From a virus: a stretch of DNA of 37,118 bases. Both the position numbers and the translations under genes were made by a program. The notes beneath the pieces are model-generated. The model did not search any database and was not told where the DNA came from. It worked only from the letters and a program-made list of their open reading frames with translations. Positions 1 to 37,118 of the stretch are shown here, one piece after another (position 1 is the stretch's first letter; each line of letters begins with the position of its first letter). Location: positions 1-37,118 of IMG/VR virus record IMGVR_UViG_3300009788_000204; one strand, written 5' to 3'.

Positions 1-1
1 G

Positions 2-40
2 ATAATTGCCGGAGGAATGTCCGTAGAGGGAATGTGCTAG
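2..40 (+). CDS. 3' end of an upstream gene (partial)
   Basis: The frame starting at base 2 is open from the window edge to a TAG at 38-40 and the next gene starts immediately afterwards. Only about 12 codons are inside the window, so no function can be given. The tight spacing to the following ATG matches the rest of this packed region, which is the only argument that the frame is real. Confidence 0.3.
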   Translation: MIAGGMSVEGMC

Positions 41-172
41 ATGAAGATGAATGACAAGTTAGAATGGGCGGTGTATGTTGGCGGATTTATTCTCGCCTGG
101 TTTCTATATTGGCTGATCGGGTTGAATAACGGGAATGCTTTTTTGATTAACATGTGGGGAAAGTTTCGATGA
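41..172 (+). CDS. 43-aa single-span membrane microprotein
   Basis: A small ORF of 43 residues starting M-K-M-N-D-K. Residues about 9-28 form one hydrophobic segment rich in Trp, Phe, Leu and Gly, enough for a single membrane span, followed by a short polar tail. The stop codon overlaps the start of the next gene (ATGA type), so it appears translationally coupled. A second start at residue 3 is possible. No family is recognised. It could be a small phage membrane protein affecting the host envelope, but nothing in the sequence tells which role it has. Confidence 0.55.
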   Translation: MKMNDKLEWAVYVGGFILAWFLYWLIGLNNGNAFLINMWGKFR

Positions 173-366
173 AACAATACCTTGGCGAAGAACGGCGCAA
201 GAAAAAGAGTGTGAAGAAACTCAGCGTGTTCTGCGCGCATCCCCGAACCGAAGGAACTCTTTTTGATATGGGGGTTAAGTCGTGTGCGATTTGCGGCGCG
301 CTGTTTACAGGGGAAGTGGCATTATCGAATCCCGTCATTGGGTACGTGGAAGTTGAGAATGATTAG
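169..366 (+). CDS. Small basic protein with Cys pairs (possible zinc site)
   Basis: About 65 residues from the ATG at 169, which overlaps the upstream stop. An in-frame ATG at 154 lies inside the upstream gene and is less likely. The N-terminus is Lys/Arg-rich (RRKKKSVKK). Further on there is a CAH motif and a CAICG motif about 20 residues later, which could bind zinc, although a complete four-ligand set is not certain. It overlaps the next gene by 8 bases. Many early phage microproteins have this basic plus zinc-knuckle composition. No specific function can be assigned. Confidence 0.5.
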   Translation: MKQYLGEERRKKKSVKKLSVFCAHPRTEGTLFDMGVKSCAICGALFTGEVALSNPVIGYVEVEND

Positions 367-466
367 TCCGTGGATTATCTGCTTTATCTTCGGCCATGAC
401 TGGGAGCTGTCCGACTGGCCGGTGGTGTTGGTATGTCAGCGCTGCGGACAAGCGAAAATAACGTGA
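359..466 (+). CDS. 35-aa Cys/His microprotein, DUF1660-like
   Basis: The ORF has 35 codons. It shows the pattern C-x4-GH-x-W near the N-terminus and C-x2-C near the C-terminus (CFIFGHDW, then VCQRCG). This is the layout of short phage and prophage proteins grouped as DUF1660, in which a Cys/His set probably holds one zinc ion. It overlaps both neighbours, typical of translational coupling. Function is unknown even for the family. The family assignment is from memory of the motif and is not proved. Confidence 0.5.
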   Translation: MISPWIICFIFGHDWELSDWPVVLVCQRCGQAKIT

Positions 467-687
467 CAAGAAAAGTGGAGACAGGCGGGCCGGCATTCCC
501 TTTGAGTAGTGTTGTGGCCAATATTGTACCCGACAAGGCGATGGGAATGTCTCTCCGGGATTGGTTTGCGGGACAAGCCCTCGGAGTGGTTTATGGAAAT
601 TCTGTAAACATGAAAAACGAAGACTTGGCCAAGGTTTGTTATGAGATTGCCGACACGATGATTGCCGAGAGAAAAAAGAAACTTTAA
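463..687 (+). CDS. Conserved phage hypothetical protein (GGPAFP / SLRDWFAGQAL type)
   Basis: About 74 residues. It carries ETGGPAFP near the N-terminus, then GMSLRDWFAGQAL, and a C-terminal helix YEIADTMIAER. These three landmarks are familiar from a widespread phage hypothetical family found in early and middle gene regions. The GTG at 463, overlapping the upstream stop, places the GGPAFP motif near residue 8 as is usual. An ATG at 433 would add 10 residues but overlap the previous gene by 34 bases. Its role is not known. Confidence 0.65.
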   Translation: MTRKVETGGPAFPLSSVVANIVPDKAMGMSLRDWFAGQALGVVYGNSVNMKNEDLAKVCYEIADTMIAERKKKL

Positions 688-757
688 TAAAAGGGTTGCG
701 TTCCTGAAAAGAGATGTGCTAAGTTTAGGCCAAATAGATTCCAGGAGGTCTTAAACT

Positions 758-1252
758 ATGCAAGTTAATAATCACGACATCGCCGGTTTGCAAACCCGAA
801 TAAACCGGTTCATTGAAGAATGTTTCAAATGCGTTTCATCGGGAACATCCCAAGTCAATATGTTCGATCAAGCCCGTATGAATTCTTACTTGGATTCCGT
901 TGACGCCTACCATGGCTGGGTAACATCTCAGCCCCAACTCGACTTACCCGAAACTCACCCGCGTCCGATTGAACTCGAAGGCGATCCCAAGATTAACGAT
1001 GTTGAAAACGAATCCGTGAACGATATGATTCGCTTAATGGGAATCTGCCGGGATGAACTTATTCATTCCCAGTCAGCGCGTGAAGCGTCTGGATTGAATA
1101 AATTCGATTCGGCTCGCTTGCAATCCGTGGTAACAAAATGCCGCGCCTTCATGGTTGATTATGTGGGCAAAGTAACGCCGCTGGATCTACCGGAATCGTC
1201 TCCCCAAGCGGAACAATCCGGTCCCGGTCGCAAAGGCATTAATCCGTCGTAA
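758..1252 (+). CDS. 164-aa protein with an internal duplication
   Basis: Strong ribosome binding site AGGAGGT upstream of the ATG, implying abundant translation. The protein has two related halves. Residues 35-68 contain MFDQAR followed by LDLPETHP, and residues 115-149 contain KFDSAR followed by LDLPESSP, with nearly equal spacing (about 27 residues) between the two landmarks in each copy. Each copy is preceded by a helix containing a conserved-looking Cys. This suggests duplication of one helical domain of about 65 residues. The C-terminus is polar and Gly/Pro rich. I do not recognise the family. The structured intergenic region follows directly. Confidence 0.75.
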   Translation: MQVNNHDIAGLQTRINRFIEECFKCVSSGTSQVNMFDQARMNSYLDSVDAYHGWVTSQPQLDLPETHPRPIELEGDPKINDVENESVNDMIRLMGICRDELIHSQSAREASGLNKFDSARLQSVVTKCRAFMVDYVGKVTPLDLPESSPQAEQSGPGRKGINPS

Positions 1253-1259
1253 TCAAGTT

Positions 1260-1525
1260 TACGCTGCAATTGCGGCGTATCCAGGTTCGTGTACCCCAGG
1301 GGACAGCCGCGCGATTAAAGTCCAGCATTGCCCTGGGATAGGGACGCCTGAAAATGTTTAACAGCGGAGTGGTAGAGGCCCGGACGTCTAAACAGTAATG
1401 GGCTGCTCGCTTCGCGTCAATCGGCCAGTGAGATGGCCGAACCCTGTCGAAGTCGCTTTAACTGTGATTAACTGCGATATCTCATCAGCGTACAGGGTCC
1501 GCCTGACTTTTTTGTCAGGCTGATT
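1260..1525 (+). ncRNA. Structured intergenic region (candidate RNA element)
   Basis: No convincing gene lies between 1253 and 1537. Read on the + strand the stretch holds a chain of inverted repeats: ACGCTGCA/TTGCGGCGT around 1260; GGCGT-ATCC with GGAT-ACGCC and CCCAGGG with CCCTGGG at about 1273-1349; TGTTTA with TAAACA at about 1355-1394; TCGGCCA/TGGCCGA at 1421-1440 with a six-base loop; ACCCTGT at 1441-1447 with ACAGGGT at 1492-1498; and GCCTGAC/GTCAGGC at 1501-1520 around a T6 loop. Such density suggests a folded RNA or leader for the following tiny genes. I could not fit a tRNA, tmRNA, group I intron or RNase P to it. Confidence 0.4.
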
Positions 1526-1537
1526 TGAGGAATCAAG

Positions 1538-1621
1538 ATGGATGATAAAACAGCATTGACCATTGGGATTGTTGTTGTTCTTGGAATGATTATTTATTTG
1601 ATTTGTACGATGCCGGGATAA
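1538..1621 (+). CDS. 27-aa membrane peptide
   Basis: A 27-residue ORF starting MDDKTALT, followed by an unbroken hydrophobic run of Ile, Val, Leu and Gly to about residue 23. A GAGG element about 8 bases upstream sits in the loop of a small GATT/AATC stem, which might partly hide the ribosome binding site. It heads a string of five tiny overlapping ORFs. The composition fits a single membrane helix. No function is recognised. Confidence 0.45.
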   Translation: MDDKTALTIGIVVVLGMIIYLICTMPG

Positions 1622-1625
1622 CGCC

Positions 1626-1733
1626 ATGGAAGATTGTCGCGCTCCAAGTGAATGGGAAGAAGACGAATGGACCGTGCCGGAGCAGGAGGTTCGGTTGTCG
1701 TGGATGGATTGGGCGTGGGTTTTTTATGAGTAA
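1626..1733 (+). CDS. 35-aa acidic Trp-rich microprotein
   Basis: An ORF of 35 residues, acidic in the first half (repeated Glu, with EWEEDEW) and aromatic in the second half (SWMDWAWVFYE). It overlaps the start of the zinc-ribbon gene by 8 bases. No family is recognised. The clear charge pattern and the tight overlap with its neighbours favour a real gene, but its short length keeps confidence low. Confidence 0.35.
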   Translation: MEDCRAPSEWEEDEWTVPEQEVRLSWMDWAWVFYE

Positions 1734-1950
1734 AAAAACCAATCGCCCCGTTTGTCCGATGTGTGGGTTTGATCGCTGGAAGACGGTGGTGAAAAAAGAG
1801 AAATGGCAGTGCCGAACGTGTGGGTGGAAAACGGACGAATCAAAAACAGTTGTACCGGAACCCGTTGCCGCCAGTCCAAATCAGCCAACGCCTGTTGTGG
1901 TTTACAAAGTTTCGTGGTGGAGAAAATTCTGGAGGTGGATGTGGAAGTGA
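1726..1950 (+). CDS. Zinc-ribbon protein with cationic Trp-rich tail
   Basis: 74 residues from the ATG at 1726. Two Cys pairs, CPMCG and CRTCGW, about 19 residues apart form a classic zinc ribbon in the first 36 residues. A Pro/Val/Thr-rich linker follows, and the last dozen residues (VSWWRKFWRWMWK) are extremely rich in Trp, Arg and Lys. That tail resembles membrane-active cationic peptides or a membrane-interface anchor. The zinc ribbon could bind nucleic acid or a host protein. An upstream in-frame ATG at 1603 would run through two other ORFs and is not preferred. Confidence 0.6.
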   Translation: MSKKTNRPVCPMCGFDRWKTVVKKEKWQCRTCGWKTDESKTVVPEPVAASPNQPTPVVVYKVSWWRKFWRWMWK

Positions 1951-2015
1951 TAGTTGTGATCTGGTTAATTGTTGTGCCGATTTTTATATTGAATTGGCTA
2001 TGGCAGCAATGGTAG
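1941..2015 (+). CDS. 24-aa hydrophobic peptide, GTG start
   Basis: A GGAGG at 1931-1935 is placed 5 bases before a GTG at 1941, giving a 24-residue peptide that is almost wholly hydrophobic and ends in LWQQW. It overlaps the end of the zinc-ribbon gene and the start of the next gene. The well-placed ribosome binding site is the main support. It is a candidate single-span membrane peptide with unknown role. GTG at 1947 is an alternative start. Confidence 0.35.
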   Translation: MEVIVVIWLIVVPIFILNWLWQQW

Positions 2016-2482
2016 CGATTATTGTTGCGGTTGCTTGTTCGTTTCTTGCGATAGTTATGATGTTTATTCGTTTTGAAAAACAGATAGACGATCTCTGGGA
2101 TTCTTCGAAACTTCATAATGAGACGATGATGAGGGTCATTGATGAAAATGAGAGGATTCTCAATGCGATTCCCCGCGCAAAAGAAAATCTGGATGAAACA
2201 AAACAGATTTTGGAACTGGCCAAAAAGCAGCAAAATCATATTGCAACGATTCGCCAAGATTGGATTCAGGCCAATATGCTTTTAAACGAAGTGTGCGAGA
2301 CGATGTCGATGATTGGCGGCGATGCCAAGCCGGACGAGGCGCTTCACTACATGCGGCTGGCTACCAAGAAATTTGCCGATGACTCGAAGATACGAAAAAA
2401 ATTAAAGACTCCTTCCGGCCTTAAAACTCCCGAAGTGACCGTAGACGATTCTCATGTTGATAAAAAAAGGGTAAAGAAATGA
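2000..2482 (+). CDS. Membrane-anchored coiled-coil protein
   Basis: About 160 residues from ATG 2000 (ATG 2009 is an alternative). Residues 4-23 are a hydrophobic segment (VAIIVAVACSFLAIVMMF), then a charged heptad-like region with repeated Glu, Lys, Gln and Leu runs to about residue 120. The C-terminus is Lys/Asp-rich. The topology suggests an inner-membrane anchor with a cytoplasmic or periplasmic coiled coil. It resembles small phage membrane proteins such as spanin-like or superinfection-related factors only in general shape. The stop overlaps the next start by 4 bases. Function unknown. Confidence 0.6.
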   Translation: MAAMVAIIVAVACSFLAIVMMFIRFEKQIDDLWDSSKLHNETMMRVIDENERILNAIPRAKENLDETKQILELAKKQQNHIATIRQDWIQANMLLNEVCETMSMIGGDAKPDEALHYMRLATKKFADDSKIRKKLKTPSGLKTPEVTVDDSHVDKKRVKK

Positions 2483-2760
2483 CGTGTCCGCATTGTCAAA
2501 AAGAAAACGATCCCGTTGCGCCCCGTTGCTGGTCCTGCCATACCGAACTAAAAGACAATCCGTTTTTTGGTATGCAGACAGCGGCTGTCGAGAATATGAA
2601 ACCAGTTCCGTCTGATTTTGAAAGCGCGACGCGGAATCGATATCTCGAATTAACAGTCAAGGCAAGCAAATTTATCGAAAGCTATGAAAGCGACCTGAAC
2701 GAAAGTGAACTGGAATTATTTTTTGAAATTGTAGGAACAATCTGGAGGATGAAAAAATGA
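2479..2760 (+). CDS. Zinc-ribbon protein, 93 aa
   Basis: Begins MTCPHCQ and has a second pair CWSC about 13 residues later, so the first 20 residues form a compact four-Cys zinc ribbon of the DUF7577/double-zinc-ribbon style. The rest is helical and acidic (YESDLNESELELFFEIVG). The ATG overlaps the upstream stop, and its own stop overlaps the next ATG, so it is part of a coupled operon. Such ribbons often mediate protein or nucleic-acid contacts. No specific role can be assigned. Confidence 0.65.
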   Translation: MTCPHCQKENDPVAPRCWSCHTELKDNPFFGMQTAAVENMKPVPSDFESATRNRYLELTVKASKFIESYESDLNESELELFFEIVGTIWRMKK

Positions 2761-2933
2761 CGAAAGCTGCACAAACTATAGAATTCTGGACGGTTCAGCA
2801 GACCGCAAAATTCATGGGAATTTCTGAACAAGCGATTCGCAAGGCGCTAAAAGACGGACGACTGGAAGGCAAAAAATTTGGCCATGCCTGGATGATCGAA
2901 GCCGATGTCATTAGAAAAGCGGCTGGCAAATAA
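2757..2933 (+). CDS. Excisionase-like helix-turn-helix protein
   Basis: 58 residues. The pattern W-TVQQTAKFMGISEQAIRKALKDG followed by G-KKFGHAWMIEADVI is that of the HTH_17/excisionase (MerR-like winged HTH) family: helix, turn, recognition helix, then a small wing ending in a W-x-I strand. A GGAGG lies 9 bases upstream. Such proteins act as phage Xis or as small transcription factors binding DNA in the cytoplasm. No integrase is present in the window, so a regulator of the surrounding genes is as likely as an excisionase. Confidence 0.75.
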   Translation: MTKAAQTIEFWTVQQTAKFMGISEQAIRKALKDGRLEGKKFGHAWMIEADVIRKAAGK

Positions 2934-2981
2934 ATTGATATTGAAACTTGCAGAGATAGTGGGATTGATAGAGGCTAAGGT

Positions 2982-3320
2982 ATGATTACAGGGGAGGGGG
3001 GGTGGTCTAAGATATTTCCGCCCTCATTGGCAAAAAAGGTTTACAATGAAAAATTTAATGAACCAACTGAAATGATTCGCTGGACAAAAGATCGGGTGAT
3101 TGTCGAAGTGTTGGAAAATAAAAAAACAGGAATTTTGTTTCCAGCCAACGTTCAGCCCAAAATGCAAACAGGCCGGGTTTTGGGAGTTGGAGCCAAAGCG
3201 CATGGAATTAAAACCGGCGATATTATTTATTTTTTGAAATGGGTTGGGAATCCCATTGTCGTCGATAACAAAGACGCGATCTGCCTTTCTGCCTACCACA
3301 TCATCGGCCAACCCATTTGA
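2982..3320 (+). CDS. GroES-like co-chaperonin
   Basis: 112 residues. From residue 37 the pattern DRVIVEVLE, then GILFP, GRVLGVG and KTGDIIYF follows the GroES/Cpn10 fold in order: first strand, lid loop, G-x-V-x-x-V-G strand and the GD turn before the final strands. The segment equivalent to the mobile loop is short. GroES caps GroEL during folding. Phages such as T4 (gp31) encode versions that let the host chaperonin fold large capsid proteins, and that is the natural inference here. The N-terminal 30 residues are not part of the fold; an internal ATG at 3072 would remove them. Confidence 0.7.
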   Translation: MITGEGGWSKIFPPSLAKKVYNEKFNEPTEMIRWTKDRVIVEVLENKKTGILFPANVQPKMQTGRVLGVGAKAHGIKTGDIIYFLKWVGNPIVVDNKDAICLSAYHIIGQPI

Positions 3321-3345
3321 CATTTTAAAAAAATCGCGTTAAGCT
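3317..3345 (+). promoter_or_regulatory. Candidate sigma70-type promoter
   Basis: A perfect TTGACA at 3317-3322 is followed, after 17 bases, by TAAGCT at 3340-3345, a poor -10 match. It lies at the end of the GroES-like gene, in one of the few intergenic gaps, upstream of the three basic microprotein genes. The perfect -35 with ideal spacing supports it, while the weak -10 limits confidence. Confidence 0.4.
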
Positions 3346-3367
3346 AAAAAGGCAATGCTATTTTAGC
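3343..3367 (+). promoter_or_regulatory. Inverted repeat between promoter and RBS (operator or 5' stem-loop)
   Basis: GCTAAAA at 3343-3349 and TTTTAGC at 3361-3367 form a perfect 7-base inverted repeat around an 11-base loop. It overlaps the putative -10 element and ends one base before the AGGAGG at 3369-3374. It could be a repressor operator or an mRNA stem-loop that affects ribosome access. There is no T-run after it, so a terminator is unlikely. Confidence 0.35.
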
Positions 3368-3380
3368 GAGGAGGTAATTT

Positions 3381-3560
3381 ATGTCCGCAGTTAAGCGACT
3401 TAACTTATCAAAGTCCCAATCCAAGGCAGCCGGTCCCGCCTTTTCTTCAGGGCGACGGTTGACCAACATGTCCAACTCTATCAGCACCACAGACCGTCGA
3501 TTTGGCGGAAAGTCAGGCACCCAATCCATCTCCGGCCCCAAATTGGGGAGGAAAAAATAA
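3381..3560 (+). CDS. Basic Ser/Gly-rich microprotein 1 (59 aa)
   Basis: ATG at 3381 with AGGAGG six bases upstream. 59 residues, rich in Ser, Gly, Lys and Arg with few acidic residues and no predicted hydrophobic core. It is the first of three genes joined by TAATG overlaps. The composition suggests a disordered nucleic-acid or capsid-interior binding protein. This is inference from charge only. No family is recognised. Confidence 0.6.
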   Translation: MSAVKRLNLSKSQSKAAGPAFSSGRRLTNMSNSISTTDRRFGGKSGTQSISGPKLGRKK

Positions 3561-3736
3561 TGGCCAAACCCATCAAAGCTCCCGAAGCCCAGAAAGGCAC
3601 CAAGATCGGAAACCTGAAAACACTCGGCGGTGAATCTGGACAGGGCAAGTTAAACGGTCCCAAATCAGCCGGTGTTCAAGGTGTTCATGTCCAAGACAAA
3701 TCAGGCCGTGGACCCGTTAAACAGGCAGCAGGATAA
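3560..3736 (+). CDS. Basic Gly/Lys-rich microprotein 2 (58 aa)
   Basis: The start ATG overlaps the previous stop (TAATG). 58 residues dominated by Lys, Gly, Ala, Pro and Gln, probably disordered, with net positive charge and repeated short G-x-G and K-x-G steps. It is coupled to both neighbours. It may act with the other two basic microproteins, for example in DNA condensation or head filling, but this is an inference from composition and position before the packaging genes. Confidence 0.55.
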   Translation: MAKPIKAPEAQKGTKIGNLKTLGGESGQGKLNGPKSAGVQGVHVQDKSGRGPVKQAAG

Positions 3737-3903
3737 TGGCGAGGAAATCGGAACAGAAAAGGGCTGATGCTCAACGGCAAATAAATCGCGGTGCGCGAGC
3801 CGCCAGAGCGAAAGGGAGGGCTGGCAAGGCCCTTGGAAAATCCGCAGCCGGGAAAAAATTCAAAAAGGTTTTGAATAAGCTCGGACGGAAAGCCAAAGGT
3901 TAG
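3736..3903 (+). CDS. Highly basic microprotein 3 (55 aa)
   Basis: TAATG-coupled to the previous gene. Lys and Arg make up well over a third of the 55 residues, and most of the rest are Ala and Gly, with repeated motifs such as RGARAARAKGRAGKAL and FKKVLNKLGRKAKG. This resembles protamine or histone-tail composition and could bind DNA or RNA. It ends in TAG TAG. The +1 frame after the stop stays open as a membrane segment without its own normal start (next feature). Confidence 0.55.
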   Translation: MARKSEQKRADAQRQINRGARAARAKGRAGKALGKSAAGKKFKKVLNKLGRKAKG

Positions 3904-4099
3904 TAGATTCGTTTCGCTCCTTACCTCCAAAATTGCGATTGACCGTCGCTGGTTTTGGATTTGTTTTTTCCTGGTAGGTGTTATTGTTTATCAAGCGTAC
4001 CAGATTCTATACTTAAAGCTTGGCATCATCCGCATCTTGAATGCATACGGAAATTCACTCATGGAGCATATGAATTTTGTCCAAGGTTTGTTCAGGTGA
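3902..4099 (+). CDS. Orphan membrane ORF with no canonical start
   Basis: From about 3881 to the TGA at 4097-4099 one frame is open and encodes a convincing membrane protein: basic residues DRR, then WFWICFFLVGVIVYQAY, then an amphipathic C-terminus. There is no ATG, GTG or TTG before the hydrophobic part, only ATA and ATT. It lies in the +1 frame of the basic microprotein that ends at 3903. Possible explanations are a +1 frameshift at the GGT TAG stop, a rare ATT or ATA start, or a one-base indel in the sequence. A fused product would be a basic tail plus a membrane anchor. Confidence 0.35.
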   Translation, partial: SRFVSLLTSKIAIDRRWFWICFFLVGVIVYQAYQILYLKLGIIRILNAYGNSLMEHMNFVQGLFR

Positions 4100-4121
4100 A
4101 ATGAAAATCGGAGATTGGTAA

Positions 4122-4781
4122 ATGGGATTCTTTTCGTGTCCAAAAAAGTCAGACAACCACTGGTGGACAGAATCCGAATGGCTGAGTAAAAAGTGGACAG
4201 AGAAAGAAATACGGATTAACGCCGCCCTTCCCCACCACATGTGGGGATGGAAACAAAATGACCGGGTGTGGCCCATGTGTCAGGAGTATCGCGGCAAGAA
4301 TGCGTTCGGTCCTCGCGCTCAAACGATCTTCCCGCCGAAATATAAGTCCATCCCCCCTAAACTCGTTAAAGGGCGCGGTATATCAAGATGGATTTCCGCC
4401 GAAGACAAGTCAATTCTCCATGTCCCCATGTTCCAGAATTATTCACGCATTTGGTATCCCAATAATCTGCCGGACATCATCGAAGGCTTCGAGACGCAGA
4501 GAAATGAGAATTATTTAAAACCAATCCGATTTCGCAGGAAGGATTTCGTTCGGCTTTATGGGCCGTCGTCTCTCCAGAAGTTTTCAGATCGGTCTTATTT
4601 GGTCCGTGACCCCTATCACATTTCTTCACACCGTATGATTAAGCGCAGAGAACAACTTCACGTTTCCAAGAAAGAAACCGGGGAAGATACCGTGTGGCTC
4701 TGGAGATTTGGATGGAGATTCGACTCACTCGACAATTATTATGTTAAAAAGGCGGTATATGTTGGCTGGAACTGGAATTAA
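4122..4781 (+). CDS. 219-aa aromatic-rich hypothetical protein
   Basis: ATG at 4122 with GGAG about 9 bases upstream. The protein is rich in Trp, His, Arg and Tyr (for example MWGWKQNDRVWPMCQ) and has no signal peptide or membrane segment. It lies just upstream of the packaging genes, so a DNA-handling or virion-related role is possible, but no family or catalytic motif is recognised. It overlaps the next gene by 23 bases. Confidence 0.7.
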   Translation: MGFFSCPKKSDNHWWTESEWLSKKWTEKEIRINAALPHHMWGWKQNDRVWPMCQEYRGKNAFGPRAQTIFPPKYKSIPPKLVKGRGISRWISAEDKSILHVPMFQNYSRIWYPNNLPDIIEGFETQRNENYLKPIRFRRKDFVRLYGPSSLQKFSDRSYLVRDPYHISSHRMIKRREQLHVSKKETGEDTVWLWRFGWRFDSLDNYYVKKAVYVGWNWN

Positions 4782-4932
4782 AACATTCGAGAGATTCTTG
4801 GCAGATCTCAGGCTTCGATATCTGTTTATGTATTGCCAATTTTTAACTAAATATAAATGCTATTTTGACTCCAAAGAAGACAACCCAACGTTCAAGGAAT
4901 TTTTAATGGGGTATCGTGAAGAACATTCGTAA
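4759..4932 (+). CDS. 57-aa hypothetical protein
   Basis: Start chosen at ATG 4759 because an AAGGCGG lies a few bases upstream; ATG 4741 is also in frame. The product is helical, with a basic aromatic middle (RLRYLFMYCQFLTKYKCYF) and a polar C-terminus. No family is recognised. It overlaps the upstream gene by 23 bases, consistent with coupled expression into the terminase genes. Confidence 0.5.
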   Translation: MLAGTGIKTFERFLADLRLRYLFMYCQFLTKYKCYFDSKEDNPTFKEFLMGYREEHS

Positions 4933-4960
4933 AATTTGAAGATTGGAGATAAGCTGAAGT

Positions 4961-5371
4961 ATGAAATTGCCAGTACAAGTTGAACAGAAGCGAAACGCGG
5001 ATGTTGCAGAACCGTATGAGATCATTGAGAAACGGGCCTCCGGGGAAATAACGGCGCGGGAAGGACTTCAGATGTTTCAGGTGTTCCTAAAGAAGAAATT
5101 TCCGCTGGAGCGAGTGGCGACGCTGATTGATGATCTGTCCAAGGCAACGGACGTAAGAATGAACTCGTTCGGTGCGAAATTTAGTTCGCCGAACTGGATC
5201 GCGCGAGATAAGGCGGTTGATAAAGTTCTAAAGCTTTTAACATTGAGCCAGGATTCCGGCCCCACAGGAAAAATGGCTCCAACGAAGATGACGTTTAACA
5301 TCATCAGCAATTCTCCGGTCAAGGTTGAGCAGAAAGTTGAAAAGACGCAGGAGGAAAGCAAAGGAGCCTAA
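4961..5371 (+). CDS. Candidate terminase small subunit
   Basis: 136 residues, mainly helical, immediately upstream of the large terminase apart from one small gene. It contains a basic-acidic helical region and the segment DLSKATDVRMNSFG followed by ARDKAVDKVLKLL, like the helical core of phage small terminases that form a ring and recognise DNA for packaging. The C-terminus is a charged tail. The call rests on size, helical composition and position; no decisive HTH motif is visible, so it stays tentative. Confidence 0.45.
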   Translation: MKLPVQVEQKRNADVAEPYEIIEKRASGEITAREGLQMFQVFLKKKFPLERVATLIDDLSKATDVRMNSFGAKFSSPNWIARDKAVDKVLKLLTLSQDSGPTGKMAPTKMTFNIISNSPVKVEQKVEKTQEESKGA

Positions 5372-5576
5372 AACGAAGTCCTTTTCGCTGATCCCTGGGA
5401 AATGCTTTGAATGTGGCGGCAGAAAGTTTAAAAATGGTGTTTGCGTTAAATGCAAACGAAGCTACCGGCATACAGACAGTCGATCAAAAAAGAAACGGTT
5501 CAAGGTGTTTTTAAGTCGCAAAGATATTGATGCCATTAAGGAATCAGGAGACGAATGGAAGCAATCGAAGTCGTAA
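5325..5576 (+). CDS. Basic zinc-ribbon protein (TTG start)
   Basis: About 83 residues. The start is a TTG at 5325 (5337 is an alternative), inside the previous gene by 47 bases. The N-terminus is a cluster of Lys and Arg (RRRRKAK). A zinc ribbon CFECGG then CVKC follows at about residues 27-43, and a basic C-terminus ends in the terminase start. Zinc-ribbon plus basic patches suggests nucleic-acid binding, possibly an accessory to packaging. The start choice is uncertain. Confidence 0.55.
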   Translation: MSRKLKRRRRKAKEPKTKSFSLIPGKCFECGGRKFKNGVCVKCKRSYRHTDSRSKKKRFKVFLSRKDIDAIKESGDEWKQSKS

Positions 5577-7843
5577 ATGATGAGCTAAAGATAAACATTT
5601 TCCCGCGCCAGGCGGAATTCATTGCTTCAACGGTGGATGACGCTCTTTTCGGCGGAGCCGCTGGTGGCGGCAAGTCCCATGCCCTTCTCATTTTCTCCGG
5701 CAAACGACGGATGGAATACCCCGGTACAAACGGCATTATCTTTCGACGAACCTTCCCCGAACTAGACAAATCAATCATCCGGGAATCCCTGACGATGTAT
5801 CCCCACTTCGGCGCGAAATACAATTCATCAAAACGAGAGTGGCGGTTCCCGAATGGATCTATCCAGGAATTCGGTTATTGTGAACGAGATGGGGATGTTT
5901 ATAAATACCAATCGGCTGAATACGAGGACATGTGCTTTGATGAGTTGACCCACATGACCCAATTCCAATTTTCGTATCTGACCTCCCGCGTAAGAACTTC
6001 AAAATCCGGCATTAAACCTTTAATCCGCTGTGCAACGAATCCTGGGAACATCGGCCATCAATGGGTATGGCAACGCTACATTGAACCGTCCCTGGTTCAT
6101 AAGATCTGGAAAGAAGAGAACACCGGCAAAACAATGACATTCATTCCGGCCAAGATAGCAGACAATCCTGCATTGTCAGAAGCCGATCCGGGTTACATGC
6201 GGCGATTGAAAGAATTGCCGGAGAAGAAATATTTGGCGCTTGCCGAAGGACGCTGGGATGTGTTTGAGGGAGCCTACTTCCCAGAGTGGGATCCAACGCC
6301 AGGAATGTCGATTTTACATGGACCGCATATTCCAGAAAAGAACAATTTAAAATATATCGGCATGGATTGGGGCTATGCAGATCCAGCAGCCATATATTGG
6401 GCGGAATTAACCCCGAATGGAAAAGTGTATGTTTATCGAGAACTGTACGTCACCCAACTTGGTCCGAAGAAATTGGCGAAAGCCATTCTGGACATGTGCC
6501 CCAAAGATGAGCAATACGAATGGATGTCGGCCAGCCCGGAGATCTGGGGCAAGAAAACGGAATTGGATGGTGGCGGCGAGCCCATTCAACAAATTATGCA
6601 GGGTGTTTTTGGCGACCGAATCAATATGCAGAAAGCTAACAATGCGCGGGTTCCGGGTTGGATGAAAATGCGGGAATACATGATGTTGGCTCCCGATGGA
6701 CGACCCTGGATGCAGGTGTCCCCCGATTGCCATAATCTAATTCGAACTATTCCCGGGATGATTCATTCTGATAAAAAACCAGAGGATATGAGCGAGAGAG
6801 GCGAGGACCATCCCTGCGTTTCCGGGGAAACTCTGATTCAAACAAAAAAGGGTAAATTTCCAATAAAAGACTTGGTTGGAACAGAAGGGAAGCTCTGGAC
6901 TGTTGAGGGGTGGAAAAAATATTCTGATTGTAGGATGACTCGCAAGAACACGGAAACTGTTAGATTAAAGTTGATTGACGGTTCCCATATTGAAGCAACT
7001 CCGGATCATCGGGTTTTGACATACAACGGATGGAAGCGAATAGATTGCTTAAGACCAAGCGATTTGATACGATCCGCTATATGGGAGTCAAAAAAATCAG
7101 TAATTCTATTCAATCGTTTCAAGGTGTCCGGTATTATAAATGCGGTCCGTATTTCCAAAAAAATGGCGTTAGGCTCCATCGTCAAGTTTGGGAATTCCAT
7201 AACGGAAGGATTCTTGGCGGGTATCATGTCCATCACAAGGACCATGATAGATCGAATAATTCCATCTCAAACCTCGAATTACTCCAAGAATTTGAGCATT
7301 TGTCTCTTCACGCTAAATCTGAGAAAAATAGACAGAGAGCTAAGATTCACCTTGAATCAGTCAGGCATCTCGCCGAAAAGTGGCATCGAGATCCAAAAAA
7401 TCACGAAGCCCATATTAGAATCGGAAAAAAAGCATGGGAATCAGTTAAGAAAAAAGGAAAAACTTCCTTATCCTGCCAATGGTGCAAAAAAAAGTATAAA
7501 ACATATCGCCCTCAAATTTCTAAATTTTGTCACCTTAATTGTAAAATGCAGTATTACAGAAGATATAATGAACGAGTTAAAATATACTTCATGGAATACA
7601 ATAGAGCCCGCCGAAAGACAAAACGTCTACAATCTTGAAGTAGAAGATGTTCATTCCTTTGCTGTTAATGACGGAATTGTTGCACACAACTGCGAGGGTT
7701 TACGGTATCTGCTCGTATCGCTATCCGATGTTCCCAAATTTGAATTGAACCCGTATGAATCAAACTATGATAAGATTTTCGGCCGTAGGACAACGGTTCA
7801 CGAAGCCATGTCCAATTTGCCAGTCCCACAGAGGGGATACTAA
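5555..7843 (+). CDS. terL: Terminase large subunit with an intein
   Basis: 762 residues, of which about 470 are terminase. The N-terminal ATPase shows the Walker A motif GGAAGGGKS at residues 33-41, Walker B YEDMCFDE at 123-130 and a coupling motif ATNPGN at 160-165. The nuclease domain begins with GMDWG (Asp271). The enzyme cuts and pumps DNA into the capsid through the portal. An intein of 292 residues (421-712) sits between GEDHP and CEGLRY, so the C-terminal extein is only 50 residues and carries the last nuclease acidic residue. Splicing is therefore needed for an active nuclease. A GGAG lies upstream of the ATG. The gene is the first of the packaging module proper. Confidence 0.95.
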   Translation: MEAIEVVNDELKINIFPRQAEFIASTVDDALFGGAAGGGKSHALLIFSGKRRMEYPGTNGIIFRRTFPELDKSIIRESLTMYPHFGAKYNSSKREWRFPNGSIQEFGYCERDGDVYKYQSAEYEDMCFDELTHMTQFQFSYLTSRVRTSKSGIKPLIRCATNPGNIGHQWVWQRYIEPSLVHKIWKEENTGKTMTFIPAKIADNPALSEADPGYMRRLKELPEKKYLALAEGRWDVFEGAYFPEWDPTPGMSILHGPHIPEKNNLKYIGMDWGYADPAAIYWAELTPNGKVYVYRELYVTQLGPKKLAKAILDMCPKDEQYEWMSASPEIWGKKTELDGGGEPIQQIMQGVFGDRINMQKANNARVPGWMKMREYMMLAPDGRPWMQVSPDCHNLIRTIPGMIHSDKKPEDMSERGEDHPCVSGETLIQTKKGKFPIKDLVGTEGKLWTVEGWKKYSDCRMTRKNTETVRLKLIDGSHIEATPDHRVLTYNGWKRIDCLRPSDLIRSAIWESKKSVILFNRFKVSGIINAVRISKKMALGSIVKFGNSITEGFLAGIMSITRTMIDRIIPSQTSNYSKNLSICLFTLNLRKIDRELRFTLNQSGISPKSGIEIQKITKPILESEKKHGNQLRKKEKLPYPANGAKKSIKHIALKFLNFVTLIVKCSITEDIMNELKYTSWNTIEPAERQNVYNLEVEDVHSFAVNDGIVAHNCEGLRYLLVSLSDVPKFELNPYESNYDKIFGRRTTVHEAMSNLPVPQRGY
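7030..7638 (+). CDS. HNH homing endonuclease, out of frame inside the intein
   Basis: Up to 202 residues from ATG 7030, or 185 from ATG 7081. The HNH core is clear: LHRQVWEFHNG, then YHVHHKD at residues 65-71, NN at 76-77, NLELL from 81 and H90. A second zinc site follows with Cys149, Cys152, Cys167 and Cys171. The frame is -1 relative to the terminase. No good ribosome binding site is visible at either ATG, so expression could be by frameshifting at 7090-7096. The stop lies seven codons into block F. The enzyme would cut intein-free terL genes to spread the intein. No inactivating stop is seen in the core. Confidence 0.8.
   Translation: MEANRLLKTKRFDTIRYMGVKKISNSIQSFQGVRYYKCGPYFQKNGVRLHRQVWEFHNGRILGGYHVHHKDHDRSNNSISNLELLQEFEHLSLHAKSEKNRQRAKIHLESVRHLAEKWHRDPKNHEAHIRIGKKAWESVKKKGKTSLSCQWCKKKYKTYRPQISKFCHLNCKMQYYRRYNERVKIYFMEYNRARRKTKRLQS
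7090..7096 (+). promoter_or_regulatory. Slippery heptamer A AAA AAA (candidate -1 frameshift site)
   Basis: Seven As sit in the exact zero-frame arrangement TCA AAA AAA TCA of the terminase frame, so a -1 slip leads straight into the HNH frame (the next codon becomes ATC, Ile). This is a bacterial-type slippery sequence and could also promote transcriptional slippage. No downstream stem-loop was verified. An A7/A8 sequencing error would look the same. Confidence 0.4.
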
Positions 7844-7854
7844 GGAGGATTATT

Positions 7855-8139
7855 ATGTCACCAGGAGCAGGACGCGCTGTTGCACTCGCTTTACCCAGTG
7901 AAAGTCCGATCAAGCCGGAAGACTTGCCATCGACAATCCATATCAACGTCAAACGGTTTCAATCCCAGAAAGAAAAAAGACCCGGAGACGGATTCCAATT
8001 AAGTATAAGCGGAACATTTGACAGTCTTCACATGGACGAAGATGGAGAGCATTTTTTAAAAGGAACAATCCAAGAGGTTATACCCCAAGCCAAAGAGGAA
8101 AAACCGCCGGAGGAAAACAATGGAATTATTCCAAAATGA
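7855..8139 (+). CDS. 94-aa hypothetical protein
   Basis: AAGGAGG precedes the ATG at 7855. The product has an acidic and Pro-rich C-terminus (KEEKPPEEN) and a beta-like middle (FQLSISGTFDSLHM). It sits between the terminase and the GroES-like gene and overlaps the latter by 20 bases. I do not recognise a family. Position suggests a role in head assembly, but nothing in the sequence shows it. Confidence 0.6.
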   Translation: MSPGAGRAVALALPSESPIKPEDLPSTIHINVKRFQSQKEKRPGDGFQLSISGTFDSLHMDEDGEHFLKGTIQEVIPQAKEEKPPEENNGIIPK

Positions 8140-8719
8140 CAAACCGTTTCGATTGTATGGAGATCATTTCATTTGCAACATTGCCCTGGATGAGAACCTT
8201 CCGGGGGGACTCATAAATGTTAATCGAGATCCCAGAAAACAGAGACGTAAGCCAGATACCTACGTGGCGCGTGTCGAGCGTGTCAGTCCAGCGTGTAAAC
8301 TGGTTAAGCCGGGTGACAGAATTGTCATCGAGCGATTCGACTGGCTTCAGTACGACCTTGACTCCGAGCGACTTATTGCGCGGGAGGTTGATATCGTTAT
8401 CCTCGGAAATGACAATCCAGCGCCGGGAATTGCCGTTATAAGCGAAATCGTGGAGATTGAAAAAGTAAGGTCAAAATTATATGTTCCTGACGATTCCATT
8501 GATTCGGAGCGACGTGAAAAGAATCACATCCATGGAGAAGTCATCCATTCCGCAGTTGATGATTTAAAAGTTGGAAATCTGGCCTGGATGTATAAAAGCG
8601 ATCAGGACCAATGGAGACTTGGGAAAAGTCGCATTATTTTTAGATTCTCAACAGAGATGGTATTTATGATCGGAGAAAAATTCACTGCAACAAAGCTCGT
8701 TGAATTGAACTTGGCGTAA
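8120..8719 (+). CDS. Protein resembling two fused GroES folds
   Basis: 199 residues with GGAGG before the ATG. Each half follows the GroES outline. Residues about 15-95: DHFICNIAL, GGLINV, VARVERVSP, VKPGDRIVI, REVDIVIL. Residues about 101-185: GIAVISEIVE, KLYVP, GEVIHS, LKVGNLAWM, STEMVFMI. Both halves show a strand, a P/G loop, G/A-x-V strand, a (V/K)-x-G-(D/N) turn and a last strand. Co-chaperonins normally have one such fold per chain of about 95 residues, so a double chain would be unusual. The first half is the clearer match. Alternative: an unrelated beta-barrel head protein. Confidence 0.45.
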   Translation: MELFQNDKPFRLYGDHFICNIALDENLPGGLINVNRDPRKQRRKPDTYVARVERVSPACKLVKPGDRIVIERFDWLQYDLDSERLIAREVDIVILGNDNPAPGIAVISEIVEIEKVRSKLYVPDDSIDSERREKNHIHGEVIHSAVDDLKVGNLAWMYKSDQDQWRLGKSRIIFRFSTEMVFMIGEKFTATKLVELNLA

Positions 8720-8746
8720 CAAGCGAAACTTGACAAAGGATAGATT

Positions 8747-9121
8747 ATGACCCAAACTAATAACGATGGCAAAAAACCCGATACATCCAAGGATGGAGAA
8801 AAGAGCCAAGGTGCTCCTTCGACCATCATTCTCCCAAAAGACGGAGAAAAAAAGGATGCTCCACAGCCCGACAATGCGGGGACGACGCCAGCGCAAATTG
8901 ATCCCACGATCGGGATAGACAAAGAAAGAACTCTCATTGAAATCAGGATTCCAATGTCAATGGGATACTGGAAAGCATTGGGATTCATGAACGAAGTTCT
9001 AATCCCGACGGTTCGACGATTTTTCATTGAAAAAGCGCAGAAGAACGCACTCAAAAATAAACTGATTTCAACCCCACCTGGATTCCGGGGGTTTAATCCA
9101 AAGAAGTGGCTCAAGAAATAG
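8747..9121 (+). CDS. 124-aa hypothetical protein upstream of portal
   Basis: The first half is disordered and charged (Lys, Asp, Gly, Pro rich). The second half is a basic amphipathic region with MGYWKALGFMNEVLIPTV and a Lys-rich end. It is placed 13 bases ahead of the portal gene. Neither the order nor the composition identifies a family. A role as a portal or head accessory protein is a positional inference only. Confidence 0.6.
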   Translation: MTQTNNDGKKPDTSKDGEKSQGAPSTIILPKDGEKKDAPQPDNAGTTPAQIDPTIGIDKERTLIEIRIPMSMGYWKALGFMNEVLIPTVRRFFIEKAQKNALKNKLISTPPGFRGFNPKKWLKK

Positions 9122-9132
9122 CGGAGGTTTGA

Positions 9133-11379
9133 ATGGCGGTTCTTTCAACAGAAGCAGAACGTCAGATTGAAAACAAAATAGAGAAAGATTTTGTAATCGC
9201 TCGCGGTGCGCCCCAGGAATTCAAAGACTCTCAAGATCAAATCGAAGAAGCGGAATCCCGTTTTCGTCGCCGTGAAATCATCCTTGACGATACAACCCGC
9301 TCCAGCCTTGAAGGACAACTCCGTTTAATCATCGAAGGATGGCGCGAGGATCGATCTTCGCTTCGAACCAAGCTCCGCGAATGGAACGACCTTTACGAAG
9401 GTGTAACGACGGTTACAGATTTCCCGTGGATCGGCGCCTCCCATGTTCACATACCCATACCCAAAATCAAAATCCGGGAAATTAGGTCAGCTATTGACCG
9501 CTCAACAATGCGACCTACTCCGTTCCTTCACGCCACCTACGCCGGTCCCCGAGATTTGTTTGAAGAATCAAAGGATTTCGTTGGAAGTATAGAGAACTTC
9601 ACAGAGGATAAACTTAAAAACGCCACGAATATTCACAGCATTTTGGTTGATTCATTGATCCCCATAATGCGGGATGGAACTTGTGCGGTTGAGATTGTCT
9701 GGGATACCGAATGGGAGGGTGTGTTTGATTTTAAGACGTATGAGAACTCGGAAGAATTTATAACAGACTATCCCACCGCTAAAAATGCCGGTATCAGTCA
9801 AAAGAAATACGCTCAAGTTGTTGACCAGTTGAATCTGGGGCAACCGTTCGAGATTCGTTATGAATACGAAGTGGCAACCTATGATGGGCCGCGGGCATCG
9901 ATTGTTCCCCTCATCGACTTTGTTCATTGGCCTGTTTTTATAACAGATCTAAGTGAGGCCATTGTTCATGGAAAACGAGTCTGGAAGAATGAATTAGAGC
10001 TTGAGAACATGATGGCGATGGGAAAGTTTACGAATGAGCAGCAAGTGATTGATACTCTGGCTGAATCCGGAGATGAGCGGGTTGATGAAGAATTAAGAAC
10101 GTCCAGAGATCAGATTGAAGGTATTTCCCGCCAAAAGAACAAACAGGACGCCAAGGAATTTGAATTCTTTCGATTGGTTCTCCGGATGGCATTGACTGAC
10201 GAAGATAAGAAAATGAACCGAAAAAGGAAATATCTTTGTTGGTATCGTGAAAAGAACAACCAAATTTACCACATTGAGCCCTATCCTGTTCGGAAGGGGA
10301 AAGATTCGTATTTTCTGCTCCGTTTTGTTAAACGCGACAATCGATTGCTGGGAATGTCATTCATGGACGATATTTCCGATTTATCGTTTGAGATCGACAT
10401 TGTCCATCGACAACGTACAAACACGCGCACAATTACGCATGTCCCTTCTTTTAAGGCCAAAGAAGGGGCAAAGTCACATTTTGACCCTTCGGATCGAAAA
10501 CTTCGATTTCGACCGGGCGTTGTTTTCTGGCTTAAAGATATTGACGATGTATCTCAATTTGACATTCGCCCAGTTGATCTGTCCGGTTCCATTGACGATG
10601 AATTGCTGTTACTCAATTTCATCGACCAGGTTTTAGGAACCATCGGCCAATCCGGCCAAGGCAACCCCATCGATCCTCGCGCACCCGCCCGGAAAGAACA
10701 GCAGCAGGTTCGTCAGTCCACGAATCGATTGGAAGATTACGTGGCTGAAATTTTGCCTACTTTTTCAAAAATAGGCCAGCATGTTCTTGATTTGTATTAT
10801 CAATTTGGACCCAACCGAATTAAGTTCTTCTCTGAGGACAAAGACGGGAACCTTATCGAACAACAAATCGAACGAACCAAGTTATTTAACCCCAATGTCA
10901 TGTTCCGGGTAAACGGGACTTCCGTATTCGCATCGCCCGAACTTGAGTTTCAGAGAATGCTTGAGATCTATTCAATCATCGGCCAAGATCCCATTACAGC
11001 ACCGGACCCAAAGATACGCAGAAATTCGCTTGGCCGGCTGTTACGCGCTGGACGGGTCCAGGACATAAAAGACCTTCTGCCGCCCGCACAAACAACTGAA
11101 CAGGCCCCGTCGATTGAGTCAGAGGAAGAAAAGGATCGTCAGAATCGTCGCAAGGCTCAAGAACAAAAAGAATCGGCTCGCCTTGCTGAACAGAAATTAA
11201 ATTTACAAGGACAACTAGAAAAAGAAGGACTACGAGCAGAAGGCAACCTTGCTGTTGCTCGCACAGCCCAAAATGGTAATACGCCGCCGACTGGTGCGCC
11301 TCCGGGAATTCCCCCTGCTGCTCCGCAAGGGATTCCTCCGGCGGCTCCTCCAGTTCCGCCAGCAATACCACCGGGATAA
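9133..11379 (+). CDS. Portal protein
   Basis: 748 residues, the expected length for portals of short-tailed phages. It starts with a charged helical region, then the familiar portal segment around residues 90-130 (WIGASHVHIPIP and IRSAIDRS), the clip and stem regions, and a long C-terminal helical tail rich in Gln, Arg and Glu that ends in Pro/Ala-rich repeats (APPGIPPAAP). The portal ring is the entry for DNA into the capsid and the base of the tail. It follows the terminase in the usual order. The Pro-rich tail is longer than in many portals. GGAGG lies upstream of the ATG. Confidence 0.85.
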   Translation: MAVLSTEAERQIENKIEKDFVIARGAPQEFKDSQDQIEEAESRFRRREIILDDTTRSSLEGQLRLIIEGWREDRSSLRTKLREWNDLYEGVTTVTDFPWIGASHVHIPIPKIKIREIRSAIDRSTMRPTPFLHATYAGPRDLFEESKDFVGSIENFTEDKLKNATNIHSILVDSLIPIMRDGTCAVEIVWDTEWEGVFDFKTYENSEEFITDYPTAKNAGISQKKYAQVVDQLNLGQPFEIRYEYEVATYDGPRASIVPLIDFVHWPVFITDLSEAIVHGKRVWKNELELENMMAMGKFTNEQQVIDTLAESGDERVDEELRTSRDQIEGISRQKNKQDAKEFEFFRLVLRMALTDEDKKMNRKRKYLCWYREKNNQIYHIEPYPVRKGKDSYFLLRFVKRDNRLLGMSFMDDISDLSFEIDIVHRQRTNTRTITHVPSFKAKEGAKSHFDPSDRKLRFRPGVVFWLKDIDDVSQFDIRPVDLSGSIDDELLLLNFIDQVLGTIGQSGQGNPIDPRAPARKEQQQVRQSTNRLEDYVAEILPTFSKIGQHVLDLYYQFGPNRIKFFSEDKDGNLIEQQIERTKLFNPNVMFRVNGTSVFASPELEFQRMLEIYSIIGQDPITAPDPKIRRNSLGRLLRAGRVQDIKDLLPPAQTTEQAPSIESEEEKDRQNRRKAQEQKESARLAEQKLNLQGQLEKEGLRAEGNLAVARTAQNGNTPPTGAPPGIPPAAPQGIPPAAPPVPPAIPPG

Positions 11380-11397
11380 AAAAGAGAGGTAACCTAA

Positions 11398-11757
11398 ATG
11401 CCGCACAAAGTTGGTGATAAAAGATCACTAGAAGAGACACGAAAATCGATTGACTATTTCGAGAATTTAATCGGCCAGATAAAGGGCGTTAAAAGAGGAG
11501 ATGCGAATTCAGTTAAAATGGGATTGATTGTCATTCGTGAATTGGAGTTTGACGCTGGATATAAAAAAGATCAGCACCTAAAATCAGGAGACTCGAACAG
11601 AATGATGAAAGCGCATGGATGCCAAACAATGCAGGAAGCGTATCAAAACGTTATTACGATGTTTGAAACACCCGATTCAATGATTAAAACGTATCAGGAT
11701 GAGATAGATTTACTCCGAACGTATATTGACAGATATGATCCAGAACGACAAAAATAA
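11398..11757 (+). CDS. 119-aa hypothetical protein
   Basis: GAGAGG lies about 9 bases before the ATG. The product is charged and helical, with likely coiled-coil stretches near the start (SLEETRKSIDYFENLIGQI) and at the C-terminus (YQDEIDLLRTYIDRY). It has no membrane or signal segment. Between portal and scaffold-like genes a head-assembly role is plausible, but no family is recognised. Confidence 0.6.
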   Translation: MPHKVGDKRSLEETRKSIDYFENLIGQIKGVKRGDANSVKMGLIVIRELEFDAGYKKDQHLKSGDSNRMMKAHGCQTMQEAYQNVITMFETPDSMIKTYQDEIDLLRTYIDRYDPERQK

Positions 11758-11980
11758 TCAAATAACAAGTCTTAAAATAGCGAAATTTTGTGATGACTGC
11801 GGGAAACCATTATTCAAATTTCATAGCTTGAAAATCGACGGGGGTTGCATTTTATTGAAAATCGACGTATCCTGTAGAAGAGAACCGTGTCTTTCAAATG
11901 GCACAGCAAACAAAACTGTCGATTTGAAAATAGATCTCACAGATTTTAAAAATCTGAAACTTCAAGAACTTTCAGCTTAA
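11735..11980 (+). CDS. Small Cys-rich protein
   Basis: ATG 11735 is chosen over the in-frame TTG at 11726; both lie within the previous gene. About 81 residues with CDDCGKPL near residue 20 and Cys residues near 44 and 49, a possible zinc site, then a Lys/Leu-rich C-terminus. It is the last gene before the candidate terminator. Function unknown. Confidence 0.5.
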   Translation: MIQNDKNNQITSLKIAKFCDDCGKPLFKFHSLKIDGGCILLKIDVSCRREPCLSNGTANKTVDLKIDLTDFKNLKLQELSA

Positions 11981-12013
11981 AGCGCACTAAAGCGTAATCT
12001 AATAAAGGGCAAT

Positions 12014-12067
12014 AAAGCTCGTACATACTGAACTCTTAAATGGGTGAGGCGTGTTCGAGCTTTTTTT
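12014..12067 (+). terminator. Candidate intrinsic terminator or attenuator
   Basis: AAAGCTCG at 12014-12021 pairs with CGAGCTTT at 12056-12063, closing a 34-base loop that can itself form a small CTC/GAG stem, and a run of seven Ts follows at 12061-12067. This lies in a 108-base gap between the portal-linked and capsid-linked genes. The long loop is unusual for a strong terminator, so partial termination is possible. Confidence 0.5.
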
Positions 12068-12088
12068 ATGCCCCAGGAGAGGTGAAAA

Positions 12089-12994
12089 ATGGTAATTGCA
12101 TTAAAATCAGAGTTAGAACAACAGCCAGACGTGAATCCGGCACCAGCGCCGATTCCAAATCCTGCGCCTCCCGCGCCAGGTGTTCCACCCGCTCCCGAAC
12201 CGACACCGCCTCCAGCATCACCAGAAACAGCCGAACAGAAAGCGTATCGCCTTGAGATTGAGAATGCGGAATTGCGTGGGAAGACATCTGTTTTGGAAAA
12301 ACAACCTGAACCGAAACCAGCAGCACCAGAACCAATTCCCAGATCCCAGAGAGAAATTCAATGGGACCAGACGAAAGTTATTGTGAATGGCCACATTAAT
12401 ACCATGTCCGATGACGATTTTGAGAGTCGTTACAATTACAAGAAGGCAGAGGCGCAAAATCAAATTGTCCAGGGCGACAATCAACTTATCAATGAAAAAA
12501 CCATCGAACGCACGACAAAGATGGAGGCCGAAAATAAACTGTATGCCAAGTATGGCAATGATTACGGAGAAGTATCGGACGAGATGAATCGAATCCTGAT
12601 GGACGCTGCCCCGGAAGTAAAATCAAATCCAACCCGGCTAACCTCTTACCTGGAACGCCAGTTTAAAGCGATTCGTAAACCAAAAAAAGATCCAGCGCCA
12701 TCACCCGCATCGCCCCCAACAGGAGATCCCATGAATAAACGAATTACCAATTTTGATATACATGCGCCGATTCCGGCTCCCCCAAACCCCAATGCGGCTC
12801 CCAAAGAAACTCCGATTGATCCCAGTATTGCTCACATCATCAACGCTTTTGGCACTCAATCTTCTGATGACAGGATTACCTCAGAAGAAGAACGAAAACA
12901 GTATGAAAGTCCGAATATCCGGATGGACTTAGGAAAAACAGGAGGAAAGCGTGTCGTTTTCAGAGATCCGAAGAAAGGGTTCGAGAGGATTTGA
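12089..12994 (+). CDS. Scaffold-like protein (Pro-rich, coiled coil)
   Basis: 301 residues. The N-terminus is a Pro/Ala-rich stretch (about residues 15-50), followed by a Glu/Lys-rich helical region (AEQKAYRLEIENAELRGK), more Pro-rich linker, helical residues about 90-215, and a flexible C-terminus. Such order, together with its place before the capsid gene, is typical of phage scaffolding proteins that fill the procapsid and leave before DNA entry. No protease gene is recognised in the window. An internal-protein role is the alternative. AGGAGAGG lies upstream. Confidence 0.6.
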   Translation: MVIALKSELEQQPDVNPAPAPIPNPAPPAPGVPPAPEPTPPPASPETAEQKAYRLEIENAELRGKTSVLEKQPEPKPAAPEPIPRSQREIQWDQTKVIVNGHINTMSDDDFESRYNYKKAEAQNQIVQGDNQLINEKTIERTTKMEAENKLYAKYGNDYGEVSDEMNRILMDAAPEVKSNPTRLTSYLERQFKAIRKPKKDPAPSPASPPTGDPMNKRITNFDIHAPIPAPPNPNAAPKETPIDPSIAHIINAFGTQSSDDRITSEEERKQYESPNIRMDLGKTGGKRVVFRDPKKGFERI

Positions 12995-13286
12995 CCCTGG
13001 GTTTGGTTCGGCTGAATTTCCGTCAGGAACCGCCGGACAAGGAACCCGAATTGATACGGGTCCTGATGCTGACAGAAAACTTAGGGGACCCAGAGAATTT
13101 TTCTACCGGTGTCAGCAATGTGGATTCCCGCTTTTGGCGAAACGACAACCATCACCAGGCGGAACTGCGAACGGTGATGCAGGAGTGAGAAAGGTGGATC
13201 TGGGCAGCGATGTCATCGATCCAGTCAACAAAAGGGGCTTTTGCAGCCTTTGTGCGACACCAAACAGTAGAAAAGGAGGTAATTAA
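12951..13286 (+). CDS. Zinc-ribbon protein (GTG start)
   Basis: Starts with GTG at 12951 inside the end of the scaffold-like gene (44-base overlap), with GGAGG upstream. 111 residues, with CQQCG near residue 54 and CSLC near 97 as a split zinc ribbon, and Gly/Pro-rich stretches elsewhere. The C-terminal end is Lys/Gly. It could be a head-associated zinc protein. No family is recognised. Confidence 0.6.
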   Translation: MSFSEIRRKGSRGFDPGFGSAEFPSGTAGQGTRIDTGPDADRKLRGPREFFYRCQQCGFPLLAKRQPSPGGTANGDAGVRKVDLGSDVIDPVNKRGFCSLCATPNSRKGGN

Positions 13287-13288
13287 AT

Positions 13289-13516
13289 ATGGCTAAAGTA
13301 ATCAGCGGATATGCCGCGGGCGGAGGAAGTCAAGGCCGTCAAGATTCAATCATTCAACGCGCATCTGAAGATCTGGAAGCAAAGTTGAATGGCGAAAAAG
13401 TACAAGCAATCGCCGTTCATTCGGATGGGGGCGGTATTCATTTAATCGCGGTCTGTGAAAGTGGTTCTGAAAAGAAACCGGTACAGTCCGCAGGAAGAAA
13501 AAAAGGAGGTAAATAA
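13289..13516 (+). CDS. 75-aa hypothetical protein
   Basis: AAAGGAGGT precedes the ATG. Gly-rich start (SGYAAGGGSQG), a beta-like middle (VQAIAVHSDGGGIHLIAV) and a basic Gly/Lys end. Between scaffold-like and structural genes it may be a small head component. No recognisable family. Confidence 0.6.
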   Translation: MAKVISGYAAGGGSQGRQDSIIQRASEDLEAKLNGEKVQAIAVHSDGGGIHLIAVCESGSEKKPVQSAGRKKGGK

Positions 13517-13518
13517 CC

Positions 13519-14235
13519 ATGAAAATCGTAAGTGGACGAGACCCCGTTCTCGTAAAACTTCCTCTTTACGGAGCGTCAGCGGATATCGCTGATGGAGCCA
13601 TTATCATGCCTGGCGTTACTGCCGGCACCGATCTTGGCTTATTTATCGTAGGGGCAACGGCTATCGCTGATGCGGTTGGCACGTTGCAAGGAATCCATGA
13701 TTTCAGTGTTGTTGGCGACTCTCTTGTTGCTGGTACGGCATGGATTGAAGGAGATGTTGAAATAAGCGATCAGTATACAATGGTTGAGGCTGAATACGAT
13801 CAATCCGACACAATGGCGGTCGCGTCAAATTCAGGCACGACCTTAACCATTACAAGCCTTGAAGATGATATTGATACGTCGTGGATTTACAACACAACCC
13901 TTGATGGGAGTGCGGTAAATATTTCGTTTCTAACGGCATCCGCGTCTGGATCTGCAACGCAGAAAACGGCGATGGGCTGGACAGCAGCGGATACGTGTAT
14001 CAAAATTCTTCGGCTTGGCCACCAGCTTGTAAAAATTAATACGGCTGCTGACAAAATTGGAACTGATGCCGTAGTGGGATCATGGACTGTTTTCATTTTA
14101 GAAAATAGTTTCCAAGATGATACGTTCCCACGAACGAGATTAGATCCAACGCTACACGATAATTTAACTCTAAGTAATCCCAGGTTTTTCGCTAAATTGT
14201 TAGTGAGGAATACCGCTGGGCATACAACCGAGTAA
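13519..14235 (+). CDS. Putative virion structural protein, beta-rich
   Basis: 238 residues with Thr/Ala/Gly/Asp-rich beta-strand composition (for example GVTAGTDLGLFIVGATAIAD). No membrane or signal segment. It lies directly upstream of the capsid gene with strong AGGAGG and is probably a capsid-associated or decoration protein. The inference rests on position and composition. No specific family motif is recognised. Confidence 0.55.
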   Translation: MKIVSGRDPVLVKLPLYGASADIADGAIIMPGVTAGTDLGLFIVGATAIADAVGTLQGIHDFSVVGDSLVAGTAWIEGDVEISDQYTMVEAEYDQSDTMAVASNSGTTLTITSLEDDIDTSWIYNTTLDGSAVNISFLTASASGSATQKTAMGWTAADTCIKILRLGHQLVKINTAADKIGTDAVVGSWTVFILENSFQDDTFPRTRLDPTLHDNLTLSNPRFFAKLLVRNTAGHTTE

Positions 14236-14250
14236 GGGAGGAAATAAATT

Positions 14251-15150
14251 ATGGCTGTCGTAAATGAAGCGCAATTTGCTGCTGCGGTAGAGCCAGGTCT
14301 TAAGAAGGTCTTCACGAACTCTTTCAACGAAGAAGCCGAAATGTCTCTTGTCGGGGCTATGTATAACACGGTCCAATCTGAAAGAGCGAATGAAGATTAC
14401 TTAGAGATCGAAGATGTCGGCTCAATGCCTGAATTTACAGGTGACCTGAGTTACACCGAATTCAAGCAAGGAAATTCAAAAACTGTTACTCCAACGGAAT
14501 ATGCCCTGGGGCTTAAAATCCAGCGCAAATTCTTTGATGATGATCTGTATGGAATTATTGAACAGATTGTCCGTCAGATGGGAACGGTGGCTCGTTACAG
14601 AATGGAGCAAGACGCTGCGTCTCCGTTTGTTAACGCATTCAATAGTTCTTTCACTGTGTTTGATGGTCTGTCGCTTTGCAATGGAAGTCACACATTCTTA
14701 TCGACCGCGACCACGCAATCCAATAGTGGTACGAGTGCATTCTCGTATGCTGCCCTGGATGCAACACAAGTTCTGATGCGGAAATTCAAAAATTCACAAG
14801 ATCGGTTTATTCTTACCATTAAACCGGATACGCTGTTTGGCCCAATTGACTTAGAGACGGTTTTCTCTGAAGTGATTCAGTCGGATCTTAAGGCAGGAAC
14901 GGCAAACAATGATGTGAATGTTTTCAATTCGAAGTTTAAAATCATGACCAGTCAGTTCCTTACGGATACCGACAATTGGTTCTTGATTGACTCTCGTCGA
15001 ATGAAAGAATTTCTCATCTGGCAACAACGGATGCCGCTTGAATTCAAAAACACAGGTGATTTCGATACCTTTGTTAAGAAATGGGCATCTTATATGCGTT
15101 ACGCTAATACGCCATTGCATTGGCCATGGATCTTCGGCAACGCGGTTTAA
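14251..15150 (+). CDS. Major capsid protein (HK97-type, Mu gpT-like)
   Basis: 299 residues preceded by GGGAGG. The N-terminal helix region, the TPTEYALGLKIQRKFFDDD segment near residue 80 followed by a long helix, and a C-terminal domain ending in YANTPLHWPWIFGN fit HK97-fold major capsid proteins related to the Mu gpT group. Position after a scaffold-like gene agrees. It would form the icosahedral shell. There is no visible signal peptide, in contrast to the genes that follow. Confidence 0.7.
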   Translation: MAVVNEAQFAAAVEPGLKKVFTNSFNEEAEMSLVGAMYNTVQSERANEDYLEIEDVGSMPEFTGDLSYTEFKQGNSKTVTPTEYALGLKIQRKFFDDDLYGIIEQIVRQMGTVARYRMEQDAASPFVNAFNSSFTVFDGLSLCNGSHTFLSTATTQSNSGTSAFSYAALDATQVLMRKFKNSQDRFILTIKPDTLFGPIDLETVFSEVIQSDLKAGTANNDVNVFNSKFKIMTSQFLTDTDNWFLIDSRRMKEFLIWQQRMPLEFKNTGDFDTFVKKWASYMRYANTPLHWPWIFGNAV

Positions 15151-15188
15151 GATGATCGGAATAAAACCCAAAATCTAAGGAGGATAAA

Positions 15189-15704
15189 ATGGGAATTAAA
15201 ACTGAAACAGAGAATCAACCGGCGCAACCAATGTCGAGGCCGAGCCTGTCACATGGCGAAGAACAGGCATTGGATCGTCAGATCGGTGATTTACAGAAAC
15301 AAGTTGACAGCGTTGAGATTGACCAAGGCCTGAATCATCAAGCACCAAATCGGGTCAATACTCAACGGCGCATACAAGAGTTAAGACGGATTCGTGAAAC
15401 GCGAAGTGTTCGGGAAGCGGTGGGCAGAGAACGCGAGCAAGTTGAAAGAGAAATTAAATCTCTGACAGAAGAATTGCAAAAAGGAATGCCAAACTGGAAA
15501 GAATACGCTTTTACGCGCAAGAAAGATGGTCCGGTTTATAATCAACTAAAACAGTGGATTATAAAGTCAGAAACCGATCCTGTTCGTAGGCAAAGAATTC
15601 AAAGATGGAAACATTTAAAACGCAGACTGGATCCCAAGGATCCCTATATTGCAAGTACGACACGATTATTTCCGCGCACAAGTCAGCTTGACACGTATTA
15701 CTAA
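15189..15704 (+). CDS. Coiled-coil protein, 171 aa
   Basis: AAGGAGG precedes the ATG. Strongly charged, with Arg, Gln and Glu heptads (REREQVEREIKSLTEELQKG) giving a likely coiled coil over residues about 25-100. No membrane or signal segment. It follows the capsid gene directly and may be a head or connector accessory. No family recognised. Confidence 0.6.
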   Translation: MGIKTETENQPAQPMSRPSLSHGEEQALDRQIGDLQKQVDSVEIDQGLNHQAPNRVNTQRRIQELRRIRETRSVREAVGREREQVEREIKSLTEELQKGMPNWKEYAFTRKKDGPVYNQLKQWIIKSETDPVRRQRIQRWKHLKRRLDPKDPYIASTTRLFPRTSQLDTYY

Positions 15705-15729
15705 TCTATATCCACAGGAGTAATTTAAA

Positions 15730-16392
15730 ATGAAAAAAATGAGAATCCTCACATGTTTACTGGCTGTTACTGTTGTTGGTGGAATACTTTTTGCCGCCAG
15801 CGGAACAATCGTAACGTGGACCGGTACTGGCTCGCGTAACAATACAGTTGAATGGACGATTGAGTCCCCAACGGTTGGGACCGCTGCTGAGTTACTGCCA
15901 GGAGCGGACAACGCGAACGATATTGGGAGTGTTACCAAAACTCTTCAAAATCTGTATTCGACCGAAGTGACGGCGTATGGTATTGATTTCACAACTGGGA
16001 CAGCTTTAATCGATACCGAAAGTCGTGGAATTCGGATCTCAGCTTATTTGGCAGGGACAGTCGATGCCGAGCAGGGTGATCTTTTAATTGGAGATGCTCC
16101 TGTTGGCGATGAAATGGCGGTTCGCGTTGCATCTGCAACGACTGACTTAACAAGCTGGGTTGGAATTGCTGTTGCGGCCACTTCGACTGGAAGTGCTGTT
16201 GCTATTTATACGTATGGCTATGTTCACGCATTAACCACTGGCGCTGTAAATCCAGGAGATACGCTTGTAAGCTCAAACACCGAAACGGGGTATCTTGGGG
16301 CTGACACCACGCCCACCACAGGGGCCGATGTTGGCGTAGCGATGGAATATGGAACGGCTGCGGGCGGATTAACACTAATTCGATTACGTTAA
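15730..16392 (+). CDS. Decoration-like (DUF2190-type) protein with signal peptide
   Basis: 220 residues. The first 23 are a textbook Sec signal: KKMR, then a hydrophobic run LLAVTVVGGILFA and a small-residue end before SGT. The mature part is beta-rich, with GDLLIGDAPVGD, a V-x-V-ASATT segment and VHALTTGAVNPGDTLVSS, which resemble DUF2190 and other small capsid decoration beta-barrels. If exported it could not simply decorate cytoplasmic capsids. CAGGAG lies upstream. The family call is moderate, the signal peptide clear. Confidence 0.65.
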   Translation: MKKMRILTCLLAVTVVGGILFAASGTIVTWTGTGSRNNTVEWTIESPTVGTAAELLPGADNANDIGSVTKTLQNLYSTEVTAYGIDFTTGTALIDTESRGIRISAYLAGTVDAEQGDLLIGDAPVGDEMAVRVASATTDLTSWVGIAVAATSTGSAVAIYTYGYVHALTTGAVNPGDTLVSSNTETGYLGADTTPTTGADVGVAMEYGTAAGGLTLIRLR

Positions 16393-16452
16393 ATAAAAAT
16401 TGAGTCGTTCATTGTTTCCAGGTGAACACTAAAATATTGAAAGTAATTAATA

Positions 16453-16980
16453 ATGAAATGGTTTGCATTTCTTTTTGTGTTTTTCGCCAGCTTGTCAATG
16501 GCTTTGGCCGGAAGGCCCAGAGTCCCTGTACCTAATACACCCGACCTGGTTCATCAAAACGATCAAGATCTGATTGATAAGATTGAAAATCTTTCACGCC
16601 TCCTCGGACAAACAACGTCCTCCGCCGTTACCACCAGCACCGATTTCCCAACATCAGGTGCATGGGGAGATCTAGCCTTGGTCAGCTTAACAGTCGGGGA
16701 TTGGCTTATAAGCACTCAAAGTTTTCATGTGGATAATGGCGCGACATTAACAAGTTGGCAAATTGGCATTTCAGAGAATGCTGGAAATTCTGCGGTCGGA
16801 TTGGAATTGGGAGATAATCGCGGAATTCGAGTATCCCCTCCATTGACGGATCAAATGGGCATTTCAAGTTATCAAACCAGCCTTTCAGCAGGAGCCACTT
16901 TCTATTTCAAGTATCGATCAGACTATACAGGCGGTCCTCCTCAAGCAAGAGGACGTATATCGGCGGTGAGGGTTAAATGA
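16453..16980 (+). CDS. Virion protein with signal peptide, 175 aa
   Basis: Signal peptide MKWFAFLFVFFASLSMALA with likely cleavage after ALA. Mature part has a coiled-coil stretch (about residues 35-55), then beta-rich Gly/Thr/Ser sequence (FPTSGAWGDLALVSLTVG). The stop overlaps the next ATG by 4 bases, so it is coupled to the adaptor. The upstream ribosome binding site is weak. No family is recognised. It may be a tail or fibre component. Confidence 0.65.
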   Translation: MKWFAFLFVFFASLSMALAGRPRVPVPNTPDLVHQNDQDLIDKIENLSRLLGQTTSSAVTTSTDFPTSGAWGDLALVSLTVGDWLISTQSFHVDNGATLTSWQIGISENAGNSAVGLELGDNRGIRVSPPLTDQMGISSYQTSLSAGATFYFKYRSDYTGGPPQARGRISAVRVK

Positions 16981-17702
16981 ATTTAATAAAACGAACATTA
17001 TTGATATTAATGCTATGTGCGCTGAGTCGTCCTTTGGTGGCGCTTGACCTGGGAACCATTCGGGATGAGATTCGAGTTCGAATTAAAGATGTCGGGACCA
17101 GCGGCCAACGGCGACGATTTACTGATGTCCAGTTAAATTCATTCATCAATCAAACCCAGCGAGACATTGTTAATGTTACATGGGCGGTTAAGAAATCCAC
17201 TGATTTTCTTCTGGTCGAAAATACCACTTTCTATACAATGCCAACTGATTTTATTACCGTTGAGAGGCTTGTTTTCGAGAACAGGAATTTGGAAGAGAGC
17301 AGCATTAACGGCCTGGATTCCAGATTTAATAATGCCGACTGGCGGACAACGGACGGTTTCCCCGAAGTCTATTTTAGGGATACTCAGCGTCCTGATGAGA
17401 TCGGATTTTACCCATTCCCGGATGATAGCGGGAATTCAACGGGGACGGTGGTGATGGGATATTTCGCAATCGCACCCGATCTGTCCAGCGATACGGACGA
17501 GCCGTTCGATGCAATTAATCGGCTTCAGCAATATGGCGATATTTTGGTTTATGAGCCGGTGTACAAAGTATTTCTAATTGAGGGAGAACCGGACAAAGCG
17601 CTGGAATATCGATCTTATTACGAAGCAAGGTTGGAGTTAATGGTCAGCCTCGAAGGTCAAAGGCCAAATTTTAAACCGGGGTTTTCTTCTCAAAGGCAAT
17701 GA
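16977..17702 (+). CDS. Head-tail adaptor-like protein with signal peptide
   Basis: 241 residues. Residues about 1-23 are signal-like (NLIKR, then hydrophobic TLLILMLCALSRPLVA). The mature part begins with LGTIRDEIRVRIKD, then RRRFTDVQLNSFINQTQRDIV, the pattern of the phage adaptor family (DUF6682 type) that connects portal to tail: a helix, a charged loop, then the N-x-x-Q-R-x-I-V helix. The role would be to link portal and nozzle. An exported adaptor is unexpected, because the portal is cytoplasmic. It overlaps its neighbours by 4 bases on each side. Confidence 0.65.
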   Translation: MNLIKRTLLILMLCALSRPLVALDLGTIRDEIRVRIKDVGTSGQRRRFTDVQLNSFINQTQRDIVNVTWAVKKSTDFLLVENTTFYTMPTDFITVERLVFENRNLEESSINGLDSRFNNADWRTTDGFPEVYFRDTQRPDEIGFYPFPDDSGNSTGTVVMGYFAIAPDLSSDTDEPFDAINRLQQYGDILVYEPVYKVFLIEGEPDKALEYRSYYEARLELMVSLEGQRPNFKPGFSSQRQ

Positions 17703-20224
17703 AAAAATTACTATACGCTTTCTTCTTAACGTCGCTCGTAGTCTTCGCCACATCTGCCGCCGAGTTCGAAATAAAGGACTTGGGCGGTGGGATGTGGTCG
17801 AACGCTTCTTCTAACCGAATCCCTGATAACGCTTCCGAATTAATTCAAAACTTTTACACTGACGTTGAAACGATTGCGATTGAACGCAATGGATATGAGA
17901 AACGAGATTCCACCGAATTGGGCGGAACTGAAAAGGTTTCTGGTTTATGGGAATTTGTCGATACGTCCGGAGCCCAGTGGATTATCTCTTTTTCATCTCG
18001 AACATTTTATAGAAATGAAATCGGTGGGACTCCAACAGCCTTTGGACTGGTTTCTACTGTCGATACGATTCCAGAGGCCGCTATTAATCTAGGCCGTATC
18101 TGGTTTGTGAATGGAACGGATGACTTATGGTGGTTTGATGGGACGAGTACAGGAAATGTTACAAGCGTTCCGTTGGGAGAAATTATCGTGGCTTGGCGCG
18201 AACGAATTGCGATTGGAAAGATTGGCGCGGCACGATCTACCGTCCGATTTTCTGCTGATGGGGATGGAGAAAATTATACATTGGGCGGAAACCCAACGGA
18301 TCCGTTCGCTCTTTCGATTGGTGGGGGGGACGATGGATTCCCCGTAACATGTATGTGGTCATCCTACATCGACAATCTCATTATTGCCAGAAAACGTGAC
18401 TTGTGGGCGCTGTCGGGATTTGACCAAGCGGACATAGAACTACGTCAGATAAATTCCGAGATTGGCTGTATCCAGGGACGTTCAATGCGGGAGTTTGACG
18501 GTTCCCTTATATTCATGTCAAACCGCGGTCTTGAAGAAATGAGAGGGATTACCATTGAACATATCTCTGAGCCCATCCGAGATATTACGGATCATATTGT
18601 AAAAAGTATTCAAAACGAGCGGAGTCTAGTAAAAACAACAGCATCAGATTGGGATGCCGGGACAACTGAAACAACAATTTACATTGATACTGAATCTGCC
18701 AATGGATCGATTGTTGTCCCATTCCCAGATGATTTCGACACGTTTAGAACAGGAGATGATTCGACAAAACAAGTTTGGATTTCAACAATTCAAGGAACTG
18801 GTTCACAAACAGACCTCATAACGGTATTAAATTCAAATCTTAGATTACGGATGTCGGCGACGGGCTCAGGACAGGCTATTGTTCGGACAGCGACGACAAC
18901 CCATGATTTATCGATCACTGGCGGAACGACATTTTTTTTCGATATTGATGGAATTACGAATTCGGGAGCTTCAGACAATTTTGCTAAATTCCATTTTACG
19001 CTTACCACGGTTCCGATTGGAGTTCCTTGTTGCGATGCAGGAACTCAGCTTGAAACAGGCACGCATTGGTCTATTATATTTGTATCAACCCCCCTGTTCC
19101 CTATTTTTGTCGAATCAAATTCAAGTGATGTTGCGATTGATGCGTTCCAGCAGACAGGATTATCAGATCCGGTTGAGTTTGCGTTTTTTATTGATTCTTC
19201 TAATTATCAATATACAATTGGTGCCTCATCAATCATTAAAAGAGGTACCCATGCTTGGTCGAATCCGCGGGTATTCGTAAATCTTGTATTGGATTTAACC
19301 AGTTTAGATACCGGGAATCCCTTCACGGCTGACATTGGTAATTTCAATATCGTCCCACAAACATTTACATACATATCTCCCGTATTCGATGTGGGTACTG
19401 AAATTGCAGCGTGGGGTCTAGCTTTAATAGAGGAGAGCGCTTCTTCAGGTGTTTCTTCGTATGAATTTAATTCTTCAGCCAATTCAGATATAAATTTATT
19501 TGATTCAACGGCTTGGACTTCCATTGTATCCGGAGAAATTCCAACAAATTCAACTCAACCATTTGCGGCATTTAGAACGGCGGTGGCTATTACAACACCA
19601 ACCCAGAATTATTCATTGGATTTACTTGGAATCGCATGGACAGAAGGAACGCTTATTCAGCCGATCGTTTCGTGGAACCATGACCGTCGATACTGGCTGG
19701 CCTATACGACCAATACGTCAGCAGGAGCAACCAATGATCGAGTGATTATTTATCAGCGTAATAGAACCTTTTCGTTATTGAATGGGATCAACGCTCTTTC
19801 ATTCGCAACATGGCGGAATGATCTTTATTTCGGAAATTCTGATTCAACCGGCTTTGTATATAAATTTGACGCTGGCAACAATGACGACGGTAGTGATATC
19901 GAGTCCAAGATTATTTTCAAAAGCTATGACCTTGGGACTTGGAATCAAGACAAAGATTTCAGGAATTTATACGTCAACTTTCTGGGGGGATCTTCCGGCA
20001 GCTTATCATTGACGTATGATTTGGATCGAAGTGGAAATGTATTTTCCCTTGGGTCCGCGCTCATGACAGAAGGAGTGGGCCAGGTTGCCGCCAAATTTCC
20101 ATTTCCATTATCAAACCCTGTTCAAGGACGAGAGATCCAATATACTTTGACGAAGAGCGGAACAGGGGATAGACTTAAATTATATGACCTGAAAACACAA
20201 TTCAGCATATTGGAAGCGAGGTAA
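17699..20224 (+). CDS. Nozzle / tail-stabilisation-like beta-rich protein with signal peptide
   Basis: 841 residues. Signal MKKLLYAFFLTSLVVFATSA, cleavage near AEF. The mature N-terminus (DLGGGMWSNASSNRIPDNASELIQNFYTD, shown in two parts: DLGGGMWSNAS and IPDNASELIQNFYTD) is the start seen in podovirus tail proteins of the beta-propeller type, followed by repeated W-x-F-V-D and D-G-x-W-like elements, for example ALSIGGGDDGFP. Such proteins form the tail tube or nozzle attached below the adaptor. It ends in a beta-rich C-terminus. Overlap with the adaptor is 4 bases. Confidence 0.65.
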   Translation: MKKLLYAFFLTSLVVFATSAAEFEIKDLGGGMWSNASSNRIPDNASELIQNFYTDVETIAIERNGYEKRDSTELGGTEKVSGLWEFVDTSGAQWIISFSSRTFYRNEIGGTPTAFGLVSTVDTIPEAAINLGRIWFVNGTDDLWWFDGTSTGNVTSVPLGEIIVAWRERIAIGKIGAARSTVRFSADGDGENYTLGGNPTDPFALSIGGGDDGFPVTCMWSSYIDNLIIARKRDLWALSGFDQADIELRQINSEIGCIQGRSMREFDGSLIFMSNRGLEEMRGITIEHISEPIRDITDHIVKSIQNERSLVKTTASDWDAGTTETTIYIDTESANGSIVVPFPDDFDTFRTGDDSTKQVWISTIQGTGSQTDLITVLNSNLRLRMSATGSGQAIVRTATTTHDLSITGGTTFFFDIDGITNSGASDNFAKFHFTLTTVPIGVPCCDAGTQLETGTHWSIIFVSTPLFPIFVESNSSDVAIDAFQQTGLSDPVEFAFFIDSSNYQYTIGASSIIKRGTHAWSNPRVFVNLVLDLTSLDTGNPFTADIGNFNIVPQTFTYISPVFDVGTEIAAWGLALIEESASSGVSSYEFNSSANSDINLFDSTAWTSIVSGEIPTNSTQPFAAFRTAVAITTPTQNYSLDLLGIAWTEGTLIQPIVSWNHDRRYWLAYTTNTSAGATNDRVIIYQRNRTFSLLNGINALSFATWRNDLYFGNSDSTGFVYKFDAGNNDDGSDIESKIIFKSYDLGTWNQDKDFRNLYVNFLGGSSGSLSLTYDLDRSGNVFSLGSALMTEGVGQVAAKFPFPLSNPVQGREIQYTLTKSGTGDRLKLYDLKTQFSILEAR

Positions 20225-20228
20225 AACT

Positions 20229-21764
20229 ATGGCTAATAACGATTTAACATCTATTCCAGACAATCCATTTGCTGTTCCAAATCCAGTGACCCTGCCCAGC
20301 CCGGAGAATTTCGGACCTATTTTCGTCGGACGGCCTGTTGCCCCGTTCATTGATGCCAGAACAGGGGGAGATATATTCCCCGACAAGGCTCCAGCTCCAA
20401 CAACAGACACCTTTGATGCAATCAGGGACCGTCTTAACCAGCCGAACCAAATTGCGCCTCTCCCTTCAATCCCGGAAGCTGGGAAACTTGCATTGGCTGA
20501 ATTTGAAAAAGGGGTTTCAGCGATTTCTCCGGATGCAGGAGTTCGCCCTGAGATTCAACAGGCGTTAGACGTTTTAAGGCAAAATGCAGAAAGAACCAAA
20601 GCAACCAACATATCCCAAGCGGAAGCATTGGCCGGACGACGAGGCTTGCAGGGTTCTTCTATCGAACAATTTGGTGTTGCGGAGGCGGGAGCCGCGTCTG
20701 ATTTGGCGACGCGAACATCCGAATCTGAACTGTTACTAAAAAATATCGATGCACAAAGATTTGAAGCCCAGGCGTTCTTTGATCGCGCTAACAGAATCGA
20801 CCAGATCGGCAGCAATCAAGAAATCGCTCGATTGCAAGCCGAGGCCAATCGTGGGAATAGACAGGCGGAGCTTGAGTTGCAGCGCCGTCTTGCTGAAGCG
20901 GGCTTAAGTGCTGATGAGCTCAACACCCAGAGAAACATTGATTTGCAGCTTCAACAGTTAGAAGTCGAACGCATTCTGGGCGAACGGGCTTTAGCGATTA
21001 ATGAAGAGAATATTCGTCAGGCCGAAGAAATTGCCCGTAGAATGTCAAGAGATCAACTTATCACTAACATTATCGGCTCGTTTGGTCCTTCCATATTATT
21101 TGGCAATCAAGGAATTCTTAAAGGTGGTGGAGGTGGAATTTTCAAGCCATTGGTAAGTGCCGGGGTGGGTGCGGTCCAAAAAGGGATTTCGGGTCTCCAG
21201 GGTATTGGTAGGAATCTATTTGGCGGCGGTCCAAACATCTCTCCAGGTTCTACTGGTCTGAGTGGGAACTTATCTTTACTTCCATCTGGTGGAATTGAAC
21301 CTGGTGGTCTTGGTGCTTCTGGAACAAATCTCCCAAGCTTCGAAGGTGCCGGAGGAGGCACGGCAGGGGCTGCAGGGGTAGGTACATCCGGCGCTGCTGG
21401 AACAGGTGCGACCGGGACAGGCACAAGGGCATCCTTCAGTGCCGGTCTAGGTCGGTTTGGCGCTGGAGCCTTGAATCTTGGGGCTGGTTTTGCTGGAAGT
21501 GCCCTTGGGCGACAGGCATTTTCTGCTACACAGAAATCAGATGCCCTTGGCTCGAACCTTGGATCTGCCATATTTGGCACCGTCGGATCTGCCTTTGGAC
21601 CCGCTGGAACCCTCGTTGGATCTTTCATTGGTGCGGGTATTGGAAAATTCGGAGCAAGAGCCGTTCGCGGGATTGGCAAACTCCTCAGAGGTAAATCAAC
21701 TCGAACGTTTAGAAATATAAAGAGAGAAGTTTCGAAAGTCGCAAAGAAAATCTTCCCGTTCTAA
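20229..21764 (+). CDS. Ejection / internal virion protein A (Gly-rich)
   Basis: 511 residues with no signal peptide. The N-terminus is Pro-rich and disordered, the middle (about 100-270) is Gln/Glu/Arg-rich helical coiled coil, and the C-terminal half is Gly/Ala/Ser-rich with hydrophobic helices (AGSALGRQAF, GTLVGSFIGAGIGKFG), ending in a strongly basic tail (IKREVSKVAKKIFPF). The architecture resembles short-tailed-phage ejection proteins (T7 gp14 or P22 gp7 class) that are packed in the head and enter the cell with DNA. The assignment is architectural. Confidence 0.6.
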   Translation: MANNDLTSIPDNPFAVPNPVTLPSPENFGPIFVGRPVAPFIDARTGGDIFPDKAPAPTTDTFDAIRDRLNQPNQIAPLPSIPEAGKLALAEFEKGVSAISPDAGVRPEIQQALDVLRQNAERTKATNISQAEALAGRRGLQGSSIEQFGVAEAGAASDLATRTSESELLLKNIDAQRFEAQAFFDRANRIDQIGSNQEIARLQAEANRGNRQAELELQRRLAEAGLSADELNTQRNIDLQLQQLEVERILGERALAINEENIRQAEEIARRMSRDQLITNIIGSFGPSILFGNQGILKGGGGGIFKPLVSAGVGAVQKGISGLQGIGRNLFGGGPNISPGSTGLSGNLSLLPSGGIEPGGLGASGTNLPSFEGAGGGTAGAAGVGTSGAAGTGATGTGTRASFSAGLGRFGAGALNLGAGFAGSALGRQAFSATQKSDALGSNLGSAIFGTVGSAFGPAGTLVGSFIGAGIGKFGARAVRGIGKLLRGKSTRTFRNIKREVSKVAKKIFPF

Positions 21765-21773
21765 GGAGATATG

Positions 21774-22301
21774 ATGGATATGAATAAAACGATGCTCGTA
21801 AAAATCGCATCAGCGTTATCTGCCCATACGCTTGAAGTAAAGCATATCGGGCCTTATATCTTCAGGCGTATAGTCCACATGCCAGTCACAAAAGTGAATG
21901 AGTTTGGGGCTCTCATTGCTACATTCATTCGAAAGTCTGGTGAGTGGGACGCGACGGTTCAACAGACCATGCTGAAGATTGATTCGCTCATGAAGTCAAA
22001 GCCGGATGATGTTTGCTGGTACGTGATCGAAACGAACTCCAAGATGATCGGCTATTTCTACGCCGAAATTACTACCGGAGACTACGACGAGATATGTTGT
22101 TATATTCACCATGTCTACATTGACCCCAAGGCCCGGCACTTCAACCTGTTAAAAGAAGTGGAAAGCATTCTTGTTAATTTTGCCCGGCGCAGGGGTGCGC
22201 TTGACTTACGCTGCCTCACCGGACGAATCCCCAGAGCGTTCTTTAAGAAGTTAAGCGGAGACTGGAAGATAGACGCAATGAGATTGAGACGATGTATATA
22301 A
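21774..22301 (+). CDS. GNAT-type acetyltransferase-like protein
   Basis: About 175 residues; start at 21774 or 21771, both behind GGAG. The strand-helix order is typical of a GNAT fold: VCWYVIETNSKMIGYFYAEI, then CCYIHHVYIDPKARHFNLLK in place of the acetyl-CoA loop, then helix, then a last strand and helix (LDLRCLTGR, FFKKLSGDW). The usual R-x-x-G-x-G/A loop is not clean (KARHFNLLKE), so cofactor binding is uncertain. It lies within the ejection module, and GNAT-like genes are found near virion genes in other phages, but the substrate is unknown. Confidence 0.5.
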   Translation: MDMNKTMLVKIASALSAHTLEVKHIGPYIFRRIVHMPVTKVNEFGALIATFIRKSGEWDATVQQTMLKIDSLMKSKPDDVCWYVIETNSKMIGYFYAEITTGDYDEICCYIHHVYIDPKARHFNLLKEVESILVNFARRRGALDLRCLTGRIPRAFFKKLSGDWKIDAMRLRRCI

Positions 22302-22320
22302 AAAGGATAATTGTATCTGC

Positions 22321-23004
22321 ATGATTGCGGCTGGACTCAATAAGGATTATGGAGTGCTTGCTGCGGATAGCGCGAGCTATTCGCCGGAAGACGGAAAAAT
22401 CGAATATGAATCAGGAAAACTTTCCCTAATTCGAAATCGATACTTAATGGCATTCGTTGGAACGAACCTCTACTTTACGAGGATGGATTGGAAACGTTTC
22501 GACCTGCCGTTGAAGAACTTATCGCTTTACTTACAGGGATATCTAAGGGAGATAAAAACAGATGTGGAAAATTCGCTCAAAGAATCGATTAAAGACGAGC
22601 AGGACTCGAAACCTAATTTTTGTCTGTATGTCCTTGGGCTTCACAATCAGTATCCTACTTTGGTTCAACTCAACAGCTTCAAAGACTTCGCCCCGCGATA
22701 CTTGTGGTCAGATAATGGGATGAAGTTTTCGACTATGTTGTATGGAAATGACAATCCTGAGAAGGGTGAGATTTTTAAACAGTCCACCCAGTACATGAAT
22801 GAATTGTCCAAAGGATATGAGAGTCATACGCCCGGACTCGTTGCAGAGATTTTAACACGCGGAATTTATAAAAAAGCAGACTTAGAAATGAAGATCGGCG
22901 ATAAAAGAAAATACGCCGGTGGGGTTGTCAACGCTGCTTTTATATCAAAAACAGGCAGTATTCAAATGCTTTCAGGTTTGGAGGTCGTCAATGGCACAGG
23001 GTAA
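22321..23004 (+). CDS. Proteasome-fold (Ntn-hydrolase-like) protein
   Basis: 227 residues. The start MIAAGLNKDYGVLAADSASYS matches the first strands of proteasome beta / HslV subunits, in two pieces: IAAG and GVLAADS. The next landmarks are K33 in ESGKLSLI, then a strand YLMAFVGTN (the usual AG turn), and a C-terminal region GGVVNAAFISKTGSIQML. Catalytic proteasomes carry Thr at mature position 1; here the chain begins with Met-Ile, so a catalytic Thr is not visible. The ribosome binding site AAGGA is 13 bases from ATG. It could be an inactive structural relative or need other processing. It overlaps the next gene by 14 bases. Confidence 0.5.
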   Translation: MIAAGLNKDYGVLAADSASYSPEDGKIEYESGKLSLIRNRYLMAFVGTNLYFTRMDWKRFDLPLKNLSLYLQGYLREIKTDVENSLKESIKDEQDSKPNFCLYVLGLHNQYPTLVQLNSFKDFAPRYLWSDNGMKFSTMLYGNDNPEKGEIFKQSTQYMNELSKGYESHTPGLVAEILTRGIYKKADLEMKIGDKRKYAGGVVNAAFISKTGSIQMLSGLEVVNGTG

Positions 23005-24499
23005 TATTCAACTTCGCAGTATAACACCCGCATTCAATTCAATTAATCAGGCACTTCAACAACGAGCGCGTCTGGCTCTCCAGTCGCCCCCATCGGGCCT
23101 GGGAACAGCGGCGGCGGCTTCGGGTGCTGTCAAGGACATTGCTGTTGAAGAAAGAGGGCGTCAAGGACAGGAAGATCTGCTTCGACTCAGAGCAGAATTA
23201 GAAAAAGAGGCTGCTGAAGCCAGACGAAATTTTGACAGTCGGTTCGAGGTTGGGCTTAAAACCGAAGAAGATCTAATAGAAGCTGCTGATGCGCTTGGTA
23301 TCTCTACTGATGTCCTGCAACCACTTTTTGATAAAGATAATCCTATTATGTTTAAAGATGCGAAAACAGCCGAGGATGCTTTCACCAGGGCCGCAACTCG
23401 CGCACTTGGACTTGAAGCCGCAGAGCTTGGACAACGGGAGCCGGGAGCCGTTGAGGTTCCAACACCTGGGCCGGTTCAGTCTCAGGCGGGCGATACACGA
23501 ATCCCCGTAGCAACTGGAGCCCCCCCACCCGGAGATCCAGAAGGACTTCTTGAAGATGTTCCACTTAAAGGACTGACAAATGAACAGAAAATTGAAGCGC
23601 TGCAAGCCAATATCGATGCTCTTAATGTTCAGTCAGGGGATATCAAGACAAAGCGTTTTCGTCTTGTCCCGGTTGAGGGGCAAGATGGTATCAGTCGGTG
23701 GGTCAAATTTGATACTGCGGGACAAATTGCATTTGCACCAACAGGAGAGGAGCCGATCGTTGGAAAAGGAGAAAAACTTTTCACAACTCCCGGAACACAA
23801 GAAAAGACTCTCCTTACCAGAGGAAGAAAAAGTATTCCTATTACTGGCCCAGAAGCCACCCCAAAGGGAGAATTATCGACTAGGTTTAATCAGTTAAATC
23901 AGAGACAGAAGAAAAAACTCGAAGGGCTTGAAACTGAGTTAACGAAAAAAGATATATTCAAATCGGCAAGATTATCTAAGGCAACGGCTGGGCGGATACG
24001 ACTTCTATTAGATCAAGATTTTGCTTCTTTAACAGAAATAACAAAAGCAAATATCGCCAGATCTATTGCTGGAGAAAAAGGCGTTTTGACCGATGCCGAT
24101 ATTGCGCGTGTTGGCGGATCCCAGGCGTTCCTTGACCAGTTCAAGATTGATTTTGCAAGAATGTCTAGCGGCGTATTTGATGAGAAAACATATAACGAAT
24201 TCCGGGCAGCTACGGATTTAATCATTTCTCAGGCAAATATATTTGAAGACCTCGCAGTGTCGGATGTCGTTAATGATGCAAGAAAGGGAATTCTTGGCAG
24301 TGTTGACGAGAAATTCATCCGGGATTTTGTTGAAGTTCCAGATGCAACGGGACTGATTTCCCCTGACCTTGTTGGGATTGATCCCCAGAGCGTTGCGGAA
24401 GCCTTGGTATTCCTACGCGAAGAAGGGTTAGAGCCAACTCAAAATTCAATTTTACGTGCATCTCGCAAATTCGATTCAAAAAGAAAGAAAGGTAGATAA
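22991..24499 (+). CDS. Ejection / internal virion protein B
   Basis: 502 residues from ATG 22991, with GGAGG upstream. The in-frame ATG at 22919 lies inside the previous gene and is unlikely. Mostly helical and Ala, Glu, Arg and Leu rich, with a Pro-rich linker (about 150-200), then helical coiled coil. It has no signal peptide or membrane span. Position between two other ejection-type genes suggests an internal core or ejection protein. The stop overlaps the next start by one base. Confidence 0.55.
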   Translation: MAQGNIQLRSITPAFNSINQALQQRARLALQSPPSGLGTAAAASGAVKDIAVEERGRQGQEDLLRLRAELEKEAAEARRNFDSRFEVGLKTEEDLIEAADALGISTDVLQPLFDKDNPIMFKDAKTAEDAFTRAATRALGLEAAELGQREPGAVEVPTPGPVQSQAGDTRIPVATGAPPPGDPEGLLEDVPLKGLTNEQKIEALQANIDALNVQSGDIKTKRFRLVPVEGQDGISRWVKFDTAGQIAFAPTGEEPIVGKGEKLFTTPGTQEKTLLTRGRKSIPITGPEATPKGELSTRFNQLNQRQKKKLEGLETELTKKDIFKSARLSKATAGRIRLLLDQDFASLTEITKANIARSIAGEKGVLTDADIARVGGSQAFLDQFKIDFARMSSGVFDEKTYNEFRAATDLIISQANIFEDLAVSDVVNDARKGILGSVDEKFIRDFVEVPDATGLISPDLVGIDPQSVAEALVFLREEGLEPTQNSILRASRKFDSKRKKGR

Positions 24500-26643
24500 T
24501 GGCAATCAAATTATCTGAAAAAGAAAAGGACGAATTGCTTTCTGAATTAAGAAAAGAAGGTTCGCCCGGGAATACTCTTACGCTTGAAGAAAGGGAAAGT
24601 TTAAAGGCTGAGATTTCCGATGCGACCTCGGTTCGCCCCGATTTCTCTGGTGGGCTTGGCGGGCCTAATGCTGAAATTGGTCCGTCTCCACCAGAAGAGG
24701 AAACCTTTCTTGGAAGTCTAAAAAAGAGTATCCCTGAAATAGCGGGTGCGACTGTTGGCGGGGTAGCTGGGGGGTTTGTTGCAAGCCCAACCATTGTTGG
24801 TGTCCCGGCTGGGGTAATAGGTGGGGCGGCACTTGGTGCGGCAGCGGGTAGTGCAGGAAAACAGATATTCCAGCAAGCTACAGACGACCCCGATGCTCCT
24901 AAAACATCGGGAGAAGCGGCCCGACGGATTGCCCTTGAAGCAGCGATTGGGGCCTTGTCTGAATTTGGCGGAGCCCTGGCCGTCAAGGGTGGCGGGAAAC
25001 TTTTAGCGCCATTGAAGTCCAGGGTTACACCGGCTGTAACAGCAGTGAGGGAATCATTTAAAAAGTTTGGTGGTAAGTTTAGTGCCGCTCAGTCAACCAA
25101 TTTTGCCATTGTCGATTTCTTTGAGGCTATCGCGGAGGGATCTTTATTTGGTGGTGGGAGATTTTTTGATTTTAGGCGGGCGCAAGGAACGGCCCTGGAA
25201 AAGGCGGAAGCCGCATTGGTAAAAAGAATGTCTGGCCAGGTAACTAGAACATTAAGCGATCCACAAACGGGCCAGCTTGTAGTTGATACATTAAAAAGCG
25301 GAGACTCTGCTGGACGTGCGATTGGTAACAAATTATATAAAGAACTTGACAGGCTCGTCGGGGCTGTCCCCAAAAAAGTTAAACGATTTATAAAACAGGA
25401 GTCGGGGCTACTGGACAAAACAGGCAATAAGATTATCCAGACAATTGAAAAAAAGGAAACCCGCCTAATTGGGAAAGTCCAGGTTGATTTTTCTGACGTA
25501 CTGACTCAATTACGAAAGCTAGAGGACGATGCCCTTCGGGGTGCCGATACTGAATTGGCCACTAGCCTAGCGAGTTCCCGCAGGGGAATGAAAGAAGCGT
25601 TGTCTTTGTCTGGGGATGACCTAGACGATCTAATTAACTTTAGCGATGCCGATAAAATTAGATCTTCCATCTCTGCGCGAATTCGTGATTTGAGGGCTAT
25701 CCCAGGAAATGAAAGAAGTATTCGTCCCCTTGTTCAGGTTCAATCCAACATAACAAACCTTATGGATGAGGCTGCGGAAGGGTTAAGCGGCGAAGCGAAA
25801 CGCGCATGGCAGAAAGCACGAAGCTTCCACAAGCTGAGAAAAAATACTTTTAACGAAGAACTCGTCGGTGCAATTATAGCCGACAAGAAATTCAGCGCAG
25901 AGAGGATTGGCGAAGCTGTTTTTCGGGATGGAAATGTTGAAGAAGTTAAAGCATTGCAACGTGCGTTGCGATTTGCAAAAAGGCTTGACCCTTCGCTTGA
26001 CGTTGATAAAACGATGACGGCTATGAAGGGTGGATATATTGAAGGCATACTACTAGGCTCATCAAAAGCGACTGTTACGGGCGAGGTCGCTGAAGACGTA
26101 TCAGAAATATCAGGGAAGAAGCTGCTCGCAATTTTCAATAATCCTAAAAAATTAAGAACATTAAATGCGGCATTCTCAGCAGAACATGTCGCTGCCCTGA
26201 AGGAGTTCGCGCAACAGGCAACATTGGCGCAGATTAAACCAAAAGGGCCAGGGACTTTTGCAATCATGTTGGCACAGGGCGGTGCGATTATCGGCCTCGT
26301 TAGTGGAGAATTTTTCAATAGGGTTAATCCGGGCGGGAGTGGGAAGGATGTAAGAAATTTTTCCGCAGGTATATTTATTGCTCCATGGATACTTGGGAGA
26401 ATAATGACAAATCCAAAAACAGTTAAGTTGCTTGCGGAAGGATACGCTTTAAGCGGTACTGGGAAAGCAATTACGGGGCGTTCGGGGCAAATCATATCTG
26501 CCGTCGGATTAAACGCGACTCAAACCGCAGTAGAAGAGAAAGAGGCGGAGGAAAAATCTAGGATTTCATCCACTCGCAATGGTAGTAGTAATGTATTAAA
26601 TTTCCCTCGAAGATCAGAAGCGCTGCCATCACTATCGCAATAA
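24499..26643 (+). CDS. Ejection / internal virion protein C with Gly/Ala membrane segment
   Basis: 714 residues. Residues 81-120 form a Gly/Ala/Val-rich hydrophobic segment (IAGATVGGVAGGFVASPT), like membrane-inserting glycine-zipper helices. The remaining length is helical. It is the largest of the three ejection-type proteins and resembles P22 gp16/gp20 or T7 gp15/gp16 class only in design: a protein that inserts into or crosses the envelope during DNA entry. No lytic transglycosylase motif was recognised. No signal peptide is present. Confidence 0.6.
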   Translation: MAIKLSEKEKDELLSELRKEGSPGNTLTLEERESLKAEISDATSVRPDFSGGLGGPNAEIGPSPPEEETFLGSLKKSIPEIAGATVGGVAGGFVASPTIVGVPAGVIGGAALGAAAGSAGKQIFQQATDDPDAPKTSGEAARRIALEAAIGALSEFGGALAVKGGGKLLAPLKSRVTPAVTAVRESFKKFGGKFSAAQSTNFAIVDFFEAIAEGSLFGGGRFFDFRRAQGTALEKAEAALVKRMSGQVTRTLSDPQTGQLVVDTLKSGDSAGRAIGNKLYKELDRLVGAVPKKVKRFIKQESGLLDKTGNKIIQTIEKKETRLIGKVQVDFSDVLTQLRKLEDDALRGADTELATSLASSRRGMKEALSLSGDDLDDLINFSDADKIRSSISARIRDLRAIPGNERSIRPLVQVQSNITNLMDEAAEGLSGEAKRAWQKARSFHKLRKNTFNEELVGAIIADKKFSAERIGEAVFRDGNVEEVKALQRALRFAKRLDPSLDVDKTMTAMKGGYIEGILLGSSKATVTGEVAEDVSEISGKKLLAIFNNPKKLRTLNAAFSAEHVAALKEFAQQATLAQIKPKGPGTFAIMLAQGGAIIGLVSGEFFNRVNPGGSGKDVRNFSAGIFIAPWILGRIMTNPKTVKLLAEGYALSGTGKAITGRSGQIISAVGLNATQTAVEEKEAEEKSRISSTRNGSSNVLNFPRRSEALPSLSQ

Positions 26644-26657
26644 TCAAAGGAGAAACT

Positions 26658-27263
26658 ATGAAGAAATATTTATTTTTATTTGGTGTTTTACTGCTGGCCA
26701 GCAATCAGGTCCATGGGGTTATATTCGACCACTTGCCAGAAAGAACGGTGTTGGTTAAATATGACTTTGACGTAGCGGCGGACATCAGTACGACAACCCT
26801 TGCCATTGATTTATCCGATACAACCAACTGGCCTCACAGCGACACCGGGTTTTTAAATATAACCAACATGAGAATTTCAGTTGATAAGACAGCCGCCTCA
26901 ACCGAAACCATAAAGGTTGGTGTTGTCAATTTTGTCAACGCATCGACTGGATCTGTCACCTGGTTTCATGATATCGAAAACGAGTCAAATGTTTCAAACA
27001 CAAATAATACATACCAGGTCAATCTTGCGCCTGTTTATTACAGACTCCAGGTTAAGTCAAATGGAAATGCGGCTGATGGAGATACCCCGTTTGTTTTTTC
27101 AAATGATACAACGGCCGGATCAACAACATTTCAAGATGACCTCGTTTTGCCCAGTACCAATGGAGATACATTCCCAGGGGCGGGCGACATTGTTATCGAG
27201 GTTAGCAATGGGGTTGTCGCTATTACGGTTGTAGCGGAGATATTTTACCATGCAGAGAAATAA
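26658..27263 (+). CDS. Exported virion protein (fibre module)
   Basis: 201 residues with AAAGGAG upstream. Signal MKKYLFLFGVLLLASNQVHG with cleavage near VHG-V. The mature part is beta-rich, with Thr, Asn, Asp and Ser throughout (for example TETIKVGVVNFVNASTGSVTW) and no Cys. It starts the fibre block after the ejection module. A beta-sandwich tail or baseplate-like component is likely, but no family is recognised. Confidence 0.6.
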   Translation: MKKYLFLFGVLLLASNQVHGVIFDHLPERTVLVKYDFDVAADISTTTLAIDLSDTTNWPHSDTGFLNITNMRISVDKTAASTETIKVGVVNFVNASTGSVTWFHDIENESNVSNTNNTYQVNLAPVYYRLQVKSNGNAADGDTPFVFSNDTTAGSTTFQDDLVLPSTNGDTFPGAGDIVIEVSNGVVAITVVAEIFYHAEK

Positions 27264-27509
27264 ATGAATCCACTTGATATTTCTTTAACAGCGGCTTACT
27301 TTGGGAAGACACCGCCCACACAACGGTTCACTTATAATGCAAATGGACAGGTTGAATTTCATGGAATTGCTCAGAGGGGGTCAGGGGATTCAGCCGCAGC
27401 CTGGTATGTGACCAAGTCAACTTTTAATAACAGCAACCAAGTTACAGATGTTAAAGTCGCACCGCAATTATCAATCTGGAATAATCGGGCCACGCTTACC
27501 TATGCATAA
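27264..27509 (+). CDS. 81-aa hypothetical protein in the fibre block
   Basis: The ATG follows immediately on the previous stop. The composition is beta-strand-like (FTYNANGQVEFHGIAQRG) with no signal peptide. It overlaps the next gene by 8 bases. It may be a small connector or chaperone for fibre assembly, an inference from position only. Confidence 0.5.
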   Translation: MNPLDISLTAAYFGKTPPTQRFTYNANGQVEFHGIAQRGSGDSAAAWYVTKSTFNNSNQVTDVKVAPQLSIWNNRATLTYA

Positions 27510-27918
27510 ACTTTTTGGATTGTTTATATTTCTTAGTTTAGCAATCGGGAAATTATCGGCTACACCAATTCCTGCGCTTCAAAATGTCTACAATCCTTTT
27601 TCGGGCCGACAGGATTTTATTGTTGAATACACATCCTCAACTCTTCCTGCCGGGTCAAGCAATTACGTTATTATTCAACCAGATCAAGCAACAACTCAGG
27701 ATGGACAGTTTAATGTTTCGTCTGGAACGATACGAGAAAAGCTCATGTTTGATACGGATGGGGATACCTATTTTCAATTAACGGGCGATGATTTGTTTCT
27801 TTTTGTTCATGGATCATTACGACAGACCTGGACTACGGTAGACGCAGAGGAGTTTTTATTGTTAGAGAATGGCGATTTTATACTTCTAGAAAATGGCGAC
27901 AAAATAATTTTGGAGTGA
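27502..27918 (+). CDS. Exported small fibre-type protein with LLENG repeats
   Basis: 138 residues from ATG 27502. The signal MHKLFGLFIFLSLAIGKLSA is clear. The C-terminus holds two LLENGD units (FLLLENGDFILLENGDKIIL), a motif often found at the ends of phage tail and fibre proteins. It also shares the FNVSSGT sequence with the next large fibre, where FYVSSGTV occurs twice. A role in fibre tip or attachment is likely. Confidence 0.6.
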   Translation: MHKLFGLFIFLSLAIGKLSATPIPALQNVYNPFSGRQDFIVEYTSSTLPAGSSNYVIIQPDQATTQDGQFNVSSGTIREKLMFDTDGDTYFQLTGDDLFLFVHGSLRQTWTTVDAEEFLLLENGDFILLENGDKIILE

Positions 27919-27925
27919 TGCCATT

Positions 27926-30900
27926 ATGAAAAAGATATTAATATTCATATCTGTTTTTTCCTTCCTCAGCATATCGAATGCTGTGGATACTAAGGTATCC
28001 GATCTAACTGAAGACACAGCACCGACGACAGATGATCTTCTTTATACAGTAGACGATCCTTCAGGAACTCCAGCCAGTCGCAAGGCCACGATTGCCAATG
28101 TCCTGGACAACGCCATCAAATTGCAGGATACCCTCCAAACCGGTGCTACGTTTTATGTCTCATCGGGGACCGTTGAATCGGGGTTTATGGTCAATGGTGA
28201 ATTAAACCCAGCGGGTGGTGTTACTGACGGAACTCTAGAGGAAGCGGACATAGGCGATTTGACCCATACAACAGATACGGGTCCGTCTCCCGATTGCTCC
28301 GGCACCACAACATATCAAGACGGGGAAGCGGGATGTGATGACATCAGCGATGTTTATGTTGATGGAAGCGATACGATATCAGGAGATGGAACGGCTACGT
28401 TTAATCCGGGTGGTGCGACGACATTAACCGTTACGGACGATTCGCACAACCATGCGACAGGCACAATAACGACAGACTTAATATGGGATACAACTGTTTT
28501 GCAGTCGGGGTCTACTTTTTATGTTTCATCTGGAACTGTTGATGCGGAACTAAATGTCCCTGCCGATACGATTGACGCGATAACAGAAATTGCTTCAGCC
28601 CTTAAGACAGGAAGCGATGCCACCATAGTGACCGGAACCTCCGGGAGTACCGGCGACTGTGTGGAGTGGGATTCCAATGGTGATATTGTCACAGCGGGAG
28701 CGCCATGTGGAACCAGTGGAGGAACAGCATCAACATTGGAAGTATTAATCGAGCCCGTTTCTTCATCTCCTACGGCAACTATAAATCTCAGTAGCGATAC
28801 GTTTGTGGGGGTTGCCGCGTCATCAACCATGACCATTACCATGAACTTTTCCTCTATAACGGCATTGGGTCAGACGATTGACTTGGCGGATACGGGTGAA
28901 ATTACAGGAACACTTGCCGTTGGCAATGGTGGATCGGGCGCTACGTCATTAACCGACGGTGGCGTTCTTTTGGGATCTGGCTCTAGCGCGTTCACTGCTT
29001 TGGGCGTGTTGGCGGATGGGTCAATTATTGTTGGTGACGGCGCAACTGATCCCGTTGCCTTGGCTGCTTTTACGAACTCCACTGGAGATTTGATTCATGA
29101 GGCGGGCGGATTGGAAGCGGACGTATCGGCCTTTGCTGGGGTTGTGGCGGTTAATGGAGGCTCAACGGTTGAGGTCAATTCCAAGGCAGAGTTGGAAACC
29201 CAGATCGCTGACGTTGCCGACTTTGCAGAAGCCGATGGAGATACGTTTACGGGTGTCCATGATTTTGGCGGAGCGACTTCACTTGAGATCGTTAATGGGA
29301 CAGGCCCCAATGTGGATACAGAAGGTCAGGTGGAGATTACAACCGATGCTTATACCACAACAGGATCCAGCGGAACCATCACATTCTATTCCAATGGGAC
29401 GACATATTATGTGGCGGCCACAACGGGCGTTGCCTCTGATAATAACATTGTCAAATTTGATGCAACTCTAAATCAGTGGAGCCTGGAGGCCGATGCTGGT
29501 GGCGGAGCTTTTGACGATACAGGTGATCCGATTGTTCAAAACACCACTACCAAGGATGTCCATGTAGGTGATGGCGCTGGGACATTAGCGGGGAAATTGG
29601 AAATTGGAGGCGATGCCGATCAGCCTCAGCTTGTAGTCGAAGGGTTCTCACCTCAAACCGATTCTTTGGCTATCTTTCAACAGGATGACGATACGGAAGT
29701 GACTACGATTGAGGATAGTGGACTTATAACTACTCTTGTCGGCATTGATGCGATTGGTGCTGTTGATTTCGATATTGCATCGGCGGACGTTACGGACGTG
29801 ACGGTGGTTACGGATGGAGGAACCGTTATTCTTGATGGGGATATAACCCAGGACGCCGGGACCACGTTGTTCATGGGTGGACTTTTAGATGCAACAGGTA
29901 ACGTGGATATGGATTATGGATCGGCTGACATTGACGACCATACCTTTACAACAGACGGTACGGGTACGGCTGAGTTTGTTATTCCAGCCCAGTCCATTGA
30001 CTCAACAGAAATCCTGAATGCAACATTAGTCGATGCGGACATGGCGGACGAGGCATTGGACGCCGATAAGATTGTCGATGATACGGTTGATGATAATGAC
30101 CTTGATGTCGTGGCAGGTGGGACGGGAGTTTCAACTTTAGCAGATGGATCTGTCTTGTTGGGTTCAGGAACAGGGGATATTACAGCCCAAGCCTTGGCCA
30201 CAACAGAGATACTCATCGGCGACGGCGTGGGAGATCCCACCTCGGCAGCATTAAGTGGTGATGCCACCATGACTAATGGCGGTGTGGTGACGGTTGTTGA
30301 CGACTCCCACAATCACGTCATAACCAATATAGACGCATTCACTAAAGCGAACCTGGAAACCCAGACTTCAGATGTAGCTGACTATGCCGAAGCGGATGGA
30401 GATGTTTATACAAATGCTCATGATTTTGGTGGTGCGGGAAGCCTAGAGATTCCCCAGGCTGCTGTTCCTACTTTGGATGCGGTTGGTGAAATAGCACTTG
30501 ATACATTATTAAATGATTTCCAGCCCACGGTTGCCTATGCCACTTCGACAACCGCTGGCGAGATGTATATGGTGGCCATCTCAAGTACCGAATATCATTC
30601 TGTGGCGGACAACGAGATCGTTAAATATGACGCAGCTTTAAATCAGTTCCGATTGGAAACAGAGACAGCCGGTGGCACTGGTGCATTCAGTGACGCAGGG
30701 GATCCGATTGTTCAGAATACAACAGGAAAAGATGTTCACGTAGGTGACGGGGCCGGTACGTTAACAGGAAAACTTGAGGTGGGCGGAGACGCAGACCAAC
30801 CCCAGTTGGTTGTTGAACAACATTCAGCACAAACAGACGACCCATTTATAATTCAACAAGACGATGACGCGGAACTATTCAGTATTTCTCCTAGCCCGTC

Positions 30901-31570
30901 CATTAAATTGTTGGAGGTTGCCGATGCCCCAGGCGACACAGCAAACTATGGTCAGATCTGGGTTAATCTGGCGACGCCCAATGAATTGTTTTTTACTGAT
31001 GATGCAGGAACAGATTTTCAATTAGGAGCCGGAGGCACAGACACAAACGCACCCAAACTTTACTCATTCTCTGCGGCCGGTTTGCTGGCTCATATCCCAG
31101 ACGGCGTAGCTGAGTTTGACGGAGTGGCTCCGGTAACTCAAGATGATGGGACTAACCTTGATATCTGGGTTGCTTCGTTTGATGATACCGCAGACGAATG
31201 TAGGGGTTTCCAGATTATCATGCCCGAAGATATCGATACGTCCGGTAGCGCTGAGTTTTATGTGACGTGGTATTCTCAAACAGCAACAACGGGGAGTTCG
31301 ATGTGGTATGTGGCGGTATCAAGCGCGTCAGAAGGAGAAAGCTGGGATTTCATCCCTGGCGATTTCCCGGCGGCGTCGGATGCGGTTCAAGGAACAGTTG
31401 ATCTTGTAACAGAAACAACCTGGACGGATACGATTTCAGCTTTGGGCTGGCTTGCAGAGCAAACAGTAATTGGCTGGTTCTGTCGTGATGGAGACGGAGA
31501 TCAGGGAACAGATGATTTAGTCGGAGATGCGGAGGTGATTGTTTTCGGGATCAAGGTGCCCAGGACATGA
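27926..31570 (+). CDS. Giant tail fibre-like protein with duplicated domain
   Basis: 1214 residues. Signal MKKILIFISVFSFLSISNA, cleavage before VDT. The start of the mature part (DLTEDTAPTTDDLLYTVDDP) is typical of fibre proteins in many phages. The middle is beta-repeat sequence of Asp, Gly, Thr and Val with FYVSSGTV repeats, two DSHNH motifs and a duplicated block (residues about 420-572 and 807-964) carrying DVHVGDGAGTL and GGDADQPQLVVE. The C-terminus (from about residue 1040) differs and may be the receptor-binding tip. Alternative: a large exported adhesin. Confidence 0.75.
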   Translation: MKKILIFISVFSFLSISNAVDTKVSDLTEDTAPTTDDLLYTVDDPSGTPASRKATIANVLDNAIKLQDTLQTGATFYVSSGTVESGFMVNGELNPAGGVTDGTLEEADIGDLTHTTDTGPSPDCSGTTTYQDGEAGCDDISDVYVDGSDTISGDGTATFNPGGATTLTVTDDSHNHATGTITTDLIWDTTVLQSGSTFYVSSGTVDAELNVPADTIDAITEIASALKTGSDATIVTGTSGSTGDCVEWDSNGDIVTAGAPCGTSGGTASTLEVLIEPVSSSPTATINLSSDTFVGVAASSTMTITMNFSSITALGQTIDLADTGEITGTLAVGNGGSGATSLTDGGVLLGSGSSAFTALGVLADGSIIVGDGATDPVALAAFTNSTGDLIHEAGGLEADVSAFAGVVAVNGGSTVEVNSKAELETQIADVADFAEADGDTFTGVHDFGGATSLEIVNGTGPNVDTEGQVEITTDAYTTTGSSGTITFYSNGTTYYVAATTGVASDNNIVKFDATLNQWSLEADAGGGAFDDTGDPIVQNTTTKDVHVGDGAGTLAGKLEIGGDADQPQLVVEGFSPQTDSLAIFQQDDDTEVTTIEDSGLITTLVGIDAIGAVDFDIASADVTDVTVVTDGGTVILDGDITQDAGTTLFMGGLLDATGNVDMDYGSADIDDHTFTTDGTGTAEFVIPAQSIDSTEILNATLVDADMADEALDADKIVDDTVDDNDLDVVAGGTGVSTLADGSVLLGSGTGDITAQALATTEILIGDGVGDPTSAALSGDATMTNGGVVTVVDDSHNHVITNIDAFTKANLETQTSDVADYAEADGDVYTNAHDFGGAGSLEIPQAAVPTLDAVGEIALDTLLNDFQPTVAYATSTTAGEMYMVAISSTEYHSVADNEIVKYDAALNQFRLETETAGGTGAFSDAGDPIVQNTTGKDVHVGDGAGTLTGKLEVGGDADQPQLVVEQHSAQTDDPFIIQQDDDAELFSISPSPSIKLLEVADAPGDTANYGQIWVNLATPNELFFTDDAGTDFQLGAGGTDTNAPKLYSFSAAGLLAHIPDGVAEFDGVAPVTQDDGTNLDIWVASFDDTADECRGFQIIMPEDIDTSGSAEFYVTWYSQTATTGSSMWYVAVSSASEGESWDFIPGDFPAASDAVQGTVDLVTETTWTDTISALGWLAEQTVIGWFCRDGDGDQGTDDLVGDAEVIVFGIKVPRT
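29183..29641 (+). repeat. Fibre internal repeat, copy 1
   Basis: Residues about 420-572 of the giant fibre. Landmarks: KAELETQ, FAEADGD, HDFGGA, IVKFDATLNQW, GDPIVQNTT, KDVHVGDGAGTL and GGDADQPQLVVE. Copy 2 shares the landmarks in order. Confidence 0.8.
30344..30817 (+). repeat. Fibre internal repeat, copy 2
   Basis: Residues about 807-964 of the giant fibre, with KANLETQ, YAEADGD, HDFGGA, IVKYDAALNQF, GDPIVQNTT, KDVHVGDGAGTL and GGDADQPQLVVE. DNA has diverged mostly at synonymous positions, so the duplication is old and kept under selection. Confidence 0.8.
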
Positions 31571-32295
31571 GGATAATCCTAGCGTTTTTATATTTGATAT
31601 CTGTTTCATGCCCACTTTTTTCTGCGTCGTCGGCGAGTAGAAACTTTGGAGGAGATGGTTCGTTCGATCATATCGATATAGGAACTTTTGATTTATCAGG
31701 AGACAGCCTTACTTTAATGGCATGGTTTAATACAGATACCAATGACAAATGTGGTGGACGAATTGTGTCAAAGGCTACATCGGGTGCCGCCAATGACCAT
31801 ATTTGGATGCTGGGCATGTGTTCGGACGGAAACTTAAGAGCCAGGATTCGGTTTGGCGGGACCACGACAACTCTTGTCGATACCGGGGATTTAATTAGTG
31901 AGAATGTATGGCATCACGGCGCAGTGGTTTACGATGGGGCAGACATAATTCTATACCAGGATGGGGTTAATATTGCCAGCGTGGGTCAAACAGGAGATTT
32001 TGATACCGATGGTGCTGTGACTGTAAGCATTGGAACAAATGGATCTGAAACAAATGACAATACTTGGCAGGGTGAACTTGTTGATGTCAGAATATACGAC
32101 AGGTCTTTAACGGCTCAAGAAATAAACGAAGCCATGCTATGCAGGAACAGCAGTTTCGATACCTTGGAAGCAGGTTATACTTTACTTGGAGACGATTTTA
32201 CTGATTTTAGCGGGAATGGGCATGACGGGACTGACAGTAGCACTGGAACATCAAACGAGTCCCCCGGAACATCATGGTGTGGGGGAGCTTCTTAA
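31567..32295 (+). CDS. Exported LamG-like (concanavalin-type) lectin
   Basis: 242 residues. Signal MRIILAFLYLISVSCPLFSA with cleavage near SASS. The mature part follows a LamG / laminin-G-like beta-sandwich: DIGTFDLSGDSLTLMAWFNT, then RIVSKATSG, VWHHGAVVYDGADIILYQDGV and ELVDVRIYDRSLTAQEI, which is the typical end of such domains. It binds cell-surface glycans in related proteins, here probably host receptors. It overlaps the fibre gene by 4 bases and the next by one. Confidence 0.75.
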   Translation: MRIILAFLYLISVSCPLFSASSASRNFGGDGSFDHIDIGTFDLSGDSLTLMAWFNTDTNDKCGGRIVSKATSGAANDHIWMLGMCSDGNLRARIRFGGTTTTLVDTGDLISENVWHHGAVVYDGADIILYQDGVNIASVGQTGDFDTDGAVTVSIGTNGSETNDNTWQGELVDVRIYDRSLTAQEINEAMLCRNSSFDTLEAGYTLLGDDFTDFSGNGHDGTDSSTGTSNESPGTSWCGGAS

Positions 32296-32855
32296 TGAAA
32301 AAGCTTTTATATTTAATAATATTCCTACCTCATTTATCCTTTGCAGGAATTGGTGCGTGCCACGACGGAGCCGGGAATATATTAAAGATTGCCAAAGGAG
32401 TATCAACAACAGGATTCCTAGGCGAAACGAATTGTGAATATTACAATGATCAATCAGCTAGCTATGATGCAATTGAAACGGTTATCAATACGGTTCCCCG
32501 GATCTACATAAAGTTTACCACTGAGCCCGTTGAGATGACGCAAGGAGAAAAGGATGCGGTGGATACGGCAAGAGCAGCCAATAGCATAGCGAGTATTCGA
32601 GTCCGCGCTAAGTCCCGATTCGATGGTCAGACAACAACGGGTCAATCTCTTCGATGTATGGCAGATATCACAAAACGAGAGGTTAATATTGTCAGAGGAT
32701 GGCTTGCTGATTTTAAGGCAGAAGTTATTTCTTCCACAAGTCTGTCTGATTTCCAGTTCAGGGTTGCAGGATTACCAACTTTGCCAGACCGAACCCTGGC
32801 TCAACTAAAAACTGAGATCCAGGATTGTGTTGATGACGGGGACGTTGATGAGTAA
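32295..32855 (+). CDS. Exported virion/envelope protein, 186 aa
   Basis: ATG 32295 in TAATG coupling with the lectin gene. Signal MKKLLYLIIFLPHLSFA then GIGACHDG. The mature part has three widely spaced Cys and a helical end with DIQDC-like composition (LKTEIQDCVDDG). No family is recognised. It probably belongs to the fibre block. It overlaps the next gene by 8 bases. Confidence 0.55.
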   Translation: MKKLLYLIIFLPHLSFAGIGACHDGAGNILKIAKGVSTTGFLGETNCEYYNDQSASYDAIETVINTVPRIYIKFTTEPVEMTQGEKDAVDTARAANSIASIRVRAKSRFDGQTTTGQSLRCMADITKREVNIVRGWLADFKAEVISSTSLSDFQFRVAGLPTLPDRTLAQLKTEIQDCVDDGDVDE

Positions 32856-33249
32856 ATCATGGGTGAAAAGCAATAGGATAATATTATTTATTTTATTCTT
32901 TTTACCCGTTTCTCTTTTTGCTGATGGCAGTACTATTGAAACAAATCTTGATATTGATGGTGGGTTCCAGGTAGCCATATCAAGTAAGACAGCGAATTAC
33001 ACTAAGACCGTTTCCGATCATACAATTCTTATTGATGCAGCAAGCGGTAATATTACGGTTACGCTCCCCGCCGCATCTACGGTAACAGGAATTATTTACA
33101 ATATTAAAAAGATAGATGGTTCTATGAATACGGTCACGGTCGATGGCAATGGTTCAGAAACGATTGACGATGGACTCACGGCAGTCCTGACAACTCAATA
33201 CGAGAGCATTTCGGTTCAAAATGACGGAGTTTCCTGGTGGATACTTTAG
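32848..33249 (+). CDS. Exported fibre-tip type protein
   Basis: 133 residues from ATG 32848 (GTG at 32827 is another in-frame start). A positively charged N-terminus precedes the signal core IILFILFFLPVSLFA, likely cleaved before DGS. The mature part has the repeated beta pattern ITVTLPAASTV, NTVTVDGNGSETIDDG and Q-Y-E-S-I-S-V-Q-N-D-G-x-S-W-W, common in phage tail fibre tips. The final Trp pair is typical of such domains. Confidence 0.6.
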   Translation: MSKSWVKSNRIILFILFFLPVSLFADGSTIETNLDIDGGFQVAISSKTANYTKTVSDHTILIDAASGNITVTLPAASTVTGIIYNIKKIDGSMNTVTVDGNGSETIDDGLTAVLTTQYESISVQNDGVSWWIL

Positions 33250-33250
33250 T

Positions 33251-34507
33251 ATGAAAAAACTCTTATCAATCATTACATTATTATTATTCACATCCACTCA
33301 AAGTTCTTCCACTTACCAACCTTTCAAAGATAGACCCTTAACAGCCTTTGGCGATTTGAGAGTGGCTGAATTATCTCCCGTGTTTCAAGGATCTTTCGAA
33401 TATACGGTAGACAATACTGACTTAAATACCAATACGGTTACTTCCAGTGGGACCGTGACCCAGGCTTCTGCCATGGCTGTGATGACGACAACGACAAACA
33501 CGGCGAGTACGGCAATGTTTGAATCGAAACAACATGCAAAATACCGTGCCGGACTTGGTGGCGTAGCAAGATTCACGGCCCTTTTCACTTCCCCGGTCTC
33601 GGCAACAGAACAATATATTGGGATTGCCGATGAGACAGGGAGTTCCGCTGCTTTTAAGAATGGGTTTATGGTGGGATATGATGGGACAAGCTTCGGGTTG
33701 CATCGGTTTCAGAATGATTCCAAAACATCCGTCGCTCAATCATCTTGGGATGATCCCCTGGATGGAACGGGTGCCACTGGAATGACGCTAGATCAAACTA
33801 AAATAAATGTTTTCTTTATTCAATTCCAATATTTGGGAGCCGGAGCGATTACGCTTTGGGTAGAAGATGACGACACGGGTGAGATTGCCAAAGTTCACAC
33901 GATTGACTATGCCAATACAAACACATCTCCATCAGTGCATAATCCGAATTTTCATTTCACGATGTGGGTGAACAATGCAGCAACGACAACCGATCTCGTC
34001 ATGAAAAGTTCTTCTTATGCCTATTTTATAGAAGGCAAAACTTCTTTTATCGAATTACACCAACCAGAAAACTCAAGTGGCATTAAAGAGAAAACGACAG
34101 TCACAACAGAAGTGGCAATTTTTACCATCAGAAACAAAAGTACATATGCTTCGAAAACCAATTTCATCGATATTGTTTTCTTGAATGTTTCCGGGAGTAT
34201 CGAAGCATCTTCAGCAAATAATTTAGGGAATATCCGGATTGTAAAAAATACAACGTTGGGAGGGTCTCCCTCATACTCCGATATCAATACATCCGATTCG
34301 GTAATAGAAATAGATACGGCTGGTACAACACTTACTGGCGGGAAAGAACTTTTTGCTGATCTGCTGGCAGGTAAAAACGATGAATTTAATAAGAGTTTAA
34401 TAGATGCCAAGATCATTTTAAATCCAGGGGATACGATAACCATCGCCGGGACTAGCGCCAACAGCGCGACGATAGATGCCTTATTGGTGTGGAGGGAACT
34501 GTTTTAG
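33251..34507 (+). CDS. Exported virion/fibre protein, 418 aa
   Basis: ATG 33251, with GGTGG upstream. The N-terminal region MKKLLSIITLLLFTSTQSSS is signal-like but its cleavage site is less clear. The mature part has FGDLRVAELSPVFQGSFEY, then SKQHAKYRAGLGGVARFTALF and GFMVGYDGTSFGLH, a set of landmarks I have seen in many uncharacterised phage virion proteins. The second half is beta-rich and ends in LLVWREL. It is probably a fibre or surface protein. Confidence 0.6.
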   Translation: MKKLLSIITLLLFTSTQSSSTYQPFKDRPLTAFGDLRVAELSPVFQGSFEYTVDNTDLNTNTVTSSGTVTQASAMAVMTTTTNTASTAMFESKQHAKYRAGLGGVARFTALFTSPVSATEQYIGIADETGSSAAFKNGFMVGYDGTSFGLHRFQNDSKTSVAQSSWDDPLDGTGATGMTLDQTKINVFFIQFQYLGAGAITLWVEDDDTGEIAKVHTIDYANTNTSPSVHNPNFHFTMWVNNAATTTDLVMKSSSYAYFIEGKTSFIELHQPENSSGIKEKTTVTTEVAIFTIRNKSTYASKTNFIDIVFLNVSGSIEASSANNLGNIRIVKNTTLGGSPSYSDINTSDSVIEIDTAGTTLTGGKELFADLLAGKNDEFNKSLIDAKIILNPGDTITIAGTSANSATIDALLVWRELF

Positions 34508-34508
34508 A

Positions 34509-34973
34509 ATGGAAGGATTCCTAACACGATTTATAGCGGGCGAGATGTTCAATGACCCTCTTATAATAAAATTATTGTTTATTATTATATTTTTTCTAGG
34601 TGCCTCCCAGGCCGTAAGAATAATCCATGGCTTCTGGAAAACAGGAAGACTTAAAGTCCAGGAGAAACAAGTGGAAGAAGAAAAAGGTCATTGGAAGTCA
34701 ATCATAAGCGAGCTTGTTTCGGAATTAAAACAACGTAACGAACGCGCTGAAAAGATTTACGACAAGGTCCAGTGGTTGTATGAAGTGCATCACAAATTTG
34801 ATGATGACGGTGTACCGATATGGTACGTAAGGAAATCATTGGAGAAAGTGATTGTTCAACTGGCTGAGAATATTTCTAGGCAGACTGAGATTATGTCAAA
34901 GATCTCCGAAGAATTACGGGACCAAAAGCATAGTCTCCAAACCATTAATGACAAAGTTACAGTTCGACGGTAA
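34509..34973 (+). CDS. Membrane-anchored coiled-coil lysis-region protein
   Basis: 154 residues from ATG 34509. Residues about 18-38 form one membrane segment (LIIKLLFIIIFFLGASQAV), then a charged coiled coil of Glu, Lys and Gln (KQVEEEKGHWKSIISELV). It lies just before the lysin gene. Position and topology suggest a lysis accessory such as an inner-membrane spanin-like or holin-regulating protein. No spanin lipobox partner is seen. Confidence 0.55.
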   Translation: MEGFLTRFIAGEMFNDPLIIKLLFIIIFFLGASQAVRIIHGFWKTGRLKVQEKQVEEEKGHWKSIISELVSELKQRNERAEKIYDKVQWLYEVHHKFDDDGVPIWYVRKSLEKVIVQLAENISRQTEIMSKISEELRDQKHSLQTINDKVTVRR

Positions 34974-35571
34974 ATGTCCAAGCTGTGAAGAAAGACTTAC
35001 TCGGATCATTGAGGATGCTACTCGCCAAAGTTGGTATTGCCAAAGATGCGAGCAAGCCTTTGATGATAAAGAAATCATGGAGGTTCACGTGGACGGGGTC
35101 CAAAAAGAAGAAACCGTATACAAACCAAAACACTCAGAAATCGAATGGTCAAAGTTAGTTCGTCTTGGTAAACAGTTAATCGGAACGCCTTATGTCTTTG
35201 GGGCTGAAGTAAATCTGAAGGACCCGGACATGGGCCATGTCAGGGCGATAGACTGTTCGGAACTTGTTGAACTTCTCTACGCTCAGATCGGACTCACTAT
35301 TCCTGACGGATCTTATAACCAAGCCAAGGTTTGCAAGCGATTAGACTTTGGTCCGCCCCCCAAGACAGACGTTTTATTAATAGGAGACTTAGGTTTTAAA
35401 TGGGTTCCCGAAACAGAAGTCATTCATCATGTGGGAATCTATATAGGGGAAGGGCAGGTGTTAGAAGCCAAGGGGAAAGCATGGGGGACGATCCTAACCC
35501 CCTTCAAACAATACATTGGCTCAAGCCATTTCGCATTTTGGGGACGGTTGAAATCAATTGAAGATTCGTGA
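34948..35571 (+). CDS. NlpC/P60 endolysin with N-terminal zinc ribbon
   Basis: 207 residues from ATG 34948. Residues 10-34 form a zinc ribbon with Cys10, Cys13, Cys31 and Cys34. The C-terminal domain is NlpC/P60: PYVFGAE, then DCSELVELLY with catalytic Cys103, and HHVGIYIGEGQVLEAKG with His161. Such enzymes cut the D-Glu to diamino-acid bond in peptidoglycan stems. There is no signal peptide, so a holin would be needed for access. It overlaps the previous gene by 26 bases. The ribosome binding site is weak. Confidence 0.85.
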   Translation: MTKLQFDGKCPSCEERLTRIIEDATRQSWYCQRCEQAFDDKEIMEVHVDGVQKEETVYKPKHSEIEWSKLVRLGKQLIGTPYVFGAEVNLKDPDMGHVRAIDCSELVELLYAQIGLTIPDGSYNQAKVCKRLDFGPPPKTDVLLIGDLGFKWVPETEVIHHVGIYIGEGQVLEAKGKAWGTILTPFKQYIGSSHFAFWGRLKSIEDS

Positions 35572-35926
35572 TAAGTTAAAACTAATTTGGGTATTTCGAA
35601 AGTGGATTAAACCGAAAATAATTTGGGCATTATGGAAAGCGCGCAAACCAATTCTAAACATCATAAGAGAGGTGAAAAAAATCATGGCAGACAACACAAC
35701 GGTATCAAATGAACCAGGGAAATACACGTCGGAATTTTTCTTGGTTGTTTTTTCAAACGTCATTACACTGATAGGAGCATTAAAAGGAATTATTGGTCCT
35801 GAATTGACCGCCGGTATTCTGGCTGTACTCAATGGGATCTATACGATTATCCGTACCTGGAGAAAGAATTCCGCTGACAAAAAAGAAGTTGAACTCAAGA
35901 AAATTGAAGCGGGGCCTAGTGCTTAA
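35558..35926 (+). CDS. Holin-like protein with two candidate starts
   Basis: The long form from TTG 35558 has 122 residues. The short form from ATG 35684, with GAGAGGTG ahead of it, has 80. The short form holds one or two hydrophobic helices (FFLVVFSNVITLIGALKGIIG, in part, and LTAGILAVLNGIYTIIR) and a charged C-terminus. The long form adds about 42 residues that are strongly basic and Trp-rich. The dual-start design recalls lambda-type holin and antiholin, but this is an inference. It follows the endolysin with a 14-base overlap. Confidence 0.6.
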   Translation: MKIRDKLKLIWVFRKWIKPKIIWALWKARKPILNIIREVKKIMADNTTVSNEPGKYTSEFFLVVFSNVITLIGALKGIIGPELTAGILAVLNGIYTIIRTWRKNSADKKEVELKKIEAGPSA

Positions 35927-36500
35927 ACGTTTTTAAATAAGTCGCTGGTTTCTTCGAGCGAATCGCTCTAATCATTCTGGTGAGAAAGTCGGTATAGATT
36001 TTGATCGCTCGTATTTTTTTATATGGGGTGTAGGCGGTTCGAATAATTCTTTTAAGCTGCCTGGGATCATGAGCGATTTTAATATCTTCCCAGCTTCTGG
36101 TTTGCTGCTCATGGGTTCGAACGCCCAGACAATATTGGCACCGACAAGAATGATCCCACCCAAAAAATAAAGTCCGCGTCTTTCTTTTGCATTTGCAAAC
36201 GAAAATCCAAAGCCAACCCGCGTGTTCAATGGGAGATTTTCTTCCTTCAAGGCGGAACGTTTCATCAAACGTCAAGGCAATGTCTCCCCTGGGAATTCGA
36301 TATTTGAATATGGCGTGGCCGGTACCGTCCGCATAAAGATGCACCGTAAAGTCCACTGTAAAATTTTTCCCGTAATGAGACGTTGCGATTACGCCCGTTG
36401 CCATGGCAGGGGGGTAGCGAAGGGGTCTAACCAGATTTATTAATGGGATGTTCCCGCATAATTCTCGGGTGAGGTGTGTCTTTTTACTTTTCCGGGACAA
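35916..36500 (-). CDS. Minus-strand zinc-ribbon hypothetical protein
   Basis: Up to 194 residues from a TTG at 36500; ATG 36404 would give a shorter form. The core (HLYADGTGHAIFKYRIPRGD) leads to Cys pairs CKCK and CRCQYCLGVRTHEQQ, the latter resembling the CR-x-C-x-x-L-x-Y-x-S-Q pattern of widespread uncharacterised zinc proteins. It ends in a basic helix. It converges with the holin gene with an 11-base overlap. Function unknown. Confidence 0.55.
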   Translation of the reverse strand: MSRKSKKTHLTRELCGNIPLINLVRPLRYPPAMATGVIATSHYGKNFTVDFTVHLYADGTGHAIFKYRIPRGDIALTFDETFRLEGRKSPIEHAGWLWIFVCKCKRKTRTLFFGWDHSCRCQYCLGVRTHEQQTRSWEDIKIAHDPRQLKRIIRTAYTPYKKIRAIKIYTDFLTRMIRAIRSKKPATYLKTFKH

Positions 36501-37118
36501 GTAAGGATATCAGATCTTCTTCATTGAGAATCACTTTGTTGCCTGAATCGAGGATCGTGACAAACTCATCAACCCGTCCCGCTTCCCGTAACACCCGCTC
36601 TATCGTGCCTTTGACCTCTTGGTTTTGGTACCGGGCTTTGATGCGGTGTCCGGCTTGGACTTCAGTTCCAGGCTCTTTAGGAGGCGCTGGAGGAGGCGTC
36701 GCTGGCTTTGGAGCGGGAGGAGAGGGGACAGGTGGGTCAGATGGTTTAATCGCCGTGGGAGGGGGATTTGAGACGATTGATGGGATGGCTGGGGTTTCTG
36801 GGGGGAGCGACGTGGTTTCTTCTGGGATTTCTTCGTTTTGTTCTTCAGCCAACTCCTGGCTCCGGGAGCCCACCGGAGGCGGTTTGTCCTGGCGCAATCC
36901 TTCCTCGGCATCAACATCCACTGCTCCGCTGGCAGGAGATTGAATTCGATCTGCTGTTGTTGGTTGAATTTCAACGCTAATATCGCTGCCCCGTGCAGAT
37001 TTATCTGCCTGTTGATTTTTAACCACAGGCGTTTGTTCTTCTTCGATAGTCTTGATATAGACATTATTGACCTCTCCATTTTGCACCACAATAAAACATA
37101 GGTGGCTGGCTTTTTCCA
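36484..37118 (-). CDS. Pro-rich protein, 5' end outside window
   Basis: The minus-strand frame is open from the stop near 36484 to the window edge; the GTG at 37087-37089 has no ribosome binding site, so the true start is probably outside. The middle is Pro/Ser/Glu-rich and disordered (for example PPVPSPPAPKPATPPPAPP), and the C-terminus is a compact domain (IKARYQNQEVKGTIERVL, then FVTILDSGNKVILNEEDL). It overlaps the preceding minus gene by 17 bases. A role for the domain cannot be stated. Confidence 0.55.
   Translation of the reverse strand, partial: EKASHLCFIVVQNGEVNNVYIKTIEEEQTPVVKNQQADKSARGSDISVEIQPTTADRIQSPASGAVDVDAEEGLRQDKPPPVGSRSQELAEEQNEEIPEETTSLPPETPAIPSIVSNPPPTAIKPSDPPVPSPPAPKPATPPPAPPKEPGTEVQAGHRIKARYQNQEVKGTIERVLREAGRVDEFVTILDSGNKVILNEEDLISLLVPEK

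Follow-up and report, generated by a model that had tools for sequence, protein, structure and literature searches.

A phage terminase intein with an HNH endonuclease gene in a second reading frame

Results and discussion

The gene for the large terminase subunit (terL) of the phage studied here is interrupted by an intein whose central part, read in the -1 frame, encodes an HNH endonuclease. The window, which is the whole stretch of 37,118 nucleotides that was analysed, corresponds to the IMG/VR virus record IMGVR_UViG_3300009788_000204. As judged from sequence comparisons across the family, this dual-coding intein is real, recurrent and under selection, and in it a single segment of DNA is under selection for two purposes; protein splicing, HNH synthesis, DNA cutting and homing are its putative activities. 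At least 52 different virus sequences have the two-layer layout.

Organization of the terL locus

The features of the locus, all on the + strand, are listed below in the coordinates of the window.

5555–7843, + strand: terL ORF, open throughout, encoding a precursor of 762 aa that comprises N-extein, intein and C-extein
6815–7690, + strand: intein of 292 aa, from Cys1 to Asn292, equivalent to TerL residues 421–712
6815–7078, + strand: N-terminal half of the HINT splicing fold, with blocks A and B, supported by pLDDT and the match to 1mi8
6998–7009, + strand: block B, TPDH, in which T62 and H65 are invariant
7030–7080, + strand: candidate upstream starts in the HNH frame, ATG 7030 and TTG 7045
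7079–7576, + strand: intein linker, encoded by the DNA of the HNH gene in the terL reading frame, stop-free and unconserved (pLDDT 38–78)
7081–7638, + strand: HNH endonuclease gene, -1 with respect to the terL frame, supported by HNH_3 and by the aligned starts of the family
7090–7096, + strand: A7 tract, a slippery heptamer in register for a -1 shift out of the terL frame, and a possible alternative route into the HNH frame
7231–7299, + strand: core of the HNH motif, H51 H52 ... N60 ... N64 L65 ... H73 in the numbering of the 185-aa HNH
7474–7542, + strand: Cys4 motif, C132 C135 C150 C154, with a putative zinc-finger-like role
7577–7690, + strand: C-terminal half of the HINT fold, with blocks F and G and HN before Cys+1 (TIGR01443, E 2e-6; pLDDT 94–98)
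7636–7638, + strand: stop codon of the HNH gene, TGA

The terL product matches Terminase_6N (E 6e-8) and the terminase large subunit family PHROG_979 (1.5e-53). Among the Pfam and NCBIfam models, its intein matches Intein_splicing of Pfam (E 3e-13), TIGR01445 and TIGR01443. The first-pass annotation, made from the nucleotide sequence alone, had placed an intein with intact blocks A, B, F and G at 6815–7690 of an uninterrupted terL frame, and both the limits and the blocks were borne out. It had also described an intact HNH in the -1 frame, in agreement with the HNH_3 match (E 3e-14) on the 202-aa ORF 7030–7638, which begins at the longest ATG start, 7030. The two sense frames, said to be open over about 600 bases, are indeed simultaneously open from 6994 to 7635. 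The ATG at 7081 is the likely start of the gene, as it aligns with the family start MxVxxISxTIQEF (MGVKKISNSIQSF against MQIRVISKTTQEF and similar sequences in the family alignment).

In the structural region of the window, the ORFs at 9133–11379 (748 aa) and 27926–31570 (1214 aa) have no PHROG match at E 0.001. The phage itself is a divergent tailed phage.

The splicing domain

The intein shows the hallmarks of class 1, that is, a nucleophile at position 1, a block B of the TxxH type, a terminal Asn and a Cys at +1. Residues C1, T62, H65 and N292 are invariant among 45 aligned sequences. The element is inserted in frame at a conserved site of the host protein, and intein-free alleles of this site occur, as in the terL of locus L134. 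The AlphaFold model of the intein reaches a pLDDT of about 96 over residues 1–88 and 94–98 in the C-terminal half, and falls to 38–78 in the middle, where the linker is mostly predicted as disordered or as low-confidence helix. The modelled HINT domain superposes on the Ssp DnaB mini-intein (1mi8; Z 22.2, rmsd 1.2, 128 aligned) and on gp41-1 (6riz; Z 20.5, rmsd 1.5, 124 aligned). By sequence, gp41-1 is also the intein's best match in the PDB; it presumably derives from a fractured gene with a split intein. The terL ORF of the window is continuous over 5555–7843 and not divided into the two ORFs of such a gene. Nor does the element correspond to a canonical endonuclease-containing intein, which carries its endonuclease in the same chain, since its HNH lies in the -1 frame. 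Conserved residues and structure prediction together point to a complete intein of the class 1 type.

The HNH endonuclease

The nested gene encodes an HNH_3 domain with intact catalytic residues, as in HNH homing endonucleases; the residues of the motif core and the Cys4 are invariant among the 45 aligned sequences. The AlphaFold model of the HNH has a pLDDT of 93.6. Its best structural match is the intron-encoded I-HmuI (1u3e); this match is weak (Z 7.7, rmsd 7.1, 110 aligned). The same structure was also the best profile match of the HNH, which likens it to the I-HmuI-like homing endonucleases, and a phmmer search of the PDB with the single HNH sequence returned matches at chance level only.

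In close pairs of relatives, dN/dS of the HNH frame was 0.09–0.14, against 1.5–2.1 for the same bases in the splicing frame, and the identity of the linker was always well below that of the HNH. The linker ratio above 1 is no sign of positive selection, because it follows from the codon geometry of the overlap, in which third positions of the HNH are second positions of the linker. The substitution patterns of the relatives indicate that the HNH frame is under purifying selection and that the linker in the splicing frame drifts.

A second Cys motif (NKYxxxxTCSxxC), located near the C-terminus in most relatives, is missing from the HNH of the window (7540–7638) and from those of L001, L010 and L033.

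An open splicing frame across the family

The HNH and its alignment served as queries against IMG/VR, GTDB genomes and GenBank phages, which gave about 120 loci with relatives. Intein N, intein C and the HNH were then located in each locus, each with a profile of its own. The survey set comprises 57 non-redundant loci with this HNH between both intein blocks. In 52 of the 57, a subset defined by zero stops, the intein lies in the +1 frame of the HNH and is uninterrupted from block A to block G; the unselected 57 agree, the other five having split or shifted frames. One of these five has a single frameshift, and four (L041, L046, L047 and L049) are fractured, with the intein halves in separate ORFs. 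The HNH is in frame with the splicing halves in none of the 57 loci. This is the outcome of the comparison of homologous TerL inteins that the first-pass annotation had called for, and the homologues with a continuous HNH intein that it had named as counter-evidence did not turn up. Three of the 52 loci come from GenBank, namely those of Tetrasphaera phage TJE1, Acinetobacter phage Highwayman and Rhodobacteraceae phage LS06-2018-MD07.

That a frame of this length would seldom stay open by chance had been proposed from the window alone. The direction of this argument was right and its strength was overstated. With the codon usage of the genome, the probability of an open +1 frame is 0.007 for the 185-aa HNH and 0.002 for 202 aa, and among the remaining genes of the contig, all 4279 windows of 185 codons are interrupted in the +1 frame. 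With the HNH's own synonymous codons shuffled the probability rises to 0.18, because the codon usage of the HNH is already biased. Therefore, this locus alone is only suggestive, and chance is only modestly excluded by it.

The selection that had been postulated for the open splicing frame is seen in the family-wide comparison, which is decisive. The 52 embedded HNH genes have 0 stops in the splicing frame, against 96.7 expected from synonymous codon permutation. By the same permutation, 16 free-standing relatives have 90 stops in this frame vs 84.6 expected, and the four fractured loci have 22 vs 20.7. The stop-free constraint is present only where the DNA doubles as intein. A codon for Leu, Ile or Val that ends in A or G creates a stop in the splicing frame when the next codon starts with A. 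Such pairs make up 0/187 cases in the embedded genes and 40/87 in the free-standing ones, and Met precedes a codon starting with A in 0/81 and 18/47, respectively. The constraint thus acts on both codon choice and amino acids.

Inteins of other families with an in-frame HNH were also met in the search (L025–L029 and L130), so the in-frame layout is possible in principle. Loci L025–L029 encode a phage protein of about 1043 aa, portal-like in our reading, with an in-frame HNH motif in its intein, and offer a conventional contrast. In locus L015 (1–1163), the dual-coding intein of terL is frameshifted close to its C-terminal block, which may reflect a sequencing error or a decaying copy.

Expression of the HNH gene

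Internal initiation at the HNH's own start is most likely the general route of its expression, as suggested by the start regions of the family. Shine-Dalgarno pairing of -5 kcal/mol or better was found at 67% of the embedded HNH starts, vs 14.5% at internal ATG/GTG codons; in the two remaining frames of this region the value was 13%. Alternatively, a -1 shift of the ribosome or slippage during transcription at the A7 tract (7090–7096) could give access to the HNH frame, with a fusion of intein N and HNH as the product. In favour of this route, the HNH invariably lies -1 of the intein frame, and in the window A AAA AAA stands in register at the right place, with an aligned ATG devoid of a Shine-Dalgarno site. 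However, an in-register slippery heptamer near the HNH start occurs in only about 6 of the 52 loci, and good Shine-Dalgarno pairing in two thirds of them. Many relatives have a stop in the HNH frame 1–7 codons upstream of the HNH start, so that frameshifting would be hard to accommodate, and no significant RNA structure that might stimulate it was detected downstream of the A7 tract (z 0.19 and 1.16). Frameshifting was rejected as the general route, most relatives being without the heptamer, and was kept for the window as an alternative, though an unlikely one.

Since no Shine-Dalgarno site was found at ATG 7081, the route of expression is less clear in the window than in most relatives. The TTG at 7045 has GGAAG 8 nt upstream (-5.7 kcal/mol). 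No promoter was found on the + strand upstream of the HNH. Rfam and tRNA scans of the window had zero matches, and therefore gave no sign of an intron.

Mobility and distribution

The intein shows presence/absence polymorphism in close terL alleles, which is suggestive of homing. The terL of L134, whose product is 74% identical to the TerL of the window, is continuous across the site and without intein. The terL of L137 (97% identity to the TerL of L012) is likewise empty at the site, as are 78 of the 80 close alleles of the L012 terL. Nearly all hosts are terminase large subunits, belonging to several families, and the intein of the window is inserted at the conserved EDH-C motif. Free-standing HNH relatives adjoin terL or terS in PAE1, SN1, FBPa53, EauM-23, Shemara and BP10. 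Embedded, free-standing and fractured forms are interspersed in the HNH tree, whose well-supported branches force at least six changes (deep support is weak); the layout has therefore been repeatedly gained or lost.

Comparing intein and extein identity in close pairs gave no clean signal of transfer, and this approach was set aside: in L068/L070 the intein is more conserved than the N-extein (94.5% vs 81%), and L012/L017 present the opposite (70% for the intein vs 83% for the extein). For this reason the case for homing rests on the empty sites.

Second matches resembling intein N lie upstream of the studied intein in L102 (137–3652), L007 (near 1029–1277) and L101 (near 329–535), and some of these terL contigs may contain two inteins; one host protein of the set also matches LAGLIDADG_3.

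Proposed mechanism and alternatives

We consider it probable that the element is a mobile mini-intein in TerL, with a complete HNH homing endonuclease gene nested in the -1 frame of its linker. Translation of terL would yield a precursor in which the two HINT halves fold and splice out, leaving an intact TerL; in the terL frame, the DNA of the HNH gene would encode merely a loose, fast-drifting linker. The HNH would be made as a separate protein, whose translation most likely begins internally at a start codon of its own, and would cut intein-free terL alleles near the insertion site. Repair would then copy the intein and the HNH gene together, which is homing. Because TerL is essential, every mutation creating a stop in the splicing frame would be lost, so the HNH would be confined to codons that keep the +1 frame open, with no Met before a codon starting with A. 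In this scheme we infer precursor splicing, internal initiation, HNH cutting and homing from the organization of the locus. The separation of splicing from homing suggested in the first-pass annotation is plausible, by way of two separate proteins of which one would splice and the other would be expressed and cut. The scheme predicts nonsense but not frameshift decay of the HNH frame in TerL inteins.

The HNH might instead be an accessory of DNA packaging, as can be the case for HNH proteins whose genes adjoin those of terminases, and have no homing role. There are known examples of HNH proteins in phage packaging (Kala et al., as cited in PMC10448857), and in nearly all relatives the HNH lies within or beside terL or terS. 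However, intein and HNH are missing from 78 of 80 close terL alleles, so the HNH is dispensable; its HNH_3 domain with the Cys4 motif resembles the homing endonuclease I-HmuI, and the gene moves among intein, split-intein and free-standing sites, which makes a packaging role very improbable. A decaying element, in which an old HNH relic sits in a mini-intein whose frame is open by chance, could draw on the non-negligible probability at the single locus (0.18 with the HNH's own codons). This has hardly any likelihood given the invariant catalytic residues and Cys4, the dN/dS of 0.09–0.14 in close relatives and the open frame kept in 52 loci. The tracts of A6–A7 in the region, together with the data of a single contig, could finally raise the suspicion that two sequencing or assembly indels conceal an ordinary in-frame HNH intein. 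Such a paired error was rejected family-wide, as the same frame relation recurs in 52 non-redundant loci from divergent contigs and in three GenBank phage genomes. Moreover, the HNH's own stop precedes block F and the permutation test reveals a codon-level constraint on the splicing frame, so that the chance of this error is practically nil.

Returning to the nested mobile mini-intein, we lean towards regarding dual-coding inteins as a recurrent and distinct class of mobile inteins. A complete free-standing HNH gene would repeatedly enter a mini-intein out of frame, be translated on its own and come under the stop-free constraint of the essential host gene; this would provide inteins devoid of an endonuclease with a route to mobility without protein fusion, and an intermediate to fractured genes with split inteins. 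How inteins acquire endonucleases is an open question, and an in-frame fusion at two joints is demanding. The dual-coding layout requires only a stop-free +1 frame of the HNH gene, which is kept open by codon choice in the 52 loci and closes freely in free-standing or split forms. Within one HNH family, the layout connects homing genes that stand alone with contiguous inteins and with fractured genes. Surveys of inteins that read the host frame only would misscore dual-coding inteins as endonuclease-free.

Comparison with known systems

The nearest published case is the DNA methylase of mycobacteriophage ShiLan, which has an out-of-frame HNH insertion, stop-free in the host frame and sporadic in distribution (Arsenault, Gosselin, Gogarten 2025, PMC11855218). 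The authors detected no splicing domain in this insertion, which is for this reason thought to be retained in the methylase (PMC11855218). The HNH of the window is likewise out of frame in an insertion that is open in the host frame, and on re-checking the ShiLan HNH also proved to be -1 to its host frame. In contrast, the layout of the window lies inside a complete intein of an essential gene, where a splicing domain is present, and the match between the two HNHs is partial and weak. An out-of-frame HNH insertion without intein is therefore already published, and the one described here sits within a putatively splicing intein. The preprint of Gosselin et al. (bioRxiv 10.1101/2025.01.02.630785) deals with non-canonical inteins of actinobacteriophages, is cited by PMC11855218 for overlapping frames in these phages, and may overlap with the layout of the window. 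Apart from the content of that preprint, no account of an out-of-frame HNH within a splicing intein was found in the literature searched. A meganuclease has been the subject of synthetic sequence entanglement (PMC12455656), and the dual-coding intein represents a natural counterpart of it.

With the canonical mobile inteins of the HNH and LAGLIDADG types, the element shares the HINT domain, an endonuclease between blocks B and F and the presence/absence polymorphism. It differs in that their endonuclease is part of the spliced chain and the one of the window is a separate gene in another frame. Fractured genes, as described by Dassa et al. 2009 (cited in PMC10448857), have split inteins with an intervening endonuclease gene. 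The separate endonuclease gene between intein halves is common to them and to the window, but the intein halves of the window form one continuous chain.

Fractured terL genes with relatives of the window HNH were found in CL2, Vibrio 1.238.A, BL3 (as a remnant), L046, L047 and L049. In Vibrio phage 1.238.A (L131, 1–3389), terL-N with intein N, annotated as a hint domain protein, is followed by a relative of the HNH and then by intein C with terL-C, annotated as a hedgehog/hint domain protein; to judge from this gene order, its terL probably contains a natural split intein. In Lactobacillus phage CL2 (L041, 506–2771), the annotated terL ends within the intein, and the HNH gene and intein C are in separate ORFs, which makes it a fractured terL. 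In Brochothrix phage BL3 (L132, 709–2604), gp2 and gp3 resemble a fractured terL with split intein halves, between which only a C-terminal remnant of the HNH persists.

What the first reader, a model, noticed from the sequence alone, without database searches (positions are those of the whole stretch)
15730..34507. An entire decoration, adaptor, nozzle and fibre module carries Sec-type signal peptides
Eleven proteins start with Lys/Arg, an uninterrupted hydrophobic core and small residues at a likely cleavage site: 15730, 16453, 16977, 17699, 26658, 27502, 27926, 31567, 32295, 32848 and 33251. Examples are MKWFAFLFVFFASLSMALA and MKKILIFISVFSFLSISNA. Terminase, portal, capsid and the three ejection proteins do not have them, which acts as an internal control. 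Canonical tailed phages assemble connectors and fibres in the cytoplasm, so this predicts a tail module in the periplasm or membrane, perhaps joined to heads at the envelope or at lysis. I know of no described phage group with this pattern, but I cannot search.
Basis: partly seen in the sequence, partly recalled or inferred. Interest (0 to 1): 0.93.

Follow-up and report, generated by a model that had tools for sequence, protein, structure and literature searches.

The report
Phage with a secreted virion exterior
A lineage of short-tailed bacterial viruses, probably infecting the poorly known bacterial phylum Elusimicrobiota, has put export signals on nearly every protein that forms the outside of the virus particle, while the shell, the DNA motor and the injected proteins have none, which suggests that the particle is built from two cell compartments, a route that I could not find described for any tailed virus.

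Summary
All 11 listed proteins have Sec-type N-termini (scores 13.3-16.2; known E. coli signals 13.7-17.2; the other 29 window proteins at most 9.3). The feature is evolutionary, not chance. Every usable relative in one phage clade (MCP down to 38% identity, 99/97 support) puts signals on its decoration, adaptor, nozzle and fibre genes and on none of TerL, portal, MCP or ejection genes, even where the fibre genes are unrelated. The sister clade with the same gene order has none on these. In signal-less adaptors the initiator Met falls at the mature start of the signal-bearing ones, so the signal is a precise N-terminal addition. The first protein carries a capsid-decoration/head-fibre fold, so the signal-bearing set is most of the virion exterior. 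Host: a fibre motif occurs, among 84,980 species genomes, only in Elusimicrobiota-type MAGs, and divergent signal-bearing adaptors/nozzles sit in Elusimicrobiota bins. Best reading: the exterior is exported and processed, heads fill in the cytoplasm, and the two join at lysis. Export and joining are inferred; localisation is untested, and SignalP could not be run. I found no description of this in the open literature searched.

The parts
5555..7843 (+). Terminase large subunit (appears to carry an intein); no signal peptide; internal control
   Evidence: phrog_979 E 1.5e-53; score -2.0
9133..11379 (+). Portal; no signal peptide; cytoplasmic partner of the adaptor
   Evidence: 48-84% identical in relatives; match to an annotated portal in phage records; score -2.7
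12089..12994 (+). Scaffold-like protein; no signal peptide
   Evidence: position and composition; score -3.2
14251..15150 (+). Major capsid protein; no signal peptide; marker for the clade tree
   Evidence: phrog_371 E 2.2e-21; trees
15730..16392 (+). Signal peptide + linker + C-terminal capsid-decoration/head-fibre domain (residues about 98-219)
   Evidence: score 15.9; AlphaFold domain matches phi29 head fibre gp8.5 base, HFTV1, Pam3, TW1 capsid proteins
16453..16980 (+). Signal peptide + fibre-like protein; conserved PR.P.P.T..(I/V).QND.DL block begins at the predicted mature N-terminus
   Evidence: score 14.4; alignment with L019 and L022
16977..17702 (+). Signal peptide + head-to-tail adaptor
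   Evidence: score 14.9; PF24175 SU10_adaptor residues 24-225, 76.3 bits against cut-off 27; in-register alignment with signal-less adaptors
17699..20224 (+). Signal peptide + nozzle-type tail protein
   Evidence: score 14.6; phrog_511/5107; homologues directly downstream of the adaptor
20229..21764 (+). Ejection-type protein; no signal peptide; internal control
   Evidence: score -2.7; homologues without signal
22991..24499 (+). Ejection-type protein; no signal peptide; internal control
   Evidence: score 2.0
24499..26643 (+). Ejection-type protein; no signal peptide; internal control
   Evidence: score -1.8
26658..27263 (+). Signal peptide + conserved protein of unknown fold
   Evidence: score 14.2; homologues with signal in L004, L006, L019, L028
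27264..27509 (+). Small protein without signal peptide inside the module (exception; possible cytoplasmic helper)
   Evidence: score 1.8; homologue L019:7514 also without signal
27502..27918 (+). Signal peptide + small fibre-type protein
   Evidence: score 13.8
27926..31570 (+). Signal peptide + long fibre; carries the motif IKLQDTLQTGATFYVSSGTV shared with Elusimicrobiota surface proteins
   Evidence: score 15.7; motif scan
31567..32295 (+). Signal peptide + LamG/concanavalin-like domain
   Evidence: score 14.2; PF13385 E 8.2e-27
32295..32855 (+). Signal peptide + unknown protein
   Evidence: score 14.9
32848..33249 (+). Signal peptide + tail/baseplate-like protein
   Evidence: score 16.2; phrog_20556 E 1.3e-4
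33251..34507 (+). Signal peptide + virion structural protein (fibre type)
   Evidence: score 13.3; phrog_1645 E 5.1e-38
34476..34973 (+). One-helix membrane protein with coiled coil (spanin/holin candidate); no Sec signal
   Evidence: sequence; weak Rz-like hits, phrog_214 E 0.008
34852..35571 (+). NlpC/P60 lysin; no signal peptide, so it should need a holin
   Evidence: PF00877 E 1.2e-11; score 0.9

Best explanation
This is a lineage of short-tailed dsDNA phages, most likely of Elusimicrobiota, that assembles its virion from two compartments. Capsid shell, portal, packaging motor and ejection proteins are made and the head is filled with DNA in the cytoplasm. Most exterior proteins (decoration/head fibre, adaptor, nozzle, fibres) are made as Sec preproteins, exported and trimmed by signal peptidase I, which restores the ordinary adaptor and fibre N-termini; they fold or pre-assemble in the periplasm. 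DNA-filled heads meet them when the holin/lysin system opens the inner membrane, or at the membrane just before. Shown by computation: Sec-type N-termini, their confinement to these genes, their single-clade distribution, their in-register addition to the adaptor. Inferred: export, cleavage, periplasmic assembly, joining at lysis. Possible gains are access to periplasmic chaperones, prevention of premature polymerisation on portals during packaging, or keeping adhesive fibres away from cytoplasmic ligands; none was tested.
For: Clean score separation. The same rule in L003, L005 and L006, L008/L019, G009 = L022/L028/L029, L004, L062, L069 and L070, often on non-homologous fibre genes. 56 signals show K/R near the N-terminus in 54, hydrophobic positions 7-14, and Ala-type cut sites in 44 (shuffled mean 36, maximum 45 in 1000 shuffles), with a median non-polar run of 12.5, short for a transmembrane helix. 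Signal-bearing phages form one clade, UFBoot 99 / SH-aLRT 97. The Met of signal-less adaptors aligns with the mature start; a conserved fibre N-terminal block begins right after the predicted cut. Only 5 of 163 CDS in control phages of related architecture score as signals. Decoration fold of 15730. Divergent signal-bearing adaptor and nozzle in Elusimicrobiota bins.
Against: No experiment; SignalP/DeepTMHMM not available, the scorer is home-made. The portal must bind the adaptor, so a packaged head needs a temporary plug or a retained motor until the membrane opens; none was identified. Cysteine parity gives no sign of disulphides (16 of 29 cysteine-containing mature proteins even). 27264 lacks a signal, and 13519, possibly also exterior, lacks one. 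One divergent Elusimicrobiota-bin phage has a signal on the nozzle but not on the adaptor. The nozzle name rests on weak profile matches.
Confidence: 0.6

Rival explanations
1. The N-terminal segments are retained membrane anchors: exterior proteins are tethered to the inner membrane, tails form as a membrane-bound platform, and heads dock from the cytoplasm (compare the membrane-bound start of T4 prohead assembly, own knowledge).
For: Head-tail joining would then be possible before lysis; a few h-regions are long (window 15730 has a 30-residue non-polar run).
Against: 51 of 56 segments have a non-polar run of 18 or fewer residues (median 12.5) and Ala-type cut sites are enriched. Signal-less adaptors start exactly at the mature residue, so an uncleaved leader would be an extra element on a ring subunit.
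Confidence: 0.13
2. The signals target the precursors to Sec to keep them unfolded and prevent premature polymerisation, but assembly takes place in the cytoplasm after processing or slippage.
For: Would remove the need for joining across a membrane.
Against: Type I signal peptidase acts on the periplasmic face (established knowledge), so cleaved products would be outside; the fibres and decoration protein, which have no reason to be withheld from portals, carry signals too.
Confidence: 0.1
3. The signals came in passively: tail genes were acquired from, or recombined with, host secreted surface proteins and kept their leaders without function.
For: The phage fibre shares the motif IKLQDTLQ(S/A/T)GATFYVSSGTV with secreted Elusimicrobiota surface proteins; a nozzle insert region matches very long Elusimicrobiota proteins.
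Against: Adaptor and nozzle are phage families, not host surface proteins, and also carry leaders. Leaders persist over MCP divergence to 38% identity with variable sequence but constant character, and are not recent copies of one another.
Confidence: 0.07
4. The exported proteins act at the surface or periplasm of the infected cell (superinfection block, decoy, adhesion) as well as, or instead of, in the virion.
For: LamG and fibre domains resemble host surface proteins.
Against: Adaptor, nozzle and decoration proteins have no obvious use outside a virion, and no second unsignalled copy was seen in the window.
Confidence: 0.1

Closest known systems
SU10/Kuravirus-type short tail (portal, adaptor, nozzle, fibres; ejection proteins in the head; PMC9509320)
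   Same: Adaptor family PF24175 well over cut-off; adaptor followed by a nozzle-type protein; separate ejection proteins.
   Different: Here the adaptor, nozzle, fibres and decoration protein carry Sec signals; no adaptor outside the clade and its Elusimicrobiota-bin kin did.
Sister clade L063/L102/L066/L073 and others in IMG/VR
   Same: Same order: conserved pre-MCP gene, MCP, g20, adaptor, nozzle, ejection genes; MCP 38-41% identical.
   Different: No Sec signals on the adaptor, nozzle or the other post-MCP genes of L063; L059 alone has two small signal proteins and L075 has three late ones.
Cultured phages with the same capsid family: Alcaligenes vB_Af_QDWS535, Pelagibacter HTVC023P, Roseobacter CRP-901, Planktothrix Pag-Yong1
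   Same: TerL, portal, GroES, MCP, adaptor, ejection order; GNAT gene in some.
   Different: None has a signal on an adaptor or fibre set; HTVC023P has two signal-like proteins after the capsid.
Filamentous phages (M13 pIII, pVIII)
   Same: Virion proteins are made with signal sequences and use SecYEG/YidC (PMC8310372).
   Different: No DNA-packaging motor and capsid; particles are extruded through the membrane. Here a full dsDNA head apparatus is made in the cytoplasm.
phi29 head fibre gp8.5 / HFTV1, Pam3 and TW1 capsid decoration proteins
   Same: Fold of the C-terminal domain of 15730.
   Different: Preceded here by a Sec signal and a long linker.

Membership tests
Short-tailed Caudoviricetes (SU10/P22-like tail) | Tailed-phage capsid, portal and large terminase | tested here: met
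   phrog_979 TerL, phrog_371 MCP, portal homology
Short-tailed Caudoviricetes (SU10/P22-like tail) | Adaptor ring protein | tested here: met
   PF24175, 76.3 bits against cut-off 27
Short-tailed Caudoviricetes (SU10/P22-like tail) | Nozzle protein downstream of the adaptor | tested here: inconclusive
   phrog_511 E 9e-6, phrog_5107 E 3e-8; weak direct profile match to a known stabilisation protein; position fits
Short-tailed Caudoviricetes (SU10/P22-like tail) | Tail proteins made and assembled in the cytoplasm, no export signals | tested here: not met
   signals on adaptor, nozzle and fibres; the place of assembly itself was not measured
Sec / signal peptidase I substrates | n/h/c architecture with small residues at -3 and -1, h-region shorter than a membrane helix | tested here: met
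Sec / signal peptidase I substrates | Mature protein begins at the predicted cut | tested here: met
   indirectly, by alignment to naturally signal-less adaptors and by the conserved fibre block
Sec / signal peptidase I substrates | Actual export and cleavage | not testable with these tools
   needs fractionation or N-terminal mass spectrometry
Filamentous phage (Inoviridae)-type secretion | No capsid head or terminase; extrusion of a filament | tested here: not met
   terminase, portal and capsid present
Capsid decoration / head fibre (15730) | Decoration/head-fibre fold | tested here: met
   Foldseek E 1.2e-5 to 6qyy, TM-score 0.71 by target, domain pLDDT mostly 70-86; Pfam Phage_cement_2 only E 0.068 in one homologue
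Phages of Elusimicrobiota | Host link | tested here: inconclusive
   motif only in Elusimicrobiota-type MAGs; divergent signal-bearing adaptor/nozzle in Elusimicrobiota bins; no close relative by MCP or portal in 341 genomes

The most novel reading that the evidence does not exclude
A clade of tailed phages assembles virions from two compartments: DNA-filled heads in the cytoplasm and a Sec-exported, signal-peptidase-trimmed exterior (decoration, adaptor, nozzle, fibres) in the periplasm, joined only when the inner membrane is opened at lysis. It would be the first tailed phage lineage whose tail is a secreted product.
Probability: 0.55. Interest if true: 0.95.

Novelty: categorically new. Interest (0 to 1): 0.9.

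Why it matters
Tailed phages are the most studied viruses, and head-tail joining in the cytoplasm before lysis is textbook. A clade that has kept Sec signals on most of its exterior proteins across deep divergence implies a different order of assembly, a need to hold DNA in heads without their tail plug, and a link between lysis timing and final maturation. It is directly testable by N-terminal peptides in metaproteomes and by fusion assays in laboratory E. coli, and it would give Elusimicrobiota, a phylum for which my paper search found no dedicated phage study, a defined phage group.

Tried and rejected
Single-protein scans of viral contigs with the adaptor and nozzle found nothing; alignments of MCP and portal did. 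A portal scan of genome contigs found nothing. Disulphide-rich periplasmic proteins were considered: the window's 11 mature proteins all have even cysteine counts, but over the clade it is 16 of 29, so rejected. A phylum-wide host effect was considered: five SU10-type adaptors in Elusimicrobiota bins have no signal, and the prophage of an E. minutum-sized chromosome has no signals on the tail-type genes near its capsid gene, so the trait belongs to the phage lineage. The later find of divergent signal-bearing adaptors/nozzles in two bins leaves open a wider or second origin. Recent copying of one leader among genes was rejected. S26658 was modelled but at low confidence (pLDDT 48), so no fold search was run. 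A PDB sequence search with the nozzle profile found nothing and with the adaptor profile only a weak match to gp81 of phage GP4. Paper searches found no report of this pattern in the open-access library; subscription papers and preprints are not covered. ORF L008:16191 was treated as doubtful.
Full report
OBSERVATION. With a simple n/h/c scorer (net positive n-region, uncharged hydrophobic core, small residues at -3/-1) they score 13.3-16.2; eight familiar E. coli signals score 13.7-17.2; the other 29 called proteins of the window score at most 9.3. In 2,572 internal windows the 99th percentile is 10.3, and shuffled sequences average 0.8-5.4. Starts fit Shine-Dalgarno-like sequences or stop/start overlaps at several genes. 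One small gene within the module (27264) has no signal, nor has its homologue. SignalP itself could not be run.

WHAT THE PROTEINS ARE. 16977 is an SU10-type adaptor; the Pfam match begins at residue 24, directly after the leader. 17699 is a nozzle-type protein by position and weak PHROG matches. 31567 has a LamG domain, and 33251 matches a family of virion structural proteins (phrog_1645). 15730 has no sequence family, but its C-terminal domain, modelled at pLDDT mostly 70-86, matches the phi29 head-fibre base and the decoration proteins of HFTV1, Pam3 and TW1. The signal-bearing set therefore reads as the outside of the virion, and the signal-less set as motor, shell, portal, internal ejection proteins and lysin. 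The rule is not absolute: 13519, a conserved gene before the MCP of unknown role, has no signal.

RELATIVES. MCP and portal searches in IMG/VR gave a close group (MCP 62-94%). In each, the genes between g20 and the ejection genes, and the late fibre genes, carry signals; TerL, portal, scaffold, MCP and ejection genes do not. L003, L005 and L004 are informative because several of their exterior genes have no detectable relation to the window's, yet have signals too. The last scan added 38-41% and 31-36% MCP groups. Three 38-40% lineages (L062, L067/L069, L070) follow the rule fully; the rest largely do not (the automatic ORF picker undercounts some members, e.g. L004, which was checked by hand). 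On a 66-row MCP tree the rule-following phages form one clade (SH-aLRT 97), and on a careful 43-row tree 99/97 with a single change. The adaptor tree alone is too weakly resolved to add to this.

THE LEADER IS AN ADDITION. Adaptor and nozzle homologues were collected by iterated profile search. Six distinct adaptors in the clade have leaders; those outside lack them. In the alignment the initiator Met of the signal-less adaptors L063, L102, L054, L024 and L099 falls at or next to the residue that becomes the N-terminus of the signal-bearing ones after the predicted cut. The fibre family of 16453 shows a conserved block, PR.P.P.T, starting right after the cut in three diverged members. Over 56 leaders, 54 have K/R in residues 2-7, the hydrophobic core spans about positions 7-14, the median non-polar run is 12.5, and A at -1 with a permitted -3 residue occurs in 44 against a shuffled mean of 36.

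CONTROLS. In eight phages with related or comparable architecture only 5 of 163 CDS score as signals, none an adaptor or nozzle; two are in Pelagibacter phage HTVC023P just after the capsid region. Five SU10-type adaptors in Elusimicrobiota bins have none.

HOST. The fibre motif G(A/S)TFYVSSGTV, present twice in 27926, with the core TFYVSSGTV also in three other clade members, was scanned in 84,980 species genomes: 8 stretches, 7 in MAGs named Elusimicrobia and 1 in an unnamed bacterium; several lie in proteins with export signals of their own. A nozzle-profile search of 341 Elusimicrobiota genomes found a 5.1-kb contig with adaptor and nozzle both signal-bearing and a 28-kb contig with a signal on the nozzle only. 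MAG contigs can be misbinned, and no close relative was found there by MCP or portal, so the host is likely, not proven. These two contigs also mean that the trait may be older or have arisen more than once.

HOW IT MAY WORK. Established knowledge: Sec preproteins with SPI sites are released in the periplasm, and canonical holins open large holes. The window encodes an NlpC/P60 lysin without a signal, relatives have lysin-like proteins in the same place, also without one, and there are small membrane proteins that could be holins or spanins, so lysis looks ordinary. Heads filled in the cytoplasm could meet exported exterior parts at that moment. The open problem is how packaged DNA is held until then; a retained motor or a cytoplasmic plug such as g20 is speculation. 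Rivals (membrane anchoring, unfolded retention, passive acquisition, surface function) are ranked separately.

NOVELTY. Eight full-text searches found no tailed phage group with signals across its exterior; filamentous phages are the precedent for signal-bearing virion proteins (PMC8310372), and SU10 for the tail parts (PMC9509320). I rate the route, not the parts, as new, with export still to be shown.

Noticed in passing
window 5555-7843 (residues about 421-714 of TerL): TerL looks split by an intein (CVSGETLIQTK ... VHSFAVNDGIVAHN|C); the L003 homologue is 470 aa without it and the L006 homologue is 1155 aa. ORF 7030-7638, in another frame, resembles an HNH-type protein by eye.
   Followed up: partly
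window 27926-31570; L036-L043: Motif IKLQDTLQ(T/S/A)GATFYVSSGTV is shared between the phage fibre and secreted Elusimicrobiota surface proteins, suggesting domain exchange or mimicry.
   Followed up: partly
window 17699-20224 (profile columns about 500-750); L135, L138, L139, L141: An insert region of the nozzle matches very long (1,159-4,669 aa) open frames of Elusimicrobiota genomes.
   Followed up: no
L019:12672-13277: Protein that looks by eye like a class III nucleotide cyclase near the lysis genes of a relative.
   Followed up: no
L031:23484-25559: Pelagibacter phage HTVC023P has two signal-bearing proteins after the capsid region with no firm family.
   Followed up: partly
L075:15037-18418; L059:3059 and 6505: Two members of the signal-less sister clade carry isolated signal-bearing proteins; possible intermediates.
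   Followed up: partly
L143:4396-8153 (G215:C117): Elusimicrobiota-bin contig with a signal-bearing nozzle next to an adaptor-like protein without a signal.
   Followed up: partly
L046:17779-18702 (G094:C1, 1,643,562-bp chromosome): Prophage with a distantly related capsid (26% identity) in what, by size, is probably Elusimicrobium minutum; a LamG-containing tail-type protein there has no signal.
   Followed up: partly
window 22321-23004: Protein conserved in the clade (46-54% identity) with no Pfam or PHROG match; its start MIAAG..DYGVLAADSA resembles Ntn-hydrolase N-termini by eye.
   Followed up: no
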